Source: an uncultured Rhizobiaceae group bacterium
GTDB taxonomy: Bacteria > Pseudomonadota > Alphaproteobacteria > Rhizobiales > Rhizobiaceae
NCBI GenBank assembly: GCA_947501445.1
Contig: CANMVS010000016.1
Location: 62,001 to 126,000 of the forward strand
Reading direction: 5' to 3'
Length of the DNA stretch: 64,000 nt
The translations under genes were made by a program, and so were the position numbers. Below the pieces are notes generated by a model. It saw only the letters and a list, made by a program, of their open reading frames with translations. It did no database searches and was not told the origin of the DNA. This document shows positions 1 to 64,000 of this stretch, one piece after another (the stretch's first letter is position 1; each line of letters starts with the position of its first letter).

Positions 1-1316
1 TTTTCAGACGCAATCGCTTGCGACGAGCCAATTTGGGTGACCTGGCTTATCACCTCATGTATCGCTGCGCCCGCATCATTGACCGCGCTGACACCTGTTT
101 CAATTTTCGATTTGGTATCACTGACCAGCGTCTCAATCTCTTTCGCAGCATCAGCAGAGCGTTGAGCCAGAGCTCTGACTTCCTGCGCAACCACTGCAAA
201 TCCACGCCCTGCATCGCCGGCACGGGCAGCTTCAATGCCCGCATTGAGCGCCAGCAGGTTGGTTTGAAATGCAATATCTTCGATGGCTGAGGTTATCTTG
301 CCGATGCGGTCTGCCGCCCCCTCGATACCATCCATTGCGGCAACGGCCGCATTCATCGTTTGGCCACCACCTTCGGCACACGCCCGCACCTGTTGAACCT
401 TGTCACTGATCTCGCTTGATGGATCATCCGAAGATTGCTCATTGTATTGGGCCATCTTCGAAACATGCTGCAATTTCGCAACCATTTGGGTGGAATGGGT
501 CTCGATATCACCCAGTCCATCGACAAAGGTTCCCGCCTTGCCCTGGCCGATTTCAACACCCTTTGCGACGGTGTTTATATTCGCCTGACAGCGTTCCAGT
601 GCCACATTGAACAGGGCAGCCAGTTCAAGGTGTTCAGCGGGAATATTGCCACTGAGGCGGCAACCAAAATCTCCGGCCATCAACTGGCGAAAGACACGCC
701 CGAATTCTGAATTGATCCGATCACGCCCGTCTTCAATCTGCCTCGTGTGTGTCCTGGCTGCGACGTGCTGATCTTCGCGTATGTAGCCTGCCCATATGAG
801 GTCGGTGTGCCGTTGAAAAACTGAAAAAATCTGCGACAGGGTTGTCGCGGCACGCTCAAGGTTTTCTCTCTTAGCGGCAGACCCGGCAAATCGGTTCTGT
901 GGCCAAACGTCAGTCAGGACCTGCTCGATGAGGCTTTCAAAATACAGACATTGCGTTGAGAGTGCCCACTTTGGCTCGATCCCCTCGTGCCTGAGCACTT
1001 CTCCGGTTGCTTCAACTCTTTTTTCATGATCCCCGGTGCCGGACGCATCGATCTGTGCTTCCGACATGCCAAGATTGCTGATGATTGATGCCATGATTGC
1101 CAGAAATTTGTCATTTCCGGCGCCGCAACCGTCCTCTCCTGCAGGTGGATTGGATGCATGCAGCGCAGACTGGACCTGTGGCATGACATCGCAAAACAAT
1201 TGCCGGAGATCCAGGTCGATGTTAGCCCCGACGTCGTCCAGATTCAGGAAATCACGCCGTCGCAATCGACCAGCACCGTCTCCCCTTCCGTGTCGTTTAG
1301 ACGTCTGCTTGCGCAC
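1..1316 (-). CDS. Methyl-accepting chemotaxis protein, soluble, 3' end off window
   Basis: The open minus-strand frame runs off the left edge. Its last visible 110 residues are a canonical MCP signalling domain with the hairpin-tip core ([20 protein letters not shown], then [19 protein letters not shown]), which contacts CheA and CheW. I see no membrane segment in about 430 residues, so this should be a cytoplasmic receptor. The N-terminal 200 residues are helical and may be a sensor domain of unknown ligand. The start is uncertain: GTG at 1316 follows a G-rich stretch, and the first in-frame ATG is at 1184. The stop codon in this frame lies just upstream at about 1343. Confidence 0.85.
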
Positions 1317-1618
1317 ACGGGCCCCCGATAGGTTTCAACCACCAACACCAGGGTCAGCGTGGAACCATCAACCGAAAGCCACATAGCTCAATGGATCGGG
1401 CAGTTTACTGCCGTATCCGTCAACAGCATGGAAATGCCGAACGGATATCCATCGCATCGGACTGTTCAGTCATATTGTGTCTTGTGGAAATACCGGATTG
1501 TCCCGGTTCAACGGATCAGCATCATGCCTATGGTGTGTCGCGCTTGCGAATACCCATCCCGTTGCACATAAAACGCTAGGGCCAAATCATTTCCCAGAAG
1601 TTAACAGCTTCGGTAAAA
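1317..1618. other. Intergenic stretch without supported gene
   Basis: Only short overlapping frames without family-like sequence or ribosome binding sites are seen here. It separates the leftward chemotaxis gene from a possible rightward small membrane ORF. Confidence 0.4.
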
Positions 1619-1891
1619 GTGGCTCAAAATCAATACAATGCCAACTATCTGCAAATATCACCCCAAATGTCGCAGCAGGTCGGACAACCCACGGGTGATG
1701 TGAACACGCGCCCTGCAACGCAAGGTCCAGACAAGGTTCCTCTGAAAGGCTGCGAACAGTGTTTGAAGGAAATCGAAATGTTCATATTCGGCCTAACTGC
1801 CACTTTGATTGTTGCATTCACTATACTGGCGGTCTCTTTGCTTGAGCTTCTGGATGCAAAACGGCTTCAAAACAGCCGTTTACTGCAGTAA
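1619..1891 (+). CDS. Possible small membrane protein
   Basis: GTG-initiated frame of 90 residues. It has a polar, Gln/Pro-rich N-terminal half, a Cys pair (CEQC), and one clear hydrophobic helix (about residues 54-76, MFIFGLTATLIVAFTILAVSL). The start has no good ribosome binding site. The frame ends just before the convergent ATPase gene. I do not recognise a family; the composition suggests a single-pass protein, but the call rests only on the helix and the open frame. Confidence 0.35.
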   Translation: MAQNQYNANYLQISPQMSQQVGQPTGDVNTRPATQGPDKVPLKGCEQCLKEIEMFIFGLTATLIVAFTILAVSLLELLDAKRLQNSRLLQ

Positions 1892-1919
1892 CAATCTGAC
1901 TTGTATTGCCGGGCCAATT

Positions 1920-2501
1920 TCAACACTCCGGATGCCCGATCGATCGCAACACAAATTCAACCCGCTCCCTGACGCTGCATTTCGGGATCAACACCGTTTT
2001 GTAACCCTGTGCCGGGTATTCCCGCATCAGTGCTTCATACTCCTCAACACTTTGACTGAACGTATGACGACGCTCGTTATCCTGGCCGAAAAGTCTTTCC
2101 CATGGCGGTGCCATGAACACACGCGGTGCATATCGGCAATTTGCCAGGCCATCACGCAGCCTATCGGGCATCGGCAACCCACGCGTTGACAACGCGGTCG
2201 CTGAGTCAACAATTGACCGATCAAAAAAGACCGGCCCATCATGCGATTGCACTTCACGATAGGACGCAAGGGCGCTGTCAATGCAAAGCGCCACAAATTT
2301 GCTCATGTTCAACCATGGAAGACCATCTTCGCCGCTGGCCAATTGCGCGCGCACGACACTGCGACCGGGTTCTTTGACCACCGGAAATCCGCGTTCGGCC
2401 AATTCATCGATCAGTGTGGATTTTCCACCGCCTGAACAGCCCGACACCACATGCAGATGATCCACAGCATGGGCTTCGTCCGGATTATCTCCTTTGCTCA
2501 C
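1920..2501 (-). CDS. P-loop ATPase/kinase-like protein (AAA_28 type)
   Basis: 193-residue protein with an N-terminal Walker A motif GCSGGGKST (residues 21-29), followed by a 'KEPGRSVVRAQ' segment and a 'FFDRS' acidic strand that can serve as Walker B. This is the layout of small AAA_28/NadR-kinase-like predicted ATPases of unknown substrate. The GTG start overlaps the stop of the upstream membrane-protein gene (GTGA), so the two are probably translated together. Function in the cell is unknown. Confidence 0.75.
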   Translation of the reverse strand: MSKGDNPDEAHAVDHLHVVSGCSGGGKSTLIDELAERGFPVVKEPGRSVVRAQLASGEDGLPWLNMSKFVALCIDSALASYREVQSHDGPVFFDRSIVDSATALSTRGLPMPDRLRDGLANCRYAPRVFMAPPWERLFGQDNERRHTFSQSVEEYEALMREYPAQGYKTVLIPKCSVRERVEFVLRSIGHPEC

Positions 2502-3520
2502 GTTTGCCCCTCCATCAGGTGGCGGCGCAGCAAAAACAGATAGATCACGATAATCCAGCTGATTTGCAGATAGCGCAATTCGGTCAGTTCAATGCCAGCC
2601 TCAATGGCTTTGCCGTGGGTCACGAAAACGACCTGTGCCGCGGTAAATGCAATGGACAGTAACAGGCCTGCTATGCGCATGGACCTGTCAATTTCCTTTT
2701 CGCGAGTAGCTGTCGACCAGCGAATAACAACACCCAGAAAGAACAAAAACTGCAGCGGAACGATATTCCACGTCTGAAAAAGAAAACCGCATACGGGAAA
2801 AGCATAGAGGATTGAAACCGTCTGCGGGACAAATCTGGCGAATAACGGATGTTCACGTGACATATCATTCGTCCAGACAAATGGCAGCACAACGAAATAC
2901 AAAGCGGCAAAGGAGAAAATGCCAAACTCGAGTACGGAGCGCAAAAACTGCAACCCGTCTGGCTGGAGAAATGCGTTCAGCATATATACAGCCCCCAGAT
3001 TGGCCGGAATGAGCCTGTCCAGATTCAGATAGGTAAAAAATGAAACAACAACCAAGATCAAACCAGCCACCCAGAAAGCTGATCTGCTGGCGCTGCCCTG
3101 CAAATTCAGATCAAGGCAAACACGGGCTGACAGGATTACAGAGACGATCAGCAGGCCATTGACCAGCAACCGTATTGTCTCGACTTCAGTTGCGGCTTCA
3201 AACAATTCCGGTTTACCGACCGCTGCCAGCAAGGTTCCGAACGATAATATGACTGCGCTGCCCAGCCAACCGGCCCACCAGCCCCGGCGATAGAATTGTC
3301 TTTTGTTCAGTGTCCGCCATTGAGCACCATCAGGTGCAATCGATGGTGCAATGAGCGAGGCTGCTAACACGCATACCGCAACCCGCAACCAGCCGCTCAA
3401 TGTCCAGTCTGGGGCGTATCTGGCTAAGGGCGCAATATTATGCGCGACAAAACTGTATGCGCTCATGGCCACCAGCAAGAACAGCCCAGCCGATAACCGA
3501 AATGTACGTGTTTTAATCAT
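2498..3520 (-). CDS. Polytopic membrane protein of unknown function
   Basis: 340 residues with about ten hydrophobic segments spread over the whole length and basic connecting loops. No catalytic motif is recognisable. I chose the ATG at 3520 because GGAGG lies 4 bases upstream; an upstream frame extension to 3574 has no comparable site. It overlaps the start of the P-loop ATPase gene by 3 to 4 bases, which suggests a two-gene operon. Confidence 0.75.
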   Translation of the reverse strand: MIKTRTFRLSAGLFLLVAMSAYSFVAHNIAPLARYAPDWTLSGWLRVAVCVLAASLIAPSIAPDGAQWRTLNKRQFYRRGWWAGWLGSAVILSFGTLLAAVGKPELFEAATEVETIRLLVNGLLIVSVILSARVCLDLNLQGSASRSAFWVAGLILVVVSFFTYLNLDRLIPANLGAVYMLNAFLQPDGLQFLRSVLEFGIFSFAALYFVVLPFVWTNDMSREHPLFARFVPQTVSILYAFPVCGFLFQTWNIVPLQFLFFLGVVIRWSTATREKEIDRSMRIAGLLLSIAFTAAQVVFVTHGKAIEAGIELTELRYLQISWIIVIYLFLLRRHLMEGQT

Positions 3521-4115
3521 AAGCCTCCGTCCACTCAATTGCATTGTCATCGTGGCAACCGCAAGCGACAACACCTGGTCAGCACATCGGTTACCAGCCC
3601 TTGCGACAATACTGATTCACCGGACTTGAAAGCCTGTCTGATTGGGAAATTGCCAATATTGTGTCGAATTGGCCCGTTGGAAATGCGAATCGAAGCGATT
3701 TGCCAAAAAAAAAGTTCCCCCAAACGCATAGAATTGACAACTCTGCCTAAGATGCCGTTAACCGAACATTGTAGTGCCGCAAACAATAAGATGTCGATTT
3801 TGTGATTTTCTCCGCCAATTACTGGAAATCGCATTGCCACTGCAAACAATAAACCACCAAACAACTTTCAAAAACAACTATACGTTGCCCCGGCCATTCG
3901 GCATTTTTTAGGAACCTATAGTAATCGGCGCAGAGACAATTAGCTGCCAAAATCCACTGCAATCGTTGGTTTTTTTTTGCAAAATTCACACGACATTCTT
4001 GCACTGGATTTAATCGGATTTGTGACTATACAATGGAGAAATTAACATTGATCCAAGCAGCGAATAACGCCGATACAACCTATGATCGTGCATTTTCGTA
4101 ACCCAGGAAACTGGG
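3521..4115. other. Long divergent intergenic region
   Basis: About 595 bases between the leftward membrane-protein gene and the rightward autotransporter. It is A/T-rich from about 3,830 onward and carries only short frames with no family-like sequence. It should hold the promoters for both flanking units, but I see no convincing -35/-10 pair. Confidence 0.4.
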
Positions 4116-6716
4116 ATGGAAAATCATGGGGATGAGCAATTGGTACAATTGGTTTCACACTTTTCGAACCGATCTCGGGCTTCGCACAGGCATGAGAACA
4201 ATAAAAAAATCGGCCAATATGTACTGAATTATGCCGTTTCGTACCAAGTGTCCTTTGCGGCGATCCTGCTGGGTACAATTTCACTGGGTTCCAGTGGAAC
4301 CGCCAGCGCGCAAATCATGCCGCCAACAACGGCCTGTCCAGCCGCAGCAGGTATCGTCAATTGTTCCGGCGATCTTTCCAGTGGCGTAGAAATCAACACA
4401 GGAAGTGGCTTCTCCACCCTCAATATCAACGGATTGACGGCTGACATCAGCCCGGCTTCGGGAACAAGTGGTATTTTGTTCGAATCGGCAAATAGCATTG
4501 TTATCAACAGTGATACCGATATTTACACAATAACAACCACTGGCGCATCAGCCTCTGGTATCCATGTCGACTCGCCAGCGCCTGTTACGGTAACAATCGA
4601 TCATCAGGGTTCAATCGCAACATCAGGCAATTTGTCCTACGGCATAGATATATTTTTTAATAACACTGGCGTTTCGGTAACTCACACGGGTGACATATCA
4701 ACGCTGGGTGACGATGCCATGGGCATCCGTGCCGCGTCCCTTTTCGGTTCTGTTGCAATTGAGCAATCCGGTCATATTTCAACAATTGGCGATGGCGCAG
4801 ATGGTATTTCGATCCGAAGTTTCAGTGATGTTGCGTCAGTAGAACACAATGGCAGCATCACCACGCGTGGCGATTACGCGTGGGGAATATTTGTGGAAGC
4901 AGACGGTGACGTCTCTGTGGCGCAAAGTGGATACATCGCCACTTCCGGAGATAAATCCTCCGGCATAGAGCTGCTATCCAACGACGGCAACATCAGCCTG
5001 ACACTTGGCGGCGGGGCTATTTCAAGCGACTTGGCAGAGGCCGTATCGTTTCTGTATGGTGCAGACAATCTGCTGACAATCAATGATGCTGTGACGCTCA
5101 ACGGAGGTACATATGATGTGCTCGGGGACAATGGCAATGAGACGGTGGAGAACAATGGCACGTTGACATCCATGGGCATCATCGATCTTGGCACAGGAAC
5201 CAATGCCTTCAATAATAATGCCACTTTCAATTCCAGCAACGTGATCATCTTGGGCGCAGGTAATCTTTTGACCAATGATGGTCTGATTTCTCCGGGTGGT
5301 GCGAATACAATCGCAACAACCGCGCTGACCGGTGACTTTCAAAATACCTCAGCAGGCGCATTGCTGATCACGCTGGATCCAACCGCCACGATACCCAACG
5401 ATGTGCTGGAGATTTCAGGCAGTGCAACATTGGATGGCGGACAGATTCAGGTCAGCGGTGTGACAACTGCGCCAACAGGCACGTATCGTATTTTTACCGC
5501 CGACAGTATAACCGGCACATTTGATGATATTGTCGATACACTCTTCATTGACTGGCAATCAACCTATAATGCGGACAGTATTGACATCTTCGCCTCCTCC
5601 AAAGGCGATACGTTTTGCGATATTGCCGCAACCGCAAACCAGCACGCCGTCGCCTGTAATGGTCTCGACAGCCTGCCACCGACCAATGATATCACTCAGG
5701 CCGTGCTGGCTCTGACCTCGACGCAGGAAGGAAAAGCCGCCTTTGATGCTTTGTCGGGAGAAATCAATCCGTCTGCCAAAAGCGCACTTTTGGAAAACAG
5801 TCAACGCACGATTCAGGCCGTCAACAACCGCCTGCACGGAAGTGCGGAACCTGTTGACACACAAATGTCCATTGCTGCCTATGGTGACACTACATCTGAA
5901 GACAATCATGGGCTCTGGTTAACGGGCTATGGCCTGTGGCAGGACACCGGAGCAACCGGCAATACGGCACAGATGGACAATCATTTTGGCGGCGTTGTCT
6001 TTGGTCTCGACCGAGAATTTGACGACCGCTGGCGCATTGGCCTGCTTGGTGGCTACAGTGAAAGCGACGTGACACAAGATTCTCGCAGTTCCTCAGCGTC
6101 CGCTGACAGCTGGTCGCTTGGCCTTTATGGCAGCCTGGACGCCGGTGCCACACGCATCAGCTATGGTGGCATTTACAACTGGCATGGCATTGATACCAAC
6201 CGGCAGGTGGCCTTTAGTGGGTTTTCCCAGAACCTGAGCGCCAGTTATGACGCGCAAAGCTGGCAATTGTTTGCCGAAGCCGGACACCGGATCCAAACCG
6301 GTGACCTGGTATTTGAGCCCTTTGCGGGTATAGCCCACATCAATCTGGATACGCAGGGCTTCAGTGAAACCGGTGGTTCTGCCGCTCTGACCGCCGCTGC
6401 GTCCACCGATAGCACTACTTTCACCACTTTGGGTCTGCGCAATCTGCTCAATATCAACGACAGCATTCGCCTTTACAGCATGCTGGGCTGGCGCTATGGT
6501 TTTGGTGACATTCAAGCCAGTTCAACATTCACACTGGCAGGCAGCAATCCGTTTACAATCACCGGCGCACCCATTGCCCAAAATGCGCTGGTGACGCAGA
6601 TTGGTCTTGAGGCAACAGTGGCAAATTCTGCAATCCTCGGTATTTCCTATGATGGTCAATTCGGCGATGATACAGCCGCACACGGTCTCAACGCTGATAT
6701 GACCATGCATTTTTGA
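4116..6716 (+). CDS. Autotransporter (type V secretion) with beta-barrel domain
   Basis: 866-residue outer-membrane protein. An extended N-terminus (about 45 residues) precedes a hydrophobic signal core ending ASA-Q near residue 66. The passenger (about residues 67-590) is rich in repeated G, N, S, T and D patterns such as 'TSGN', 'TSGDKSSGIE' and 'HTGDISTLGDDAMGI', typical of a beta-helix. The last 270 residues form the translocator barrel: alternating aromatic strands (LWLTGYGLW, WRIGLLGGYS) and a terminal phenylalanine (TMHF). AGGAAACTGGG lies directly before the ATG. It is a stand-alone gene and probably displays or releases the passenger at the cell surface; the ligand is unknown. Confidence 0.9.
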   Translation: MENHGDEQLVQLVSHFSNRSRASHRHENNKKIGQYVLNYAVSYQVSFAAILLGTISLGSSGTASAQIMPPTTACPAAAGIVNCSGDLSSGVEINTGSGFSTLNINGLTADISPASGTSGILFESANSIVINSDTDIYTITTTGASASGIHVDSPAPVTVTIDHQGSIATSGNLSYGIDIFFNNTGVSVTHTGDISTLGDDAMGIRAASLFGSVAIEQSGHISTIGDGADGISIRSFSDVASVEHNGSITTRGDYAWGIFVEADGDVSVAQSGYIATSGDKSSGIELLSNDGNISLTLGGGAISSDLAEAVSFLYGADNLLTINDAVTLNGGTYDVLGDNGNETVENNGTLTSMGIIDLGTGTNAFNNNATFNSSNVIILGAGNLLTNDGLISPGGANTIATTALTGDFQNTSAGALLITLDPTATIPNDVLEISGSATLDGGQIQVSGVTTAPTGTYRIFTADSITGTFDDIVDTLFIDWQSTYNADSIDIFASSKGDTFCDIAATANQHAVACNGLDSLPPTNDITQAVLALTSTQEGKAAFDALSGEINPSAKSALLENSQRTIQAVNNRLHGSAEPVDTQMSIAAYGDTTSEDNHGLWLTGYGLWQDTGATGNTAQMDNHFGGVVFGLDREFDDRWRIGLLGGYSESDVTQDSRSSSASADSWSLGLYGSLDAGATRISYGGIYNWHGIDTNRQVAFSGFSQNLSASYDAQSWQLFAEAGHRIQTGDLVFEPFAGIAHINLDTQGFSETGGSAALTAAASTDSTTFTTLGLRNLLNINDSIRLYSMLGWRYGFGDIQASSTFTLAGSNPFTITGAPIAQNALVTQIGLEATVANSAILGISYDGQFGDDTAAHGLNADMTMHF

Positions 6717-6831
6717 CCGGATGTCCTGTCAATGAAACCGGACCATCAATCATAGGTATTCATTTGGAGACGACCGCGAATAATCTCCTTTCGGCAGACA
6801 CTCAACTGCCACAGCTGATGCTTTGCGTTTG

Positions 6832-7293
6832 TCAGATCCAGCGTCGTACCGAGCGTTTGTAATCGGTGTATTCAGCCCCGAATTTGTTTTCAAGGTAGGT
6901 TTCTTCACGCGCAATGACATAGACCTGTATGATCACCATGCAGATGGCCAATGTTACCAGCGCGGCATAGCTTGCGGCAGCAATAGCCAAACCGGCCTGT
7001 ACGACTGCCATGCCCAGGTAGATTGGGTTGCGTGAATACCGATAAACGCCCGTTTTGATGATGGCAGTGGTGGGTTTCCATGGTTCAATGTTCGAGCCCA
7101 CGCGCTTGTACCAGCGCGAACTGAAGATCAGGAGAGCCACCCCGCCCAGCGTTATGATACCACCATATAGTGTTATCGGCAGTGAAGCCATTTGCCCTGA
7201 TGCCCAGGCAGAATCGATCCACAAACCGATTAGAAGCGCCGCCAGAAACATCAAGGGCGGTGGTATGCGCACACCAGCATTGTCATCAGTCAT
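6832..7293 (-). CDS. ICMT/PEMT-like membrane methyltransferase
   Basis: 153 residues with four to five membrane helices and the conserved C-terminal block 'GVYRYSRNPIYLGM' followed by 'REETYLENKFGAEYTDYKRSVRRW', the signature of isoprenylcysteine carboxyl methyltransferase-like proteins that bind S-adenosylmethionine at the membrane face. Bacterial members methylate lipids or small molecules; the substrate here is unknown. A GGGAG ribosome site is 7 bases upstream of the ATG. The gene lies downstream of the sulfite-oxidase-type gene on the same strand. Confidence 0.8.
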   Translation of the reverse strand: MTDDNAGVRIPPPLMFLAALLIGLWIDSAWASGQMASLPITLYGGIITLGGVALLIFSSRWYKRVGSNIEPWKPTTAIIKTGVYRYSRNPIYLGMAVVQAGLAIAAASYAALVTLAICMVIIQVYVIAREETYLENKFGAEYTDYKRSVRRWI

Positions 7294-7408
7294 TACGCTG
7301 CTCCCTATTCATCTTCATTGGTCCTGTTCCGGTGCCAATGCAGGCCACAAAGCAACCCTCTGTATCAAGGAACCGGCCCGTCCGGTCACAGAGGGCTGAT
7401 CAATGAAT

Positions 7409-8512
7409 TTACCTTACAAAAACATCAACCTTCTGCGCTGCATTATTGGCAAAACCGGATACATCCCATCTGGGGTCCACCGGCTGCACCTGCCCCTTGG
7501 CATCCGTTGCCCGGCACCTCAGGATATGAGGTCCACGGGTTGCCGACCAGTCATAGGTCCATTTGGTCCAGGCGTATTGGCCGACAGCGTCGCCCAAATC
7601 AGCGTCGAACCACTGGCCACCAATCTCAACTTCCACCCGTGTGATCGGCACGCCACCACCAGACCAGGCACGACCGGTCAACGCGACTGGCCCGGCTTCG
7701 ACAATCCTCTTGCGTGAACCAAAATCGGGCACACCGGGCGGGATCATCAATGATTTTACCCGAATAGCCGTGACCGGGCGCCCGGGATCATCATCGTTCT
7801 CGCGGTATCTGTAGGTTCGCACCTGTTGAAACCCGTCAAATGGTTCCGTCAGCGCTGTAATCGTGCGCAACCATTTGACACTGGCCATGCCATACCAGCC
7901 CGGAACAATGATACGTAACGGCGCACCATGTTGCGGCAGCAGCGGTTGCCCATTCATTGAATGGACGAGTAACACGTCAAGCTCATCCAATTGTTTCAGC
8001 GTAAGACTGCGGCCATAATGGTGACCAACAGCCTTGTCGTACCCATAGTCTGCAGCGAGAAAGGAGATTTCGACGGCATTGTCTTTCGGCTGCGCCTTTT
8101 TGATGAGCGGCGCCAGGGGTGTTCCTGTCCAGAGCGACGTACCGACAGCCTCATACATCCAGGGCATGGAATGCGAGCGTGGCGAGAGGCCGGATCGTCC
8201 ATTGCCAGCGCACTCCAATGTCACCGGCACGGTCTTTTGCGGCATTGCGCGAATGTCTGTCATTGTCAGTTGAAACGGATTTTCAAACGCACCGTCAAAG
8301 GCCAATTGATGATGTTCCGTGTCCAGTAGCGGCACGTCAAAGTGGATCAGCAGATAATGCAAACCGCTCGGCGTTATATCCAGGGCAAGTGATTCAAGCA
8401 GAAGGCCGCTGTTGCGGTTGGCAAGTCCGACTTCCGCACGACTGAACAGATCGTCCTGCGTCTCAATGCGCCCCTGGTACATTTGAAACGGATTTTCCTG
8501 CTTGTTCATCAT
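7409..8512 (-). CDS. Sulfite oxidase-family molybdopterin oxidoreductase
   Basis: About 367 residues. The molybdenum-cofactor domain holds the 'VTLECAGNGRS' motif with the Mo-ligating cysteine, 'YGYDKAVGHHYGRSL' and 'LPQHGAPLRIIVPGWYGMASVKWL', all hallmarks of the family (SOX/SorA/SoxC). The C-terminal third is the dimerisation domain (GRAWSGGGVPITRVEVEIGG and the following Trp-rich strands). I see no signal peptide or Tat motif, unlike many periplasmic sulfite dehydrogenases. ATG 8512 or 8509 is preferred over an upstream GTG at 8560. No cytochrome partner is adjacent. Confidence 0.9.
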   Translation of the reverse strand: MMNKQENPFQMYQGRIETQDDLFSRAEVGLANRNSGLLLESLALDITPSGLHYLLIHFDVPLLDTEHHQLAFDGAFENPFQLTMTDIRAMPQKTVPVTLECAGNGRSGLSPRSHSMPWMYEAVGTSLWTGTPLAPLIKKAQPKDNAVEISFLAADYGYDKAVGHHYGRSLTLKQLDELDVLLVHSMNGQPLLPQHGAPLRIIVPGWYGMASVKWLRTITALTEPFDGFQQVRTYRYRENDDDPGRPVTAIRVKSLMIPPGVPDFGSRKRIVEAGPVALTGRAWSGGGVPITRVEVEIGGQWFDADLGDAVGQYAWTKWTYDWSATRGPHILRCRATDAKGQVQPVDPRWDVSGFANNAAQKVDVFVR

Positions 8513-8717
8513 GGGGTGCCCTGTTTGAATAAACGGCTCGCCCGGTGGTGAATGGGCCACCGGATTTGCAATCGTGATTACATTATTGTCGGTAACAGTG
8601 AGATTGTCACTCTGGCGTTGACATCTGTGCAGAGGAAACCGGATTTACCCATTGGATTGGCACTGGCATTGGTAATAAACTGGTCGCGATTTCCCCCGCT
8701 CACACACTGGAGCCTCA

Positions 8718-8813
8718 ATGCCACCAATTCCTGAATATCTGGTTCCCGTTGCCCTTGGCCTTTGTCTGGTGTTTTTGATCGCCTATGGAATTATTGAGTT
8801 TATATTTTTGTGA
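8718..8813 (+). CDS. Small single-pass membrane protein (31 aa)
   Basis: A short frame starting MPPIPEYLV with one 20-residue hydrophobic helix and ending EFIFL. GGAG lies 7 bases upstream of the ATG. It is too short for family assignment, but the compact helix and ribosome site make it more likely than chance. It lies between the divergent sulfite-oxidase gene and the lipoprotein gene, transcribed with the latter. Confidence 0.45.
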   Translation: MPPIPEYLVPVALGLCLVFLIAYGIIEFIFL

Positions 8814-8903
8814 ACCGGATTGTTGACGCAAACCGCGAAGCAATGGCTGGACAAGAAACGGGCGCACACATAGGGTCAATTCCAGCATCAACCGGAGGCG
8901 ACC

Positions 8904-9191
8904 ATGCGCAAACCAATCGTTGTTTTTTCTGTACTTTTGGCGCTGGCCGGATGTCAGACGAGTTTTAATCAAATGGAGCCGGCGGACCGAAAAGCGCTGA
9001 TCCAGAAAGAAGGCGACAGCTGCAAGGCTTTTGGCTATAAGCCGGGCACGACAGCATTCGCCCAATGCATTCAGACCGCGATTATCGAGCGGGATCGTGA
9101 AATCTCCCAGCGGCAATCCGTTGCCATCGTAGAAGCGGAAACGGACTCACAGTTCTGTGATTTTTACGAAACAAACCAGATCTGTTTCTGA
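8904..9191 (+). CDS. Small lipoprotein
   Basis: 95 residues with a lipoprotein signal peptide: basic MRKP, hydrophobic core, lipobox LAGC with the modified Cys at residue 17. The mature part contains four more cysteines (SCKAFGY, AQCIQT, FCDF, QICF), probably two disulfides in the periplasm. GGAGG precedes the ATG. No named family is recognised. Confidence 0.8.
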   Translation: MRKPIVVFSVLLALAGCQTSFNQMEPADRKALIQKEGDSCKAFGYKPGTTAFAQCIQTAIIERDREISQRQSVAIVEAETDSQFCDFYETNQICF

Positions 9192-9207
9192 TTTGCATCC
9201 TGTTTTT

Positions 9208-9312
9208 GACCGTTTGACGTTTTGTCAGAAACGGGACAATGGTGCCGGCCTTTGATTTTGTTGATGTATTCAGGTTGTGCCGATTCCGTCAAAACCTGAA
9301 TTGCTCCACCAA
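9208..9312 (+). repeat. Dispersed repeat, copy A (about 105 bp)
   Basis: Aligns without large gaps to 11247-11352. Shared blocks include TTTTGTCAGAAACGGG and GCCGATTCCGTCAAAACCTG, with roughly 80% identity by eye. Both copies are in the same orientation and flank the hydrolase, ArsR and broken transporter genes. Confidence 0.75.
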
Positions 9313-9346
9313 CCCCTGTTGCAAGTCAGGCTAACCGCATGGCAAT

Positions 9347-10153
9347 TCAATGCGACAACAGGACAGATACGATGGCCTGCGGTGCGTCTTCTTGAACGAT
9401 ATGGGCGGCATCGGGCACAACAGTGAAACTGTCAGCTGAAATCAGGCCAGCCAATTGCCTGCCCTGATCCAGCGGAATGAAGGTATCCTGTTCGCCCCAT
9501 ATCAGATGGACCTCGCTGTTAATTGGCCCATAGAGCGCCTGAGCCTGTGCAATATTGTCGTTATTTGCCTGGACAATCTGGCGGTAGTAGGCCGGCTGTC
9601 CAATGTCGCCGACCCAGGGTTGAAGATAGAGTTCAATTGCCTCAGCTGACAACAGCTTTTGGGCGGCGTTTTGAATATAGGCTCGAAAAAGCGCCTCATG
9701 TGCATAGGCCGGCAGCGTGGCAAAGGTCTCTGCGTGTTTTGCCATATGCAGGAAAAACGGTGAGCCGGAGGGCAGCACGGCAACCGCATCAATCAGGAAC
9801 ACCTTGCGATATTGCAGCTTGTTGATGAAGATCGAACGCAATGTTGCCAGACCGCCAAAATCATGGCCGACAATATCCGGTCTGTCCAACGCCCAGTAAT
9901 TCACAAGTTGTGTAAGCAATTCATTTTGCGATGCCTCACTGACATCCTGTCCCTCAAATTTTTCGGACTGACCACAGCCGATCATGTCGTAAAAATAGAC
10001 CGTCCGCTCACGCGCCAGCCATGGGGCAATGTTTCGCCAGGCCTGTGCTGACCAGGGCAGGCCATGCACCAGAACAAGTGGGTAACCCTGGCCCATTTTC
10101 CCCCAGGCTACTTTCTGGCCATTGAAGTCAAAAGTCTGATTTAATGCAAGCAT
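9347..10153 (-). CDS. Alpha/beta hydrolase with aspartate nucleophile
   Basis: 268 residues with the oxyanion motif 'VLVHGLPWS', a nucleophile elbow GHDFGG in which the usual serine is aspartate, an acidic residue in 'GEQDTFIPLDQG' and the catalytic His in 'DAAHIVQED'. An Asp nucleophile is typical of epoxide hydrolases and haloalkane/haloacid dehalogenases of this fold, so the substrate may be an epoxide or halogenated compound. It is transcribed divergently from an ArsR-family gene with a palindrome between them, which suggests control by that repressor. Confidence 0.85.
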   Translation of the reverse strand: MLALNQTFDFNGQKVAWGKMGQGYPLVLVHGLPWSAQAWRNIAPWLARERTVYFYDMIGCGQSEKFEGQDVSEASQNELLTQLVNYWALDRPDIVGHDFGGLATLRSIFINKLQYRKVFLIDAVAVLPSGSPFFLHMAKHAETFATLPAYAHEALFRAYIQNAAQKLLSAEAIELYLQPWVGDIGQPAYYRQIVQANNDNIAQAQALYGPINSEVHLIWGEQDTFIPLDQGRQLAGLISADSFTVVPDAAHIVQEDAPQAIVSVLLSH

Positions 10154-10181
10154 GGTAATTTCCTGCTGTCTGAGTTAATAT

Positions 10182-10209
10182 ACTCATATAGCTATTTAAC
10201 TATTTGAGT
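10182..10209. promoter_or_regulatory. Probable ArsR-type operator
   Basis: Imperfect 28-bp palindrome in the 64-bp divergent gap: left arm ACTCATATAG, right arm CTATTTGAGT, one mismatch per arm. Its size, A/T content and position between the hydrolase and ArsR start codons fit an autoregulatory operator controlling both directions. Confidence 0.65.
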
Positions 10210-10217
10210 CAATTAAA

Positions 10218-10523
10218 ATGACAATCAGACTGGAACAATCAAAGGCAATCGCGAGCGATGTTCGTATTCAAATACTGGATTGGCTGAAAGAGCCGCAAAA
10301 ATATTTTTCGGCTCAGGAGTCGGCTGATCCCGTCAAAGTTGGCGTATGCAATGCATTAATCACCGCAAGGCTCAATATGAGCCAGCCCACGGTCAGCCGA
10401 CATCTGGAAATCCTTCGGCAGGCCGGATTGGTCAATGTCCAACGGATTGAGAAATGGTCCTATTACTCCCGCAACGAAGCTGAATTGGCACATTACGCCG
10501 ATTGGGTTTCAAAGGATTTATGA
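10218..10523 (+). CDS. ArsR-family winged-helix regulator
   Basis: 101 residues. The helix-turn-helix is 'LNMSQPTVSRHLEILRQAGLVNVQRIEKWSYY', where the recognition helix and wing match the ArsR/SmtB fold. The first 40 residues resemble the 'ASDVRIQILDWLKEP' helix of the family. I see no metal-binding Cys cluster; one Cys (GVCNAL) is present, so the inducer may be organic. The stop overlaps the ATG of the following transporter remnant (ATGA). Confidence 0.85.
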   Translation: MTIRLEQSKAIASDVRIQILDWLKEPQKYFSAQESADPVKVGVCNALITARLNMSQPTVSRHLEILRQAGLVNVQRIEKWSYYSRNEAELAHYADWVSKDL

Positions 10524-11163
10524 GACCGATGAAAAACGACGTGTCGACCGGCGTGGAACAACGGAATTTTCTTGCTCTTTTGATGCAAGGTATAACACGA
10601 CGGGTCTCCTACGAACTCAGTAGCGACAAGTTCGTCCTGCCATTTCTTTTTGCGGCACTTGGCGGGCCCATGACCTTTTCCGGGTTGTTCACGTCGATCA
10701 TGGTCATTGGCCGGCTTGTTGCCCAACTGGCAGGCGCCCGTCTGGCAGGCATCAGCACACATCAGGGTGGTTGGCTTGGCTGTTTTCTGCGGCCCATTCT
10801 GCGGCCTATCACACCATAACAGATCCAGGCCTCAGCCTCTTCGTAATCACATTCAGTTTCAGCATGATCGCCGGAAGCCTTGTTCGGCAATCGAATGACG
10901 AGCAACGTCCCTACGTCATCGCCATCGCCAATCTCACCACCGGCATTATCGGTATTCCATTTGCCCTGCTTGCCGGATTGATTGCCCAGGAGCGCGGCGC
11001 CATAATTGCTCTGGCGATCATGGCGGCGCTGAACATTGTAACCGCAACCTACGCAAGAATCCTGCCCAATGCCAAATCAGAAAGGGCAAAATCTACATCA
11101 GGGAAGCAGGTCCCAAGTGGTGCAATCGGCTCAGCGCCTGTCGAAAAATTTGCGAACCCGTGA
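10520..11163 (+). pseudogene. Broken MFS-type transporter
   Basis: The first frame (MRPMKNDV... to LAGISTHQG) carries membrane-helix sequence, then shifts frame near 10,770 and continues in another frame (GLSLFVITFSFSMIAGS ... IVTATYARILPNA) with more helices and a transporter-like C-terminus. The combined length is only about 210 residues, half that of a 12-helix carrier, so there is both a frameshift and probably an internal deletion. It was likely the efflux partner of the divergent hydrolase under ArsR control. Confidence 0.65.
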
Positions 11164-11246
11164 ACCGCAACACCGAGCGGTCGGGTTATGTTGCACCGTT
11201 CGTGGAACGGCGAGGAGACTGCCAAAACAGTGCCCGCGTCTATCCA

Positions 11247-11352
11247 GACCGTTTCACATTTTGTCAGAAACGGGTCAGCGGTGTCGACCGTTGATTTTGC
11301 AGATGCATTCTGGTTTTGCCGATTCCGTCAAAACCTGACTTTGCTCCAGCAA
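11247..11352 (+). repeat. Dispersed repeat, copy B (about 106 bp)
   Basis: Second copy of the element at 9208-9312, same orientation. It is followed by an extremely A/T-rich stretch (about 11,400-11,480) upstream of the first small secreted protein gene. No coding frame is shared between the copies. Confidence 0.75.
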
Positions 11353-11501
11353 GTTCAAATTTCGCAATCCTGACGGTGTTTCATTGCAAGCGTGACATCA
11401 CCTCAATTAAATATAAATAAATATTATTTTACTATTTGTTGTATTATATTATTATTAATACTATAATAATACTATATTAAGGCAATAAGGAGATGCAGCT
11501 T

Positions 11502-11909
11502 ATGTTTTCAAACAAGCTCGGTTTGCTATTATGTGGTGCATTGCTTGCTGGCAGCACCGCCGCGGCCATCGCACAAAGTCCCGAAGATGGGTTTCGCAAG
11601 GTTATCATCGCGACAGTGCCCAATACTACCTTCTCAATTCCAACGCAGGCCCTCGCGGCCCTTCCCGGCATGGTTCCAATGATTGTCTATGTACCAGCAC
11701 AGCAGATGCCCCACCAGTCAATAACAGCGCCATTCCCGCCCCATTCACATGCACCAGCCGCTCAATCCATTGAGGCAACGCATTGTTCGATCAATGATGT
11801 TGATGTGCTGACGCAGGATTCACCGAGTTGTGCGAAGGCAGGCGGGCAGGTTGTGGCTGAACGCGCGTCTTTTGCAAATTCGCCGCCAGCGGGTGACTGG
11901 ATGCCGTAA
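11502..11909 (+). CDS. Small secreted protein, PGM-THC family copy 1
   Basis: 135 residues with a Sec signal peptide (MFSNKLGLLLCGALLAGS, cleavage probably AIA-Q). The mature part has three blocks shared with genes at 12415, 41286 and 41821: 'LPGMVPMIVYVPAQQM', 'PPHSHAP' and 'THCSINDVDVLTQDSPSCAKAGG' ending VVAERASF. Two cysteines are invariant in the family. AAGGAG lies 9 bases before ATG 11502, which excludes the upstream ATG at 11493. Function unknown; I do not recognise the family. It is preceded by an unusually A/T-rich promoter region. Confidence 0.85.
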   Translation: MFSNKLGLLLCGALLAGSTAAAIAQSPEDGFRKVIIATVPNTTFSIPTQALAALPGMVPMIVYVPAQQMPHQSITAPFPPHSHAPAAQSIEATHCSINDVDVLTQDSPSCAKAGGQVVAERASFANSPPAGDWMP

Positions 11910-12414
11910 TAATTTTCGGGTCACTGAACCGCCAGGAGTGAGAAAAAGGCACGCACGGATGAACACTGAAAGGTGTGTCTTGTCGTCTGCTTTCCGTTTC
12001 ATACCAGCGGTCGCTGAAAGTTGCGCCTGCAACACAACGATGCCGGTGCGTTTTTCACCGACATCGTATGTGTGGTTGCCAGAAGGCTTGCCTGGACCCT
12101 GACCATCCTGACATCGTCTGGATTGACAAAAGGATGCTGCGGGAGATGGTCAATTCCTGCAGTCACACCAGGTTGTTGCGCGGCAACGCTTCGGCCGGGG
12201 CCTGATGCAAACAGCCATTGCAGCCTGAACCAAATCGGTTTGTTTGTTGTTTCCGGCGCAAAACGGTGCATCGCCACAACTGCCTGTCGATTGGCATGCC
12301 CCGGCTCCAACCTCACAAATATTGGAAACTACATTTCAGATATTTGTATTTACTCTATACTTGTTTTATGCTTTATATAAACAATGCACTCAAGTCAAAC
12401 GGGAGTATATCCAG
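11910..12414. other. Intergenic stretch between the two paralogues
   Basis: About 505 bases with only short, family-less frames in all six readings. The part just upstream of copy 2 (12,320-12,400) is A/T-rich and likely holds its promoter. A degenerate former gene is possible but I cannot support one. Confidence 0.35.
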
Positions 12415-12858
12415 ATGGCATCAAAAACAATCAGATCCCTCATGATCAGCGGGGTTCTTGTGGGTTCGGGCGCTCTGTATTTTGCGCAGGCCGCCGGAGC
12501 GCAAGAAAACAGACTATTCGGGAACGGAAAGACCCCTACATATGCAGTCCCAACACAATTGGCACCAACCCTTGCTGCCCCTCCCGGCATGGTCCCCATG
12601 ATAGTCTATGTGCCAGCACCGACCCAATACAGACAGCCAATGGCAGTTCCAGTGGCACCGCCCGTTGCGCCGCATACCCATGCCCCTCAACCGCCGCGGG
12701 CAGCACAAACAATTCAGGCAACCCATTGCTCGATCAATGACGTCGACGTGCTGACACAGGACGCACCGAGCTGCGAAAAGGCCGGCGGCAAAGTTGTGGC
12801 AGAACGGGCCTCATTTGCCGATTTTCAGGGAACGTGCCCACCCGGATGGGATTGCTGA
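12415..12858 (+). CDS. Small secreted protein, PGM-THC family copy 2
   Basis: 147 residues. The signal peptide (MASKTIRSLMISGVLVGSGA, cleavage near AGA-Q) is followed by a Pro-rich stretch, 'PPGMVPMIVYVPAP', 'PHTHAPQPP', and the C-terminal block 'THCSINDVDVLTQDAPSCEK' plus AGGKVVAERASF. The tail adds two cysteines (GTCPPGWDC). GGGAG is 9 bases upstream of the ATG. It is adjacent and codirectional to copy 1, consistent with tandem duplication followed by divergence. Confidence 0.85.
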   Translation: MASKTIRSLMISGVLVGSGALYFAQAAGAQENRLFGNGKTPTYAVPTQLAPTLAAPPGMVPMIVYVPAPTQYRQPMAVPVAPPVAPHTHAPQPPRAAQTIQATHCSINDVDVLTQDAPSCEKAGGKVVAERASFADFQGTCPPGWDC

Positions 12859-13138
12859 TACGGCGAGGTTAGCGAATTCATGCACCTGAATATCAAGGCA
12901 ACTGCCAAAGAACTCTTTTGTATCTGCGATCAGGGTCCGCACCCGCGCTCCCTGATCGCAGGTGCGGCACGGCTTTCTGTGAGGTTTACCAGACAATCAA
13001 TATTCTTTAAAGCCATCAGCAACCGCGGCTATTAGCATTAGCCAATTTGTTGCAAGACAAACATCGCTAAAAACACAATCGCAAGAGTCAGTCAAGCAAT
13101 TTTATTCAACAAAATCAACATTTTACAGTAAATATTAT

Positions 13139-13214
<76 letters not shown>

Positions 13215-13366
13215 AACAGCCTTTTTATGGACCGGAAAGTGTTGGTAAACCCGGTCGGGCGAGCGGGGTTATAACATGTCCGTGGAGCGTGTCCAGACGA
13301 ATATCGACTGATCGGAATGTTTTTTACCGGAAAGATTATCGACCATCAATTGATCATCTGAAAACG

Positions 13367-13579
13367 TCATTCCCCATCTGGTGAAGGGTTCAGGTTTTCC
13401 TCTTCTTCTGTCACCGGAATGGCATAGGAACCCGATAACCAGCGGTTCAGGTCAACGTTTCTGCAACGTTCGGAACAAAAGGGATAGCTTGCCCGTGTGG
13501 AGGGCTTTTCACATTCGGGACACGCGCGCGCTTTTCTCAAAGGTTCGACATTGTTGCCCTTGTGCGGAAGATCAGTCAT
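13367..13579 (-). CDS. yacG: YacG, DNA gyrase inhibitor / zinc protein
   Basis: About 70 residues with four zinc-ligand cysteines in the YacG pattern (ACPECEKPS ... YPFCSERCRNVDLNRWLSG). The family binds GyrB and inhibits supercoiling in E. coli. I prefer ATG 13579 because GAGGAG is 8 bases upstream; ATG 13585 is too close to it. The gene follows maf closely, probably in one transcript. Confidence 0.9.
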   Translation of the reverse strand: MTDLPHKGNNVEPLRKARACPECEKPSTRASYPFCSERCRNVDLNRWLSGSYAIPVTEEEENLNPSPDGE

Positions 13580-13591
13580 GCTCATAACTCC

Positions 13592-14215
13592 TCAACCAGG
13601 TTCCAGCCAGTTGGCATGCACATCATAGCCTTCTCCGGAAAGAAGGTTGACCGTTTCGAGCAGTGGCAGGCCCACGACGTTTGAATAGGAGCCTACAAGC
13701 TTGGCGACAAATGAACCGGCAAGCCCCTGTATGGCATAGCCGCCAGCCTTGCCGCGCCATTGGCCCGACGCAAGATAGCTGTCGATCTCCATGCGTGACA
13801 GTCGTTTGAAACGCACCCGTGTTTCAATGATCTTCTGCCGGTAGCCATTGTTGGGCGTCACCAGGCAGATACCGGTATAGACCCGATGTGTGCGTCCCGA
13901 CAGGAGGTAAAGCGCATTTGATGCTTCGCTTACCATTTCCGTCTTGTCGAGCAGACGCCGACCAAGTGCAACAACCGTATCTGCCGCCAGAATATAGCGA
14001 TTTGGCCATGCCGGATCGCCCTTGATGGCACTTTGTGCCGCTTCGGCCTTTTCGCGCGCCAGACGGCGGGCAAGCGTGCGTGGATGTTCCGCCTTGCCCG
14101 GCGTTTCATCCAGATCCATTGGCATGAGATGATCGGGCGTTATCCCGGCCTGCTTGAGCAGTTCAAGTCTGCGCGGCGAGCCGGAGGCCAATATGAGTTT
14201 GCTGGATAGAACCAT
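13592..14215 (-). CDS. maf: Maf-family nucleoside triphosphate pyrophosphatase
   Basis: 207 residues. The N-terminal [12 protein letters not shown] motif and the 'AADTVV' metal-binding segment with the downstream 'GRTHRVYTG' are diagnostic. Maf proteins hydrolyse non-canonical or pyrimidine nucleoside triphosphates and affect septation in some bacteria; the exact subgroup is not certain. It lies between infA and yacG as expected in Hyphomicrobiales. Confidence 0.93.
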
Positions 14216-14241
14216 GGCGTCAGCGCAAATGCATCATGAAA

Positions 14242-14460
14242 TCATTTGAAACGGTAGGTGATACGGCCCTTGGTCAGGTCGTAGGGTGTCATTTCCACCA
14301 GCACCTTGTCGCCTGCCAGAACACGAATACGGTTCTTGCGCATGCGGCCAGCGGTATGTGCGATGATCTCGTGCTCGTTTTCCAGCTTTACCCGGAATGT
14401 TGCGTTTGGCAGCAGTTCGGTAACAACGCCGGGAAATTCGAGGACTTCTTCCTTAGCCAT
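14242..14460 (-). CDS. infA: Translation initiation factor IF-1
   Basis: 72 residues, the standard length, consisting of a single OB fold ([20 protein letters not shown] ... RITYRFK). It binds the 30S A site during initiation. The gene is followed closely by maf. Confidence 0.98.
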
Positions 14461-14711
14461 ATAGTCAATGTCATCCTGTTTTTGTGACGTGCGCGATCAA
14501 TCCGCCACGTTTGCGCGGGAAACTACACAATCACTTGGTGTTTGTGAACCAAAGAAACGCCCACAACTCAATTGTCTCTCGGCAGTCACGCCGTTTCGGC
14601 TCTTATTAGGGCAGTTTTGTTGAAAAGGGAAACAGTTGTGGTGAAAATCCACCATTGAGATGGACCGGTGCAGAAAAATCCATCCCGCCGCCGTACATTC
14701 AGCTTGGTCCG
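14461..14711. other. Intergenic region upstream of infA
   Basis: About 250 bases without a supported gene. It is expected to carry the infA promoter; no motif stands out. Confidence 0.4.
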
Positions 14712-15209
14712 TTAGCCAGATTTTGCAAATCGCCGTTTCAGCAATGTGTCGATATGATTGCGAACGTCGCGATAGGCATCCAATATCTGGTTGCGGGTGC
14801 CTGTCGCGACCGTCGGATCAGGCGTTGGCCAATAGACGACGTCAACGGCGCTGGAGCGGGTCATTTCAAGCGCCCGGTGATGGGCTTCGGGTGCAAGCGT
14901 GATGATCAGGTCGAAATAGTCATCTTCCAGATCATCGATGGTTTGTGGCTGGCGCCTGCCAAGGTCTAGTCCGACTTCCTCCAAGACCACATCAACAAAG
15001 GGGTCGCGCTCACTTTGTCGCACGCCGGCAGAAGCCAGATAGGTGCCTTTGGGTAAATATTTGCCTGCCAGACGCTCCGCCATGGGCGAGCGAATGGCAT
15101 TCATGCCACACATGAAAAGAATCGACGAAGGATCTGATTCCGGATCAGCGGACAGGCTGTTGGGATCAGGCGCCGCGGTCAAAATCAACCGCGCCAATGC
15201 AGGACGCAA
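14712..15209 (-). CDS. Low-molecular-weight phosphatase-like protein
   Basis: 165 residues. The phosphate-binding loop is CGMNAIRS (C-x5-R-S), and the late acidic motif 'TPDPTVATG' matches the general-acid loop of LMW protein tyrosine phosphatases. An extra 30 residues precede the loop, whereas classical LMW-PTPs have it at the extreme N-terminus; orthologues in this gene order share this. The start overlaps the end of the UPF0262 gene. Confidence 0.88.
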
Positions 15210-15661
15210 ACCAGGGTGAAGAGACGGCGCGCCGTATCAAAATCAATGGCGATTTTGCCGTTCAACCTGTCCATGAGTGTTTGCGAGCCCTCATTGTGAA
15301 TGCCGCGTCGGCCCATATCAATGGCCTCGATCTGGCTTGGCGTGGCGCTGCGGATGGCCTCATAGTAGCTCTCGCAAATCATGAAATAGTCTTTCACGAT
15401 GCGTCGCAGTGGTGTCAGCGAGAGAATATGGGTTGCAACCATCTCATCATTTTCCAGCGCGATTGAAAAGACCAGTTTGGAATCAACAAGAGACAGTTTC
15501 AGCTTATAGGGGCCACCACCATGACCCACGGGCTCGAAGCTGTTTTCCTCTATCAGGTCAAAGATTGCCACGGCACGCTCGTGTTCGACATCAGGGGTCG
15601 AGCGCCCGATGGAATCATCAAGCGTCACCTCCGAAAGTCTGAACGCGCCGCTGTCAGCCAT
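15185..15661 (-). CDS. UPF0262 family protein
   Basis: 158 residues matching the uncharacterised UPF0262 family ([47 protein letters not shown]). ATG 15661 gives the usual family length; a longer frame to 15691 exists. It sits between hisD and the LMW phosphatase gene with a 25-bp overlap of the latter, the conserved order in this group. Biochemical role unknown. Confidence 0.92.
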
Positions 15662-15760
15662 GACAAAGCGTACTCCTGAATACCGGTCCAACCCTGCATC
15701 CGTGTGATCTGCTGCTGATAACAGGCCCCCTCACAGTGCAAACCATTCGCATAATAACGA

Positions 15761-17059
15761 CTATGCCCGTCTGTTCATGCGAATTGCAACAGAGCGGGCA
15801 TGGCCGTCAAGCCCTTCAGCTTCGGCCAGTGCGATTGCTGCAGGGCCCAATGCCTGCAATTGCTGCGCGTCAAGGCGCAAAATCGATGTGCGTTTAACAT
15901 AATCAAGCACCGAAAGGCCGGAAGAAAATCGTGCCGAGCGGGCTGTTGGCAACACGTGATTTGATCCGCCGACATAGTCACCGATGACTTCAGGCGTGTG
16001 ACGACCAACAAAAATGGCACCGGCATTGCGAATATGCGGCAGCAGGATGTCAGGGTCATCAACCGCCAGTTCAAGATGCTCTGCCGCGATGCGATTGACC
16101 AGTGGCATGGCGCTCGGGAAATCGGCAACAACAACAGTCGCTCCAAAATCGCGCCAGCTGGCTGACGCGATATCTGCACGTTTCAGTGTCTTTAACTGAC
16201 GCGCCACAGCGGCTTCAACTGCCGCTGCCATTTCTGCGCTATCGGTCATCAGGATCGACTGCGCCGCCGCATCATGCTCGGCCTGCGCCAGCAGATCTGC
16301 TGCGATCCAGTCGGGGTCATTGTTCTCGTCGGCCAGCACCAGCACTTCAGACGGCCCGGCAATCATATCGATGCCAACGGTGCCAAAGACCTGCCTTTTG
16401 GCGGCAGCGACATAGGCATTGCCGGGGCCGACTATTTTGGCAACCGGGGCAATGGATTGCGTTCCATAGGCAAGGGCGGCGATGGCCTGCGCCCCACCTA
16501 TGCGATAAATTTCGCAAACGCCAGCCAGCCGGGCAGCTGCCAGGACAAGGGGATTAAGCACACCATCGGGACTTGGCACGACCATGACGATGCGTTCGAC
16601 ACCGGCAACGCGGGCCGGCACAGCATTCATCAGCACAGAACTTGGATAGCTGGCGCTGCCACCGGGCACATAAAGACCCACAGCTTCTATCGCTGTCCAG
16701 CGAGAGCCCAGTCCAACGCCCAGCGCGTCGGTATAATAATCATCGGCAGGCATTTGGCGGGCGTGATGGCTTTGAATGCGCGCGTGGGCAAGCTCCAGCG
16801 CCTGCATGGTCTGGCCATCGACCATGGCAACGGCTGCATCAATCTCATCGGCTGACACAGCCATGCCTGTTTCACCCAGGTCCAGCCGATCAAATTTCCG
16901 GGTATATTCAATCAGCGCCTGATCGCCATCACGGCGTATAGTGTCGATGATTTCGGCAACAACATTATTGACGTCCTGCGACGTCTCGCGTTTCATCAAC
17001 AGCAACGCATCAAACGCAGCGGCAAAATCCGCATCATTCTGGTTCAGTCGCAGGGCCAA
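15761..17059 (-). CDS. hisD: Histidinol dehydrogenase
   Basis: 432 residues, normal length. It oxidises L-histidinol to L-histidine in two NAD-dependent steps using zinc. Visible signatures are 'GPGNAYVAAAKRQVFG', 'DMIAGPSEVLV', 'AQAEHDAAAQS' (zinc-site His) and 'AAEHLELAVDDPD' with the catalytic Glu-His. The start is TTG 17059, preceded by AGGAGA at good spacing; no ATG fits. It follows the DUF2948 gene. Confidence 0.96.
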   Translation of the reverse strand: MALRLNQNDADFAAAFDALLLMKRETSQDVNNVVAEIIDTIRRDGDQALIEYTRKFDRLDLGETGMAVSADEIDAAVAMVDGQTMQALELAHARIQSHHARQMPADDYYTDALGVGLGSRWTAIEAVGLYVPGGSASYPSSVLMNAVPARVAGVERIVMVVPSPDGVLNPLVLAAARLAGVCEIYRIGGAQAIAALAYGTQSIAPVAKIVGPGNAYVAAAKRQVFGTVGIDMIAGPSEVLVLADENNDPDWIAADLLAQAEHDAAAQSILMTDSAEMAAAVEAAVARQLKTLKRADIASASWRDFGATVVVADFPSAMPLVNRIAAEHLELAVDDPDILLPHIRNAGAIFVGRHTPEVIGDYVGGSNHVLPTARSARFSSGLSVLDYVKRTSILRLDAQQLQALGPAAIALAEAEGLDGHARSVAIRMNRRA

Positions 17060-17096
17060 TGGACTCTCCTGAAAACCGGCTTAGAGCGTGAATGGA

Positions 17097-17543
17097 TTAA
17101 ACATCAGACAGCGGGTGGTTCGGCCGAAAATCGGTTTCCCAGGCACCGCCAAGATCGCTCAACTGTGCCTCGACACATTCCACTTCCAGTTCAATGGCCG
17201 CATCACCGGAAAAAATAAGTTCCACACGGCCGGAGGGTTCTTCCTTGCCGGGCACAAAATTAACTGCCAGCAACGACAGGACATTGTCACCACCGGCACG
17301 TTTGAAACCCTTGGAGCGCACATTGCCCACCCGGTTGAAATGAAGCGCCGTGCGCCGACGCTCAAAGCCTTTTTTGCGCTTGCCGCCGGTTTCTTCCCAG
17401 ACAAATCGGTTGCCAACCAGCACGAAGCGCATTTCGCCGGCGTGATAGTCCAGATCAGCGGTCTTGAATACGGCATCCTGCATGAAAGCCGACACAACGG
17501 ACAGGTCTTCCTTGTCCAGTGCCATCAGTTTGAGTAGTTCCAT
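17097..17543 (-). CDS. DUF2948 family protein
   Basis: 148 residues. The N-terminus 'MELLKLMALDKEDLSVVSAF' and the 'DYHAGEMRFVLVGNRFVWE' segment match the alphaproteobacterial DUF2948 family, usually located between murA and hisD as here. No catalytic motif is known. Confidence 0.9.
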   Translation of the reverse strand: MELLKLMALDKEDLSVVSAFMQDAVFKTADLDYHAGEMRFVLVGNRFVWEETGGKRKKGFERRRTALHFNRVGNVRSKGFKRAGGDNVLSLLAVNFVPGKEEPSGRVELIFSGDAAIELEVECVEAQLSDLGGAWETDFRPNHPLSDV

Positions 17544-17696
17544 GAAATGCCCTTGGGGTGTGGTGTCAACAAATGCGGCGAATTATACGCCAGGGTCTCT
17601 AATTAGTCATTCAGGCGCGCTGACGCAATCATCATGTGACCAATGCGCCCGCTTTTGCACCATACGCAAGCATAAATCCCTGCAGGCAACTGCCTG

Positions 17697-18986
17697 TCAC
17701 GAACTCAACCGCTCAACGTTTGCGCCGCAGCGGGTGAGTTTTTCTTCCAGCCGTTCAAATCCACGATCCAGATGATAGACCCGATTGACGATGGTTTCAC
17801 CCTCTGCCACCAGACCGGCAATGACCAGTGAAACCGAAGCACGCAGATCAGTAGCCATAACCGGCGCGCCGGTCAGCACTTCAACGCCCCTGATGGTTGC
17901 CGTCTGGCCGGACAGGGAAATATCAGCGCCCAGGCGGGCCAGTTCCTGAACATGCATGAAGCGGTTTTCAAAAATTGTTTCTGTGACGTGCGATGTACCA
18001 TTGGCGCGCGTCATCAACGCCATGAATTGCGCCTGCAGATCGGTCGGAAACCCTGGAAACGGATCAGTTGTCACATCCACCGGCTGTAGTCCGGCACCAT
18101 TGCGACGGACACGTATGCCTGAATTCGTCGGTGTAATTTCCACGCCAGCCTGGCGCAGCGTATCCAGCGCGCTGTCGAGCAGGTTGGCATTGGTATCTTC
18201 CAGCGTGACATCACCGCCAGCCATTGCAACAGCCATGGCATAGGTGCCGGTTTCAATGCGATCCGGCAGAACGCGGTGACGCGCGCCCGAAAGGGCACTG
18301 ACGCCTTCAATGGTAATTGTCGATGTGCCGGCACCTGATATCCGCGCACCCATGGCATTCAGGCATTCGGCCAGATTGACCACTTCGGGTTCGCGGGCCG
18401 CATTGCCAAGTTCAACTGTGCCATTTGCCAACGCTGCTGCCATCATCAATACATGGGTTGCACCAACGGAGACTTTGGGAAAGTCAAACCGTCCCGCCTG
18501 AATGCCCTTCGGCGCCCGTGCATTGACATAGCCGCCATCGATGTCAATTTCGACACCCAGCGCTTTCAATCCATCAATAAACAGATCCACAGGCCGTGTA
18601 CCAATGGCGCACCCGCCGGGCAATGATACCCGCGCCTCACCCATACGTGCCACAAGTGGGCCAATGACCCAAAAGCTCGCCCTCATCTTGGACACCAGTT
18701 CATAAGGTGCAGTGGTATCGACAATTTGACGCGCGGTAAAATGGACCGTGCGGGAGTAGCCCTCTCCCTGTTTTTCGCGTCGGCCATTGACCGAATAATC
18801 AACGCCATGGTTGCCAAGAATGCGGATCAACTGCTCAACGTCCGCCAGATGCGGTACATTTTCCAGGGTCAGCGTATCGTCCGTCATCAAGGAGGCGATC
18901 ATCAGTGGCAAAGCCGCGTTTTTGGCGCCCGATATCGGAATCACGCCATTGAGCGTATTGCCACCAACAATTTTAATTCGATCCAT
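17697..18986 (-). CDS. murA: UDP-N-acetylglucosamine 1-carboxyvinyltransferase
   Basis: 429 residues from ATG 18986 (MDRIKIVGG), normal for MurA. It transfers enolpyruvate to UDP-GlcNAc, the first committed peptidoglycan step. '[11 protein letters not shown]' carries the catalytic Lys and '[14 protein letters not shown]' holds the active-site Cys, so the enzyme should be fosfomycin-sensitive. The same open frame extends upstream to 19,424 but that part lacks MurA sequence. Confidence 0.97.
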
Positions 18987-19035
18987 TCCCCATTCGGGCC
19001 CCGGCCCGCCTTCTGTGTGTGTTCGGCCCGCCGCA

Positions 19036-19245
19036 TCAGCGTGGCTTGTTTTCCTTTGAAGCCGGCAAACCCGCCGTCTCATCCATGGCACCGCCGCGCC
19101 GCGCCCTGACCTGCTGCTTGCGCCGTTGCAGGTTGACCCGCAACTGCTCGGCCAGACGGTCCTTGCGAATTTGTGCTGCGCTCTTGCCAACATTGGGGCT
19201 CTTGCCCGCATCGGCATGCCCGCTGGTGCTGTTATCCTGTCCCAT
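19036..19245 (-). CDS. Conserved small basic protein upstream of murA
   Basis: 69 residues, rich in Arg, Lys and Gln: '[20 protein letters not shown]'. Short basic coiled proteins of this type are commonly found directly upstream of murA in Hyphomicrobiales. ATG 19245 is chosen; an alternative is 19263. No function is known. It is probably cotranscribed with murA. Confidence 0.55.
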
Positions 19246-19437
19246 AATGCCGACATACCCCATTCACCCGATGGAGGCAAAGGGCAATTGCATGGCACAA
19301 TTCGGGCAAATGGGGCGGCGTCGCCGGCCTGGCCAGATCGCAATTGAAAAAAACCTGTCAAATCATACCGCTTTGGTGCTTGCGCTTGGCCAAAGTCTAT
19401 GGCAATAGGCAGCGCGTTCCTCAATGAGGCACCCGAT

Positions 19438-19512
<75 letters not shown>

Positions 19513-19570
19513 TAAAAACTCAATAAAAACAACGCCTTAAAAAATCTCAGATTTGCACAACTCGACGTCG

Positions 19571-19631
19571 TGTACGTTAATTGTACATAAAATACCCCCG
19601 TTTGCGCTTCAAACTTGTACAAAACCTGTAC
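19571..19631. promoter_or_regulatory. Cluster of TGTAC repeats beside attL
   Basis: The pentamer TGTAC occurs four times in 61 bases (19571, 19582, 19616, 19627), often as TTGTACA. Because it sits between the tRNA and the integrase gene, it may be an array of integrase or excisionase arm-type binding sites. No gene is supported in this gap. Confidence 0.4.
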
Positions 19632-19684
19632 ACGAAGTTCAGCGTTTGTTCTCTTTGCTTGAGGGTATTCGTTCATGTTTTTTG

Positions 19685-19714
19685 ATGAGGTAGAGAAAAA
19701 AATCTCTACCTCAT
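19685..19714 (-). promoter_or_regulatory. Perfect 12-bp hairpin at the 3' end of the integrase gene
   Basis: ATGAGGTAGAGA, a 6-base A loop, then TCTCTACCTCAT. The stem covers the integrase stop codon. No U-run follows on either strand, so a simple intrinsic terminator is unlikely; a processing or stability element is possible. Confidence 0.5.
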
Positions 19715-20803
19715 GGATCCCCACTTCACAAACCTACTGCGAAAAGCGACCGGATCCACCCACCATTCCAAGTCACGCCACACGTCGGGCACAGGCAATG
19801 TGTTTATTGCTTCAATAAGCGGCGCCTGCGGCACGTGCGTGTAGTGACGGGACATACTGTCGACGGCATGCCCTAGAATTTGATCCTTCACGTGAGGATG
19901 GATTCCATTGACCACAAGTTGTGTGGAAACCGTATGTCGCCCGGTATAGGGGGACACGTCTTTGATGCCGGTGCGTTTCCTGGCACCCTTGACGGCGCCT
20001 TTGATCTGACCGCCCGCCCCTTCAATCAACTCGTAGGGTTCGCCTTTGTGTGTCCTGAAGAGGATTCCGTCATGTTCACAAAGTGAGGAAAACAGCTTCA
20101 CCAGAAAATCATGAATCGGGATGCCTCTTGGCTCACCCGTCTTAGACTTGTTTAGAGATATCCATTGCTTGTCTACGTCGACATCATTTGCCGACAATGA
20201 AAACAATTCAATAGGGCGCATGCCAGTGTAGAACAGCGCTGTCATTACCATTGCCGGTGCGGGCGACATTGCGGCGACAAATTTGGCCGCATGTTCATAT
20301 TCAACAGGTGTCGTTCCGCTGCGTGTCGGTTTATCTCGACCCGCCATTGTACCTTTGACCTTGCGGGGTCGTTGCCACATCCGCATTTCCGCCCAATCGT
20401 TCTTAACGGCGTGGTTCCAAACCGCAATGAACGGGGTGAACAACTGGCGATTTATCGTTTCAGGTTGAGCGGTTGGGTAGAGTTTTTTGGCGGCTTTTTG
20501 CAGGTCGTTCTGTTTTATATCACTCAATTTATCACCGAAGAAAAACGCCAGTAAGCCCTTCTCTTCGCTACCGATGAACCTGTTATCCCCGCCCGCTTCA
20601 AGGTAAGACTCTACGGCTTGAGCGAATGTTCTGGTCGCCTTCGCCCCGTACAAATGGTCACTTACTAGTTGCGATTCGCGCTTTATGCGGATCGTCTCCG
20701 CCGCTTCCGGGTTGTCAGTCTTTGTAGATTCTCTGATAGTCTGTCCATGGACGGTGCCACTGATCCACCAGTACTCCCCCCGTTTGTACTTCTTGAGACC
20801 CAT
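19706..20803 (-). CDS. int: Tyrosine recombinase (prophage integrase)
   Basis: About 365 residues. The catalytic domain shows the R-K-H-R-H-Y set: 'TGMRPIELFSL' (Arg), 'SKTGEPRGIPI' (Lys), 'TGRHTVSTQL' (His-x-x-Arg preceded by Gly), 'ILGHA' and 'MSRHYTHV' with the nucleophilic Tyr. The N-terminal domain begins MGLKKYKRGEYWW. AAAGG is 9 bases before ATG 20803; an upstream frame to 20872 lacks domain sequence. Its location beside tRNA-Thr identifies the left end of the prophage. It overlaps the excisionase-like gene by about 120 bases. Confidence 0.95.
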   Translation of the reverse strand: MGLKKYKRGEYWWISGTVHGQTIRESTKTDNPEAAETIRIKRESQLVSDHLYGAKATRTFAQAVESYLEAGGDNRFIGSEEKGLLAFFFGDKLSDIKQNDLQKAAKKLYPTAQPETINRQLFTPFIAVWNHAVKNDWAEMRMWQRPRKVKGTMAGRDKPTRSGTTPVEYEHAAKFVAAMSPAPAMVMTALFYTGMRPIELFSLSANDVDVDKQWISLNKSKTGEPRGIPIHDFLVKLFSSLCEHDGILFRTHKGEPYELIEGAGGQIKGAVKGARKRTGIKDVSPYTGRHTVSTQLVVNGIHPHVKDQILGHAVDSMSRHYTHVPQAPLIEAINTLPVPDVWRDLEWWVDPVAFRSRFVKWGSMR

Positions 20804-20982
20804 CTCATTAAACCTTTTATCTCTGCGATATCGTTGCTCGTAAGTGTTATGTGCCTGCCGTTCACCATGCATAGGCCATGTTTTTTCGCGAGTTTTGCAA
20901 GACCTCGCGGGGTCATCCTAAGCGTTTCAGCCGCCTCATGCAGCGTGTGTATGGCTTCAGAATTATCATTTGCTGGTTTCAT
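20683..20982 (-). CDS. Excisionase-like helix-turn-helix protein
   Basis: 99 residues. 'TLHEAAETLRMTPRGLAKLAKKHGLCMVNGRHITLTSNDIAEIKG' fits a winged MerR/Xis-type (HTH_17) domain; the C-terminus is very basic (RKRRRRSA). It overlaps the 5' part of the integrase gene in another frame, a common xis-int arrangement, so it probably directs excision. The N-terminus contains PANDN, a motif recurring in this prophage. Confidence 0.75.
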   Translation of the reverse strand: MKPANDNSEAIHTLHEAAETLRMTPRGLAKLAKKHGLCMVNGRHITLTSNDIAEIKGLMRWVSRSTNGGSTGGSVAPSMDRLSENLQRLTTRKRRRRSA

Positions 20983-21021
20983 GGCGTGACTCCGCTGTTG
21001 TTTGTTGCCTGCCAGGAGTCA

Positions 21022-21294
21022 TCATTCTTGAGCCTCCTCAATTTCATAATACCCAACCACATCACAAAACTCTTCGATGACGCCGGTTGCGGTAAGTATC
21101 ACTTCATCCATCTGATAGATTGATTCCGAGCAGAAGATTTCGTGACGCTTTATGTATTCGCAAGCGATGGTTTCCAGCCTTTCCAATTTGGCGATTTTGG
21201 CGTCTCTTTCGGCCAGCATTTCGCGATACATTTTGACCGTTTCCTGGTGACTTCGATCGGCCTGAGCAAGTTCATTGTTGGGTTCAAGTGTCAT
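21022..21294 (-). CDS. Small coiled-coil phage protein
   Basis: 90 residues from ATG 21294 (MTLEPNNELAQAD). Residues 12-45 are a Glu/Lys/Arg heptad-rich helix (HQETVKMYREMLAERDAKIA). The C-terminal half is acidic with 'MDEVILTATGVIEEFCDVVGYY'. It overlaps the next upstream gene's end by 11 bases, in a run of overlapping leftward genes. Function unknown. Confidence 0.65.
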   Translation of the reverse strand: MTLEPNNELAQADRSHQETVKMYREMLAERDAKIAKLERLETIACEYIKRHEIFCSESIYQMDEVILTATGVIEEFCDVVGYYEIEEAQE

Positions 21295-21604
21295 CGGTAC
21301 GGCCCTCCAATTCTGTGCGAGCCTGCGCCCGTCCCTGTGCAGTGTACTTTTCCTTGAACCTTTGAATCGCATCCACGACCCGTTGAGGATCTACGCGTTC
21401 GCGTTCTTTCTTGCCGTACTCTTTGTCGATGAAAAGCAGAAAGCCGTTGTCGCGTGTGTCCAATCGGATTTCGAGATACTTCAAATCGAAATCGACAATC
21501 CACCATCGAACGTCCTGCACACTGTTCAGAATACCGCAAAACCTGCCGAAATTAATGTTCCAAGTGTCGCCTGTATCCTTGCTTGTTGGCCAGGTGTCAG
21601 TCAT
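21284..21604 (-). CDS. Hypothetical phage protein
   Basis: 106 residues starting MTDTWPTSKDTGDTWNINFG, with alternating strands ('VRWWIVDFDLKYLEIRLDTR') and a basic helical C-terminus. ATG 21604 is 2 bases below the stop of the upstream gene. No family is recognised. Confidence 0.6.
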   Translation of the reverse strand: MTDTWPTSKDTGDTWNINFGRFCGILNSVQDVRWWIVDFDLKYLEIRLDTRDNGFLLFIDKEYGKKERERVDPQRVVDAIQRFKEKYTAQGRAQARTELEGRTDDT

Positions 21605-21605
21605 G

Positions 21606-21827
21606 TCACCAGTCCCCGCCGTCGTTTTGAATTCTGATATTGTCAACGAGGTAGTCTGGATCGATAGCATTGTTATCGAGGTGAACAGGGCCGCCGTCTT
21701 CACCATTCCTCATGACATGCAACGTTCCACTTGCTGAAAACAGCCACAGTGTTGACGGCCACTTTTTGGCGACACGTTTCAGGGCAGCAATGGCTTTGCG
21801 TTCTTCGTCGTTGAGTTCAATTGTCAT
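21606..21827 (-). CDS. Hypothetical phage protein
   Basis: 73 residues, MTIELNDEERKAIAALKRVA followed by a beta-rich part (STLWLFSASGTLHVMRNG) and an acidic end. Proteins with this short helix-strand pattern are common in alphaproteobacterial temperate phages without assigned function. The start is ATG 21827, overlapping the upstream gene by 11 bases. Confidence 0.65.
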   Translation of the reverse strand: MTIELNDEERKAIAALKRVAKKWPSTLWLFSASGTLHVMRNGEDGGPVHLDNNAIDPDYLVDNIRIQNDGGDW

Positions 21828-22074
21828 CGCTCTGGCCCTCATCTAATTTTGGGTGACCACAGCGTGCCATTTCAGCGTCAACTTCATTCAGCGACACAGG
21901 GCCACAACCGTAGTCCAATCGATCAATTAACGTATCGCAATCAAGGTCCGAATGAGTAACACCGTAGCGTTCGATAAATGCGTCTGTAATCTCGCCCTGA
22001 ATGATAGAATGTTGTGACGATACACGAGTGGCGCGCCTCAAAAGTGCAGAGAACCTGCGGTTATCACTTGTCAT
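21817..22074 (-). CDS. Hypothetical phage protein
   Basis: 85 residues from ATG 22074 (MTSDNRRFSALLRRATRVSS). Rich in Asp in the C-terminal half, including 'LIDRLDYGCGPVSLNEVDAE'. It overlaps both neighbours by about 11 bases in the leftward operon. No function can be assigned. Confidence 0.6.
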   Translation of the reverse strand: MTSDNRRFSALLRRATRVSSQHSIIQGEITDAFIERYGVTHSDLDCDTLIDRLDYGCGPVSLNEVDAEMARCGHPKLDEGQSDDN

Positions 22075-22411
22075 CGTTCTTGCCCTCCAATGCTGCGCGT
22101 GCAGGACACCCACCGCAGTCCTCAAATGATCCGCCATTTACTGAACACCAACCCTCGCAATATGTTTCGGCGTATTGTTTCAGAACCGCCTTCAACCGCC
22201 CATTCTCTGCCTTTTCGTCACGCCAACGCTCTTCCCAATATCGAGGTGCGGCTGAGTACCCGCGCAATTGGGAGACGAGCTTCCTAAGGCATTCGATTTC
22301 AGCTTCCTGCGCCCTAATGTGCGCAACACTGGTGTGGATGATGGCGACATCATTTCGCCACGGCTCCAGACCCCAAATCATCGCACTGAGCGCTTCCTTT
22401 ACATCAGTCAT
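22064..22411 (-). CDS. Hypothetical phage protein with coiled coil and Cys cluster
   Basis: 115 residues from ATG 22411 (MTDVKEALSAMIWGLEPW). A long central coiled coil (residues 30-75) is followed by four cysteines in 'ETYCEGWCSVNGGSFEDCGGCPA', a possible metal site. It overlaps the HNH gene start by 8 bases. Confidence 0.6.
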   Translation of the reverse strand: MTDVKEALSAMIWGLEPWRNDVAIIHTSVAHIRAQEAEIECLRKLVSQLRGYSAAPRYWEERWRDEKAENGRLKAVLKQYAETYCEGWCSVNGGSFEDCGGCPARAALEGKNDDK

Positions 22412-22730
22412 TCGCCTGTTCCCTTCTCGCCCGATCACGCCGGCGGCAGTTTTCTTTGTGAGTCACCATCTCCAAATGGTCAGGATTGACACACAGCCTG
22501 TTGCGACACTTATGATCGATTTGTTTTTTGCCGGGCACATACCCGTATTCGTTGGTGTACATGACGCGATGAACCGCGCAGGTCTGGCCGCGCAGCTTCA
22601 TTCGCGGATAGCCTCTCCCACGCCCTGAGTTACCGGACGTCGGCCCGATCCACGTCCAACACCCGGTAACGGGATTGGGTTTAACGTCCTGCATTATTCT
22701 CGCCATAATGGCGGTGCGCGTGGCGGTCAT
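22404..22730 (-). CDS. HNH endonuclease
   Basis: 108 residues. The HNH core is visible as 'CAVHRVMYTNEYGYVPGKKQ', 'IDHKCRNRLCVNPDHLEMVTHKEN' with paired cysteines around it, as in phage-borne HNH proteins related to homing enzymes. The C-terminus ends REQAND. The ATG overlaps the stop of the upstream zinc protein (ATGA). Role in the phage is unknown. Confidence 0.85.
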   Translation of the reverse strand: MTATRTAIMARIMQDVKPNPVTGCWTWIGPTSGNSGRGRGYPRMKLRGQTCAVHRVMYTNEYGYVPGKKQIDHKCRNRLCVNPDHLEMVTHKENCRRRDRARREQAND

Positions 22731-22972
22731 TGTGGGCACCCATTTTGATTGCAAGTCGGGCACGGAATACCGCGCTTTGCCCACGTGATTGTGTGCGGTC
22801 CATGATATGTTCTGGTTGCGTTGCAACGGGCACATTGAAATCGCAGATATTCAGAACCTGCATCAACAACATGCATGCGTTTTACTGGTCGAACACGGCG
22901 GCGCTTTGCGTCCGGGAACATGTGAATTTGTCGATAGGCTTTCGATGGGACAATGCTTGGCGCAGTGGTCAT
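22727..22972 (-). CDS. Small zinc-ribbon-like protein
   Basis: 81 residues from ATG 22972 (MTTAPSIVPSKAYRQIHMF). Two cysteine pairs, CARC and CPTC, separated by about 25 residues, suggest a zinc ribbon; the middle is very basic (DAKRRRVRPVKR). Translationally coupled to the HNH nuclease gene. Confidence 0.65.
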   Translation of the reverse strand: MTTAPSIVPSKAYRQIHMFPDAKRRRVRPVKRMHVVDAGSEYLRFQCARCNATRTYHGPHTITWAKRGIPCPTCNQNGCPQ

Positions 22973-22986
22973 GCGGTATCCTCCGA

Positions 22987-23097
22987 TTAGTCGTCGTAGG
23001 GTACGGTTATCCACCGATGAAGCGCGGCACCGAATGCGGCAAGCATGCCGATTGCCATTGCGGCGATGAATAAAAGTTGTGGCAAGTGTTCAGGCAT
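22987..23097 (-). CDS. Small single-pass membrane protein (36 aa)
   Basis: Frame MPEHLPQLLFIAAMAIGMLA ending VPYDD, with one hydrophobic helix. It is preceded by GAAAGG and, further up, by a CACCAC-type leader shared with many other genes of this prophage, which supports its reality despite its size. Confidence 0.6.
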   Translation of the reverse strand: MPEHLPQLLFIAAMAIGMLAAFGAALHRWITVPYDD

Positions 23098-23112
23098 GGT
23101 TAAGGCCTTTCA

Positions 23113-23134
23113 GTGTGGTGGTGGTGTGGTGGTG
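23113..23134 (-). repeat. CACCAC leader (minus-strand gene)
   Basis: On the minus strand this reads as tandem CACCACCACACCACCAC-type sequence about 20 bases before the small membrane gene at 23097, a few bases ahead of a GAAAGG ribosome site. Confidence 0.7.
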
Positions 23135-23177
23135 CAGGCGTCATTTCACGGCGCCCGCAAGCATTGCCAGGCGGCGT

Positions 23178-24074
23178 TTATTTGCTCGGCATGGACATGA
23201 TAATCGGGATGTTTGAACCGCCACCCATCACGGTCGTAGGCAACTTGCCGCCCCACCGTTTCGCCTGTTCGTACTGAACCAGAAGAGGATTATCTGAAAG
23301 TGCTTCCTGCAACAGGTTGGCTGCCTGCGCTTCCGCTTCACCTTTAAGACGGATTGCCTCCGCTTCGGCAGCGGCTTCCTGTTTCACCCGGTAGGCATTA
23401 CCGTCGGCACGCGCCATTGTTGCGTCACGTTCCGCTTCTGCGGTCTGCGTCAACTGCTGCGCCTGAAGCTTCTGCTGTTCCAGTGTGTGGCGCTCTTTAA
23501 CGGCATCTTCACGTGCTTTTTCCTTAGCCAGAATAGCGTCCATGTATTGCGGCGGAAGAATGACATTTTCTATTTGCGGTGAGTTCACCGTCACAGGGTA
23601 AGGCTCCATGAGACTGACCAACTTTTCTTGGATTGTCCCGGTTGCGGAAGTGCGGTTTCTGATCAATTCCGAGGCACTAAATTCGGCCAAAGCGGATTTT
23701 GCTGCTTGCCGCAATTTTGGGTCAAGGATCCTTGATTCAAACTGGTCCAGACCGCCATACAGAACGAATAGGTCAAGTGCAGACTCACTTTGAACTGTCC
23801 AATTGACCGATACCGTTGCAGTAATTGGTAATTGGTTTGCAGTCGCGGCACTCAATTCCTCGACGTTTTTACGTTCACGGACTTCGATTTTCTTGACGCT
23901 TTCAATGAAGGGCACCTTCAAATGTAAGCCGGGGTCAACCTGCTCAACAGCCCGTGAAAATCTTGTTTTAATGCCTATGTGCCCCTCCGACACGACATAG
24001 AATGATCCAAGCGCCGTAAGGGCAGCAAAAGATATACAGATAACGCCAAGCGTTATTTTTAAGGGTGTCATCAT
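23178..24074 (-). CDS. SPFH/prohibitin-family membrane protein
   Basis: 298 residues. An N-terminal membrane anchor (about residues 5-27) leads into the SPFH domain ('VVSEGHIGIKTRFSRAVEQV', 'PGLHLKVPFIESVKKIEVRE'), then a long Ala/Glu/Gln coiled coil ('KERHTLEQQKLQAQQLTQTA') and a short tail. This is the HflC/prohibitin arrangement. Host relatives scaffold membrane proteases such as FtsH, so a phage copy could modulate host proteolysis or the lysogeny decision. It is preceded by the CACCAC leader. ATG 24074 or 24071. Confidence 0.9.
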   Translation of the reverse strand: MMTPLKITLGVICISFAALTALGSFYVVSEGHIGIKTRFSRAVEQVDPGLHLKVPFIESVKKIEVRERKNVEELSAATANQLPITATVSVNWTVQSESALDLFVLYGGLDQFESRILDPKLRQAAKSALAEFSASELIRNRTSATGTIQEKLVSLMEPYPVTVNSPQIENVILPPQYMDAILAKEKAREDAVKERHTLEQQKLQAQQLTQTAEAERDATMARADGNAYRVKQEAAAEAEAIRLKGEAEAQAANLLQEALSDNPLLVQYEQAKRWGGKLPTTVMGGGSNIPIIMSMPSK

Positions 24075-24110
24075 GTGGTGGTTCCTCAGTGGTGTGGTGG
24101 TGGTGTGTGG
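24075..24110 (-). repeat. CACCAC leader of the SPFH gene
   Basis: Minus-strand C/A-only runs (ACACACCACCACCACACCAC, then CCACCAC directly before the ATG) bracket a GAGG ribosome site. Same orientation relative to its gene as all other copies. Confidence 0.7.
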
Positions 24111-24130
24111 TTAGTTTGTAAGCAGGACGA

Positions 24131-24343
24131 TCACGTACTCCCTTCTGCATCTTCCGACTCACTCTCATTTTTCTGAGATCGAAAGCGTATAAGTTCTTGG
24201 ATGAACGGCTTGTTTTCTTCTGAATTGTACAGAGCGCCACTTGGCAACGCGCCTGTGAGGGCCTTACCAATCTCCGCGCTGTACGAGATCAGGTGAGATA
24301 GTTCTGATCCGTTCAAACGAATAAGTTTCTTTGTGTAGATCAT
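24131..24343 (-). CDS. Hypothetical phage protein
   Basis: 70 residues (MIYTKKLIRLNGSELSHLIS ...), with an acidic Ser/Glu-rich C-terminus (KNESESEDAEGST). The ATG overlaps the stop of the MutS-like gene (ATGA). No family recognised. Confidence 0.6.
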   Translation of the reverse strand: MIYTKKLIRLNGSELSHLISYSAEIGKALTGALPSGALYNSEENKPFIQELIRFRSQKNESESEDAEGST

Positions 24344-24561
24344 GAGGATTTACCCCCAAGGCAAACGACGCGGTATCCATCGTCTTCCAGCAGGCCGCAC
24401 CATGCCTCCAAGCAATGACGTGGGATACCGCACGCTGGCATACCGTCACGCTGAGTGAGCGGGAGCGTAAGCACCTGAGAGGCGATAGCCGCGTCTTGTC
24501 GAAACAGATAATAGTAATCGCCCATGCGGTACAGAATGAGGGTTGGTGCCTTGCTAGTCAT
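24340..24561 (-). CDS. Stand-alone MutS domain I-like protein
   Basis: 73 residues that align over almost their whole length with the mismatch-reading domain I of MutS: 'LILYRMGDYYYLFRQDAAIA', then 'LPLTQRDGMPACGIPRHCLE' and 'LLEDDGYRVVCL', against host MutS RMGDFYELF ... LTKR ... PMAGIPYHAVENYL. There is no clamp, lever or ATPase domain. The Phe-x-Glu motif that stacks on and hydrogen-bonds a mismatch is replaced by Tyr-x-Tyr. It could bind distorted DNA, interfere with host MutS or do something unrelated. Translationally coupled (ATGA) to both neighbours. Confidence 0.75.
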   Translation of the reverse strand: MTSKAPTLILYRMGDYYYLFRQDAAIASQVLTLPLTQRDGMPACGIPRHCLEAWCGLLEDDGYRVVCLGGKSS

Positions 24562-24815
24562 GAGGTTTTACTTTCATCAATTGGTGCCAGCTGCACACAT
24601 GTTTTCAACAGCGCAAACTTTATGACCTCATCGCCTAGATCGGATATCAATAGGTAAATTGGTGCATCGACAGCGCTGTACAGTCTAAGCCTCCTGATTA
24701 AAGGCATCTTTCGTGCACCAACATGAAAGCCGTGACTCACCCAGCAGGCCTCTGGAAAAAACCTGCGGAAATACCTGTTGGCGACATGTCGGTTTTTGAA
24801 AACTAGTTCAGTCAC
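24558..24815 (-). CDS. Hypothetical phage protein
   Basis: 85 residues beginning MTELVFKNRHVANRYFRRFF, basic at the N-terminus and hydrophobic in the centre (APIYLLISDLGDEVIKFALL). It is bounded on both sides by ATGA overlaps. Function unknown. Confidence 0.6.
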   Translation of the reverse strand: MTELVFKNRHVANRYFRRFFPEACWVSHGFHVGARKMPLIRRLRLYSAVDAPIYLLISDLGDEVIKFALLKTCVQLAPIDESKTS

Positions 24816-25075
24816 GCATCACCCCGCTTGACCAGATCGCGTTCATGCAAAAACTGATTTGCCATTTTGTTGAGCCAAACAGCATGTTCAGTGTTCACGC
24901 CCGGGCGATTGAGGGCGAAAGCCGCGTTTCGAAAGAGAATGATTCTTTCTTGTCCCTCACCAAGCGGGTGACCGGGGCGGCAAGCATGCAACGCATTGCG
25001 GCATGTTGCGCTGACATTATCCAAGGCGTCTTGAATTTCATCGATACGCTGGTCAATTTCTTTATCTGTCAGCAT
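24812..25075 (-). CDS. Hypothetical phage protein
   Basis: 87 residues starting MLTDKEIDQRIDEIQDALDN, mostly helical. ATG 25075 shares a base with the stop of the upstream gene (TGATG), so it is coupled within the leftward operon. No known family. Confidence 0.6.
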   Translation of the reverse strand: MLTDKEIDQRIDEIQDALDNVSATCRNALHACRPGHPLGEGQERIILFRNAAFALNRPGVNTEHAVWLNKMANQFLHERDLVKRGDA

Positions 25076-25281
25076 CACGCGCCCACCTTCGGCGCAACAG
25101 CAAGCCCGCTGTTGATGCAGCCACCTGTTATGTCTTTGAGAGGAATACCTTGTGCGGTTAGGTCTTTGATGACCTGTTTTGACTGCTCGACACAGGCGGT
25201 CGCAGACAGATACCCACCTTCGACGATAGGCTGCACGTCACCAGCACTTGCAATAAAGATGATAAGAAAAATCTTTGTCAT
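25075..25281 (-). CDS. Small exported protein, first gene of the leftward operon
   Basis: 68 residues with a short signal-like N-terminus (MTKIFLIIFIASAG) and two cysteines in the remainder. It is the promoter-proximal gene after PL; the leader from the predicted start point is only about 35 bases. GTAAGG precedes the ATG. Role unknown. Confidence 0.6.
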   Translation of the reverse strand: MTKIFLIIFIASAGDVQPIVEGGYLSATACVEQSKQVIKDLTAQGIPLKDITGGCINSGLAVAPKVGA

Positions 25282-25320
25282 AGCCTTACTCCATGTTTGC
25301 GATTCTCAATCTCACAAACA

Positions 25321-25349
25321 TCTATAGGCGATTTCGCATATTATTGCAA
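25321..25349 (-). promoter_or_regulatory. PL promoter with embedded repressor operator
   Basis: On the minus strand: TTGCAA, a 17-bp spacer, TATAGA. The palindrome GCGAAATCGC lies centrally in the spacer (25328-25337), so a bound repressor would block polymerase. It drives the leftward operon beginning at 25281. Confidence 0.75.
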
Positions 25350-25412
25350 CAAAAAAATGCGCTAACGACTATGCGGAAGCGCATTTATGCGATTTCATAT
25401 TTTCTGATGAGG

Positions 25413-26075
25413 TTACGGCGCTCGCAAAATTGAGAACCTGACAACTCCGGTTATGGTCGCATCTTCGGAATGACCGTCGTCATATGAAATGGGCGTCTGA
25501 TGATTTGGATCCGTTGATCTTGGCCACAGCCAATGCGAACCATCGTTGTCTATAACAAATTCTTTTAATGTCGCTTCATACAGTCCCGATTTGTTGCGCC
25601 TATTCACCATGACGTGCTGCCCGCTACGTGGGCGAACGCCATTTGATATTGTTGCCTCAACAAAGACGATTGATCCGTCCGGGTAAATGGAATTCATGGA
25701 ACTACCGCGAACCTCAAAACCACTCAGATCCATGTTCTCAAGTCCCGGTGGCGGGGTTATATAGACTTCTTTCTGGTCGTCATACTCGTGCTCAACAGCT
25801 TCCATCCATACTCCTGCTTGAACTTCACCAACAATTCTATATGGCTTCGTCGGCGCACCGCCTCCACCTAACGGAACAAGATTTTCGCGTAACGTAGAGG
25901 CTCGTTGAGCGAGCTGAAGTATGCGTATGGTAAACTGCGCAGACGGCTTGTCTTCGTCCCGTTCCCACTTGCTTAAGCGCCCCTGACTCGTGCCAATTTC
26001 GGCGGCAAATTCAGCCTGTTTCATGCCAAGCGCTTGCCGCGTCTCTTTTATGAATTCACCGTTCAATTCTTGCAT
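25413..26075 (-). CDS. S24-type self-cleaving phage repressor (CI-like)
   Basis: About 220 residues from ATG 26075. The N-terminal HTH is 'ETRQALGMKQAEFAAEIGTS' continuing QGRLSKWE. The C-terminal peptidase domain has a cleavage site Ala-Gly in 'GEVQAGVWMEA', the catalytic Ser in 'VRGSSMNSIYPDGS' and Lys in 'YEATLKEFVI'. This is the LexA/CI arrangement that undergoes RecA-stimulated autocleavage, so the prophage should respond to DNA damage. It lies between PL and PR, whose spacers carry the same palindrome. Confidence 0.92.
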   Translation of the reverse strand: MQELNGEFIKETRQALGMKQAEFAAEIGTSQGRLSKWERDEDKPSAQFTIRILQLAQRASTLRENLVPLGGGGAPTKPYRIVGEVQAGVWMEAVEHEYDDQKEVYITPPPGLENMDLSGFEVRGSSMNSIYPDGSIVFVEATISNGVRPRSGQHVMVNRRNKSGLYEATLKEFVIDNDGSHWLWPRSTDPNHQTPISYDDGHSEDATITGVVRFSILRAP

Positions 26076-26107
26076 GTTTCTGTTCTCAATCCTGACCGAG
26101 TTGATAG

Positions 26108-26136
26108 CGCATACCATTAAGTGCGCGAAATGTAAA
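26108..26136 (-). promoter_or_regulatory. Possible repressor-maintenance promoter
   Basis: On the minus strand: TTTACA, 17-bp spacer, TATGCG, leading into the repressor gene about 30 bases away. The spacer contains TTTCGCGCAC, an incomplete version of the operator, which would permit autoregulation. Confidence 0.45.
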
Positions 26137-26158
26137 AGGCTATATAGCATATTTATTC

Positions 26159-26187
26159 TTGACTTTAAAGGCGAATTCGCATATTGA
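26159..26187 (+). promoter_or_regulatory. PR promoter with embedded repressor operator
   Basis: TTGACT, 17-bp spacer, TATTGA. The palindrome GCGAATTCGC occupies 26171-26180 within the spacer. It drives the rightward early genes from 26376. Confidence 0.75.
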
Positions 26188-26320
26188 TGGACTTGTAGTT
26201 AACGAATCGCAAGCAAAGCAAATGAAGCAATTCAGCGGTACGGCATGGGCGAAATGCCGTACTCACCCTACGAGGAGGGCAAAAGAAACCGACCTGACGA
26301 CTACCACGCTACCAGGTGCG

Positions 26321-26360
26321 CCACCACCACGATGCAACAGAGAGCGCACCACACCACCAC
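26321..26360 (+). repeat. CACCAC leader of the first rightward gene
   Basis: CCACCACCAC at 26321 and CACCACACCACCAC at 26347, followed by GAGAGG and the ATG at 26376. Confidence 0.7.
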
Positions 26361-26375
26361 GAGAGGTCACAACCG

Positions 26376-26624
26376 ATGAATACTCACGATGCCGCGCGCT
26401 CAATGCGTGCGAACGGGCGAAGCTTTGTAGATATTTCCGAAGCACTGAACATCAGCCTTCAATACGCATACAAATGCGCGACCGACGTTTTACCCAAACC
26501 AATCCAGCCAAACAGGCAGCGAACTATTCGCCATACCGCCCACAACGGCGGTTGTTCGACACTATCTGGCCTACGACCAGTCAGCCTTCCACGCATTGCG
26601 ACAATTGATGGAGTAGCGGCATGA
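26376..26624 (+). CDS. Small helix-turn-helix protein, first PR gene
   Basis: 82 residues. 'ARSMRANGRSFVDISEALNI' followed by SLQYAYKCATD resembles a short HTH; the C-terminal half is basic and uncharacterised. By position (first gene rightward of the repressor, under PR) it is a candidate Cro-like or antirepressor gene, but the sequence alone does not prove this. The start is ATG 26376 after GAGAGG. Confidence 0.6.
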   Translation: MNTHDAARSMRANGRSFVDISEALNISLQYAYKCATDVLPKPIQPNRQRTIRHTAHNGGCSTLSGLRPVSLPRIATIDGVAA

Positions 26625-26824
26625 GCAACGGAGACGTGTTGCCGCTTGAGACCTTTGTTGAGGTCAAATTCACCGGGCGCATTGTAGGGCACTCGCGTTT
26701 TTCCGAGGGGCCGGATTCTTATTACGTCGAACATGAACGGAAAGGTCGAATGGTCAAGGAATGGGTGGTCATGGACCGCGTTACGGCGGTTCCGTCTGTG
26801 CCGGTAAACGGAGGCTCAGATTGA
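26621..26824 (+). CDS. Hypothetical phage protein
   Basis: 67 residues, beta-rich ('TFVEVKFTGRIVGHSRFSEG', 'YYVEHERKGRMVKEWVVM'). ATGA overlap with the preceding gene and TGATG overlap with the next indicate coupled translation. It resembles a short SH3-like barrel; function unknown. Confidence 0.6.
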   Translation: MSNGDVLPLETFVEVKFTGRIVGHSRFSEGPDSYYVEHERKGRMVKEWVVMDRVTAVPSVPVNGGSD

Positions 26825-27015
26825 TGGCAAACCCAATGGCCTATGCAACCGAATTCACGCGAACCGGCAGGGTGAACATGCACAACCGCAAACCCTACCG
26901 AACCGCCGAACAAAAGGCACTGGCGCGCAAGAGCGCCAGAAAGGGCGATGACGGTGCATATCGAAGTGCCGCGCCAGTTTCCACACATTTGAAACCCCGC
27001 GGAGGTCGCCGATGA
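26824..27015 (+). CDS. Small basic phage protein
   Basis: 63 residues, MANPMAYATEFTRTGRVNMH followed by a Lys/Arg-rich half. The ATG shares a base with the preceding stop, and its end overlaps the next start. Could bind nucleic acid; not recognised. Confidence 0.55.
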   Translation: MANPMAYATEFTRTGRVNMHNRKPYRTAEQKALARKSARKGDDGAYRSAAPVSTHLKPRGGRR

Positions 27016-27284
27016 GCGAAGAAAATGAACTGCCGTTCACATTTGGCGATTGGGTGGAATGCACGCTCAATCCAATGTTGCGCGGTGTGGTTGTTGGCGA
27101 TGAAAATTTTGGCAGCATTTATCACGTCCAGCTTTTGGGCACCGCGGTCATTCAAAAATTTCATTGCGTGGTCTTGCGTCGGATTGACGATCAATCCGGC
27201 GATGCAGGAATGGCAGGTGAAGAACAGGAGAATTTCACCAACGTTGTTCCACTTAAAACGGCAAAAATGAAAGGTTCTGCATAA
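27012..27284 (+). CDS. Hypothetical phage protein with SH3-like sequence
   Basis: 90 residues. 'FTFGDWVECTLNPMLRGVVV' and 'GSIYHVQLLGTAVIQKFHCV' read like a small beta barrel, related in style to the next gene's domains. Coupled to the neighbours by short overlaps. Confidence 0.6.
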   Translation: MSEENELPFTFGDWVECTLNPMLRGVVVGDENFGSIYHVQLLGTAVIQKFHCVVLRRIDDQSGDAGMAGEEQENFTNVVPLKTAKMKGSA

Positions 27285-28144
27285 TGGAACGAAAATTCAA
27301 AAAAGGTGACAAGGTTCGGTTTATTCGGGACAATCGAGATGGTGGTGCGGCATACGGGGCGAAAGGAGATTCGGCTACCGTATGTAAGGTAGGAATGTTA
27401 GAGGGCAAAGTGAGAGTAGTATTGAACAAATGCCGAGAAGGCTGCAGGCCCGTGGCCTTCACTGAAGACCTTGAATTCGTGTCAGACAAACCCGCGAGAC
27501 CGAGTAGTGAAGAGGAATTCAAAGTCGGTGACCGCGTGGTCTATAACGGCGCATCCTGCCTCTCCGCCGAAAAAGGTGCGACAGCAACTGTTGGTCCAAA
27601 AACGGCAATGTCGGCGGATAGTCTCTTTCTCAATGTCGTTTGGGATCGGAACGGCCTGGATTGTGGACAATTTGACGGCGGGTATTCACCTGAGAACTTT
27701 GCAAAAATGCCGTCAACTTCAGACCAGACCAATCTGCGCCTGATCGAACCATCCGCAGACTTTGATATAGGTACAATCATTGCGCACATGCTGAGTCTGA
27801 CGCCTCCCCGCAAAACAAAACCCAAAACCGCAATCGTCGCTGTTCTAAAGAACGGCGCACCGCGACCGTCTGAAACCCCGCATGTTCACCACAACAGGAC
27901 AACTGCCGAAAGAGAAGCCGAACGACTGGCAGACAAATACAAGGGCGATACATTCGCAGTGTTTGAACGTGTCAGCGAACACAAATGCAAAAAGCGTTAT
28001 GAACACGAATGGCAGAACCTGGTTGCGGAAGGCGAACTGATGTCCGCTATCAAGGAACTCCGCAGGCTGACTGATATGCCTTTGCGGACGGCAAAATACG
28101 TGGCCGAAGACTGGCGCAATAGCATCGCAGCACGCGCGGCTTAA
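27284..28144 (+). CDS. Multidomain phage protein: SH3-like repeats and L7/L12-like tail
   Basis: 286 residues. Two copies of a KOW/SH3-like start ('KFKKGDKVRFIRDN' and 'EFKVGDRVVYNG') occupy the first 150 residues. A basic linker and a short 'TAIVAVLKNGAPRPSETPHV' segment follow. The last 35 residues ('ELMSAIKELRRLTDMPLRTA' and KYVAEDW) resemble the C-terminal helices of ribosomal protein L7/L12. It could touch the translation machinery, but this is inference from short similarity. Confidence 0.6.
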   Translation: MERKFKKGDKVRFIRDNRDGGAAYGAKGDSATVCKVGMLEGKVRVVLNKCREGCRPVAFTEDLEFVSDKPARPSSEEEFKVGDRVVYNGASCLSAEKGATATVGPKTAMSADSLFLNVVWDRNGLDCGQFDGGYSPENFAKMPSTSDQTNLRLIEPSADFDIGTIIAHMLSLTPPRKTKPKTAIVAVLKNGAPRPSETPHVHHNRTTAEREAERLADKYKGDTFAVFERVSEHKCKKRYEHEWQNLVAEGELMSAIKELRRLTDMPLRTAKYVAEDWRNSIAARAA

Positions 28145-28165
28145 TCACACTCTCACCACACCCCG
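28145..28165 (+). repeat. CACCAC-type leader (weak copy)
   Basis: TCACACTCTCACCACACCCC, C/A-rich and about 50 bases ahead of the small membrane genes at 28212 and 28340. Confidence 0.45.
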
Positions 28166-28211
28166 AACCAAAACACCCTACTGCTTCGCAGTGGGGTGTC
28201 GGAGAATTGCT

Positions 28212-28349
28212 GTGTTCTATCATGAGAAATATGACGACGACCTTCATTGCAACATGGCCTTACCGCCAACCAGATCGAACTATGCGCTGATAGCCATCAT
28301 TTTTTCTGCAATCGTCGCGCTGATTACGGGTGCCTGGCTATGGTTATAA
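28212..28349 (+). CDS. Small membrane protein (45 aa)
   Basis: GTG-initiated frame beginning MFYHEKYDDDLHCN, with a single C-terminal helix (NYALIAIIFSAIVALITGAW). GGAG lies 8 bases upstream. It overlaps the next small membrane ORF by 10 bases. Confidence 0.55.
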   Translation: MFYHEKYDDDLHCNMALPPTRSNYALIAIIFSAIVALITGAWLWL

Positions 28350-28429
28350 GGCCGGATCCCTCGACCGCCGCGCTTTACAGCATGTTGGCCTTGCTGGCGT
28401 TTATCACATTTCTGAAACTGCTTTCATAG
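28340..28429 (+). CDS. Small membrane protein (29 aa)
   Basis: Frame MVIRPDPSTAALYSMLALLA with one hydrophobic helix ending KLLS. It starts inside the previous gene and ends 13 bases before the Sak4-like gene, whose GGAGG ribosome site follows its stop. Plausible but very short. Confidence 0.4.
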   Translation: MVIRPDPSTAALYSMLALLAFITFLKLLS

Positions 28430-28441
28430 GAGGCGACACAC

Positions 28442-29248
28442 TTGGCAATCTCTCTTGCAAATTTGAAAAAAGTGGCGGCAAGCCCGCTGCCGATTGCAAC
28501 GCTTTACGGCGTTCCAAAGGTTGGTAAAACCAGCCTTGCGGCAGAATTTCCAAATCCGGTTTATCTCAACACGGCGGGTGAAAGTCCACCTATAGATATA
28601 GTCGATCTGCCATCCAACACGGACGAAAACGGCAATCCTGCACCGGTCGAGACTTTTGATGAAGTTCTTGACTTCGTCAGTGAGCTAATCACTGAAGAAC
28701 ACGACTTTGGTACACTGATTGTGGACAGCCTTGACGGTCTTGAGCCGCTCGTTTGGTCGCACACTTGCGCGATAAACGGATGGTCGAACTTGGAAGAACC
28801 GGGGTTCGGCAAAGGGTATCTTGCAGCGGATGAAGTCTGGCGTGAATATTTGCGCGCGATTGAAGCGTTGGCGCAAAAAGGTGTTTGGATTGTGCAGATT
28901 GCACATACCGAAATCACCCGGTTCGACAGTCCAACAACGGATCCGTATTCGCGCTATGGCATCAAGCTGCACAAGCGTGCGTCGGCCCTCGTTCAGGAGG
29001 CATCGTCGATCATCGGGTTTATGAACTATCGCGCGACGATCAAAGAAAAGGACGTCGGCCACAACAAGAAAGTCAGTCGCGCTGATGGTTCCGGCGAGCG
29101 CCAGATTCACCTTGAAGAACGGCCCGGTTTTATCGCAGGTAATCGTTTCGGAATGCCGCCAAAAGTAAGATACGAGCGCGGCAAGGGGTACGAAACATTG
29201 TCGAAAGAAATGTCCAAGCATCAGCCGAAACCTGCGGAGGCTGCATAA
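28442..29248 (+). CDS. Phage AAA ATPase, Sak4-like recombinase
   Basis: 268 residues. Walker A is 'GVPKVGKTSLA' near residue 23, Walker B 'FGTLIVDSLDGLE', and a sensor-like 'GVWIVQIAHTEI' follows, giving the RecA-core layout of Sak4-type single-strand annealing proteins. The DUF669 gene two genes downstream is the usual partner. It should catalyse phage DNA recombination or assist replication. The start is TTG 28442, with AGGAGG about 8 bases upstream. Confidence 0.8.
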   Translation: MAISLANLKKVAASPLPIATLYGVPKVGKTSLAAEFPNPVYLNTAGESPPIDIVDLPSNTDENGNPAPVETFDEVLDFVSELITEEHDFGTLIVDSLDGLEPLVWSHTCAINGWSNLEEPGFGKGYLAADEVWREYLRAIEALAQKGVWIVQIAHTEITRFDSPTTDPYSRYGIKLHKRASALVQEASSIIGFMNYRATIKEKDVGHNKKVSRADGSGERQIHLEERPGFIAGNRFGMPPKVRYERGKGYETLSKEMSKHQPKPAEAA

Positions 29249-29457
29249 TGGGAAAGGGCAAGAAGGAAACAGATTGGCTTACCGAGTCGAAAGAATACCT
29301 GCTCAATGGCGGCCTTGGTGAGGTCATCGGAATGACGTCCGTTTCGAAAAAAATGGGGTTTGAGAAAGTCCAGTGTGACACCGCCACGATGATGGCAATC
29401 TGCCTGCTGGCCGACGAGGCAGTCAAAGCACGCGCGGCAACACACACCACACATTAA
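29248..29457 (+). CDS. Hypothetical phage protein
   Basis: 69 residues, MGKGKKETDWLTESKEYLLN ..., C-terminus ending in a His/Thr stretch encoded by the start of the CACCAC leader for the next gene. Its ATG overlaps the Sak4-like stop. Function unknown. Confidence 0.6.
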   Translation: MGKGKKETDWLTESKEYLLNGGLGEVIGMTSVSKKMGFEKVQCDTATMMAICLLADEAVKARAATHTTH

Positions 29458-29492
29458 CACCACCACCACACTCACCACCACCACACACCACG
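29443..29492 (+). repeat. CACCAC leader of the DUF669 gene
   Basis: Fifty bases of almost pure C and A (CACCACCACCACACTCACC and similar) ending 15 bases before ATG 29508, followed by AGGAG. The 5' part is read as coding by the preceding gene. Confidence 0.75.
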
Positions 29493-29507
29493 AACCAGGA
29501 GCGCCGA

Positions 29508-30089
29508 ATGGCACAACTAGCAAGTAAATTTGATGCGACCGAACACGATACAGAACAGCGGGATTTCGAGGGTTTGCCCAACGGCATATACGAATTTGAA
29601 GTCGAGGCTTCCGAAATTGTCGAAACCGGCCCGGAAAAAGACCGTACGGGTAACGGTATGAAATACACTGCCAATGTGCGCGAACCCGAAGCGTTGGCGG
29701 GGCGAAAATTCTTTGGTTTCATCAACCTTGAAAACAAAAATGCGCAAGCTCAGGAAATCGGGCAAAAGGAACTCGCCAGCATGTGCCGGGCAATTGGCAT
29801 AACAGAGGTTGAGGACACGGAAGAGCTTCACCTTCAGCCCTTTATCGTCAAAATCGGCATGGGGAAACCAAGCAAGAAAAAGGATGCCGATGGCAACCCG
29901 GAATATCCGGCAAAGTCTGAAATCAAGAAGTACTTCTTCCCGGACGAGGGCAACCTGCCAGAACCGGCTATCGACGAAAATCAGCCCGTGAAAGCCGCCA
30001 ACGACAATCGCGCGCCAGCCGCCAGCGACAATAAACCAGCGCCAGCGAAAGCGGCTGCGGCCGGCGGGAAAAAGAGGCCGTGGGGTTAA
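29508..30089 (+). CDS. DUF669 protein, probable single-strand DNA-binding partner
   Basis: 193 residues. 'DFEGLPNGIYEFEVEASEIV' and 'GNGMKYTANVREPEALAGRK' plus 'FGFINLEN' match DUF669, a family that co-occurs with Sak4-like ATPases and may act as the cognate SSB-like protein. The C-terminus is a disordered Ala/Pro/Lys tail with ANDN and SDN motifs. The stop overlaps the next ATG (TAATG). Confidence 0.8.
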   Translation: MAQLASKFDATEHDTEQRDFEGLPNGIYEFEVEASEIVETGPEKDRTGNGMKYTANVREPEALAGRKFFGFINLENKNAQAQEIGQKELASMCRAIGITEVEDTEELHLQPFIVKIGMGKPSKKKDADGNPEYPAKSEIKKYFFPDEGNLPEPAIDENQPVKAANDNRAPAASDNKPAPAKAAAAGGKKRPWG

Positions 30090-30268
30090 TGGGTGAACTG
30101 GCGTTTGGGGCACCGCAGATCATCTATGTTGTCCTGTCGATGCTTGGTTTGGGCTTCGTGCTCGCAAAGGATGGAGAGGCGTCACGACCCTATAGCTTTT
30201 ATCGGTCGTTGTTCTCGTTCACCATCATAATTCCGCTCCTATGGTGGGGCGGCTTCTTCACCACATAA
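30089..30268 (+). CDS. Small membrane protein (59 aa)
   Basis: MGELAFGAPQIIYVVLSMLG followed by a second helix (YRSLFSFTIIIPLLWWGGFF); two predicted membrane segments. Start overlaps the preceding stop. Could be holin-like in topology, but its place in the early operon argues against a lysis role. Confidence 0.55.
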   Translation: MGELAFGAPQIIYVVLSMLGLGFVLAKDGEASRPYSFYRSLFSFTIIIPLLWWGGFFTT

Positions 30269-30340
30269 AAACGAATGAGCCGGTTGCCCACCACAGACAA
30301 CCGGCTCGTATTCACCACACATCCGGTTACCACACCAGAA
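30253..30340 (+). repeat. CACCAC-type leader of the sliding clamp gene
   Basis: Interrupted CACCACA units (TTCACCACATAAA, CCCACCACAGAC, TTCACCACACATCC, TTACCACACC) precede GAGGAG and ATG 30356. Confidence 0.6.
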
Positions 30341-30355
30341 TGAGGAGTTTGCCCC

Positions 30356-31399
30356 ATGCGAATAGAAATCGCACGGAATCAACTGGCTGGCTTGTTATCA
30401 CAAGTGACAAAGGCTGTCGAGGCGCGCAACACAATACCGATACTGAACCATGTTCGCCTGGAGGTATCGAATGGCCGGTTGTTTGCCACGGCAAGCGACC
30501 TTGATATCGAAATCAAGGGCAGCATTAAAGTTGAATGTTCGGAAGACTGGTCAGGTTGTTTGCAAGCCAGTTTGCTTACCAAAATTATCGGCAAACTGAA
30601 GGGTGACACCGTCACTCTGGAACCGGGCGATGATCAGGCCGTCGTCAAATCTGGCCGAAGCCAATTTAAGTTGAATACGCTGCCCGCAGCGGACTTCCCG
30701 ACGATGGCAATGAGTGCAATGGAAGCCACATATGAGATCGATCTTGCCGAAATCGTTGCACCTACCGTATTCGCAATTTCGTCTGAGGAAACCCGGTATT
30801 ACCTCAATGGGGTGTTTCTTGAATCAGGCGCAGCAACAGCGACCGACGGTCACCGATTGGCGCATGTCGAGCGCAAACCGTGGGGTGAGCATCCCGGAAT
30901 AATCATACCACGCAAAATGGTCGGTCTCATTCCAAAGGGTGTGCAGGCGGTTTCTATCGGCCAAAGCAGGATTCAAATTGAAACTGACGATATCACCATC
31001 AACAGCAAGTTGATTGACGGTAACTTCCCTGACTACAGGCGCGTTATTCCAAGCGACAATGACAAGCTTGCTGCTGTTGACAGGGATGCATTGCGCGCCG
31101 CCGCTGACCGGGTTGTTCTGGTCTCAGACCAACGGGCCGTAAAGTTGGCATTTGCGGGCGACAATATTGACCTTTTCGCGAAAGGGCAGTCAGGCAATGC
31201 CGAAGACAGTGTTGCGTGCACATACAGCGACGAACCAATGGATATTGGTTTCAACAGCAAGTATTTGGCTGACTTGCTAGCCAATCTACCGACGGGCGAA
31301 ATCAAGATTGCATTGAAGGATCCAGGATCCCCTGCGCTGATAACCAGCGTGGAAGACGACACAGTCAAATTCGTTTTGATGCCAATGAGGTTTGGCTGA
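30356..31399 (+). CDS. dnaN: Phage-encoded DNA polymerase III sliding clamp (beta)
   Basis: 347 residues with three clamp domains: domain 1 'ARNTIPILNHVRLEVSNGRL', domain 2 'YYLNGVFLESGAATATDGHR' and 'LIDGNFPDYRRVIP', domain 3 ending 'VKFVLMPMRFG', the canonical C-terminal MPMR pocket sequence. The product encircles DNA and tethers polymerase or other partners. It is a full-length clamp rather than a fragment; a phage copy may recruit phage proteins with clamp-binding peptides (see findings). Confidence 0.95.
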   Translation: MRIEIARNQLAGLLSQVTKAVEARNTIPILNHVRLEVSNGRLFATASDLDIEIKGSIKVECSEDWSGCLQASLLTKIIGKLKGDTVTLEPGDDQAVVKSGRSQFKLNTLPAADFPTMAMSAMEATYEIDLAEIVAPTVFAISSEETRYYLNGVFLESGAATATDGHRLAHVERKPWGEHPGIIIPRKMVGLIPKGVQAVSIGQSRIQIETDDITINSKLIDGNFPDYRRVIPSDNDKLAAVDRDALRAAADRVVLVSDQRAVKLAFAGDNIDLFAKGQSGNAEDSVACTYSDEPMDIGFNSKYLADLLANLPTGEIKIALKDPGSPALITSVEDDTVKFVLMPMRFG

Positions 31400-31455
31400 T
31401 GGATGACCACGGACAGGACGGCAAACGCGTTGACCATGTAGGGATGGATGACTGA
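31399..31455 (+). CDS. Possible 18-residue ORF
   Basis: MDDHGQDGKRVDHVGMDD in the gap between clamp and nuclease genes; ATG overlaps the clamp stop and the TGA abuts the next ATG. It may simply be a translational bridge. Confidence 0.25.
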   Translation: MDDHGQDGKRVDHVGMDD

Positions 31456-32433
31456 ATGGCACCCATCCCAAAGCCAACCGCAAGCACCGTGCGCGCCATC
31501 TATGCGGCATATGAGGCTGCCAACACGCACTATGACAGTCTCGGCATAAGCGTCGGTGAGATCGGCACAGAGTGCAACCGTGCGCTTTGGTACACGCTGC
31601 ACTGGACTGCGCACGCAGAAGTCATAACTGGCCGCAAACTGTCGATCTTCCGCACGGGTGACAGGTGGGAAGATGTGCTGGTTGATGATCTTGAACGCAT
31701 TGGTGTCGAGGTGTGGGGACAGCAGGACCGCATAAGGTTGGCCGATGGACATATTCGCGGCAAGTGCGACGGCAAGGCATTGGGATTACCGGAAGCGCCA
31801 AAGACCGAACACCTGTGCGAATTCAAGTCGAGCAACGACAACGGGTTCAAGCAGCTGGTGAAAGACGGATGCAAGAAAGCAAAACCGCTTCATTACGGCC
31901 AGGTCCAAATCGGCATGCACGCCTTCGGGATGGCACGCGCTTTGTATCTGGTGGTCAATAAAAATGACGACAGCCGGTACGCTGAACGAATTGAATATGA
32001 CGTCGACTATTGCCTTCGTCAGATTGCGCGTGTTGGCAGGATTATCGACATGCCGGAACCACCGTCACGGATTTCGGAGAACCCGGAGTTCTTCGGCTGC
32101 CTGTTCTGCAAGCACAAACCTGTTTGTCATGAAAAAGCATGGCCGCGCGTAACCTGTCGATCATGCATTCATTCGACTCCCGAAATGGGTGGTGACGCCC
32201 ATTGGTCGTGCGCGCGCTGGAATAAACCCTTGTCCTTTGATGAGCAGAAAGCCGCCTGCCCTGCGCATTTGCACATACCGGCGTTGGTGCCTGGCGAGCA
32301 GATCGACGCAGACCACGAAAACGAAACCATCACATACAAGCTGCACAGCGGTCGGGTTTGGACTGATGGCGGTGAGAATGAAGACTCCACCACATCACAC
32401 AACACCACATCACACACCACCACATCACAATGA
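31456..32433 (+). CDS. Cas4/RecB-like PD-(D/E)XK exonuclease with Fe-S cluster
   Basis: 325 residues. The nuclease core is visible as 'HIRGKCDGKALGLPEA' (Asp) and 'HLCEFKSSNDNGFK' (E-x-K). Cysteines flank it in the Cas4/AddB pattern: one near the N-terminus ('GTECNRALWY') and three late ones ('GCLFCKHKPVC'), likely a 4Fe-4S cluster. A further Cys/His cluster follows ('CRSCIHSTPEMGGDAHWSCA'). It probably resects DNA ends for the Sak4/DUF669 system. The C-terminal Thr/Ser/His repeats are encoded by the CACCAC leader of the next gene. Confidence 0.82.
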   Translation: MAPIPKPTASTVRAIYAAYEAANTHYDSLGISVGEIGTECNRALWYTLHWTAHAEVITGRKLSIFRTGDRWEDVLVDDLERIGVEVWGQQDRIRLADGHIRGKCDGKALGLPEAPKTEHLCEFKSSNDNGFKQLVKDGCKKAKPLHYGQVQIGMHAFGMARALYLVVNKNDDSRYAERIEYDVDYCLRQIARVGRIIDMPEPPSRISENPEFFGCLFCKHKPVCHEKAWPRVTCRSCIHSTPEMGGDAHWSCARWNKPLSFDEQKAACPAHLHIPALVPGEQIDADHENETITYKLHSGRVWTDGGENEDSTTSHNTTSHTTTSQ

Positions 32434-32444
32434 GGAGCCACCAC
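32386..32444 (+). repeat. CACCAC/CACATCA leader
   Basis: Alternating ACACCACATCAC units, partly inside the nuclease 3' end, followed by GAGGAG, CCACCAC and a GTG start at 32445. Confidence 0.7.
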
Positions 32445-32624
32445 GTGACAGAAAGACCAGAGTCCTTCGATAAAGCAATGCAATTGCTGACGTCAGGCGT
32501 ACGTCAGAAAGAGATTGCGATACATCTTGATGTATCACGCCAGCGCGTTCACCTACGCGTCCTGCGGGGCCGTCAGGTGCTTGCGCGCAGACTTCTCAGA
32601 CCCATGCTTGCGGAGGCCGCTTGA
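32445..32624 (+). CDS. Small helix-turn-helix protein
   Basis: 59 residues from GTG 32445 (7 bases after AGGAG). 'SFDKAMQLLTSGVRQKEIAI' plus HLDVSRQRVHLRVLRG is a resolvase/sigma-type HTH with a basic tail. It lies directly before the helicase gene. Probably a DNA-binding accessory or regulator. Confidence 0.6.
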   Translation: MTERPESFDKAMQLLTSGVRQKEIAIHLDVSRQRVHLRVLRGRQVLARRLLRPMLAEAA

Positions 32625-34391
32625 ATGGGTCTTCGTTACTTCCAAAGGGACGCTGTCGATGAGGTCTTCGACTATTGGGGTCACACCGCAGGTAACCCGC
32701 TTGTCGATATGGCGACAGGTACCGGGAAGTCGATAACGCTTGGCACCCTCACGCAAGAGATGATTGTCAAATACCCTGATATGCGTGTCGGCATTGTCAC
32801 GCACGTTGTCGAGTTGGTCGAAGGGAATTTCCTTGAGTTGCTCGGAATTTATCCCTTTGCGCCAGCTGGCATTCTGGCGGCGGCTTTAGGGCGACGTGAT
32901 TTCGATGCACAGATTTTGTTTTGCCAGCTTCAGACCGCTTGGAACAAAACCGCAGCCATTGGAAGTATTGACGTACTCATAATTGATGAAGCGCATTTGG
33001 TCCCAACCAATGGCGCAACGATGTATCGAAAAATGATTGACCAGCTACTTTTGCTCAATCCTGACATGAAGGTTGTCGGGTTTACGGCGACACCCTACCG
33101 ACTGGACAGCGGCAGACTTGATGAGGGTGACGACAGGCTATTTGATGACATCGTTTACACCTACGGCATTCGCGAGGGAATTGACGACGGATATCTGACA
33201 CCCATCACATCCACACAGACTTCCGTAAGGCAGAACATATCCGGCGTAGGAAAATTAGGTGGCGATTTCAAGAAAGGTGCGTTGGCTGCCGCGGTTGATA
33301 AGGAAGCGCTCAACCGACAGATTTTGGAGGAGGTATTAGACGTTGAGGGGTACCGCAGAAAAGCGTTGTTTTTCTGCGCTGGCGTACAGCACGCCACCAA
33401 TCAGCGTGACCTCATTCGCGAAGCCGGCCGTACTTGTGAGGTTATACATGGTGACACTCACAAAAATGACCGCCGACGGATAATTGCGGCCTTCAAAGCC
33501 GGGGATATTTGGGGGGTCACAAATGACAATGTCATGTCGACCGGTACGAACGTTCCCGGCATCGACCTGATAGTCGATAGCTCACCAACCGCGAGCGCAA
33601 GCAGATACGTACAGCGCGTTGGCCGTGGCACGCGTGTCATTTATCCACCCGGCTTTGATTCCGAGGCTGTTGACGCCGAGGCGCGCAGGGCTGCAATTGC
33701 CGGTCACATCAAACCGAACTGTCGCTATATGGATTTTGCTGGCAACCTCAATCGGCACGGGCCGGTCGATATGATCGAGCCAAAAGTGCCAGGCAAGGGT
33801 GACGGTGAAGCGCCAATCAAAATCTGCCCGCAAGACGAGGGTGGGTGCGGCGAGCAGTTGCACGCATCACTGCGTATATGTTGGAAATGTGGGCACGAAT
33901 TTCCTGAACCGGAAACCAAGTTGGACAAAACCGCCGCGGATGCACCCATCATTTCAACGGCGGAACCAACCGTTCGCGAGGTGGCCAGCCGTCGTTTTGA
34001 TTACCACGAAGGCAAGGCCAATAAGCCGCCAAGCGTCAAGACAACATACATGTGCGGACTTACCGCCATGCGCGAATGGCTGTGCCCGCAACACACCGGT
34101 TACGCAAAGAGCAAGGCCGACCGATGGTGGTTGAAACACGGCGGCGAACGCCCGTTTCCTAAATCCGTTCGGGAATGGCTTGAGCGCCAGAACGAACTGC
34201 TTGAAACAATGGAAATCACGGTCGAGCCGAATGGGAAATACTGGAACATCGTCAGTCAGCAACCAGGTGAAAACCAGCAATTTGCAGACGTGCCAGCACC
34301 GGCCAACGACAATGCGCCCGAAGTCACGCCAGCCAACGACAACGCGAAGGTCATCGATTGGGATGAACTCGACGACATAATACCGTTTTGA
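32625..34391 (+). CDS. Superfamily 2 DNA helicase (DEAD/DEAH type)
   Basis: 588 residues. Motif I is 'DMATGTGKSITL', motif II 'LIIDEAHLV', motif III 'VVGFTATPYR', and motif VI 'YVQRVGRGTR', an SSL2/RecQ-like helicase core. After the core there is a zinc ribbon ('CPQDEGGCGEQLHASLRICWKC'). The C-terminus has two ANDN motifs and an acidic end 'DWDELDDIIPF'. It probably unwinds DNA during phage replication or recombination. Confidence 0.9.
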   Translation: MGLRYFQRDAVDEVFDYWGHTAGNPLVDMATGTGKSITLGTLTQEMIVKYPDMRVGIVTHVVELVEGNFLELLGIYPFAPAGILAAALGRRDFDAQILFCQLQTAWNKTAAIGSIDVLIIDEAHLVPTNGATMYRKMIDQLLLLNPDMKVVGFTATPYRLDSGRLDEGDDRLFDDIVYTYGIREGIDDGYLTPITSTQTSVRQNISGVGKLGGDFKKGALAAAVDKEALNRQILEEVLDVEGYRRKALFFCAGVQHATNQRDLIREAGRTCEVIHGDTHKNDRRRIIAAFKAGDIWGVTNDNVMSTGTNVPGIDLIVDSSPTASASRYVQRVGRGTRVIYPPGFDSEAVDAEARRAAIAGHIKPNCRYMDFAGNLNRHGPVDMIEPKVPGKGDGEAPIKICPQDEGGCGEQLHASLRICWKCGHEFPEPETKLDKTAADAPIISTAEPTVREVASRRFDYHEGKANKPPSVKTTYMCGLTAMREWLCPQHTGYAKSKADRWWLKHGGERPFPKSVREWLERQNELLETMEITVEPNGKYWNIVSQQPGENQQFADVPAPANDNAPEVTPANDNAKVIDWDELDDIIPF

Positions 34392-34420
34392 TCACCACAC
34401 CACTCACCACCACCACCGGA
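34392..34420 (+). repeat. CACCAC leader
   Basis: TCACCACACCACTCACCACC continuing ACCACCGGAG, filling the entire gap between helicase stop and ATG 34429 and merging with the GGAG ribosome site. Confidence 0.75.
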
Positions 34421-34428
34421 GTACCGAA

Positions 34429-35139
34429 ATGACCACCACACCAGGTATTGGACACAACAACCCGCCAGTCACCGCAAACGACATCTTTGAAGAAATCATT
34501 GACCTGTATGAGGAAGCCAAAAATTGGGCTGATGGTGAGCCAATCATGTCAACTGAAATGCACGACGCGGTGACCAAACTGCACGACGATCTGCACGACG
34601 CCGGAAAGCGGCTGGACGGGTTTCGCAAAGAGGAAAAGAAGCCGCTCGACAAACAGGTCAAGGCAATTCAGAAGCGTTACAACCCATATATCCAGCCCAA
34701 AAGAGGCAAGGTCGATATGGGTAAATCCACGCTTGCCGATTTGCTGGCACCGTGGCGCGCCGAAGTCATCAGAAAAAAGGAAGCAGCAGCTGCAAAGGCA
34801 CGTGAGGAAGCCGATGTAAAAGCACGGGCAGCCGAGGAGGCCTTGCGCGCCAGCACCGGAAATCTGGTCGAACGTGAGAAGGCGGAATTGCTTCTAAAGG
34901 AAGCCAAGAAAGACGACCGCATTGCAAAGCGCGTTGACAAAGCGGCAACAACCGGAACCGGATTACGGACGGTTTGGGCTGCAACGTTAACCGATAGATC
35001 GGCGGCATTGGATTGGGCTTTTGATCGTGATCCACGACAATTTATGGAGGTAGCGCAGCAACTGGCGAATGAAGCCGTTCGTTCTGGTGTGCGGACAATT
35101 CCGGGGTTTGAAATCACTGAATCGAAGGTCGCGCGATGA
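34429..35139 (+). CDS. Coiled-coil phage protein of unknown function
   Basis: 236 residues. It begins MTTTPGIGHNNPPVTANDIF, a start commonly seen in alphaproteobacterial phage proteins. A long Lys/Glu/Ala coiled coil covers residues 50-170 (KEEKKPLDKQVKAIQKRYNP, REEADVKARAAEEALRAS). The C-terminal 70 residues are globular and end ITESKVAR. It overlaps the next gene by 4 bases (ATGA). Possibly a DNA-binding or recombination-mediator protein. Confidence 0.6.
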   Translation: MTTTPGIGHNNPPVTANDIFEEIIDLYEEAKNWADGEPIMSTEMHDAVTKLHDDLHDAGKRLDGFRKEEKKPLDKQVKAIQKRYNPYIQPKRGKVDMGKSTLADLLAPWRAEVIRKKEAAAAKAREEADVKARAAEEALRASTGNLVEREKAELLLKEAKKDDRIAKRVDKAATTGTGLRTVWAATLTDRSAALDWAFDRDPRQFMEVAQQLANEAVRSGVRTIPGFEITESKVAR

Positions 35140-36416
35140 GTGAGTCACAGGTGTTCCTCGACGGTAAAGTCGAGTTACGGCCCGGTGATTGCCGTGAAGT
35201 CCTGAAAGACATCCCGGACAACAGCGTCGACAGCGTTGTCACGGATCCGCCCTATGCGCTGGTGTCGATTGTGAAGAGGTTTGGAAAGACTGACGTTGAC
35301 AGCACAACAGACCGTCATGCCAAGCGCACAAGAGAGGGTAAGGAAGCGTATGGGCGTCTAAGTCGCGGATTCATGGGGTGCGTCTGGGACAACGGCGAAA
35401 CAGCCTTTGCATCTGAGTTTTGGGCCGAAGTCCTGCGCGTCCTAAAACCAGGCGGACATGTTGCATCCTTTAGTGGAACACGGACATATCACCGTATGGC
35501 GGTCGCCATTGAAGACGCGGGTTTTGAAATCCGTGACCAGTTGGCATGGGTGTATGGAACCGGTTTTCCTAAAAGTCACAACGTCGGCAAAGCGATTGAC
35601 AAAGCTGCAGGTGAACCAACCGACGAAGCCCGCAAGTGGGCCGGTTGGGGCACGGCTCTGAAACCCGGTTGGGAACCAATTTGCCTTGCACGCAAACCTC
35701 TGATCGGAACGGTTGCTGAGAACGTCTTGAAATACGGCACCGGCGCCTTGAACGTGGACGGGTGTCGGGTTGGTACCACAGACACGATACGGGAAATTCA
35801 TCGAAACGTATCGCTAGGTTCATCATCTGGCAGTATTTACAATAAGGCTGGTAAACCAGGCATATATCACCAGAACGACAAAGGCCGCTGGCCAGCCAAC
35901 ATCGTCCACGACGACAGCGACGAAGTCGTTGCCTGCTTTCCAAACAGTGACGGCGCGCAGGGTGTTGTCAGTGGACACGAACAATCACTGACCGCAGGGC
36001 AGAACGGGATATACGGCAAGTTCGCCCGCACCGCATCTGCACCGCCGCGCAACGACACCGGTTCGGCTGCCCGTTTCTTCTATGGCGCAAAGGCTGACAG
36101 GTCCGACCGCATCGGCAGTAAGCACCCGACAGTCAAACCGGTCGACCTTATGCGCTGGCTTGTGCGGATGGTTACGCCACCGGGTGGACTTGTGTTTGAC
36201 CCGTTTGCAGGTTCCGGCACTACCGGTCAAGCCGCATGGCTTGAGGGTATGCGGTGCATAATGGTGGAGCGTGAAGAAGAGTATCAGGCTGACATCGCCG
36301 AGCGCATGCGTCTTGCAGAGGCAGGACCGATTGAACGCAAGCAGCGAATGGTCACGCAGGATGATTCAGCGCTGCCACTGTTCGGTGACAACGACAACAC
36401 AAGAAAGGCTGCATAA
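35136..36416 (+). CDS. DNA methyltransferase (N4-cytosine/N6-adenine, beta type)
   Basis: 426 residues. Motif IV 'VVTDPPYALVS' comes first and motif I 'VFDPFAGSGTTG' near the C-terminus, the permuted order of beta-class enzymes. Target specificity cannot be read from sequence. It likely protects phage DNA or alters expression. The C-terminus 'LPLFGDNDNTRKAA' carries a clamp-binding-like segment and an ANDN-like motif. Coupled to the next methyltransferase by a one-base stop/start overlap. Confidence 0.9.
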   Translation: MSESQVFLDGKVELRPGDCREVLKDIPDNSVDSVVTDPPYALVSIVKRFGKTDVDSTTDRHAKRTREGKEAYGRLSRGFMGCVWDNGETAFASEFWAEVLRVLKPGGHVASFSGTRTYHRMAVAIEDAGFEIRDQLAWVYGTGFPKSHNVGKAIDKAAGEPTDEARKWAGWGTALKPGWEPICLARKPLIGTVAENVLKYGTGALNVDGCRVGTTDTIREIHRNVSLGSSSGSIYNKAGKPGIYHQNDKGRWPANIVHDDSDEVVACFPNSDGAQGVVSGHEQSLTAGQNGIYGKFARTASAPPRNDTGSAARFFYGAKADRSDRIGSKHPTVKPVDLMRWLVRMVTPPGGLVFDPFAGSGTTGQAAWLEGMRCIMVEREEEYQADIAERMRLAEAGPIERKQRMVTQDDSALPLFGDNDNTRKAA

Positions 36417-37222
36417 TGGCAAAACTTACAAAGGCGCAGGCAAAAGCCCACGGCCAGGCTGTCGAGATTTTGCAGCAAGACGTATTGTCGTGGGACGATA
36501 GGGAGTTTGTGTACCGGAACTGGAACGAAGGCGCGAACCATGCAAACGGTGCGGCTGGCGCGTTCTTTACGCCCTTTGATCTTGCTTTCGATTTCGCCAT
36601 TGACGCTGGCGGCGGGCGGGTTATCGATCTATGCGCCGGCATTGGCATGCTTTCATACGCCATAAATTGCCGCTCCCGATTTGCGGAAGCAATGCCTGAA
36701 TTGGTGTGTGTCGAACGAAACTACGACTATGTCGAAGTTGGAAAGAAACTACTGCCAGAAGCCAAGTGGATCCATGCGGACGTTTTAGACGTTCTGGAGA
36801 TGGAACTTGGCCGCTTCGATACAGCAATCAGCAATCCACCATTTGGAAACATCAAACGCTCAAAGAATGCGCCGCGCTACACCGGCAAGGATTTCGAGTT
36901 CCATGTGGTCGATATCGCGGCACATCTTGCAGACCACGGCACCTTCATTCTGCCGCAAGGGTCTTCTGGTTTCTTCTACAGTGGCCGCCAGAACTATTGC
37001 AGGCAGACCGAAGGCAAGGCGATCAAGTTTCAGGAGTTGACCGGACTTCATTTTGATGCCGGTTGCGGCGTAGACACCAGTTGTTTTCTAAATGAGTGGA
37101 AGGGCGTTTCGCCGCTTTGCGAAATCGTGTGCGTGGAATTCCCAATAATTGAGCCGCCCGAAATCGCACCAGCTGCACCGGCAAACGACAACCAACTCAC
37201 TTTGTTTGGTGAGGCAGCATGA
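36416..37222 (+). CDS. Second DNA methyltransferase-like protein
   Basis: 268 residues. S-adenosylmethionine site 'VIDLCAGIGMLSYAI', acidic 'LVCVERNYDYVEVGKKLL', and catalytic 'DTAISNPPFGNIK' (NPPF), giving a gamma-like order, consistent with an N6-adenine methyltransferase. The C-terminus reads PANDNQLTLFGEAA: QLTLF fits the beta-clamp-binding consensus and the whole 14-mer has the spacing of an SsrA tag. Overlaps the next gene by 4 bases. Confidence 0.85.
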   Translation: MAKLTKAQAKAHGQAVEILQQDVLSWDDREFVYRNWNEGANHANGAAGAFFTPFDLAFDFAIDAGGGRVIDLCAGIGMLSYAINCRSRFAEAMPELVCVERNYDYVEVGKKLLPEAKWIHADVLDVLEMELGRFDTAISNPPFGNIKRSKNAPRYTGKDFEFHVVDIAAHLADHGTFILPQGSSGFFYSGRQNYCRQTEGKAIKFQELTGLHFDAGCGVDTSCFLNEWKGVSPLCEIVCVEFPIIEPPEIAPAAPANDNQLTLFGEAA

Positions 37223-37545
37223 GCACCGCACAAGACCCGGCTGACTGCCACATCTGCGGGCGTCACGCGATTGGCGTCGGTATCGGCGCACACAACAACC
37301 CGAAGTGGGTTTGCGAAGAATGCGTCGCAATCATCAAGCACGTGCGCGCCGTCAAGCGGCTGGATCCATACGAGATGAAAGCCCGTGAAGGCGGCATGGA
37401 CGCAGCGGCACCGCTTGTCGGTGAGTTCGGACCGGATTTGAGCCTATGGGAAGAGGATCAGGTTTTGAGCTTTTGCGGTGCTGTGTGGAAAGGTTGCGCC
37501 GACCGAATACGTACACTCATAGCCAGCGGAGAGCCACCATTTTGA
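37219..37545 (+). CDS. Small zinc-binding phage protein
   Basis: 108 residues. 'CHICGRHAIGVGIGAHNNPK' and 'VCEECVAII' form a CxxC...CxxC zinc site at the N-terminus; the rest is helical and acidic. A frequent passenger beside phage methyltransferases in this group, without assigned function. Confidence 0.65.
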   Translation: MSTAQDPADCHICGRHAIGVGIGAHNNPKWVCEECVAIIKHVRAVKRLDPYEMKAREGGMDAAAPLVGEFGPDLSLWEEDQVLSFCGAVWKGCADRIRTLIASGEPPF

Positions 37546-37604
37546 AACACGCCAACGATAACGCACCACGTGCCTACTACAACGAAAATGCAGGACAAGA
37601 TTAA
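37542..37604 (+). CDS. Possible 20-residue ORF with ANDN motif
   Basis: TTG-initiated MKHANDNAPRAYYNENAGQD, overlapping the preceding stop and ending one base into the next ATG. It carries the ANDN motif and may be a true microprotein, but its size forbids certainty. Confidence 0.35.
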   Translation: MKHANDNAPRAYYNENAGQD

Positions 37605-38065
37605 TGCGCAATCAATGGAAACCAAAAGCCTCTGATCCAAGGTATTGCGAAACTTGCAACAGGCGCCTGGAGAGAAAGCGCAACAAATCGGGCCGACTCG
37701 AGGGCTTCCGAGACTTCTTGCGACGGCGGTTTTGTTCACTGTCATGCGCTAACTCGCGAAGCAAAGGCGGCACATCTAGAAAGGCCTATCATTACCATGC
37801 GCGGAAATTCAGAAACTATTGCTGTGAATGTTGCGGTACAGAAAAGAGACTTCAAGCGCATCACATAGACACCAACTGGAAGAACAACGATCCGGCGAAT
37901 ATTCAGACCTTGTGCATATATTGCCATCAATTTTGGCACAAAACCCATGAAAGATGTGGAGCTGTGCCGACGGGACCCATGCCGAAATTAGTCTCTTATG
38001 AGCAGGTCAAAACTGCCAACGTGTCAGCCAATGACAACAAGGAAGCCATGAATGACGCCGCTTGA
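37604..38065 (+). CDS. HNH endonuclease
   Basis: 153 residues. An N-terminal zinc pair ('YCETCNRRL', 'FCSLSCANSR') precedes 'CCECCGTEKRLQAHHIDTNW' and 'NIQTLCIYCHQFWHKTH', the HNH core with its structural zinc cysteines. The C-terminus ends 'SANDNKEAMNDAA', an SsrA-like tail. It overlaps the primase gene by 14 bases. Confidence 0.85.
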   Translation: MRNQWKPKASDPRYCETCNRRLERKRNKSGRLEGFRDFLRRRFCSLSCANSRSKGGTSRKAYHYHARKFRNYCCECCGTEKRLQAHHIDTNWKNNDPANIQTLCIYCHQFWHKTHERCGAVPTGPMPKLVSYEQVKTANVSANDNKEAMNDAA

Positions 38066-40244
38066 AGTTGCTCAATTCTACCGTAGTCACAATTGGCCTG
38101 TTTTCCCTTGTCGGGCAAAAGAAGAGATCGACAAACATACAGGCGAAATCCACAGCGCCAAGACGCCATATACAAGCAACGGCTTCCGCGGTGCCACCAA
38201 GAATTCACGCATAATTACTGAATGGTGGCGTCGCACACCCGACGCGATGATTGGATTGCCGACGGGCAAGGAAACAGGCATCTGGATCCTGGACCTGGAT
38301 ATCAAGCCGGGCGTTGGTGATGGTCATGAATGGCTCGACCGCATGGAGGACGAGCACGGCGAATTGCCAGACACCGCCCGCGTGAAAACCATGGGCGGCG
38401 GCACGCATGTATTCTTCAATCACGTTGCAGGCATACGCAATCGCGGTGGACTTGGAACATGTGTGGACGTGAGAGGCCAGGATGGGTACATAATCGCGCC
38501 TGGCAGTGTCGCCGGGGATGGCCGTACATATGAATGGATAGACCACGACGACATCGACAACCTGCCGAAAATCGCCGACGCGCCGCAATGGCTCCTTGAT
38601 TTAATATTGCCGCCCGAACCGAAGGTCGTGCAACACGACTATCAGTATCAACCGGGAGGCAATGCGCCCTATGTAGAACGGGCGTTTCAGGCGGAACTCA
38701 ACACACTTGCACACGCACCGCCTGGCGGTCGTGGATACCAACTGAATTCAAGCGCGTTCAGCGTTGGCACGCTTGTTGGTGCGGGTGCGCTTTCAAGGTC
38801 GGACGCCGAGAATGGTTTGCTGGAAGCCGCAACAGCCTGCGGCGTGCTGGCAAAAGACGGTGAGCGAGAAACCAATGCCAAAATACGACGCGGTCTGGAC
38901 GCCGGCACGAAACAGCCGAGAATGATACCGGAAGCGGACGCCGGTTTTAACCAAGACAACACCACACTTATTGACCTTACAAAAATGATCGCCAACGGGC
39001 TTGCAAAGGCAAAACCCTGTGAGGACGCTCCGGCTATCGACAACCCGCAGCAGGACGACACGCCCGCAGCTAACGATAACCAGCCGTTGTTCAAAGCCAC
39101 GCCGTTTGAATGGCTTGACCCGAAGAAGCTACCACGGCGCGAATTTGCATTCGGTACGCATTATATCCGTAAGTATGTGTCGGTAACGGTATCACCCGGC
39201 GGGCTTGGCAAGACCAGCAACAGCATTGCGGAAGCCTTATCAATGACAAGCGGCAAGACGTTATTTGGCTTTCCACCGAAGGGAAAACTTAACGTTTGGA
39301 TTTTTAATGCGGAAGATCCTCGCGACGAAATGGAACGCCGAATTATGGCGGCGTGTCTGCACTACAATTTGAAAGCCAAAGATATTGAAGGGCGACTTTT
39401 TCTGGATACCGGGCGGGAGCAAGAGATGGTCGTGGCGATCGAGGACAAACAAACGGGGGTGCGTATTCAAAAGCCATTGGTGGAAGCAGTCGTTGAGCAA
39501 ATTGAGCGCAACAAGATAGACGTTATGATCATCGATCCATTCGTTTCTACCCATAGTGTCAACGAAAACGATAACGGTGCCATCGACAAGGTCGCCAAGC
39601 TTTGGGCTTTAATCGCCGATGAGACCAATTGCGCGATTGATGTGGTTCATCACCTGCGCAAGGTTTCAGGCCGCGAGGCGACTGTCGAGGACTCCCGTGG
39701 CGCTGTATCCCTACTAAGTGCATCCAGATCGGCGCGGGTTTTAAACCGAATGACTGACAATCAAGCCACAAGTGCCGGTATCAGTGGCGATGACCGGTTC
39801 TCGTATTTCAATATAAATCAGGGCAAATCCAATTTGACAAAAATGTCTAATCGCATGGATTGGCGTAAGCTTGAGTCCGTTGCGTTGGGCAATGGTACGA
39901 GCCTGGGCAAGCCACAGGACCATGCTGGTGTCGTGGTACCGTGGCAGTGGCCTGACAAAGCCACAATCACCGATGCCGTACCATCCGATCAGCTAAAGTC
40001 GATCATGGTCAAGGTTGCGAACACCGATTGCCGGTCGAGCGATCAGTCACCGCATTGGGTTGGATACGTCATTGCGGACGCACTTGAAATCGACATGCCG
40101 GTTTCCAAAGGTATGACGGCGGAAAAGAAGCGTATCAAGCACATGATTGACGGATGGATTGAGTCAGGCACATTCAAAAAAGAGCGCGACAACGACCCGG
40201 CACACATTGGCCGCAAGATTGAATTTATCAGAGTTGCGAAATGA
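38052..40244 (+). CDS. Bifunctional primase-polymerase / RecA-fold helicase
   Basis: 730 residues. Residues 1-190 are a prim-pol domain: 'NWPVFPCRAKEEIDKHTG', 'IWILDLDIKPGVGDG' with the DxD metal site, 'TMGGGTHVFF' and 'CVDVRGQDGYIIAPGS'. After a linker with AANDNQPLF comes a RepA/AAA_25 helicase domain (Walker A 'VSPGGLGKTSNSIAEAL', Walker B 'IDVMIIDPFVSTHS', then 'VVHHLRK'). The C-terminal 100 residues resemble a winged helix. It should prime and unwind at the phage origin. Confidence 0.9.
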   Translation: MTPLEVAQFYRSHNWPVFPCRAKEEIDKHTGEIHSAKTPYTSNGFRGATKNSRIITEWWRRTPDAMIGLPTGKETGIWILDLDIKPGVGDGHEWLDRMEDEHGELPDTARVKTMGGGTHVFFNHVAGIRNRGGLGTCVDVRGQDGYIIAPGSVAGDGRTYEWIDHDDIDNLPKIADAPQWLLDLILPPEPKVVQHDYQYQPGGNAPYVERAFQAELNTLAHAPPGGRGYQLNSSAFSVGTLVGAGALSRSDAENGLLEAATACGVLAKDGERETNAKIRRGLDAGTKQPRMIPEADAGFNQDNTTLIDLTKMIANGLAKAKPCEDAPAIDNPQQDDTPAANDNQPLFKATPFEWLDPKKLPRREFAFGTHYIRKYVSVTVSPGGLGKTSNSIAEALSMTSGKTLFGFPPKGKLNVWIFNAEDPRDEMERRIMAACLHYNLKAKDIEGRLFLDTGREQEMVVAIEDKQTGVRIQKPLVEAVVEQIERNKIDVMIIDPFVSTHSVNENDNGAIDKVAKLWALIADETNCAIDVVHHLRKVSGREATVEDSRGAVSLLSASRSARVLNRMTDNQATSAGISGDDRFSYFNINQGKSNLTKMSNRMDWRKLESVALGNGTSLGKPQDHAGVVVPWQWPDKATITDAVPSDQLKSIMVKVANTDCRSSDQSPHWVGYVIADALEIDMPVSKGMTAEKKRIKHMIDGWIESGTFKKERDNDPAHIGRKIEFIRVAK

Positions 40245-40248
40245 TTTT

Positions 40249-40446
40249 ATCCACCACCTTATCCACCTCCATTATGTGTCAGCGGGAGAATGTCGCCGAC
40301 CAATTACTACACCTCCACAACCCCACCACCACCACCCCGTCCCCTTTTAAGGGGCGGGGGGGTGGGGGTGGTGGTGGGGATGGGGTTGGTTAGTAATGAT
40401 GTAATGAAAAAATATGACCACCATTTTTGAGGTGGTGGATAAGGTG
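40249..40446. other. Nested GC-rich inverted repeats (possible origin or strong terminator)
   Basis: A roughly 94-nt hairpin (about 40303-40396) has outer arms ATTACTA/TAGTAAT and inner arms of C/A-rich and G/T-rich sequence closing at CCCCTTTTAAGGGG. It is followed by a second hairpin (CCACC...GGTGG, about 40418-40436). CACCTTATCCACC on the left (around 40255) is repeated inverted on the right (around 40432-40446). No gene fits here. It lies directly between the primase-polymerase and SRAP genes. Confidence 0.6.
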
Positions 40447-40520
40447 CAAATTGGACGTGGTTGATTTGCAATCTTGATAAACGGATAGTGGTGCAAAGGT
40501 TACAGGGAGGGACAGACACA

Positions 40521-41210
40521 ATGTGCGGACGCTTTATCACAACTGGAACATGGGCCGAGTACCGTCAATACATGAATATCCTCCCGCCCGAAGTGGATAC
40601 CAGAAACGGCCCGCAGCCCAACTACAACACAGCGCCAACGAGCGAGCTTGAGATTGTTACAAGCCATGACGGTGAAATCGACATAGAAGCGGTACGGTGG
40701 GGTTTAATGCCGCATTGGGCCAAAGACACCAAAGTTCGCGCGATGATCAATGCACGGGGCGAAACGGTGGCAGAAAAGCCATTCTTTCGGACAGCGTTCG
40801 AATACGGTCGCTGCCTGATACCGGCGACCGGTTATTACGAATGGCGCACTGAAAACAAGGTCAAGCAGCCCTATCTCATCCACTTGCCAGGCGATGCGCC
40901 AACGTTCGAACCTTACGCGATGGCCGGGATCATGTCTTACAACAAAATATTGGGCACACGTACGTTTGCAATCGTCACACTGGCAGCAGACCAAAGTGTA
41001 GCGGACATTCACAATCGCATGCCCGTGATACTCAATAGCGACGCACTGGCCGCGTGGGTGAATTCAGATACAAGCAAGGATGACGCGCTTGAACTGCTGC
41101 AGGAAAACCGTGGTGCCGATCTGGTCTACTATCCGGTATCAAAGGATGTTGGCAGTGTGAAGAATAAAGGGCCTGAGTTAATTGAGAAAGCCAGTAATTC
41201 AGAGAAATAA
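40521..41210 (+). CDS. SOS response-associated peptidase (SRAP, YedK/HMCES family)
   Basis: 229 residues. The start ATG 40521 gives MCGRF, in which Cys2 is the residue that crosslinks to abasic sites in single-stranded DNA. Other conserved parts are 'PNYNTAPTSEL', 'VRWGLMPHWAKD', 'INARGETVAEKPFF' and 'IHNRMPVIL' with the active-site His. Family members protect abasic sites as DNA-protein crosslinks. Phage copies may guard replicating DNA. GGGAGG lies 10 bases upstream. Confidence 0.93.
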   Translation: MCGRFITTGTWAEYRQYMNILPPEVDTRNGPQPNYNTAPTSELEIVTSHDGEIDIEAVRWGLMPHWAKDTKVRAMINARGETVAEKPFFRTAFEYGRCLIPATGYYEWRTENKVKQPYLIHLPGDAPTFEPYAMAGIMSYNKILGTRTFAIVTLAADQSVADIHNRMPVILNSDALAAWVNSDTSKDDALELLQENRGADLVYYPVSKDVGSVKNKGPELIEKASNSEK

Positions 41211-41285
41211 TGCATATTCACCATTCCATTTGAAATATATTTGTGCCTATACTCGTGAAATACATTGTTTCGGAGGCATAACATT

Positions 41286-41669
41286 ATGATTTCAAGATTG
41301 ATTAAAACTGCACTGGCGACTTGCTTGGTGATGGCGGGAATGACAGCACAATCATTTTCGTTAGAACGACAGCTCGCACAACAGCTAAGAGCCGAATGGT
41401 GGTCGATCCCAACCGCCCCTCCCGGCATGGTGCCGATGGTTGTCTACGTGCCAGCACAGCAGATGCAGCCCACAGCAATTCCGCCGCATACACATGCACC
41501 ACAGGCAGCGCAGACGATTGATGCAACGCATTGCTCAATAAATGACGTGGCTGTGCTGACACAGGATGTGCCTAGTTGTGAGAAGGCTGGTGGGACGGTT
41601 GTGAAAGAGAGAGCAAGTTTTGGTTATTCAAAGTGTCATGGAAGTTATTGGCATTGCCTGACACACTAA
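41286..41669 (+). CDS. Small secreted protein, PGM-THC family copy 3 (in prophage)
   Basis: 127 residues. Signal peptide MISRLIKTALATCLVMAGMT; mature part with 'APPGMVPMVVYVPAQQM', 'PPHTHAP', 'THCSINDVAVLTQDVPSCEK' and AGGTVVKERASF, clearly the same family as the chromosomal copies at 11502 and 12415. GGAGG is 9 bases before the ATG, and an A/T-rich promoter region precedes. An accessory (moron-type) gene of unknown function. Confidence 0.85.
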   Translation: MISRLIKTALATCLVMAGMTAQSFSLERQLAQQLRAEWWSIPTAPPGMVPMVVYVPAQQMQPTAIPPHTHAPQAAQTIDATHCSINDVAVLTQDVPSCEKAGGTVVKERASFGYSKCHGSYWHCLTH

Positions 41670-41689
41670 CAAGCACCTCAACTCCGGTT

Positions 41690-41812
41690 ATCAACCATCG
41701 CGTTCCAGCGCCCGCAATCGTGCCTCATGATCTGCAAAGCGCTCATAGATGGTGGTAATCGCCCGGTTTGCATCGGTCGCGATCAGGCGTTCACGTACAT
41801 CAAACAGGAGGA
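41690..41812 (-). pseudogene. 3' remnant of a phage ORF
   Basis: A minus-strand open segment, DVRERLIATDANRAITTIYE continuing RFADHEARLRALERDG and a stop, reads like the helical C-terminus of a protein. It has no start codon and is cut off just where the ribosome-binding region of copy 4 begins, suggesting that insertion of the copy 4 cassette truncated it. Confidence 0.35.
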
Positions 41813-41820
41813 ATGAAACT

Positions 41821-42180
41821 ATGAAATCGAAGTTATTGAAAACTGCACTGGTGACTTGTTTGGCGGTGGCAGGCCCTACTCACGTATTTGCAGATAACCT
41901 TGCAGCGGAACTGATCCCCTTTCCCAGATTGCATTTCGCTATTCCTACCACCCCTCCCGGCATGATCCCCATGACTGTCTATGTGCCAGCACAGCAGATG
42001 CAAGCACCGATCCCACCGCACACACACGCGCAGAAAATTAATGTAACGCATTGCCTGGTCAGCGATGTGGCTGTCCTAACGCAAGACGCGCCGAGTTGTG
42101 AGAAAGCTGGTGGAACTGTTGTAAAAGAGAGGGCAAGTTTTGGTTGGTGCCCAAGTAATAGGGAAGCCCCCTGCTTCTAA
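41821..42180 (+). CDS. Small secreted protein, PGM-THC family copy 4 (in prophage)
   Basis: 119 residues. Signal peptide MKSKLLKTALVTCLAVAGPT (cleavage near VFA-D). 'TPPGMIPMTVYVPAQQMQAP', 'PPHTHAQ', 'THCLVSDVAVLTQDAPSCEK' and AGGTVVKERASFG match copies 1 to 3, closest to copy 3. AGGAGG is 9 bases before the ATG. The tail has two extra cysteines (WCPSNREAPC). Confidence 0.85.
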   Translation: MKSKLLKTALVTCLAVAGPTHVFADNLAAELIPFPRLHFAIPTTPPGMIPMTVYVPAQQMQAPIPPHTHAQKINVTHCLVSDVAVLTQDAPSCEKAGGTVVKERASFGWCPSNREAPCF

Positions 42181-42639
42181 CGGTTGCACAGACCCTACCC
42201 ACCCAATATCGCCCTAGACCCACTGTCGGTTGCGCAGAATAAGGCAACGCAGCTAGCTTGATGCCGAGACATCAAATTACAACTTGCGATCTGAATTGGG
42301 CGTATAAAAGTTGAACTGATCCAGCCACTGAAGATGCACCTTCATTGGAATCAAGCGAACGTCTTGAGAGGTTGAATTATTAAAAAAATCCAGCCGAAAA
42401 GACTGCGAAAACAGTTATTTTGTAAACGTACATAGGCAAATCGTTACATACTAATCGCTTTTTATACCTTCGGTGTTTCCGTTTGGATCGTATAATGACT
42501 CCATATGAAACAGTTTGGACCACAACTTTTCCATAAACCAGCATAATTAGATTGAGATCGGACTGTTTGAGACCACCAGAGGATCAAAAATGAAACAGAA
42601 CCAGCAATTCTGTTTCAACAATTGAAATAACGGATGGCA
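42181..42639. other. Gene-free stretch in the accessory island
   Basis: About 460 A/T-rich bases between copy 4 and a convergent secreted-protein gene. No supported gene, and no clear terminator was found. Confidence 0.4.
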
Positions 42640-43017
42640 CTAATTGACGACGCAGACTTCGGCTTCAATCACAATGCTTACTGGTATGCTCCATGTCTTA
42701 TAGTTCACACTCATGGAATGCCCACTGTTGAAGACGCGTGTGCTTCCCAGATTAACGTAACTGCAACCATTACCGCCTTCGCATCGCACTGTAGCATTTC
42801 TATAAAATGCATTTTTCTTCACCCATTCCTCGCCCATATTAACAGCAAGACTTTCAACTGGTTGACGATCTGCATGGCGATCACAACTACTATCACAGTG
42901 ACGATTAGGAGTAGTTCTAGTGGCGGAATCCTTGAACAAACATGTGATTGCCGCATGGCTCTGCGTTGAACATACTACTGACAACGCCAAAGTTGATGCA
43001 AGAACAAAGTTTTTCAT
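42640..43017 (-). CDS. Small secreted protein
   Basis: 125 residues from ATG 43017 with GGAG 6 bases upstream. Signal peptide MKNFVLASTLALSVVCSTQS, cleavage probably SHA-A. The mature part has six cysteines ('ITCLF', 'HCDSSCDRH', 'VRCEGGNGCSYVNLG') and a beta-rich C-terminus. No family recognised. Lies antisense to the surrounding prophage genes, A/T-rich, typical of an accessory gene. Confidence 0.7.
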   Translation of the reverse strand: MKNFVLASTLALSVVCSTQSHAAITCLFKDSATRTTPNRHCDSSCDRHADRQPVESLAVNMGEEWVKKNAFYRNATVRCEGGNGCSYVNLGSTRVFNSGHSMSVNYKTWSIPVSIVIEAEVCVVN

Positions 43018-43044
43018 GACATTCTCCAAAAGTTGTTTTCAGCA

Positions 43045-43233
43045 TTAAAATCTAACAATTTGTAAGCGTCCATTGCTTCCCCTTTGATTCAATTGAAAAA
43101 TAATATCATTCACCGTCCAACCAACTCTCCCATGGTCACCACAGATCAGTTGGACATCGCCCTGTTTGTACTCATCTGCCAAGGCTGATGTTGTACTCAA
43201 CTGCGAAATGAATAGCGCGTACGCCGCACACAG
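43045..43233 (-). pseudogene. Possible secreted protein lacking a start codon
   Basis: Minus-strand open segment with signal-like sequence (CAAYALFISQLSTTSALA) followed by DEYKQGDVQLICGDHGRVGW. No ATG, GTG or TTG start with a ribosome site is available; a stop lies just upstream. Either a decayed gene or one starting at CTG. Confidence 0.25.
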
Positions 43234-43432
43234 ATCGGATTTTTACTATCTACCCCCCGAAAGCCAAAATCGTCACAATAAATAGTCGACACAAAGCTCC
43301 ACCCAATTGCGCTACACACAACTACTTGCAATTGACGCTTGCCCCATGCAAAACTTAAACGTGCCGAATTACAACCTGTCAGAAATGATAGGTTGTAGTT
43401 CAAGGCGTAAGGCTGCTGGGGAGGGTACAGTC

Positions 43433-44194
43433 TTGCAAAATGGCTTAATTGATCTGCTTACAGGCCTTCGATCCGCCGATGGCATTGACTCATCATGGAG
43501 AGTTGCTGAACGATATTTTCGAGAACTTCAATTTGACGTTATTAATTGTGCAGTCATGGATAGCCAAAGTAACACATTGATTGGTTTCCACTCCAATATG
43601 AGCGAAGATTGGATGCAGCATTATTATGATAGCGATTATGGCGCGTGCGACCCATTGGTTAAATACGCGAATGAAAATACCGCTGATGTCTTATTCCTTC
43701 AGGAAAACAGAGTTTGCTTTCCGAGCACTGATGTTGTGAAGTCAAATAAAATGCTTGATGAAGCCCTTGATCAGGGGATTCGTTCATCGTTGCTTTCGAC
43801 CTTCCAATCCACCTCGTTTGATCACAAAGCCGCATTTAATTTGGGAAGCAATTTGGATAGTAAGCGTTTCACTGATCATTTTAGACACAAGCGCGATGAG
43901 ATACTCATAGCTGTGGCGCTGGTTCCGAATTATCTGTGTTTCGATGACATAAACACCAAATTGAACGGTCGTTGGTTTCCATCAGAAGGTGCCAATGTGA
44001 AATTGTCACCCAGGGAGTTAGAAACGCTGCATTGGCTCTCTTCAGGTTTGCGCAATGATCGCATCGCGGACAAAATGAAGATTGCGGCAGTGACCGTAAA
44101 TTTTCACATGCTTTCAATAAAAAAGAAGCTTAACGCAAAGACGAGAGAACACGCGGTTGCATTGGCGATAAAACAAAACCTTATAGCTCCGTGA
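43433..44194 (+). CDS. LuxR-family regulator with autoinducer-binding domain
   Basis: About 253 residues from TTG 43433, which has GGGGAGG 8 bases upstream; ATG 43346 is an alternative. The N-terminal domain keeps 'DWMQHYYDSDYGACDPLVKY' (the Trp, Tyr, Asp, Pro of acyl-homoserine-lactone pockets) and 'DQGIRSSLL' (Gly). The second pocket Trp is replaced in 'ADVLFLQ'. The C-terminal HTH is 'LSPRELETLHWLSSGLRNDR' plus IADKMKIAAVTVNFHMLSI. No luxI synthase is in the window, so it is a solo receptor. Being in a prophage, it may connect host density to phage behaviour. Confidence 0.88.
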   Translation: MQNGLIDLLTGLRSADGIDSSWRVAERYFRELQFDVINCAVMDSQSNTLIGFHSNMSEDWMQHYYDSDYGACDPLVKYANENTADVLFLQENRVCFPSTDVVKSNKMLDEALDQGIRSSLLSTFQSTSFDHKAAFNLGSNLDSKRFTDHFRHKRDEILIAVALVPNYLCFDDINTKLNGRWFPSEGANVKLSPRELETLHWLSSGLRNDRIADKMKIAAVTVNFHMLSIKKKLNAKTREHAVALAIKQNLIAP

Positions 44195-44578
44195 TGCATA
44201 TGTTCGACCAGTCCGTTTCACAAATGCAGGCTCTTTGTTGTCAATATTCTCGACTGCCATCGACACTGAGTAGCAGACGAGAGCCCCACCTAACGTCAAA
44301 CGGCAAGACGCCGTTAAAACTCTTGCTCAACTCTCGTTGCGCTTTGTTGTCGTCCCAACTCCCGCCGTCATCAACGCCAGCCATCCGCCATCCGCATCGC
44401 ATCACCACAAAAAAATCTACACAATAATACAACCAGAATAATTCCGACTTGCAGCCTTGGATTGGTGCGGAAGTGAGCGCGAAAATTCCCGTCATTTCAC
44501 TCCCCACTCTCGCACTCACACATTCTCTGAATCTTTGAAACGCAACCCGCAACCGGGTTGTGAAGAAATATGCGCATC
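44195..44578. other. Gene-free stretch upstream of the second early block
   Basis: No supported gene. A CAACCCG/CGGGTTG hairpin at about 44542-44559 lies just before the promoter at 44579 and could end the luxR-type transcript, though no U-run follows. Confidence 0.4.
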
Positions 44579-44607
44579 TTGACATTTTATGCGAAATCGC
44601 ATACATG
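44579..44607 (+). promoter_or_regulatory. Promoter with embedded repressor operator
   Basis: TTGACA, 17-bp spacer, TACATG. The palindrome GCGAAATCGC (44591-44600) lies in the spacer exactly as in PL and PR, so the second early block should be under the same repressor. Confidence 0.7.
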
Positions 44608-44612
44608 TATCC

Positions 44613-44642
44613 AACCACACCACCACATATCACCACCACCAC
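44613..44642 (+). repeat. CACCAC leader
   Basis: CAACCACACCACCACATATC followed by ACCACCACCACT, then GCGAGGATGCAGC and ATG 44658. Directly downstream of the repressed promoter, so it forms the mRNA leader. Confidence 0.75.
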
Positions 44643-44657
44643 TAGCGAGGATGCAGC

Positions 44658-45329
44658 ATGAATCAACTTGCTTCCACCAATCCGGCGAACGCGTCGTTAC
44701 CTGAAAAGTATGAACACGCCAAAAGAGCATTGGCGGATTGCGCCAGCATCGACGAGTGTCTGACATGGGCAGATAAATCGGCAGCTCTGGCGTCCTATGC
44801 ACGGCAGGCCAAAGACGACCAACTTGAGAAACATGCACTGCGAATTCGGGCGCGAGCCATACGGCGCGCCGGGGAACTGCTCAAACAGATTGAATCGGCC
44901 AAGGGTGGCGACAGGAAATCCAATGAATATCAAAGGGAGGGCAACCAACCATTGATCACCAGACACACCGCGTCAAAAGACGCTGGCATGTCCATCCATC
45001 AGGCAAAACAGGCCATCCGCGTCGCCAACATTCCAGAAGAAAAATTTACAGAACAAGTGGAAAGCGCGAAGCCACCCACCATCACCAAGCTTGCCGAACA
45101 AGGGAAACGGGAAGCACCAAAGCCCATCGTTGATCTGAAGGGACGCGACCCGTCCGAATTCAACAGGTCACTGCATTTCGTTGCGATGATCAGTGAATAC
45201 GAAAAAGAGATACGGCAAGTTGACCTTGGCACAATCCTGCCCGGTCTGATCGAAAGCGAGGCCAAAAAAGTACGCGAGTTGGTAACGCGGATTGATGTTA
45301 CCCATGATCAAATTGCCACAAGGATCTAA
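44658..45329 (+). CDS. Conserved phage protein of unknown function
   Basis: 223 residues (MNQLASTNPANASLPEKYEH ...). A helical N-terminus with 'LRIRARAIRRAGELLKQIES' and a later segment 'SKDAGMSIHQAKQAIRVANI' resemble ParB-like/DNA-binding helices seen in phage proteins near methyltransferases. No catalytic motif. First gene after the operator-carrying promoter at 44579. Confidence 0.6.
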   Translation: MNQLASTNPANASLPEKYEHAKRALADCASIDECLTWADKSAALASYARQAKDDQLEKHALRIRARAIRRAGELLKQIESAKGGDRKSNEYQREGNQPLITRHTASKDAGMSIHQAKQAIRVANIPEEKFTEQVESAKPPTITKLAEQGKREAPKPIVDLKGRDPSEFNRSLHFVAMISEYEKEIRQVDLGTILPGLIESEAKKVRELVTRIDVTHDQIATRI

Positions 45330-45333
45330 CGCC

Positions 45334-45789
45334 ATGTTCAAAAAGATACAGATCGAAATTGCATCATTCATCGCACGCAAACTGAACCGCGGTAAAATCG
45401 TTCCGTTCGAGTTGGTGGTCAGTGAGATTGTCGCGGCACGCTCAGGCATCACCGGACCCGATGCCGATTTTTACCGGGTGTGCACCTACAAGGTTGTGAA
45501 GGAAACCGTCAAAACCTGCATCGGGAAATACAAGGCCAACAAGAAAAATCAGGACCAGTTGTCTTTACCCGGCTTCCAGCATCTACAAATTGCATATCCC
45601 GTTACGCGAAACGATGTTCACATGTTGGTGCCCATCGACCAATTGACCGACGGCGAGTTAGCCGCAAGGGCTGATGAATACGAATCTATGGCACGCGGTT
45701 GCCGTGATCATGCGCGCGAAATACGTGGATACATACAGGCCCGCACAGCCGCCAACGACAACGCGCCAGCCAAACGGGAAGCAGCATGA
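45334..45789 (+). CDS. Hypothetical phage protein with clamp-binding-like and SsrA-like motifs
   Basis: 151 residues from ATG 45334 (MFKKIQIEIASFIARKLNRG). A helical N-terminal half, then 'NKKNQDQLSLPGFQHLQ', where QLSLPG resembles the hexapeptide clamp-binding motif of Hda (QLSLPL), then a helical end closing 'TAANDNAPAKREAA'. Function unknown. Confidence 0.65.
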   Translation: MFKKIQIEIASFIARKLNRGKIVPFELVVSEIVAARSGITGPDADFYRVCTYKVVKETVKTCIGKYKANKKNQDQLSLPGFQHLQIAYPVTRNDVHMLVPIDQLTDGELAARADEYESMARGCRDHAREIRGYIQARTAANDNAPAKREAA

Positions 45790-46289
45790 CCGGCAACAGC
45801 AAGGTGCGGGCTTCGGCTCGCACCACCACACAAACAACCAGGATGGACGGTAAGCGGGTAAAGATCACCACGCGCAACGGCAAGGTGACCATCAAACCCG
45901 CCCTGCCCCAAGAATGGGAACTGCAGGCGGCACAATGTCGCCGTCTGCGCAACATGCCTGAATATGGCGGGCAGTTTCTATTCGCAGGCGACCAGAACGC
46001 GGCCAAGAGAGGCGGCAAGGCGCGCGTTCAGGCGCAGGCCTCTGGAATGATACCCGGCGAGCCGGATATGCGCGTGTACGGCGCTGGCTGTCGCCTGTTG
46101 CTATGGGAAAACAAAGTTGGGCGCGGTCCCGTCAGCGCCAGCCAGAAGGAACGGCACGCTGCGCTGGCTGCATTGGGGCACAAGGTTCATGTGCTGCGCG
46201 CAGTCAGTGAAAAGGAAGCAGCAGACCAAGCTGAGTCCCTTGTGCGCGATTGGTTGTTGCAGCCAGCTAATGATAATAAAATAGGCTAA
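45786..46289 (+). CDS. VRR-NUC domain nuclease
   Basis: 167 residues. The C-terminal half is a VRR-NUC PD-(D/E)XK fold: 'GEPDMRVYGAGCRLLLWENK' (Asp; E-x-K) and 'GPVSASQKERHAALAALGHK', the usual 'S.Q..W...L...G' motif. Phage VRR-NUC proteins act on branched or damaged DNA. An N-terminal basic region precedes it. The C-terminus ends QPANDNKIG. Overlaps the preceding gene by 4 bases. Confidence 0.87.
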   Translation: MTGNSKVRASARTTTQTTRMDGKRVKITTRNGKVTIKPALPQEWELQAAQCRRLRNMPEYGGQFLFAGDQNAAKRGGKARVQAQASGMIPGEPDMRVYGAGCRLLLWENKVGRGPVSASQKERHAALAALGHKVHVLRAVSEKEAADQAESLVRDWLLQPANDNKIG

Positions 46290-46295
46290 TTCGCA
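46286..46295 (+). promoter_or_regulatory. Degenerate repressor operator
   Basis: GCTAATTCGC differs by one base from GCGAATTCGC of PR. It lies about 90 bases before the lipoprotein hydrolase gene, but I could not fit a good -35/-10 pair around it. Confidence 0.35.
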
Positions 46296-46384
46296 TTTAC
46301 GTGTTGACTCGGCGCTAAGTTGCAAAGGAAATCAATATCAAGTTATAGTATATTAGATTGAAAACCTTTTGGGGGATTGGGGAC

Positions 46385-47611
46385 ATGAAAATAACTAACG
46401 CAAATTCGTTGTGGGCACTTGCACTATTACCCACTTTATTAGGCGGATGCACATCAACACTTGATGTTTATGAGTTCTATGGTGATCCGGGAATTGAGAA
46501 CGTTGAATTTTCAGGACTTAACGCATACTTCCAACACACAAATCCAAAAATTTCAGGCGTAAATGTTTTAATGATCCACGGAATGGGAGGTTATGCTAAT
46601 TCCGATCATAGTACCGTACCCGTTGATCTTGTTGAGGATAGATTGGGCTTAAGACGTAAGTCGGATCCATACTTCAAACGCATAAGAGACAGCAATGGAA
46701 GCATCATAGGATCTCTTGAAACAACACTTTACAACTCATCTTCTACAGATCGAAAAATTGCGTTCAATGTAATGTATTGGAGCCAATCAACATGGAACCT
46801 CAAATGGCAGCTTGCTTTACGAGATAACTCTGATGAATGGATGACAAGAAATCGTCTCAAAAACATGAACCGAGTAAAGCAGGACTTATTGAACTGGAAT
46901 GTATCTGACGTTCTACTCTATCTAGGGCAGAAAAATCAGAGTATCGACGCTGCAGTAAGCGGTGCTTTACAACAAATGGTTGATGATCCGAAACAAGATT
47001 TTTCTAATCGACCGCTATTAATAATTAGCTTTAGCCAAGGCAGTTTTATAGTTGCTCATGTTCTGGAGAAGATGCGGCGCTACGGACCCACAAAACAGAG
47101 ATCGACCGCGCGGACAGTGCAGTCACAGGTTTGCAAAATTTTTATGCTGTCTAATCAGATTCCTCTTCTTGACCTAGCCTTACCAATTAAGCCATCGAAA
47201 TCGCAGGGTTCAGATTTGGAGAGTTTAACTGTAAACGCTAGGCCTGACTTTGGGGCAACCGCATCTGAACAGGTAAGCGTGCCACTCACAGCCATGTCAG
47301 ACACGCCTTTGTTCAACACTAAAAATAACAATCTTTGCTTTGATGAACCAAAGATTGTTGCAATATCAGATCCGAATGATGTGTTGAGTTATTCATTCTC
47401 CGATTATTTTAAAGAGGAAGACCCGAAAACATATATTGATGTCCTAATAAGTATTGCGAAAACTGAGTATCGGATTCCTCTAACGACACCGGGAAATGGG
47501 ATTGTAAATCCCATTGACGCTCACACCGGGTATGGTACGAACTCAAAAGTGCTTGACTTAATCGTTGATGGTGCCTCCGTTAAGAGAGGTGCGCAGCCTA
47601 AATCGCGCTAA
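46385..47611 (+). CDS. Lipoprotein with alpha/beta-hydrolase fold
   Basis: 408 residues. Lipoprotein signal MKITNANSLWALALLPTLLG with lipobox LLGGC. The body has an oxyanion-type motif 'VNVLMIHGMGGYAN', a nucleophile elbow 'LLIISFSQGSFIVAHVLEK' (S-x-S-x-G; the elbow Ser is SFSQG), an acid candidate in 'VAISDPNDVLSY' and a His in 'IDAHTGYGTN'. This suggests a surface or periplasmic esterase/lipase expressed from the lysogen. It is visibly more A/T-rich than the surrounding phage genes, so it is probably acquired. Confidence 0.8.
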   Translation: MKITNANSLWALALLPTLLGGCTSTLDVYEFYGDPGIENVEFSGLNAYFQHTNPKISGVNVLMIHGMGGYANSDHSTVPVDLVEDRLGLRRKSDPYFKRIRDSNGSIIGSLETTLYNSSSTDRKIAFNVMYWSQSTWNLKWQLALRDNSDEWMTRNRLKNMNRVKQDLLNWNVSDVLLYLGQKNQSIDAAVSGALQQMVDDPKQDFSNRPLLIISFSQGSFIVAHVLEKMRRYGPTKQRSTARTVQSQVCKIFMLSNQIPLLDLALPIKPSKSQGSDLESLTVNARPDFGATASEQVSVPLTAMSDTPLFNTKNNNLCFDEPKIVAISDPNDVLSYSFSDYFKEEDPKTYIDVLISIAKTEYRIPLTTPGNGIVNPIDAHTGYGTNSKVLDLIVDGASVKRGAQPKSR

Positions 47612-47656
47612 AGCGAAAATCTGAAGTTCTAATTTCTTACCGATTAGCTGAGTCGT

Positions 47657-47959
47657 ATGTGTCGACCATCAGCTTGCGATACAAAGCCGTTTATCAGGCG
47701 CATAGCGGAAATCAATGCCCGACTTGACGCGCAAGACACGCCCGGAAGTTTGCGCAACCTCACTATGTTGGCACGGCAGGTAAATCCAGCCATTGGAGTC
47801 TCTGTCGAGGCTGGAAATCTCTTCATTGAGGAAGTCACCATCAAGGCAAACGGTCGCTCTGGTATCAAGACGCTATTTGGTCCCGCAACGGTCGAAGCGG
47901 TTAAGGGTGAATTGCGGCGTATGGCGGGTTCAAAAAAGCCCACGCGGCTTGATAGGTAA
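47657..47959 (+). CDS. Hypothetical protein
   Basis: 100 residues (MCRPSACDTKPFIRRIAEIN ...). The sequence 'NARLDAQDTPGSLRNLTMLA' plus RQVNPAIGVSVEAGNLFIEE looks like a genuine helix-strand protein. An overlapping minus-strand frame exists but reads less naturally. No strong ribosome site; moderate confidence only. Confidence 0.45.
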   Translation: MCRPSACDTKPFIRRIAEINARLDAQDTPGSLRNLTMLARQVNPAIGVSVEAGNLFIEEVTIKANGRSGIKTLFGPATVEAVKGELRRMAGSKKPTRLDR

Positions 47960-48030
47960 GAATGTCGCTGCTGTACAAATTAAACACTGCTCGCCATCAC
48001 CTATTACATCTGACTTAGAATAGTCACTGT

Positions 48031-48552
48031 TTATTCGTCAGCAAAAATATCAACAGGTACAAATACAAGATCGCCCGGAATGCCTTCATCCTGCTCCCCA
48101 ATTGTGCATTCCTCGAAATAGGCACACAAAGCCACTGCACCAGATGCTGCAGCAACAACAAAACCGACTGCGCCACCTCGAATCTTGATGCTTTTGACGT
48201 TGAAACTAGTTCGCCCTAAACGCATCTTGCGGTCTAATGTCAGCTTAACACCCTCATCAACCTCAATGTTGTATATACGCTGATTCAGAGAATTGGGCTT
48301 TTTGGGAGGCTCTATGACTTTCGCCCAAAGAGTGTTGTTTTGGAATACAAACAGCCTTTTCGGGGTACCAACAGTTCCGTTATCGATTCCTCTCAATGCA
48401 CGCCGCACCATCTCTGTTTGGTTTTCATTAAGTCCGCTGCGTACTTTTTTCTCGTTAAAGAATGCCTTAACACTTAGTATTTTCTGGCTATCTTGCCCTA
48501 ATCCTGCGCAACTCAGAGAGAACAGTATTGCCGCACAAATAATCCATTTCAT
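48031..48552 (-). CDS. Secreted or membrane-anchored accessory protein
   Basis: 173 residues with a signal peptide (MKWIICAAILFSLSCAGLGQ). 'LSCAG' could be a weak lipobox. The middle is basic and beta-rich; near the C-terminus a Gly/Ala-rich helix (GGAVGFVVAAASGAVALCAY) could be a second membrane segment. Antisense to the surrounding phage genes, A/T-rich; probably an accessory gene. Function unknown. Confidence 0.65.
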   Translation of the reverse strand: MKWIICAAILFSLSCAGLGQDSQKILSVKAFFNEKKVRSGLNENQTEMVRRALRGIDNGTVGTPKRLFVFQNNTLWAKVIEPPKKPNSLNQRIYNIEVDEGVKLTLDRKMRLGRTSFNVKSIKIRGGAVGFVVAAASGAVALCAYFEECTIGEQDEGIPGDLVFVPVDIFADE

Positions 48553-48711
48553 ATTGCACCTCCAATTGTCGGGAGTTTTGTGATTTTAAATACGATAGAT
48601 TGTTCGCTCAAACAGGTGCGGTGGAAACATGGCATTATCACCGGTAGCAATGCAGGTGATACACAACCACTTTATGCCAATTCTGTTTTTTCGTCAAAGT
48701 TCACGTTTCCC

Positions 48712-48740
48712 TTGACAAAATAGGCGATATCGCCTATTAG
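48712..48740 (+). promoter_or_regulatory. Promoter with embedded repressor operator
   Basis: TTGACA, 17-bp spacer, TATTAG. The perfect palindrome GCGATATCGC is at 48724-48733 in the spacer. Fourth promoter with this layout; drives the unit starting at 48780. Confidence 0.78.
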
Positions 48741-48748
48741 TCTATTAC

Positions 48749-48770
48749 ACCACCACACTTCACCACATTA
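48749..48770 (+). repeat. CACCAC leader
   Basis: CACCACCACACTTCACCACA between the promoter at 48712 and ATG 48780, followed by AGGGG. Confidence 0.72.
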
Positions 48771-48779
48771 GGGGCACCC

Positions 48780-49193
48780 ATGTCATCACAGACGCGGCAC
48801 GCATCGCCGATTCCGAAGGCTGCAAACGACAATACACCACAGCAACACACGCCAACAAAAACCGTATGTCACGATGGCGTATGGATCGGCTCCCATGAAA
48901 TCGAGCTTTTTATCGAATATGATTTGAAGTTTGGTAGACCACAACCTGAATACCCAACATGCGAAGATACCCTGCTGCCTGAAGGTGGTGTGCTGATACC
49001 ATTTTTGGATGCGAACAGGCACCGTTTTTGGGTTGCAGCGATACCTGAGGTTATAGGCAGTGGGTTTGCCTATGAATGGCGCATTGAAATTTACAAGAAG
49101 AAAATAGAAGCAGCCACAGCGCTGCGCAGATCAATTGAACAGGCGATAACTGACGACGACTATTGGGCGGATGCGGACGAGGATGCCGCCTAA
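48780..49193 (+). CDS. Hypothetical phage protein
   Basis: 137 residues (MSSQTRHASPIPKAANDNTP ...). ANDN lies in the disordered N-terminus; the middle is beta-rich ('EIELFIEYDLKFGRPQPEYP'), followed by a helical acidic C-terminus (DDDYWADADEDAA). The stop overlaps the next ATG (TAATG). Leads the unit driven by the repressed promoter at 48712. Confidence 0.65.
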   Translation: MSSQTRHASPIPKAANDNTPQQHTPTKTVCHDGVWIGSHEIELFIEYDLKFGRPQPEYPTCEDTLLPEGGVLIPFLDANRHRFWVAAIPEVIGSGFAYEWRIEIYKKKIEAATALRRSIEQAITDDDYWADADEDAA

Positions 49194-50281
49194 TGCGGAC
49201 ACCATCACAGCACCGGGCAGAGGTCGATACGTGGCGCGCCGACGCACCCAAGGACGACAGCGATATTTTTCATGATCAATGGGAGCCACATTGGGGCGGC
49301 GGCAAGCCACGGCACGCGTCATTGGCTGTACAACTGGCCGCGTTAATCGAATTGCGAAATAGGCCGGAAAAAGAACAGAGCATAGGGCAGATGGAAACGA
49401 ATTGGAGCGTTGTACCAGACGGGCGCAAAACCGACGCGGCAGGTCTTTTTACTGAACGCGGCAGAGATATTTCACCATCTGTAGACGAAATCACAGCCTC
49501 ATTGAGTGATGTTGTCGTGACTTATCATACGGGACCAAAGTCGACCTGCAATGGAGGCAAGGGGGAAATTCACGCGCTGCCGGTTGATGGTGACATAGAG
49601 CGCAACGACGCGGGACAGGTTACGCGCATTGGAAAACTACGGTTCAGCGACGGACTGCAAACCGAAAAGGCATACAAAACGTCACCAGATGGCAGCGTAA
49701 TCCAGTACGATGCGCGACTGCCAACCGGCGCGATGCTTCACACAAAGGACGAAACGAAGGGACAGTTGGGCGGTCAGAGCACAAAAGGCTTGGCAGCAAG
49801 TAACAAATATTTCGCTGATATGCTTTGCACCACAGATCACCGATACATCACTGGCAACCGCAAAACTAGGCGCGGCAAATCATACACAGCAAGCGAATCC
49901 AAGGCCATGCTTGCCAACGCCTGGAGCAACACCAAATGCCCGCCAACTGTCACGAAATGCCCGGACGGATTGCCGTGCGGATCCGCCAGGGTTGCAGATA
50001 GCTTCGTGGGATTGAAAAAGGGGCGTTGTGGAGATTCCGGTGCGCAGGCGTGGGAAGACATCGCCACATCGATCGTCAATCGGGAAATATGGGATCAAAC
50101 ACTAGCCGCACTGTCCGAGCGGGATACGCGTACATTGGAAGCAGCATTGAAGGCGCCAAACATGCAAGCGGTCGGGAGCGCCATGGGCTTCTCTGGAAAA
50201 CAGGCCGAACGGCGCGGGAGGCAGGCATTATTGGCTGCAAATGACAATTTTTCATCTATTTTGAAAAAAAAAGCGGCCTAA
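49193..50281 (+). CDS. Hypothetical phage protein with SsrA-like C-terminus
   Basis: 362 residues from ATG 49193. It contains Cys-rich stretches ('CPPTVTKCPDGLPCGSARVA', 'KGRCGDSG') and a C-terminal helical region ('LKAPNMQAVGSAMGFSGKQA'), ending 'LLAANDNFSSILKKKAA', close to the SsrA tag start AANDNF. No family recognised. It is the last gene before the long gene-free structured segment. Confidence 0.65.
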   Translation: MRTPSQHRAEVDTWRADAPKDDSDIFHDQWEPHWGGGKPRHASLAVQLAALIELRNRPEKEQSIGQMETNWSVVPDGRKTDAAGLFTERGRDISPSVDEITASLSDVVVTYHTGPKSTCNGGKGEIHALPVDGDIERNDAGQVTRIGKLRFSDGLQTEKAYKTSPDGSVIQYDARLPTGAMLHTKDETKGQLGGQSTKGLAASNKYFADMLCTTDHRYITGNRKTRRGKSYTASESKAMLANAWSNTKCPPTVTKCPDGLPCGSARVADSFVGLKKGRCGDSGAQAWEDIATSIVNREIWDQTLAALSERDTRTLEAALKAPNMQAVGSAMGFSGKQAERRGRQALLAANDNFSSILKKKAA

Positions 50282-50770
50282 GCGTCCCTTTCCTAGTATT
50301 CGCAACCGTTATTAGTGAGGGGGTACAAAAATTCCCCCGCCACTTCCGTTTGAACCACAACGGACGCCCGGACATGCGGCAGACTTTGGTGCCGTCTCTG
50401 AGTCGGGCGTAACTACACGGCGGCTTTTATACCGCTGTACGGCAGTTCTAGGGTTTAACCCGCGACATCGCCTTTGTGGTGGCTGCCGTAACTCACCACG
50501 TTTGGCGCAGTTCTCCTCCTGCAGCCTTACGCGTGCCGTTCCCCTTATGGGTTGAGCGGAGGACATGCCCGAATGGGCAAAGCAGGTGCCGGTCTGACTT
50601 GGTCTGCTAAGGCCATCAGCACCCGAAAGGGTGAGGTGTAGCAAGCCGCTGGCAAACATATTCGTTGCGAAAGACGGTCTGGTCTGGCTTGCGAGGCCAT
50701 CAGCACCCAATGGGAACCTTAGAAGGTAGGGGCAAAGCCCGCCGTCAAAACCTGTTCGCCCCAATCGGGC
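50282..50770 (+). ncRNA. Candidate large structured noncoding RNA
   Basis: About 490 bases without a credible gene between the early block and the late region, packed with short hairpins: GGGGG/CCCCC (50319/50334), TCCGTT/AACGGA (50345/50359), ACGCCCG/CGGGCGT (50364/50404) enclosing CGGCA/TGCCG, CGGCAG/CTGCCG (50440/50483) enclosing GGGTTTAACCC, GCCC-GAAT-GGGC, and CACCC-GAAA-GGGTG with a GNRA tetraloop (50621-50634). The 14-mer GGCCATCAGCACCC occurs at 50612 and 50696. The compactness and tetraloop suggest a folded RNA. Strand inferred from the late genes. Confidence 0.45.
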
Positions 50771-50788
50771 AAACGAGTTGAGGGGGCG

Positions 50789-51199
50789 TCACGTTCCACT
50801 AGTAAGTTCATTTTTAAACAATCGAGCCTTTTTGATTTTTTCAATCATATCATTCGGCACTTGATTGCTCGGACCGTGACATTCCAGTAGCAGATTTTGA
50901 AAAGCTACTTTTGCATTGCGAAATCCCGCTTTCTTTTTCCCAAGACCAAACATTTTTTCAAATGTGCCTGCAATCGTCGTAAAAATCGCGAGCATCGCTA
51001 TCGTTTCTTTCTGTCCTTCTACAGTCGCATAATACGTGGTCATTGCACCGGCCACCACCACGATACAAATGGAGATCAAATGGGCAACCCAATAACCAAA
51101 ATATTGCCTAGAGGCGGTTCTTACCTCACCTTTTAGTAACTTCACTATTTCATGGTGAGAGTGCAGTTGTTTGTCAACGATCTCAGTGTCATTCTCCAT
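50789..51199 (-). CDS. Two-helix membrane protein, accessory
   Basis: 136 residues. N-terminal soluble helix, TM1 'VAHLISICIVVVAGAMTTYY', TM2 'ETIAMLAIFTTIAGTFEKMF', then a basic cytoplasmic tail. Antisense to flanking genes and A/T-rich. The topology recalls two-helix effector or exclusion proteins, but no family signature is clear. It could protect the lysogen or act at the membrane. Confidence 0.6.
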   Translation of the reverse strand: MENDTEIVDKQLHSHHEIVKLLKGEVRTASRQYFGYWVAHLISICIVVVAGAMTTYYATVEGQKETIAMLAIFTTIAGTFEKMFGLGKKKAGFRNAKVAFQNLLLECHGPSNQVPNDMIEKIKKARLFKNELTSGT

Positions 51200-51357
51200 T
51201 CCAATTTCTCCCTCATAGAAACTCCATTCCAGAAAGAGAATGATAACTCAGATAAATCATCGCCGTCAGTGAGATGGTTCACAGAGAGATTCGTCGCTCA
51301 ATTTTTCACCTACATAGGGCTATTTCCAAGTGTAAATTTCCATCTCCTTTCTATTCC

Positions 51358-51543
51358 TCACTCAACAGCCCGCCACGGCGGCAAGCCAAACGAGATGGCA
51401 GCGCATGCATAGGCTATGTGAGCCGGTGCACCCTCCTCTTTGTACTTGTCTATGGTGTTACGAGCCAAGCCAAGCAGGCGGGACGCCTTTGACGTATTCA
51501 GGCCTTCCTTTTCAAGCCACGCAACGAAGTCTTTCGCTTCCAT
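51358..51543 (-). CDS. Small helix-turn-helix protein
   Basis: 61 residues from ATG 51543 (MEAKDFVAWLEKEGLNTSKA). The next helix, SRLLGLARNTIDKYKEEG, completes an HTH; the C-terminal helix is Ala-rich. Similar short HTH proteins are common near terminase genes in this phage type. Antisense to the late genes; may regulate them. Confidence 0.7.
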   Translation of the reverse strand: MEAKDFVAWLEKEGLNTSKASRLLGLARNTIDKYKEEGAPAHIAYACAAISFGLPPWRAVE

Positions 51544-51811
51544 GGTTTTTGTCCTATATTGGTTAAGGAACCGGATCACCAACTTGGCAACCCGGCCCCT
51601 TGCTACCTTACTAAGTGGATCAGAGTGGCTAAACTAATCACCACCTGTAAGGCTTGAAGGGTAAGGCTTAAGGTCTCGTAAGACATTGGCCTTTCCTCCG
51701 GTGCGCGGGGAAGATTTATTTCTTCCCCCTCACGCACAAACAATATGCAACATTTTGAGCAAAGAGTCGAGTCTTTTGCTCAAAATATTGCAATTTTCTT
51801 GATTTATTTTC

Positions 51812-52102
51812 ATGAAACATGACGACACCCGACATTGGCGCGGATGGTACAAGCTGGCGCGCTGGCAACGGTTGCGACGTACCCGCCTTGCAGAACAGCC
51901 TTTGTGCGAGCGATGCCTTGAACAAGAGATAATCGAACCCGCCACTGTCGTGCACCACAAGGTGCCACACAAGGGCGACGAAGACCTGTTCTGGTCTGGT
52001 CCATTCGAGAACCTATGCAAGCCACATCACGACTCACACGGCCAACTGGAAGACCACGGCAAGAAGGTCATTCGGTTCGATGCGGACGGCTGGCCAATGT
52101 GA
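51812..52102 (+). CDS. HNH endonuclease adjacent to terminase
   Basis: 96 residues: 'RWQRLRRTRLAEQPLCERCL', 'ATVVHHKVPHKGDEDLF' and 'FENLCKPHHDSHGQ' give the H-N-H with paired cysteines. HNH proteins encoded beside terminase genes are required for specific genome cleavage in HK97-like phages, so this is probably part of the packaging machine. Confidence 0.92.
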   Translation: MKHDDTRHWRGWYKLARWQRLRRTRLAEQPLCERCLEQEIIEPATVVHHKVPHKGDEDLFWSGPFENLCKPHHDSHGQLEDHGKKVIRFDADGWPM

Positions 52103-52303
52103 TCAAAAAAAAGCAAAAAAAGCAAAAAATTGTTCAAAAAACTGCATTTTTTTGTTGACAGACGCGAGTCGGCGTGATACAATGAAGGGTTGCGCATTTG
52201 TCACACCTCTGGGGGTATCGAAACTTAAAAATCTTTTTTTTCTCGGACCGGCGTGGGTAGTTTGCGCACACTTTTCCAATTCAAATTATGAGGCTAGTTG
52301 AAG

Positions 52304-52699
52304 ATGGCACGGCCACGCACGCCAAAGGCGAAGGCCGACATTACCGGCCAATCATACAAGCGAAAAACCAAATTCGAAGACCGACACGAACCCGTCGTCA
52401 ATGATGGGCTTGGCGATGCTCCTAAATGGATTGTTGATACTGAGACAAACAAGGCTCGCGACGCGTGGGAGACATTACGCAACGACATACCGTGGCTAAA
52501 CAGCAGTCATCGAATGCTCGTGGCGACAGCAAGCAATATTCTTGGACGCATGATCGCGGGGCAAGATTGCGGAGTCCAGGCCTTGAACTTGTTTCGACAA
52601 TGTTTAGGGCAAATGGGCGCGACGCCGGCGGATGCGAGTAAAGCGGGTGCGAAGCCAGGCGATGACAAAAGCGACGACCCGGCAGACGAATTCTTCTAA
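52304..52699 (+). CDS. Terminase small subunit (P27 family)
   Basis: 131 residues. Start ATG 52304 (MARPRTPKAKADITGQSYKR). 'WETLRNDIPWLNSSHRMLVA' followed by a helical region matches P27-like small terminases that recognise the packaging site. The C-terminus is acidic. Overlaps the large-subunit gene by about 38 bases. Confidence 0.85.
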   Translation: MARPRTPKAKADITGQSYKRKTKFEDRHEPVVNDGLGDAPKWIVDTETNKARDAWETLRNDIPWLNSSHRMLVATASNILGRMIAGQDCGVQALNLFRQCLGQMGATPADASKAGAKPGDDKSDDPADEFF

Positions 52700-54584
52700 G
52701 GGGCTGCCCAAACATCTTGACCCACCCTACCCTCACGGTGATGTTGACGAATACGCAGAAAAAGTAATTGCCGGTGAAATTGTTGCCGGACCTCATGTAA
52801 GAAACGCGTGCCGCCGTCATAAGAACGACCGCAAGAATGCTCGCACGCGCGGTGTTCATTGGGACCAGGAGGCCGCCGAGCGCGTATTTCGCTATTTTGA
52901 ATCTGTTCTATGCCTGAACGGCGGCCAGTTTGAAGGGCGACCGTTCAAGCTTCATGCTTCGCAAAAATTCGTTGTCGGCTCGATATTCGGGTGGAGGATT
53001 GTTGAATCCGATGGTGCCTTAGTGCGCCGGTTTCGCCGGTCATACATCGAGCAGGGCAAAGGAAATGGTAAATCGCCGCTGGCTGCCGGAGTCGGTATGT
53101 ACGCGATGACTTCCGATGGTGAGTCCGCCGCCGAAATCTATGCAGCCGCAGCTGATAAGAGCCAGGCATTCGTCTTGTTTCGTGATGCAGTTGCAATGTA
53201 TGACCAGTCGCCAAAACTGAAAGCACAACTGACGCCAAGCGGTGGCAACCCCGTTTGGAACCTGTCGTTTATGAAGAAGCGTTCGTTCTTTCGGCCTATC
53301 TCCCGCGAAGGCGCACACAGTGGACCGCGTCCGTACGTGGCTCTGTGCGATGAAATCCACGAACACCCGGACGGCAAGGTTATTGAAATGCTGGAACGCG
53401 GATTCAAATTCCGGCGCCAGCCTTTGCTTTTCATGATTACAAATTCTGGCAGTGACCGGAATACGATTTGTTGGGACGAGCACCAGCATGCGGTGAAAGT
53501 TGCCGCTGGCACGATCACGCCAGACGAAGATTTCACCTTTGTTGGTGAGGTCGTCGACGACAGATCGTTTTCGTATGTCTGCGCGCTGGACAAAAAGGAC
53601 GACCCTTTCACGGATCCTACGTGCTGGCAGAAAGCAAATCCGCTTTTCGGTGTCACACTGAAGCACGATTATCTTGCCGGTGTAGTTGCGCAGGCAAAGG
53701 ATATTCCAAGTAAGCGGAATGGAATTTTGCGTCTGCATTTTTGTGTGTGGACGGATTCCGACATCAACTGGATACCGCGCAATCTCATTGATAATGTCAC
53801 GGCTGATTTCGACCCGTATGAAGAGCATGCGGGCAAAGAAATAAATGCGGCCGGCTTGGATTTATCCGGCACCAAAGACTTAACAGCCGCTGCATTCGTT
53901 GTGCAGACGGGCACCAAACGCGTCATACGCGAAGACGGTGAGGAAGCCGACCTACCAACTTACGACGCATGGATTGAAGCCTGGTCACCAGGCGACACGC
54001 TCGACGAACGGTCGAAAGAAGACCACGTGCCTTACCGGCTTTGGGTCGACCAGGGGTACCTGCGTGCACCGCCCGGAAAAAGGATTCGATATGACCATGT
54101 TGCAGCGTTGTTTGCGAAACTTAATTCTGAGTGCGGCATTAACGTTTTGGCTTACGATAACTACAGCTACGACAAGTTCGAAGACGAACTTGACTCCTAT
54201 GGTGTGGATTTACAGACCGTAAATCACCCTCAAGGCGGTAAGAAACGCGCAAAACCAAGTGAAGAAAAGATTGCCGAAGCAAAAGCGAACGGCGAACCAA
54301 CCCCACTTGGGCTTTGGATGCCGGGAAGTATTGCCGAACTGGAAACGCTCATTCTTGAGGAGCGCATTCGTCTTCGTAAATCGCCTGTCTTGATTACCGC
54401 GCTCATGGGTGTGGCAATCGAAACGGATCCGCTGATGGGCAATCAGTGGTTTTCAAAAAAGAAATCAACAGTCCGAATTGACCCGGCTGTCGCGTTGGCG
54501 ATGGCGGTTGGTGCCGCAGCTGACGGCAAGGTGGATCAAAGCAAATCCTTTTGGGAAGTGCTTGACCCGGACGGCGAATATTAA
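52662..54584 (+). CDS. Terminase large subunit
   Basis: About 640 residues. Walker A-like 'EQGKGNGKSPLAAGVGMYAM', Walker B 'YVALCDEIHEHPDG', and a nuclease domain with 'AAGLDLSGTKDLTAAAFVV' and later 'AYDNYSYDKFEDEL'. HK97-type ATP-driven DNA packaging motor. Start ATG 52662 (MTKATTRQTN). Head of the structural operon. Confidence 0.95.
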   Translation: MTKATTRQTNSSKGLPKHLDPPYPHGDVDEYAEKVIAGEIVAGPHVRNACRRHKNDRKNARTRGVHWDQEAAERVFRYFESVLCLNGGQFEGRPFKLHASQKFVVGSIFGWRIVESDGALVRRFRRSYIEQGKGNGKSPLAAGVGMYAMTSDGESAAEIYAAAADKSQAFVLFRDAVAMYDQSPKLKAQLTPSGGNPVWNLSFMKKRSFFRPISREGAHSGPRPYVALCDEIHEHPDGKVIEMLERGFKFRRQPLLFMITNSGSDRNTICWDEHQHAVKVAAGTITPDEDFTFVGEVVDDRSFSYVCALDKKDDPFTDPTCWQKANPLFGVTLKHDYLAGVVAQAKDIPSKRNGILRLHFCVWTDSDINWIPRNLIDNVTADFDPYEEHAGKEINAAGLDLSGTKDLTAAAFVVQTGTKRVIREDGEEADLPTYDAWIEAWSPGDTLDERSKEDHVPYRLWVDQGYLRAPPGKRIRYDHVAALFAKLNSECGINVLAYDNYSYDKFEDELDSYGVDLQTVNHPQGGKKRAKPSEEKIAEAKANGEPTPLGLWMPGSIAELETLILEERIRLRKSPVLITALMGVAIETDPLMGNQWFSKKKSTVRIDPAVALAMAVGAAADGKVDQSKSFWEVLDPDGEY

Positions 54585-54612
54585 ACCAGGCAGCTAATTC
54601 TAGGAATCATAA

Positions 54613-55845
54613 ATGGGTATTTGGGATTGGCTGCCCGGTAAGAAGGCCAGCGAAGCAAAGGACGTGTCTTTTTCGCAGGCGTTTCTGGATTACTTCAATA
54701 TGACATCGGTGAAATCTGGTGCTCGTGTTGATTGGCAAACCGCACTTGACGTAACGACGGTACTTGCCGCAGCGCGCGTTATCGCAAATGGCGTGGCGCA
54801 AGTTCCGCTTCGGGTTATGCGGGAAACCGCAGACGGTTTGGGTAGCGAACTGGCAACCGACCATCATCTTTACAAGGTGCTCAATCGGAAGCCGAATACA
54901 TGGCAAACATCGTTCGAATTACGTGAAACGATGGTTTTGCATCTCGTTTTGACCGGGAATGCGTATCTTTACATAAATAGGGTTCGTGGAAAGATCAGGG
55001 AGCTAATTCTGATCGACCCGGGATTCGTCACAATCACCCGGAACGACGACTATTCGCTTGAATACACAATTCGTGGTGTTGATGGTTCTACACAGACCTT
55101 GCCACAGAGCCTTATCTGGCACCTTCGTGGACCGTCATGGGACGGCTACCGGGGGTTGGACGCGGTAAAACACGCTCGTGAGGCAATCGGCCTCGCTATC
55201 GTTACTGAACAAACCCACGCGGAAATGCATCGAAATGGTGTCCAGGCCAGCGGCACGTATGCCACCGAACAAAAGATTGATCCCGACAAATTCAAACAGA
55301 TCCAAAAATGGATTGCTGCACAGATCGGCAGCGAAAACAGGCACAAACCATTCATAATTGACTCTGGCTTCAAATGGCAGCAGCAATCAATGACTGGTGT
55401 CGATGCGCAGCATCTGGAAACCCGAAAATATCAGGTCGAAATGGTCTGTCAGGCATTGGGTGTGTTCCCGCAAATGATCGGGCACGCCGGGCAAGCGATG
55501 ACGTTTGCGAGCGCTGAACAGGTGTTTCTCGCCCATGTCGTTCACACGTTAGGACCTTGGTGGCGCCGAATTGAGGAATCAATCGACAACAATCTGCTGA
55601 ACGGTGTTGGCGACGAAATTTACTTCGCAAAGTTCAACGCAAATTCACTCATGCGTGGCGCCACAAAAGACCGCGGTGAGTATTACGCGAAAGCGCTTGG
55701 TTCAGGTGGTTCACCCGCCTTCATGACTCCAAACGAAATCCGCGCTCTTGAAGACTTAAACCCCATAAAAGGCGGCGAGGAATTGCCCAAACCGATAAAC
55801 ATCGGCGGCGTGAAACCTGCAACGACGGAACCCCCAAAGACATGA
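54613..55845 (+). CDS. Portal protein (HK97 family)
   Basis: 410 residues. 'HLVLTGNAYLYINRVRGKIR', 'LIWHLRGPSWDGYRGLDAVK', and 'VCQALGVFPQMIGHAGQAMT' are HK97-type portal signatures. Twelve copies form the DNA entry ring. Its last base overlaps the protease start by 4 bases. Confidence 0.95.
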   Translation: MGIWDWLPGKKASEAKDVSFSQAFLDYFNMTSVKSGARVDWQTALDVTTVLAAARVIANGVAQVPLRVMRETADGLGSELATDHHLYKVLNRKPNTWQTSFELRETMVLHLVLTGNAYLYINRVRGKIRELILIDPGFVTITRNDDYSLEYTIRGVDGSTQTLPQSLIWHLRGPSWDGYRGLDAVKHAREAIGLAIVTEQTHAEMHRNGVQASGTYATEQKIDPDKFKQIQKWIAAQIGSENRHKPFIIDSGFKWQQQSMTGVDAQHLETRKYQVEMVCQALGVFPQMIGHAGQAMTFASAEQVFLAHVVHTLGPWWRRIEESIDNNLLNGVGDEIYFAKFNANSLMRGATKDRGEYYAKALGSGGSPAFMTPNEIRALEDLNPIKGGEELPKPINIGGVKPATTEPPKT

Positions 55846-56576
55846 CAAAAAACAAGGATAACCAGCCCGTTGAATGCAAATTTGTTGGGTTGTCTGAATT
55901 AAAATTCGCATCATCTGACGAAGAAATGACTTTCGCGGGTTACGGTGCTGTTTTTGGCAATGTCGACAGTCATGACGACGTGATTGCGAAAGGTGCATTC
56001 GCCGAGACGCTAAAGAAAGCGCAAGCAGACGGGAATTGGCCTGCAATGCTTTCGCAACACGGCGGGATGTTTGGTGATGGTGACACGCCAATCGGCGTTT
56101 GGACCGAAATGCGCGAAGACGACATAGGTCTTTGGATCGAAGGTAAGTTCGCCCCGACCGAAAAAGGTAAAGAGGCTTACGCACTTCTGAAAATGAAGCC
56201 GCGCCCGGCATTTAACGGGTTATCAATTGGCTATAGAGCCAAAGAATGGGCGCGAGGCACAGAACCAGGTGAGCCAAGACGCACACTAAAGGCGGTTGAA
56301 CTGCTGGAGGTGAGTTTGGTTACGTTCCCGTCGAACGGCAAAGCGCGCGTTCTAAACGTGAAATCAGATTTTAATCCGCGACTTTTCGAAGACAGCCTGC
56401 GTGACGCTGGCTTGTCGCGGGGTGACAGCGTGAAGGCTGTTGCTGTTTTCAAGGAAATGCTTCGTCGTGATGACGATGAGCCGACAGATGGTCTCTGTGA
56501 TGGGGATGACACGGCAGAAAAAAGTGACGCAGTGCTGAAAACGCTTGCCGAACGCATTCGAGCGCTCGCCGCATAA
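55842..56576 (+). CDS. Prohead protease (HK97 U35/S78)
   Basis: 244 residues. 'FAGYGAVFGNVDSHDDVIAK' opening, catalytic His in 'AMLSQHGG', and Ser in 'LLEVSLVTFPSNGKARV' form the S78 active site. It processes the capsid protein during head maturation. Position between portal and capsid confirms it. Confidence 0.95.
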   Translation: MTKNKDNQPVECKFVGLSELKFASSDEEMTFAGYGAVFGNVDSHDDVIAKGAFAETLKKAQADGNWPAMLSQHGGMFGDGDTPIGVWTEMREDDIGLWIEGKFAPTEKGKEAYALLKMKPRPAFNGLSIGYRAKEWARGTEPGEPRRTLKAVELLEVSLVTFPSNGKARVLNVKSDFNPRLFEDSLRDAGLSRGDSVKAVAVFKEMLRRDDDEPTDGLCDGDDTAEKSDAVLKTLAERIRALAA

Positions 56577-56621
56577 GCGGAAACCAGCGCAAACAACCCC
56601 ACATTACAAAGGACTAACAAT

Positions 56622-57923
56622 ATGCCGGATCAAACCGCTATTGAGAAGGTTATGAATGCCTTCGAAGAATTCAAGACTGCCAATGATGCAGCGCTTGATG
56701 AAATCAAGAAAAATGGCGTAACGGACCCCATTCTCACCGACAAAATCGGCAAGATTGAAGACACTCTTGCCAGTTTTGAGGACGCCAATCAGAAGCTGAC
56801 GGCTGTTGAGCTTGAGGTTAAGTCTGCCGAGGCCGAAGCCAAAAAGGAAAAGGAACACATCGACGAGATTGAGGAAAAACTTAATCGACTTTCGATGAGA
56901 GGTTCATCTGATCCTGAACAGCGCGCACAGGACCTGAAAACCACGGTCAACGAATGGGCACGGGCCGTTGTCGGCGCGGCAACCGTCGGTGTTCCGAATC
57001 TGTCCGAAGGACAACAGAAAGCGCTGGCGACTGTCACCGAAGAATACAAAGCCTTGGGTGTTGCGAACGACACGACCGGTGGTTATCTGGCACCAACTGA
57101 ATATGTTCGTGAAATCATCAAGGGCGTCACGGAAGTCTCACCTGTCCGCGCACTTGCTCGCGTCCGTAGGACTGCTTCAAAGGCGATCAGTGTTCCAAAG
57201 CGCACAGGCCAGTTTTCTGCACAGTGGGTTGCTGAACAGGGAACCAAGTCCGAAACGGACGGCTTGCGCTACGGTATGTGGGAAATTCCAAACCACGAAC
57301 TGTTCGCACTGATCGACATTTCAAACACGAACCTGGAAGACTCTGCCTTTGATCTGGAGGACGAAATTTCGTTCGAAGCCAAAGAGCAGTTTGCAGTTGC
57401 GGAAGGCGCTGCATTTGTTTCAGGTAGCGGTGTCGGTAAACCCGAAGGCTTTCTTGTCGCGGCTGGCGTTGCTAGTGGCAACTCTGGTTCGGCAACGACC
57501 ATTGCAGACGCTGAAGGTCAGGCTAATGGCTTGATTGATCTGAAGTATGGTCTGAAAACAGCATACGCACGCAATGCAACGTGGACGCTCAACCGCACGA
57601 CTCTTGGTTCCGTTCGTAAGTTGAAGGACGCCAACAAGGGTTACATTTGGATGCCTGGTATCGCACAAGGTAAGCCAAACACCATTGATGGTGATCCTTA
57701 TGTCGAAGTTCCCGATATGCCCAATGAGGGTGCTGGCACTACTCCAATTGCATACGGTGATTTCAAGCGTGCATATACGCTGGTTGATCGTATCCAGATG
57801 GAAATGCTTCGGGATCCATACACGCAGGCTACTGGCGGCAACATCCGATTCATCTTCCGTCGCCGTTTGGGTGGTCAGGTCACGCTTGCTGAAGCCATCC
57901 GCAAGCTGAAGTGCGCAGCATAA
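56622..57923 (+). CDS. Major capsid protein (HK97 fold)
   Basis: 433 residues. The first about 110 residues are a coiled-coil delta domain (AFEEFKTANDAALDEIKKNG, VELEVKSAEAEAKKEKEHID) removed by the protease; the rest is the HK97 fold with 'TTGGYLAPTEYVREIIKGVT', the E-loop region 'SVPKRTGQFSAQWVAEQG', and the axial domain. AAAGGA lies before the ATG. Confidence 0.95.
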   Translation: MPDQTAIEKVMNAFEEFKTANDAALDEIKKNGVTDPILTDKIGKIEDTLASFEDANQKLTAVELEVKSAEAEAKKEKEHIDEIEEKLNRLSMRGSSDPEQRAQDLKTTVNEWARAVVGAATVGVPNLSEGQQKALATVTEEYKALGVANDTTGGYLAPTEYVREIIKGVTEVSPVRALARVRRTASKAISVPKRTGQFSAQWVAEQGTKSETDGLRYGMWEIPNHELFALIDISNTNLEDSAFDLEDEISFEAKEQFAVAEGAAFVSGSGVGKPEGFLVAAGVASGNSGSATTIADAEGQANGLIDLKYGLKTAYARNATWTLNRTTLGSVRKLKDANKGYIWMPGIAQGKPNTIDGDPYVEVPDMPNEGAGTTPIAYGDFKRAYTLVDRIQMEMLRDPYTQATGGNIRFIFRRRLGGQVTLAEAIRKLKCAA

Positions 57924-57989
57924 CCCACCAGGCTTTGGGCGCGTCACAAGGGCGCGTCCGTTCCATTTTACAGATAAGGAGTAAGCCTG

Positions 57990-58421
57990 ATGGCTTCAAA
58001 AGATTCTCATAACGGACTGCATTTCGTTCCGTTGATTGTGCCCGCAGCTGCACGTACTGACGACACACCCATCGTTTCCGCAATTATCGACACTATTGGT
58101 TACGAAAGTGCGGAGTTCGTTCTTGTTACCGGTGCAAATACCGATGCTGACGCCACGTTCGCTGTTCTCGTTGAAGACGGTGATGCGTCCGACATGTCAG
58201 ACAATTCGCCAGTTGAGGATAAGCATCTGCTTGGCTCAGAAGCCGAAGCAGGTTTTGCGTTTGGCGACGACAACGAATGTCGGAAGATCGGTTACACCGG
58301 TGGCAAGCGTTATGCGCGCGTAACGGTGACCCCAAGCGGCAACGGTGCGGGCAATATTTTCCTGGCCGGTGTTGCTGTTCTTGGGCACCCTCGTTCGGCA
58401 CCAACCCCGACACTTAGCTAA
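57990..58421 (+). CDS. Small structural protein, possible head decoration
   Basis: 143 residues following the capsid gene: 'DSHNGLHFVPLIVPAAARTD' and a beta-rich body ending 'GVAVLGHPRSAPTPTLS'. Position and composition suggest a capsid decoration or stabilising protein, but no family is certain. Confidence 0.65.
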   Translation: MASKDSHNGLHFVPLIVPAAARTDDTPIVSAIIDTIGYESAEFVLVTGANTDADATFAVLVEDGDASDMSDNSPVEDKHLLGSEAEAGFAFGDDNECRKIGYTGGKRYARVTVTPSGNGAGNIFLAGVAVLGHPRSAPTPTLS

Positions 58422-58669
58422 TGAATTACAAGGTTGTTAAGCCGTTCCCATTTTCGGTGGATGGCATTACGTGCGTTGGCCTGAAAATCGGGGACGAGCG
58501 TAACGACTTTGGTGATATGGCCGATGGCCTGATTGCGGAAGGCTATATTGATGCTGCGGAGGTTGTCTCCGCAAAACCAGACCCGGAACCCGTAGTTGCG
58601 CCAGTTGCAGTCACGGAACCGGCACCCGCAGTTAAAAAAGCAACACCGAAACAGTCCCGCAAGCGGTAA
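58421..58669 (+). CDS. Small structural-operon protein
   Basis: 82 residues. A compact N-terminal domain (MNYKVVKPFPFSVDGITCVG ...) and a Pro/Ala/Val-rich disordered tail ending KQSRKR. Starts at the preceding stop. Commonly found between capsid and connector genes without assigned role. Confidence 0.6.
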   Translation: MNYKVVKPFPFSVDGITCVGLKIGDERNDFGDMADGLIAEGYIDAAEVVSAKPDPEPVVAPVAVTEPAPAVKKATPKQSRKR

Positions 58670-58678
58670 GGATATCTA

Positions 58679-59254
58679 ATGGCGCTGAAACTGGTTACGC
58701 CACAAACGGCGCCATTGGTTTCATTGGCGGAAGCCAAGAAACAACTGAACATCCTCCATAATGATGATGACGATTACATCACGGCATTGGTTGCAACTGC
58801 CGAAGAACATATCGGCGGCGTATCCGGCTGGACTGGCCGCGCGCTGGTAAATTCAACGTGGGAATACAGTCTCGACAGTTTCCCCGCCTACCAGCTGCAA
58901 TTACCGAAACCGCCGCTGATATCGATTGAAGCTATTGAATATGTCGACGTCGATGGCGTCACGCAATCGCTTGCGGGATATCGCTCATTTGGAGTGAACG
59001 ACACAAATCAATGCGGGTATGCTTTACCTGCTTACGACGGCGAATGGCCGGGCACTCGTGACAACGACCCGGAAGCGGTTCGTGTGACGTTTAAGGCTGG
59101 ATATGCGACGGCGCCAACCCCGATAAAACACGCTGTATTGTTGATGGTTTCCGATTGGTTCGAAAACCGCGAAGACAGCAGCGAAATCAAACTTGAACAA
59201 ATTCCGCACAGCGCCGAAGCGCTTTTGATGCCCTTTCGGTTTTGGTCTGTATGA
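58679..59254 (+). CDS. Head-tail connector (gp6-like)
   Basis: 191 residues with the helical opening 'LVSLAEAKKQLNILHNDDDD' and 'YITALVATAEEHIGGVSGWT', and later 'IKHAVLLMVSDWFENREDSS', the signature of HK97 gp6/phiE125 gp8-like connectors that attach to the portal. Confidence 0.9.
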   Translation: MALKLVTPQTAPLVSLAEAKKQLNILHNDDDDYITALVATAEEHIGGVSGWTGRALVNSTWEYSLDSFPAYQLQLPKPPLISIEAIEYVDVDGVTQSLAGYRSFGVNDTNQCGYALPAYDGEWPGTRDNDPEAVRVTFKAGYATAPTPIKHAVLLMVSDWFENREDSSEIKLEQIPHSAEALLMPFRFWSV

Positions 59255-59272
59255 CAATGCGAGGCGACCATC

Positions 59273-59461
59273 ATGACGTGGGTTCATTTTACCAATGACT
59301 TCGACTGGAAACCATCGCAACCGGTCACCATTGCATACAAAGCCGGCTCGACAAAAAACGTAACACGCAGATGTGCCGAACGCGCCATTGCGGATGGCAA
59401 GGCGGTGAAAGGGAAAATAGACGATGCGGAAGAGGAAACGCAGGGGTGCGGGGAGATATAA
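59273..59461 (+). CDS. Small structural-operon protein
   Basis: 62 residues (MTWVHFTNDFDWKPSQPVTI ...). Short beta-rich proteins of this type with 'YKAGSTKNVTRRCAERAIAD' are often found before the head closure gene in alphaproteobacterial phages. It overlaps the next gene by 38 bases. Confidence 0.65.
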   Translation: MTWVHFTNDFDWKPSQPVTIAYKAGSTKNVTRRCAERAIADGKAVKGKIDDAEEETQGCGEI

Positions 59462-59783
59462 TCGACTGATCACATTCCAGCGGCGACAAGCTGTTGATGA
59501 CGGTTTTGGTAATACCAAGGGTGATTGGGAAGACATATTTACCAGCCCGGCGCGACTTGAGCCAAAACTAGGTGGAGAGGCCACCACAGCCGCTCGATTA
59601 CAGGGCACACAGCCGCATATGATGACTATCCGCAGCAACACAGCCGCGCGGGAAGTAACGCCCGCCTGGCGCGCTTACGACGCCCGCAATACCAAGCTGG
59701 TTTTTGACATCAAAAGCGCAATCAATCCAGACGAACGCAACGGCGATATTGAATTGCTTGTTGTCGAAAACGGATCCGGCTGA
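59424..59783 (+). CDS. Head closure protein
   Basis: 119 residues. 'YNRLITFQRRQAVDDGFGNT' and 'DWEDIFTSPARLEP' match SPP1 gp16-like head closure proteins, which join connector and tail. Ends one base into the next start. Confidence 0.88.
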   Translation: MRKRKRRGAGRYNRLITFQRRQAVDDGFGNTKGDWEDIFTSPARLEPKLGGEATTAARLQGTQPHMMTIRSNTAAREVTPAWRAYDARNTKLVFDIKSAINPDERNGDIELLVVENGSG

Positions 59784-60262
59784 TGGCGCGCACGGTCAAA
59801 ATTCTCGGCTTGAAGTCGCTCAATCGGAAACTCACAAAATTACCGCAGGCTGCCGAGGCAGCAATTCGCAAAGCGATGGCAACTGGCGCAGACGAAATTG
59901 TCGCGTTGATGAAGTCGTTGGTTGCTGTTGATAGCGGTGCCCTCAAGGCTTCAATTGGGTGGACGTGGGGCGATAAACCAAAAGGCAGTGTGTCCATCGC
60001 AACGGTGAAATCAAAAGACGGCAGTCTGCGTATTACGATCTTCGCTGGAAACGACAAGATTTGGTACGCACGGTTGGTTGAATTTGGTGCTCCAAAGCAT
60101 ATCGCGGGCGGTTTGTTCAAGGGTCTCAAGCATCCTGGTGCGCCTGCGCAGCCCTTCTTTTTTGTCAGCTTTCGTGCACTTCGACGCCGAACCAAATCGC
60201 GCATCACGCGAGCAATTACAAAATCAGCAAGACAGGCAGTTGCGGATGGATCCAACTCTTGA
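59783..60262 (+). CDS. HK97 gp10-like tail completion protein
   Basis: 159 residues. 'LGLKSLNRKLTKLPQAAEAA' and 'VAVDSGALKASIGW' are characteristic of the gp10 family, with basic helical C-terminus. Overlaps the next gene by 17 bases. Confidence 0.88.
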   Translation: MARTVKILGLKSLNRKLTKLPQAAEAAIRKAMATGADEIVALMKSLVAVDSGALKASIGWTWGDKPKGSVSIATVKSKDGSLRITIFAGNDKIWYARLVEFGAPKHIAGGLFKGLKHPGAPAQPFFFVSFRALRRRTKSRITRAITKSARQAVADGSNS

Positions 60263-60662
60263 ATTACAGGGCGCAATCGTTACGCGTCTGAAGGCATACA
60301 CAGACCTCACCGATATCGTCGGCGCTCGGATTTATGACGAAGTACCGGTTAACGACCACGGTGAGGTTTCGCCCGCGATTTTTCCCTATGTCAGCATCGG
60401 CCCAACAAGCGCATTCAGCGACAATGCCGAATGTGTCATCACCGACGACATAACATTCCAGATTGACGCATGGTCAATTGACGTTGGCATGCCGCAAGTT
60501 CGGCGGCTGGCACATGCTATTCGCTCGGCGTTCCGTGACTATGAATTCAGTCTAACGGAAAACGCGCTCGTTTTGTTTGAGCACGACCGCACAGACTACC
60601 TTCGAGACAGCGATGTCAAACACGCATCCATTCGTTTTACCGCGGTTGTTGAACAGCCGTAA
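60246..60662 (+). CDS. DUF3168 tail terminator-like protein
   Basis: 138 residues from ATG 60246 (MDPTLELQGAIVTRLKAYTD). 'VGARIYDEVPVN', 'FPYVSIGPTSAFSD' and 'DITFQIDAWSIDVGMPQVRR' match DUF3168. It should cap the tail tube at the head end. Confidence 0.9.
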   Translation: MDPTLELQGAIVTRLKAYTDLTDIVGARIYDEVPVNDHGEVSPAIFPYVSIGPTSAFSDNAECVITDDITFQIDAWSIDVGMPQVRRLAHAIRSAFRDYEFSLTENALVLFEHDRTDYLRDSDVKHASIRFTAVVEQP

Positions 60663-60686
60663 CCCCACACAAAAGGACTCATTTCT

Positions 60687-61124
60687 ATGACGCAACCAAC
60701 CACTGCCAGGTTTGGTAAATTTCGGGTTTTGCTCGGCAATACCGCCGACCCAATCGTCTACGCAGCACCGTGCGGCTTCACCAGTAAGTCGCTGTCCCTC
60801 ACCAAGAACCTGACCGACGTCAATCTTCCCGATTGCGACGATCCCGATGCTGTTTCTTGGGTTGGCCGGGACGCGGAAAGTCTGTCGGCGTCCGTATCCG
60901 GTGAAGGTGTTCTTGCATCTGAATCAGTCGAAACATGGCTTGATGCATGGGAGGACAGCGACGCCATTCCGGTCAAAATCGAAGTTGAATTCGCGGCCAA
61001 AACCGTAACCTGGACTGGCCTCATGCATGTATCAACATTTACGGCCGGCGCAGAACAGGGCGGTCGCGTGACTGCTTCCGTTGAACTGCAATCCGATGGT
61101 GAACTGACACGGGCGGTTGCCTAA
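60687..61124 (+). CDS. Major tail tube protein
   Basis: 145 residues, beta-rich: 'CGFTSKSLSLTKNLTDVNLP' and 'GRVTASVELQSDGELTRAVA'. Matches the tail tube proteins of this type. AAAGGA is 10 bases upstream. Last base overlaps the chaperone start. Confidence 0.9.
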   Translation: MTQPTTARFGKFRVLLGNTADPIVYAAPCGFTSKSLSLTKNLTDVNLPDCDDPDAVSWVGRDAESLSASVSGEGVLASESVETWLDAWEDSDAIPVKIEVEFAAKTVTWTGLMHVSTFTAGAEQGGRVTASVELQSDGELTRAVA

Positions 61125-61483
61125 TGAGCCGTGATGCGCGGTTAGAGTTGACGTTCGGTGACGGGGATTATTCTTTCCGTCTTGGTTGGGGTGAACTTGC
61201 CGAGTTGCAGGAAAAATGTGACGCGGGACCATACGTTGTTTTACAGAGATTGATGGACAGCACTTGGAAGTTGAACGACATTTCGCACACAATCCGGTTG
61301 GGGTTGATTGGCGGTGGAATGGTGCCTGTCGATGCTTTGAAACTCGTGCGGTGCTACGTTGAAGACAGACCACCCGCCGAAAATTTACTGTATGCGCAAG
61401 CCATACTAACCGCCGGTGTTATGGGAGCGGAGGACGAGACGCCGGGGGAGCCAGAAGCGGCGGACGAACCGGAGAAAAACTAA
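61124..61483 (+). CDS. Tail assembly chaperone (GTA-type), upstream frame
   Basis: 119 residues. 'LTFGDGDYSFRLGWGELAEL' is the typical start of the gene-transfer-agent-related chaperone family. It ends at GAG AAA AAC TAA; a -1 shift there would continue into the downstream frame with CTA AAC TCC. Such shifts are conserved in tail chaperones of long-tailed phages. Confidence 0.87.
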   Translation: MSRDARLELTFGDGDYSFRLGWGELAELQEKCDAGPYVVLQRLMDSTWKLNDISHTIRLGLIGGGMVPVDALKLVRCYVEDRPPAENLLYAQAILTAGVMGAEDETPGEPEAADEPEKN

Positions 61484-61539
61484 ACTCCCTTCCGAATGGA
61501 AAAATTCGTTTCGCCGCTATCTATGGGAATGGTGCCGCG

Positions 61540-61692
61540 ATGGGTTTCACGCCGCAACAAATAAACGACATGTCCATTTGGCAATATGCGTCTGCGCTTG
61601 AAGGTTACATCGCCGCAAACAGCACCGAAGATGCAGGACTATCTGACAAAGAAACCGACGAATTGTGGGATTGGTTGCAGGCTAAAGGTTAG
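61540..61692 (+). CDS. Tail assembly chaperone, downstream frame
   Basis: 50 residues from ATG 61540, 'MGFTPQQINDMSIWQYASAL' and EGYIAAN, resembling the small second chaperone of GTA-like tails. Its open frame extends upstream (KLNSLPNGKIRFAAIYGNGA) to the end of the previous gene, so it is more likely made by a -1 frameshift at about 61475-61480 than from its own start. Confidence 0.75.
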   Translation: MGFTPQQINDMSIWQYASALEGYIAANSTEDAGLSDKETDELWDWLQAKG

Positions 61693-62006
61693 TGGTAATC
61701 AGTTACCCTGCATTCTGCGTGCGCCACACCCTGTGAACGCGCGATAGAAGCCGTGTCGTACGCGTAACCGCCAGCATCTACATTGGAGATTATCGCTTTC
61801 CCGATGGCTAGTGCGCGTTTATTCTTATCCAAAAACGCACAGTCTACAAAAATCATTTCCAAGGATTTTCCGGTGTTGTTGGTGATCTTGAGAACCAAAT
61901 CTGAAATCCCCTTACTGGCAGTGAAATTCTGAACATCGATTTCGATGTCACCCGCGAATGTGGGGCCACTTGCAGCGATAAACACAGCCAATATCAACGC
62001 ACGCAT
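61689..62006 (-). CDS. Secreted protein inserted antisense in the tail operon
   Basis: 105 residues from ATG 62006. Signal peptide MRALILAVFIAASGPTFA, cleaved before GDIEID. The mature part is a beta-sandwich-like domain ('LVLKITNNTGKSLEMIFVDC') with two cysteines. It occupies the exact gap between chaperone and tape-measure genes, antisense to them, as accessory genes often do. Expression in the lysogen is likely; role unknown. Confidence 0.75.
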   Translation of the reverse strand: MRALILAVFIAASGPTFAGDIEIDVQNFTASKGISDLVLKITNNTGKSLEMIFVDCAFLDKNKRALAIGKAIISNVDAGGYAYDTASIARSQGVAHAECRVTDYH

Positions 62007-62027
62007 ATCCATTCCAAGGTCCATCCA

Positions 62028-64000
62028 TGCCAAAACAAAATATTGAGCAGCTGATAGTTCAGTTGTCAGCCGACATCAAAAGATACGAGAATGCTCTTCG
62101 AAAGGCAAATGGTCAGACGAACAAAACAGCGCGCCATATTGAAAATCGTTTCAACAAGATGAACCGAAATATTTCATCAGGCGCACGGAGGCTTGGTCGT
62201 ATTCTCGCCGGTGGTTTTGTTGGTCGCGCAGCACTGATTGGTGCTCGCGAATTATTGGATTCGGCAACACGCATTGATAATGCATTAAAAATTGCCGGAC
62301 TCAGTGGAAAACAGCTTACGGATGTTTACGGCAAATTATTCGAGAGTGCTATCAAAAATGGCGCCCCATTCGAAACGCTTGTTGACCTTTATGGCAAAGC
62401 GGCACTCGCCCAAAAAGAGTTAAAAGTCACGTCAGCCGAATTGCTTCGATTTACAGACAATGTCGCAATATCTTTGCGTGTGGCTGGTAAGAGCGCATCT
62501 GAATCTCGTGGCGCCCTCATTCAGTTGTCGCAGGCTATTGGCGGTGGCATCGTTCGTGCAGAAGAATTCAACGCGATTCTTGAAGGTGCCTTACCGATTG
62601 CACAGGCGACTGCTCGCGGACTGAAGGAAGCTGGCGGTTCAGTCGCGAAACTACGCAAATTGATTATCGATGGCAAGGTTTCGTCGGAGGCATTTTTTCG
62701 GGCATTTGAAGCTGGCGCTCCTATCCTTGAAGACAAGGTCAAAAATGCGGAACTAACCATCGCGCAATCAATGGAGAATGTTAGGACCGCACTCACTGGT
62801 GCGACCACTAAGTTCGATGACGCAACAAGCGCTAGCAGAAATTTTGCAAAAGCAATTAACTCAATTGGCGATGTTATCAATCAGTTTGATATCGCTCCCA
62901 TATTGGACAAAATTGACGAACTAAACAACGCCCTTGGCAACTTTGGCAACAATCCCATTTTCCGCAGGCTAAACGAGTTGATTGGCACTGATGTCGGCGA
63001 GGGACAATTCTTTCCAGGCGAAGGTGTCATAGATCGTGATGACCTATCCGCGGGTAAGGTGAGGCAGTTCGCTGTCAACCAAAAAACGGGGCGTTTGCCT
63101 AGCGCTAGTGTCGGGGATATCACGGAAGTTTCGCTCGACGACTTCGCTCTACCGGAAGACGATAAAAAAGCCGCAAAAAGGCTTAAACGTTTCGAGCGTG
63201 AAATCGAACTCATCAAAGACCGTACGGCAGCCATCCATGCCGAAACCGATGCGCAGTCCGGTCTGAATCCGTTGGTCGAAGACTATGGTTATACGGTAGA
63301 AAAAGCCGCTGCGGTACACGAATTAATGACAGCGGCACATCGTGCCGGTATCGCAGTCACACCAGAACTAAGAGCCAAGATAGATGAACTTGCCGAAGGG
63401 TATGCGAACGCCGTTGTTGAAGCCGAACGTCTTGCGGAAGCGCAGGACAATATGCGTGAAAGCGCGGAAGAAATGCGCGACCTCGGACAAGATTCCCTTG
63501 GCGGATTCATCTCCGATCTGCGGCGCGGCGTAACCGAAACTGATGCGCTGGCAAACGCATTGGGTAAGGTTGCCGACAAGCTGTTCGAAATCAGCCTGGA
63601 CTCCTTGTTCAGTGGTTTCGGCGGCGGTGGGTTCAGTTTTCCAAAGCTTTTTGGTTTCGCCAAAGGCGGCATTGCTGCACACGGTCGGCCACAACCACTA
63701 CCAACATTCGCAAAAGGCGGCGTGTCAAGTTCAGCGTCTATATTCGGCGAAGCCGGACCCGAAGCAGCCGTTCCATTGCCTGACGGCAAGCGGATTCCTG
63801 TCGATCTTCGAATGCCTGATATTCGCGGAATGCGCGGTGGTGGTGAGCACATTCGTATCTCACTTCAAGCCGATCCGGGCGTTATCGCCGAAATCGCCGA
63901 CCAGCGTATCGAGACTAAAACAGGCAACATAATTAACGTTTCTGTTGAGCAGGCGCGGCAAGCAGCAACGGCTGATTTTGCCGCAAATTCAGAAGAAGCT
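62028..64000 (+). CDS. Tape measure protein (3' end off window)
   Basis: The open frame begins MPKQNIEQLIVQLSADIKRY and continues past the right edge. It contains the TMP_2-like core ('LGRILAGGFVGRAALIGARE', 'GKSASESRGALIQLSQAIGG', 'VRAEEFNAILEGALPIAQAT') and the C-terminal motifs 'GFAKGGIAAHGRPQPLPTFA' and 'IFGEAGPEAAVPLP'. It sets tail length and may open the inner membrane during injection. At over 657 residues it is nearly complete. Confidence 0.93.

Follow-up and report, generated by a model that had tools for sequence, protein, structure and literature searches.

The window, which is the whole stretch of 64,000 nucleotides of Rhizobiaceae DNA analysed here, contains a prophage inserted at a tRNA-Thr gene (Table 1). 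The element comprises about 62.6 kb and runs past the end of the window. An integrase, an HTH/S24 repressor, att repeats at the tRNA and a replication module of the 16-3 type identify it as a 16-3-like temperate phage. Its helicase is 40-57 % identical to those of 16-3, AP-16-3, NV1.1.1, 14B and X2_25; its primase found no relative in the viral contigs searched. Genes were called with our own ORF scripts, start codons being those set by the script, and protein counts are therefore approximate: phage 16-3 has 14 ANDN proteins out of 88 by script and 16 out of 101 by its annotation.

Table 1. Prophage features in the window, with the positions of ANDN and of related motifs
Feature	Position	Strand	Remarks
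tRNA-Thr (ggt); 3' end is the prophage attL	19438..19512	+	attR is the identical 26 bp at L069:18039-18064, ~62.6 kb off
Phage integrase	19706..20872	-	PF00589
Small protein next to integrase, N-terminal MKPANDN, motif 20962-20973	20683..20982	-	no Pfam or PHROG match
HNH protein, C-terminal end REQAND (partial motif)	22404..22835	-	
HTH/S24 repressor-like protein, without ANDN	25413..26150	-	
DUF669 / phage ssDNA-binding-like protein; ANDN 29997-30008 in C-terminal tail; end KKRPWG	29508..30089	+	
Phage DnaN (sliding clamp), without ANDN	30356..31399	+	context for QxxLF tails
SF2-type helicase; two ANDN in C-terminal tail, 34302-34313 and 34332-34343; end DDIIPF	32625..34391	+	
N6/N4 DNA methylase, end LPLFGDNDNTRKAA (near-variant; GDNDNTRKAA)	35136..36416	+	
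DNA methyltransferase, tail PANDNQLTLFGEAA, motif 37181-37192	36416..37222	+	phrog_3820
52-aa ORF with ANDN 37551-37562; doubtful as gene	37446..37604	+	no PHROG match
HNH-like protein, tail SANDNKEAMNDAA, motif 38027-38038	37604..38065	+	PF01844 below cut-off
Prim-Pol/AAA protein; ANDN 39069-39080 between its two domains	38052..40244	+	
phrog_32407 protein, tail TAANDNAPAKREAA, motif 45751-45762	45334..45789	+	
phrog_824 protein; tail QPANDNKIG, motif 46266-46277	45786..46289	+	some relatives annotated VRR-NUC
Protein with N-terminal ANDN (48822-48833), C-terminal DEDAA	48780..49193	+	
phrog_36072 protein; tail AANDNFSSILKKKAA, motif 50237-50248	49163..50281	+	start anywhere from 49163 to 49391
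Large terminase, portal, prohead protease and capsid genes	52632..57923	+	

ANDN is the commonest tetrapeptide in the prophage proteins of the window (64 proteins, 12,360 residues). A sequence-only reading had listed the gene products that contain it, and 12 exact copies in 11 proteins were indeed found. Two entries of that list need amendment: the ORF given at 37542 is doubtful as a gene, and the start given as 49193 is uncertain within the range in Table 1. The four C-terminal tails quoted there as ending in AA are correct, and the bare AND and the GDNDN of two further proteins were seen as well. Three more copies follow in the same prophage beyond the window; the structural genes and everything onward to the window end have none. 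By composition 0.14 copies would be expected instead of 12; 500 shuffles gave a mean of 0.10 and a maximum of 2, and other permutations of the four letters do not occur, except for the overlapping NDNA (4). The motif is absent from the 385 host proteins (111,181 residues) of C1:1-400000, the only unselected host stretch; 40 of the 60 host stretches were picked for the pattern, the tmRNA or the remainder of the prophage. An equal frequency in host proteins, which would have spoken against the sequence-only reading, was thus not observed. Genome-wide, the pattern GCNAAYGAYAAY occurs at 70 sites versus 29 for the backward pattern; 12 of the 70 lie in 29.3 kb of the window and three further along the prophage, and the tmRNA tag accounts for another.

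The peculiarity is shared by close relatives. ANDN is also the commonest tetrapeptide of the model phage 16-3. Counted on both strands, with the backward motif as control, ANDN sites number 18/0 in 16-3, 18/0 in 14B, 23/1 in AP-16-3, 20/0 in X2_25 and 20/1 in NV1.1.1; genomes of this type have 14-19 ANDN-bearing proteins each. The other 20 of the 25 phage records counted have 0-2 sites each, so that ANDN is no rule for alphaproteobacterial phages at large. Other phages with signs of temperate life manage without it, a point against the explanation favoured below: phiLM21, N28_2 and Y3_1 have an integrase match and two sites each, and the temperate PBC5, POI1126 and POA1180 have none. Among related IMG/VR contigs, 39 of 40 contain ANDN, and so do 39 of their 314 protein clusters. 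A set reduced to 568 proteins holds 83 copies where 0.84 would be expected, a 99-fold excess; none of the single-substitution variants exceeds 12-fold. Across 299 genomes of the phylum, the pattern ANDNxP yields few matches per genome. The window prophage has Sak4, DUF669/SSB, clamp, helicase, Cas4-type exonuclease and VRR-NUC genes in common with the 16-3 type phages, and several homologous tails with ANDN; it differs in GC (0.51 vs 0.59), and several of its ANDN proteins cluster with no other.

The excess arises at the protein level, as the sequence-only reading had held. The 12 window copies use 10 codon strings, and 14 are found among 32 homologues of the methyltransferase (phrog_3820), which rules out a DNA repeat; the 32 were drawn from 40 viral loci, of which eight (L110-L117) are frame-broken or incomplete there. 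In the methyltransferase alignment ANDN is invariant (22/22) and the rest of the tails varies. An AlphaFold model of this protein was set aside, its mean pLDDT of 50.2 being too poor for judging the tail. General composition as a cause is ruled out by the shuffles, the permutations and the one-letter variants.

The related phage X2_26 has a homologous replication module, homologous genes and a similar GC content, yet not a single ANDN. For one ANDN protein, its homologue ends at the point from which the others continue with ANDNEP...AA, and only 2 of its 118 proteins end in AA, as against 25 of 95 in X2_25. Among nine records it is the only one without an integrase match, and because no integrase was found it appears to be virulent.

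The tmRNA tag marks faulty proteins for destruction. The host tag reads (A)ANDNYAEARLAA, and the phage motif is its head. (The host matches of RF00023 were all below threshold; one fell within the tmRNA.) The host also encodes the adaptor SspB (PF04386, E 1.6e-46), with sspB just downstream of ssrA; the protein matches solved chains of Agrobacterium and Caulobacter, and its C-terminal VVSLDAFRKK is shared with 2nys. PF04386 has no second match in the host genome, and this one sits outside the prophage; an SspB of phage origin was dismissed, the records of 16-3, 14B and AP-16-3 having no PF04386 match at E<=1. Among alphaproteobacteria, 34 of the 36 tags from SspB-encoding genomes start with ANDN, as does 1 of the 10 from SspB-less genomes (p 5e-7, Fisher), a test that, like our other Fisher tests, counts related genomes or clusters as independent; by family, which avoids this, the figures are 34/36 and 1/4 (p 0.004). 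The ten SspB-less tags come from four families only, and 8 of 18 SspB-less genomes yielded no tag. The exceptions are G315, with an ANDN tag and no detected SspB, and G307 and G311, with SspB and another tag. Since the tag's ANDN co-varies with SspB, SspB is pointed to as its reader.

The occurrence of ANDN in so many unrelated phage proteins suggests that the phage uses the host's protein-disposal adaptor on its own proteins. Probably, the copies are gene-encoded docking signals for SspB, many of which would form SsrA-like degrons for ClpXP; SspB binding, degradation and a benefit to the phage are what we infer from sequence comparison. The 16-3-type phages, the window prophage among them, would have incorporated the tag head that SspB recognises into 14-19 proteins each, in C-terminal tails, N-terminal extensions and linkers. 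Host SspB would bind ANDN and tether the phage protein to ClpX; where the bearer ends in Ala-Ala, which is likewise a conserved part of the tag, ClpX may engage this end and ClpP destroy the protein. The N-terminal and internal copies could serve as tethers, as does the SspB site in RseA. The turnover of phage proteins, chiefly those of DNA metabolism, would then depend on the adaptor; an example would be their clearance during lysogeny.

Taking one representative per ANDN cluster, 26 copies lie within 40 residues of the C-terminus (7.7 expected) and 6 are internal (23.8 expected). AA ends occur in 22 of 39 ANDN clusters, 30 of 275 other clusters and 5 of 347 host proteins. These figures cannot be taken at face value. 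Many AA ends fall at ATGA or GTGA overlaps that also hold the ribosome-binding site of the next gene, e.g., GAGGCAGCATGA and GGAGGCGGCATGA, and the link between ANDN and AA is thereby confounded. Within genomes, AA ends at overlaps number 31/51 with ANDN and 32/157 without; at other stops they number 8/39 and 42/288 (p 0.34). Nor is the link significant within 14B alone (4/14 vs 15/69), 16-3 or NV1.1.1, and AA is missing from two conserved tails, DDxPF of the helicase and RPWG of the SSB-like protein. At non-overlapping stops, however, AA ends still amount to 50/327 in the six ANDN-rich phages, 16/804 in host genes and 0/90 in X2_26. The AA half of the observation is thus weaker than the ANDN half: the overlaps explain part of it, and the enrichment exceeds that part.

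One might regard ANDN as a favoured filler of linkers or a DNA-level effect, with the AA ends as a by-product of ribosome-binding sites in ATGA overlaps. The overlap sequences and the missing significance at other stops are in line with this. Fixed residues under varying synonymous codons, a 99-fold excess that no single-letter variant approaches, the ANDN-free X2_26 and the AA ends at non-overlapping stops make it very improbable.

A rather unlikely alternative is that ANDN docks the proteins to some other reader, of phage or host, which gathers DNA-metabolism proteins, the match to the tag being coincidental. Many bearers are indeed such proteins; their tails also have clamp-like QxxLF and SSB-tip-like DDxPF motifs; genes for the clamp, a 204-aa and a 111-aa protein are present in 6/6 ANDN-rich and 0/4 ANDN-poor phages compared; and the residue directly after ANDN shows no hydrophobic preference. 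Against it stand the identity of all four letters with the conserved start of host tags, the fact that ANDN is mostly missing from tags where SspB is missing, and bearers such as the portal and tape-measure proteins of 16-3. The latter also limit the earlier suggestion that early proteins are concerned, which fits the window and fails in phage 16-3. The same reading had considered the copies as decoys for the adaptor. Saturating SspB, and so protecting other proteins or disturbing host quality control, might be achieved with 14-19 ANDN proteins per genome. One abundant protein would presumably do better, though, whereas here the motif is distributed among many enzymes, and its position near the C-terminus and the AA ends are what substrates should show. 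Specific support for decoys was not found, and we consider them very unlikely.

How would such docking signals compare with known systems? With the SsrA tag the phage copies have the head in common and, in many cases, the AA end and a similar length (host ANDNYAEARLAA, phage tail ANDNEPKEQAA). They differ in being part of the reading frames themselves, without trans-translation, some of them N-terminal or in linkers, and in a more variable length and middle part. The substrates of ClpXP that SspB delivers include cleaved E. coli RseA (PMC8138137). Like RseA, the phage proteins would be native ones that combine an SspB site, here predicted, with Ala-Ala at the C-terminus for ClpX to engage; RseA is one regulator, whereas the phage lineage has 14-19 bearers per genome, with a presumed dependence on SspB. 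In engineered DAS+4 tags (PMC8138137, PMC9825169), extra residues part the SspB site from the ClpX end, and degradation needs the adaptor, an arrangement that the phage tails would share; the phage tails are natural, variable in spacing and end in AA, not AS. Phage SPO1 likewise exploits a host Clp protease by adaptor logic, its Gp53 acting on Bacillus ClpCP (PMC6873191). SPO1 supplies the adaptor itself; in the present case, the site at which the adaptor docks would be part of the phage proteins. The idea that phages of gammaproteobacteria use ANDE in the same way was discarded, as crude gene calls gave no ANDE in lambda, P22 (first 40 kb), VpKK5 and NP1. In the open-access literature, nothing on point regarding ANDN or AANDN, or phages with SspB or the SsrA tag, was among the matches listed, and a term search in the accessible text of publications on AP-16-3 and phiLM21-type phages found no mention of ANDN, SspB, ClpX or degron.

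A bolder proposal, for which we would claim somewhat less than an even chance, is that a large share of a temperate lineage's proteome forms one SspB regulon, each gene having acquired the head of the host's tmRNA tag. Its 14-19 proteins per genome would comprise nucleases, methylases, helicase, primase and SSB-like protein, to which some members add the portal and the tape measure; lysis or lysogeny would be coupled to host SspB/ClpXP, and the integrase-less, apparently virulent relative lacks the code.

The co-variation of tag and SspB is a simple comparative test of the purpose of the conserved ANDN in alphaproteobacterial tags. If the docking signals are real, phages would use a copy of the host's quality-control tag to direct a good many of their proteins to host proteolysis, which goes beyond suffering or blocking it. 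They would provide a natural set of SspB-dependent degrons with differing spacing and an example of a four-residue motif spreading over dozens of unrelated proteins. For phage 16-3, a classical model, a post-translational layer would be added to the control of lysis and lysogeny.

The four-residue head of the host tmRNA (SsrA) tag, ANDN, is the most frequent tetrapeptide across the window's 64 predicted prophage proteins. It is found there in 12 exact copies in 11 predicted proteins, with an expectation of 0.14 from composition and a mean of 0.10 (maximum 2) in 500 shuffles; 3 further copies in 3 proteins belong to the same prophage beyond the window. An unselected host sample of 385 proteins (111,181 residues) contains none. 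Other arrangements of these letters are absent from the 64 proteins, except NDNA (4), which can overlap ANDN. Since the 12 copies are written in 10 codon strings, the excess is one at the protein level and no DNA repeat, as the sequence-only reading had claimed. Its quoted sequences were correct on recheck, and the copies in the genes it named are there, but one 52-residue ORF is doubtful and one gene start uncertain (see table).

The motif recurs in related viruses. Forty viral contigs that encode a relative of the window-36416 methyltransferase contain 253 copies in 196,071 residues, and 39 of the 40 have at least one. The 941 proteins of these contigs and the prophage form 314 clusters, 39 of them with ANDN. 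The methyltransferase tail is readable at 32 of the 40 loci and always contains ANDN, in 14 codon strings; in an alignment of 22, the four residues are invariant and the remaining tail positions mostly variable, LF motif and AA (Ala-Ala) end excepted. A reduced set of 568 proteins holds 83 copies where 0.84 would be expected, while all one-letter variants stay at 12-fold or below. When each ANDN cluster is represented by a single member, 26 copies lie within 40 residues of the C-terminus (7.7 expected), 10 near the N-terminus (7.5) and 6 internally (23.8).

Phage records were counted against a backward-pattern control. The ANDN/control sites are 18/0 in 16-3 and in 14B, 23/1 in AP-16-3, 20/0 in X2_25 and 20/1 in NV1.1.1. 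The remaining 20 records (phiM12, phiCbK, vB_OspM_OC, RcapMu, Azospirillum Cd, lambda, P22, VpKK5, NP1, Shpa, Y3_1, X2_26, MMDA13, N28_2, phiLM21, POI1126, POA1180, PBC5, SIO1 and HTVC010P) have 0-2 ANDN sites each, which makes this a trait of one phage lineage, not of temperate phages or rhizobial hosts generally. By script, the five rich phages and the window prophage have 14-19 ANDN proteins per genome. In 16-3, ANDN is again the most frequent tetrapeptide (17 copies in 16 of 101 annotated proteins), its bearers including the portal (C-terminus) and the tape measure (N-terminus). The excess is real, strong and lineage-wide; among the matches listed, we found no description of a phage ANDN code in the open-access literature.

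The prophage of about 62.6 kb resides in a 6.8-Mb genome, the window being part of its contig C16. Among the prophage's products are an integrase and a repressor-like HTH/S24 protein, and a rightward DNA-metabolism region comprises a Sak4-like AAA protein, a DUF669/SSB-like protein, DnaN, a helicase, two methyltransferases and HNH-like, Prim-Pol/AAA and VRR-NUC-like proteins. Large terminase, portal, prohead protease and capsid genes are also present. DnaN clusters occur in 6/6 ANDN-rich versus 0/4 ANDN-poor phages compared. The tip of bacterial SSB is DDxxPF-like, and the acidic stretch and PF end of the helicase are conserved in 6/6 ANDN-rich phages compared; this tail may recruit SSB-binding proteins. 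The motifs of the methyltransferase tails resemble sliding-clamp-binding peptides.

Features of the prophage and of one host protein (window positions unless a retrieved stretch, L, is named)
Feature	Position	Remark
tRNA-Thr	19438-19512	one prophage boundary
Copy of tRNA end	L069:18039-18064	other boundary; exact 26 bp, next stretch
DUF669/SSB-like tails	29997-30089	RPW-type end (RPWG, RPWSK, NPWSK) recurring in homologues listed
DnaN	30356-31399	prophage's own
Helicase tail	34332-34391	closes in DDxxPF
Methyltransferases	35136-36416, 36416-37222	QxxLF/LPLF in tails
AA end at ATGA overlap	37196-37222	one of the AA ends at such overlaps; ribosome-binding sites often encoded there, e.g., GGAGGCGGCATGA
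52-residue ORF	37446-37604	doubtful
ANDN gene	near 49163-49391	start uncertain
Host protein outside prophage	L042:15807-16160	tag-like tail end MIANDNRSPVMQAA

The strains infected by X2_25 and X2_26 belong to one species, and the two phages have homologous genes for Sak4, the SSB-like protein, exonuclease, helicase, primase and VRR-NUC. X2_25 has 17 ANDN proteins and AA ends in 25/95, X2_26 no ANDN protein and AA ends in 2/118. One protein, a repair exonuclease by the 16-3 annotation (the prophage copy has weak HTH matches), ends in RVRVAVLDA in X2_26; X2_25 has RVRVAMMDA-ANDNEPLRAAA and the window prophage RVRVAMLDA-ANDNEPKEQAA, both extended by a tag-sized tail. X2_26 is probably virulent, because it alone of 9 records lacks an integrase match (5 others are above the cut-off and 3 below, among them the annotated 16-3 integrase) and neither integrase nor repressor appears among the names of its 134 annotated features. 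The pair proves nothing on cause, since phiLM21, N28_2 and Y3_1 bear an integrase, yet are ANDN-poor.

The AA end is the weaker half of the tag likeness. By cluster, it closes 22/39 with ANDN versus 30/275 others and 5/347 host proteins; where the ANDN of a cluster is N-terminal or internal, it is present in 7/13. In the six ANDN-rich phages it ends 40/93 ANDN proteins versus 74/450 others (16-3 by annotation: 5/16 versus 14/85). Taken one phage at a time, the link reaches significance for the window prophage (p 0.0008), X2_25 (0.002) and AP-16-3 (0.02), not for 16-3 (0.06), NV1.1.1 (0.11) or 14B (0.73). Many AA ends across the six sit at ATGA/GTGA overlaps, where their codons double as the next gene's ribosome-binding site, a confounder for any C-terminal degron count in phages. 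The link is significant at overlapping stops (31/51 versus 32/157, p 2e-7), not at others (8/39 versus 42/288, p 0.34). Even so, AA ends are enriched at non-overlapping stops, with 50/327 in ANDN-rich phages versus 16/804 in host genes, 0/90 in X2_26 and 10/140 in three other ANDN-poor rhizobial phages. The AA half of the degron reading is therefore plausible, yet weaker than the ANDN half.

The host tmRNA tag reads (A)ANDNYAEARLAA and thus has the ANDN start that had been presumed. The ssrA gene is directly followed by sspB, whose product matches the solved chains 2nys, presumably from Agrobacterium, and 2qas and 2qaz, presumably from Caulobacter; it shares the C-terminal VVSLDAFRKK with 2nys. 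A first draw of alphaproteobacterial genomes (30 loci) yielded 29 tags: 26 of 28 genomes with SspB have a tag beginning with ANDN (misses, G307 and G311), and the remaining genome, G325, lacks SspB. The second draw combined the 18 SspB-less genomes among 290, G325 included, with 12 that encode SspB. The former gave 11 tmRNA matches and 10 tags, a single one starting with ANDN (ANDNELALAA, G315), the others with ANDD, AKRD, AKSD, ANES or ANQN; the latter gave 8 tags, all beginning with ANDN. Both draws combined, the tag has ANDN in 34/36 genomes with SspB versus 1/10 without (Fisher 5e-7), or 34/36 versus 1/4 by family (p 0.004), the SspB-less tags being drawn from four families and some apparent losses could be assembly gaps. 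Every tag read ends in AA. By this correlation, ANDN behaves like the portion of the tag that depends on SspB, and AA like the portion kept regardless. Unusually long ARAGORN tags at three loci (L205, L195, L161) have a second NDN/NGN stretch, e.g., ANDNFVACNDNYGDAISVAA. The host protein with the tag-like tail, weakly matching the SRPBCC type (Polyketide_cyc2, AHSA1), may be a natural substrate of SspB.

The main rival explanation is that something other than SspB reads ANDN in the phage proteins. Most likely, however, they are delivered via SspB to ClpXP, a well motivated but unproven reading of their sequences, in line with the degrons first proposed. The closest precedents are the SspB-RseA pair and engineered DAS+4 tags (PMC8138137, PMC9825169). 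ANDN would recruit host SspB as a putative docking site, and SspB would hand the protein over to ClpXP; the AA end, where present, would be the ClpX contact, and N-terminal and linker copies would serve as tethers.
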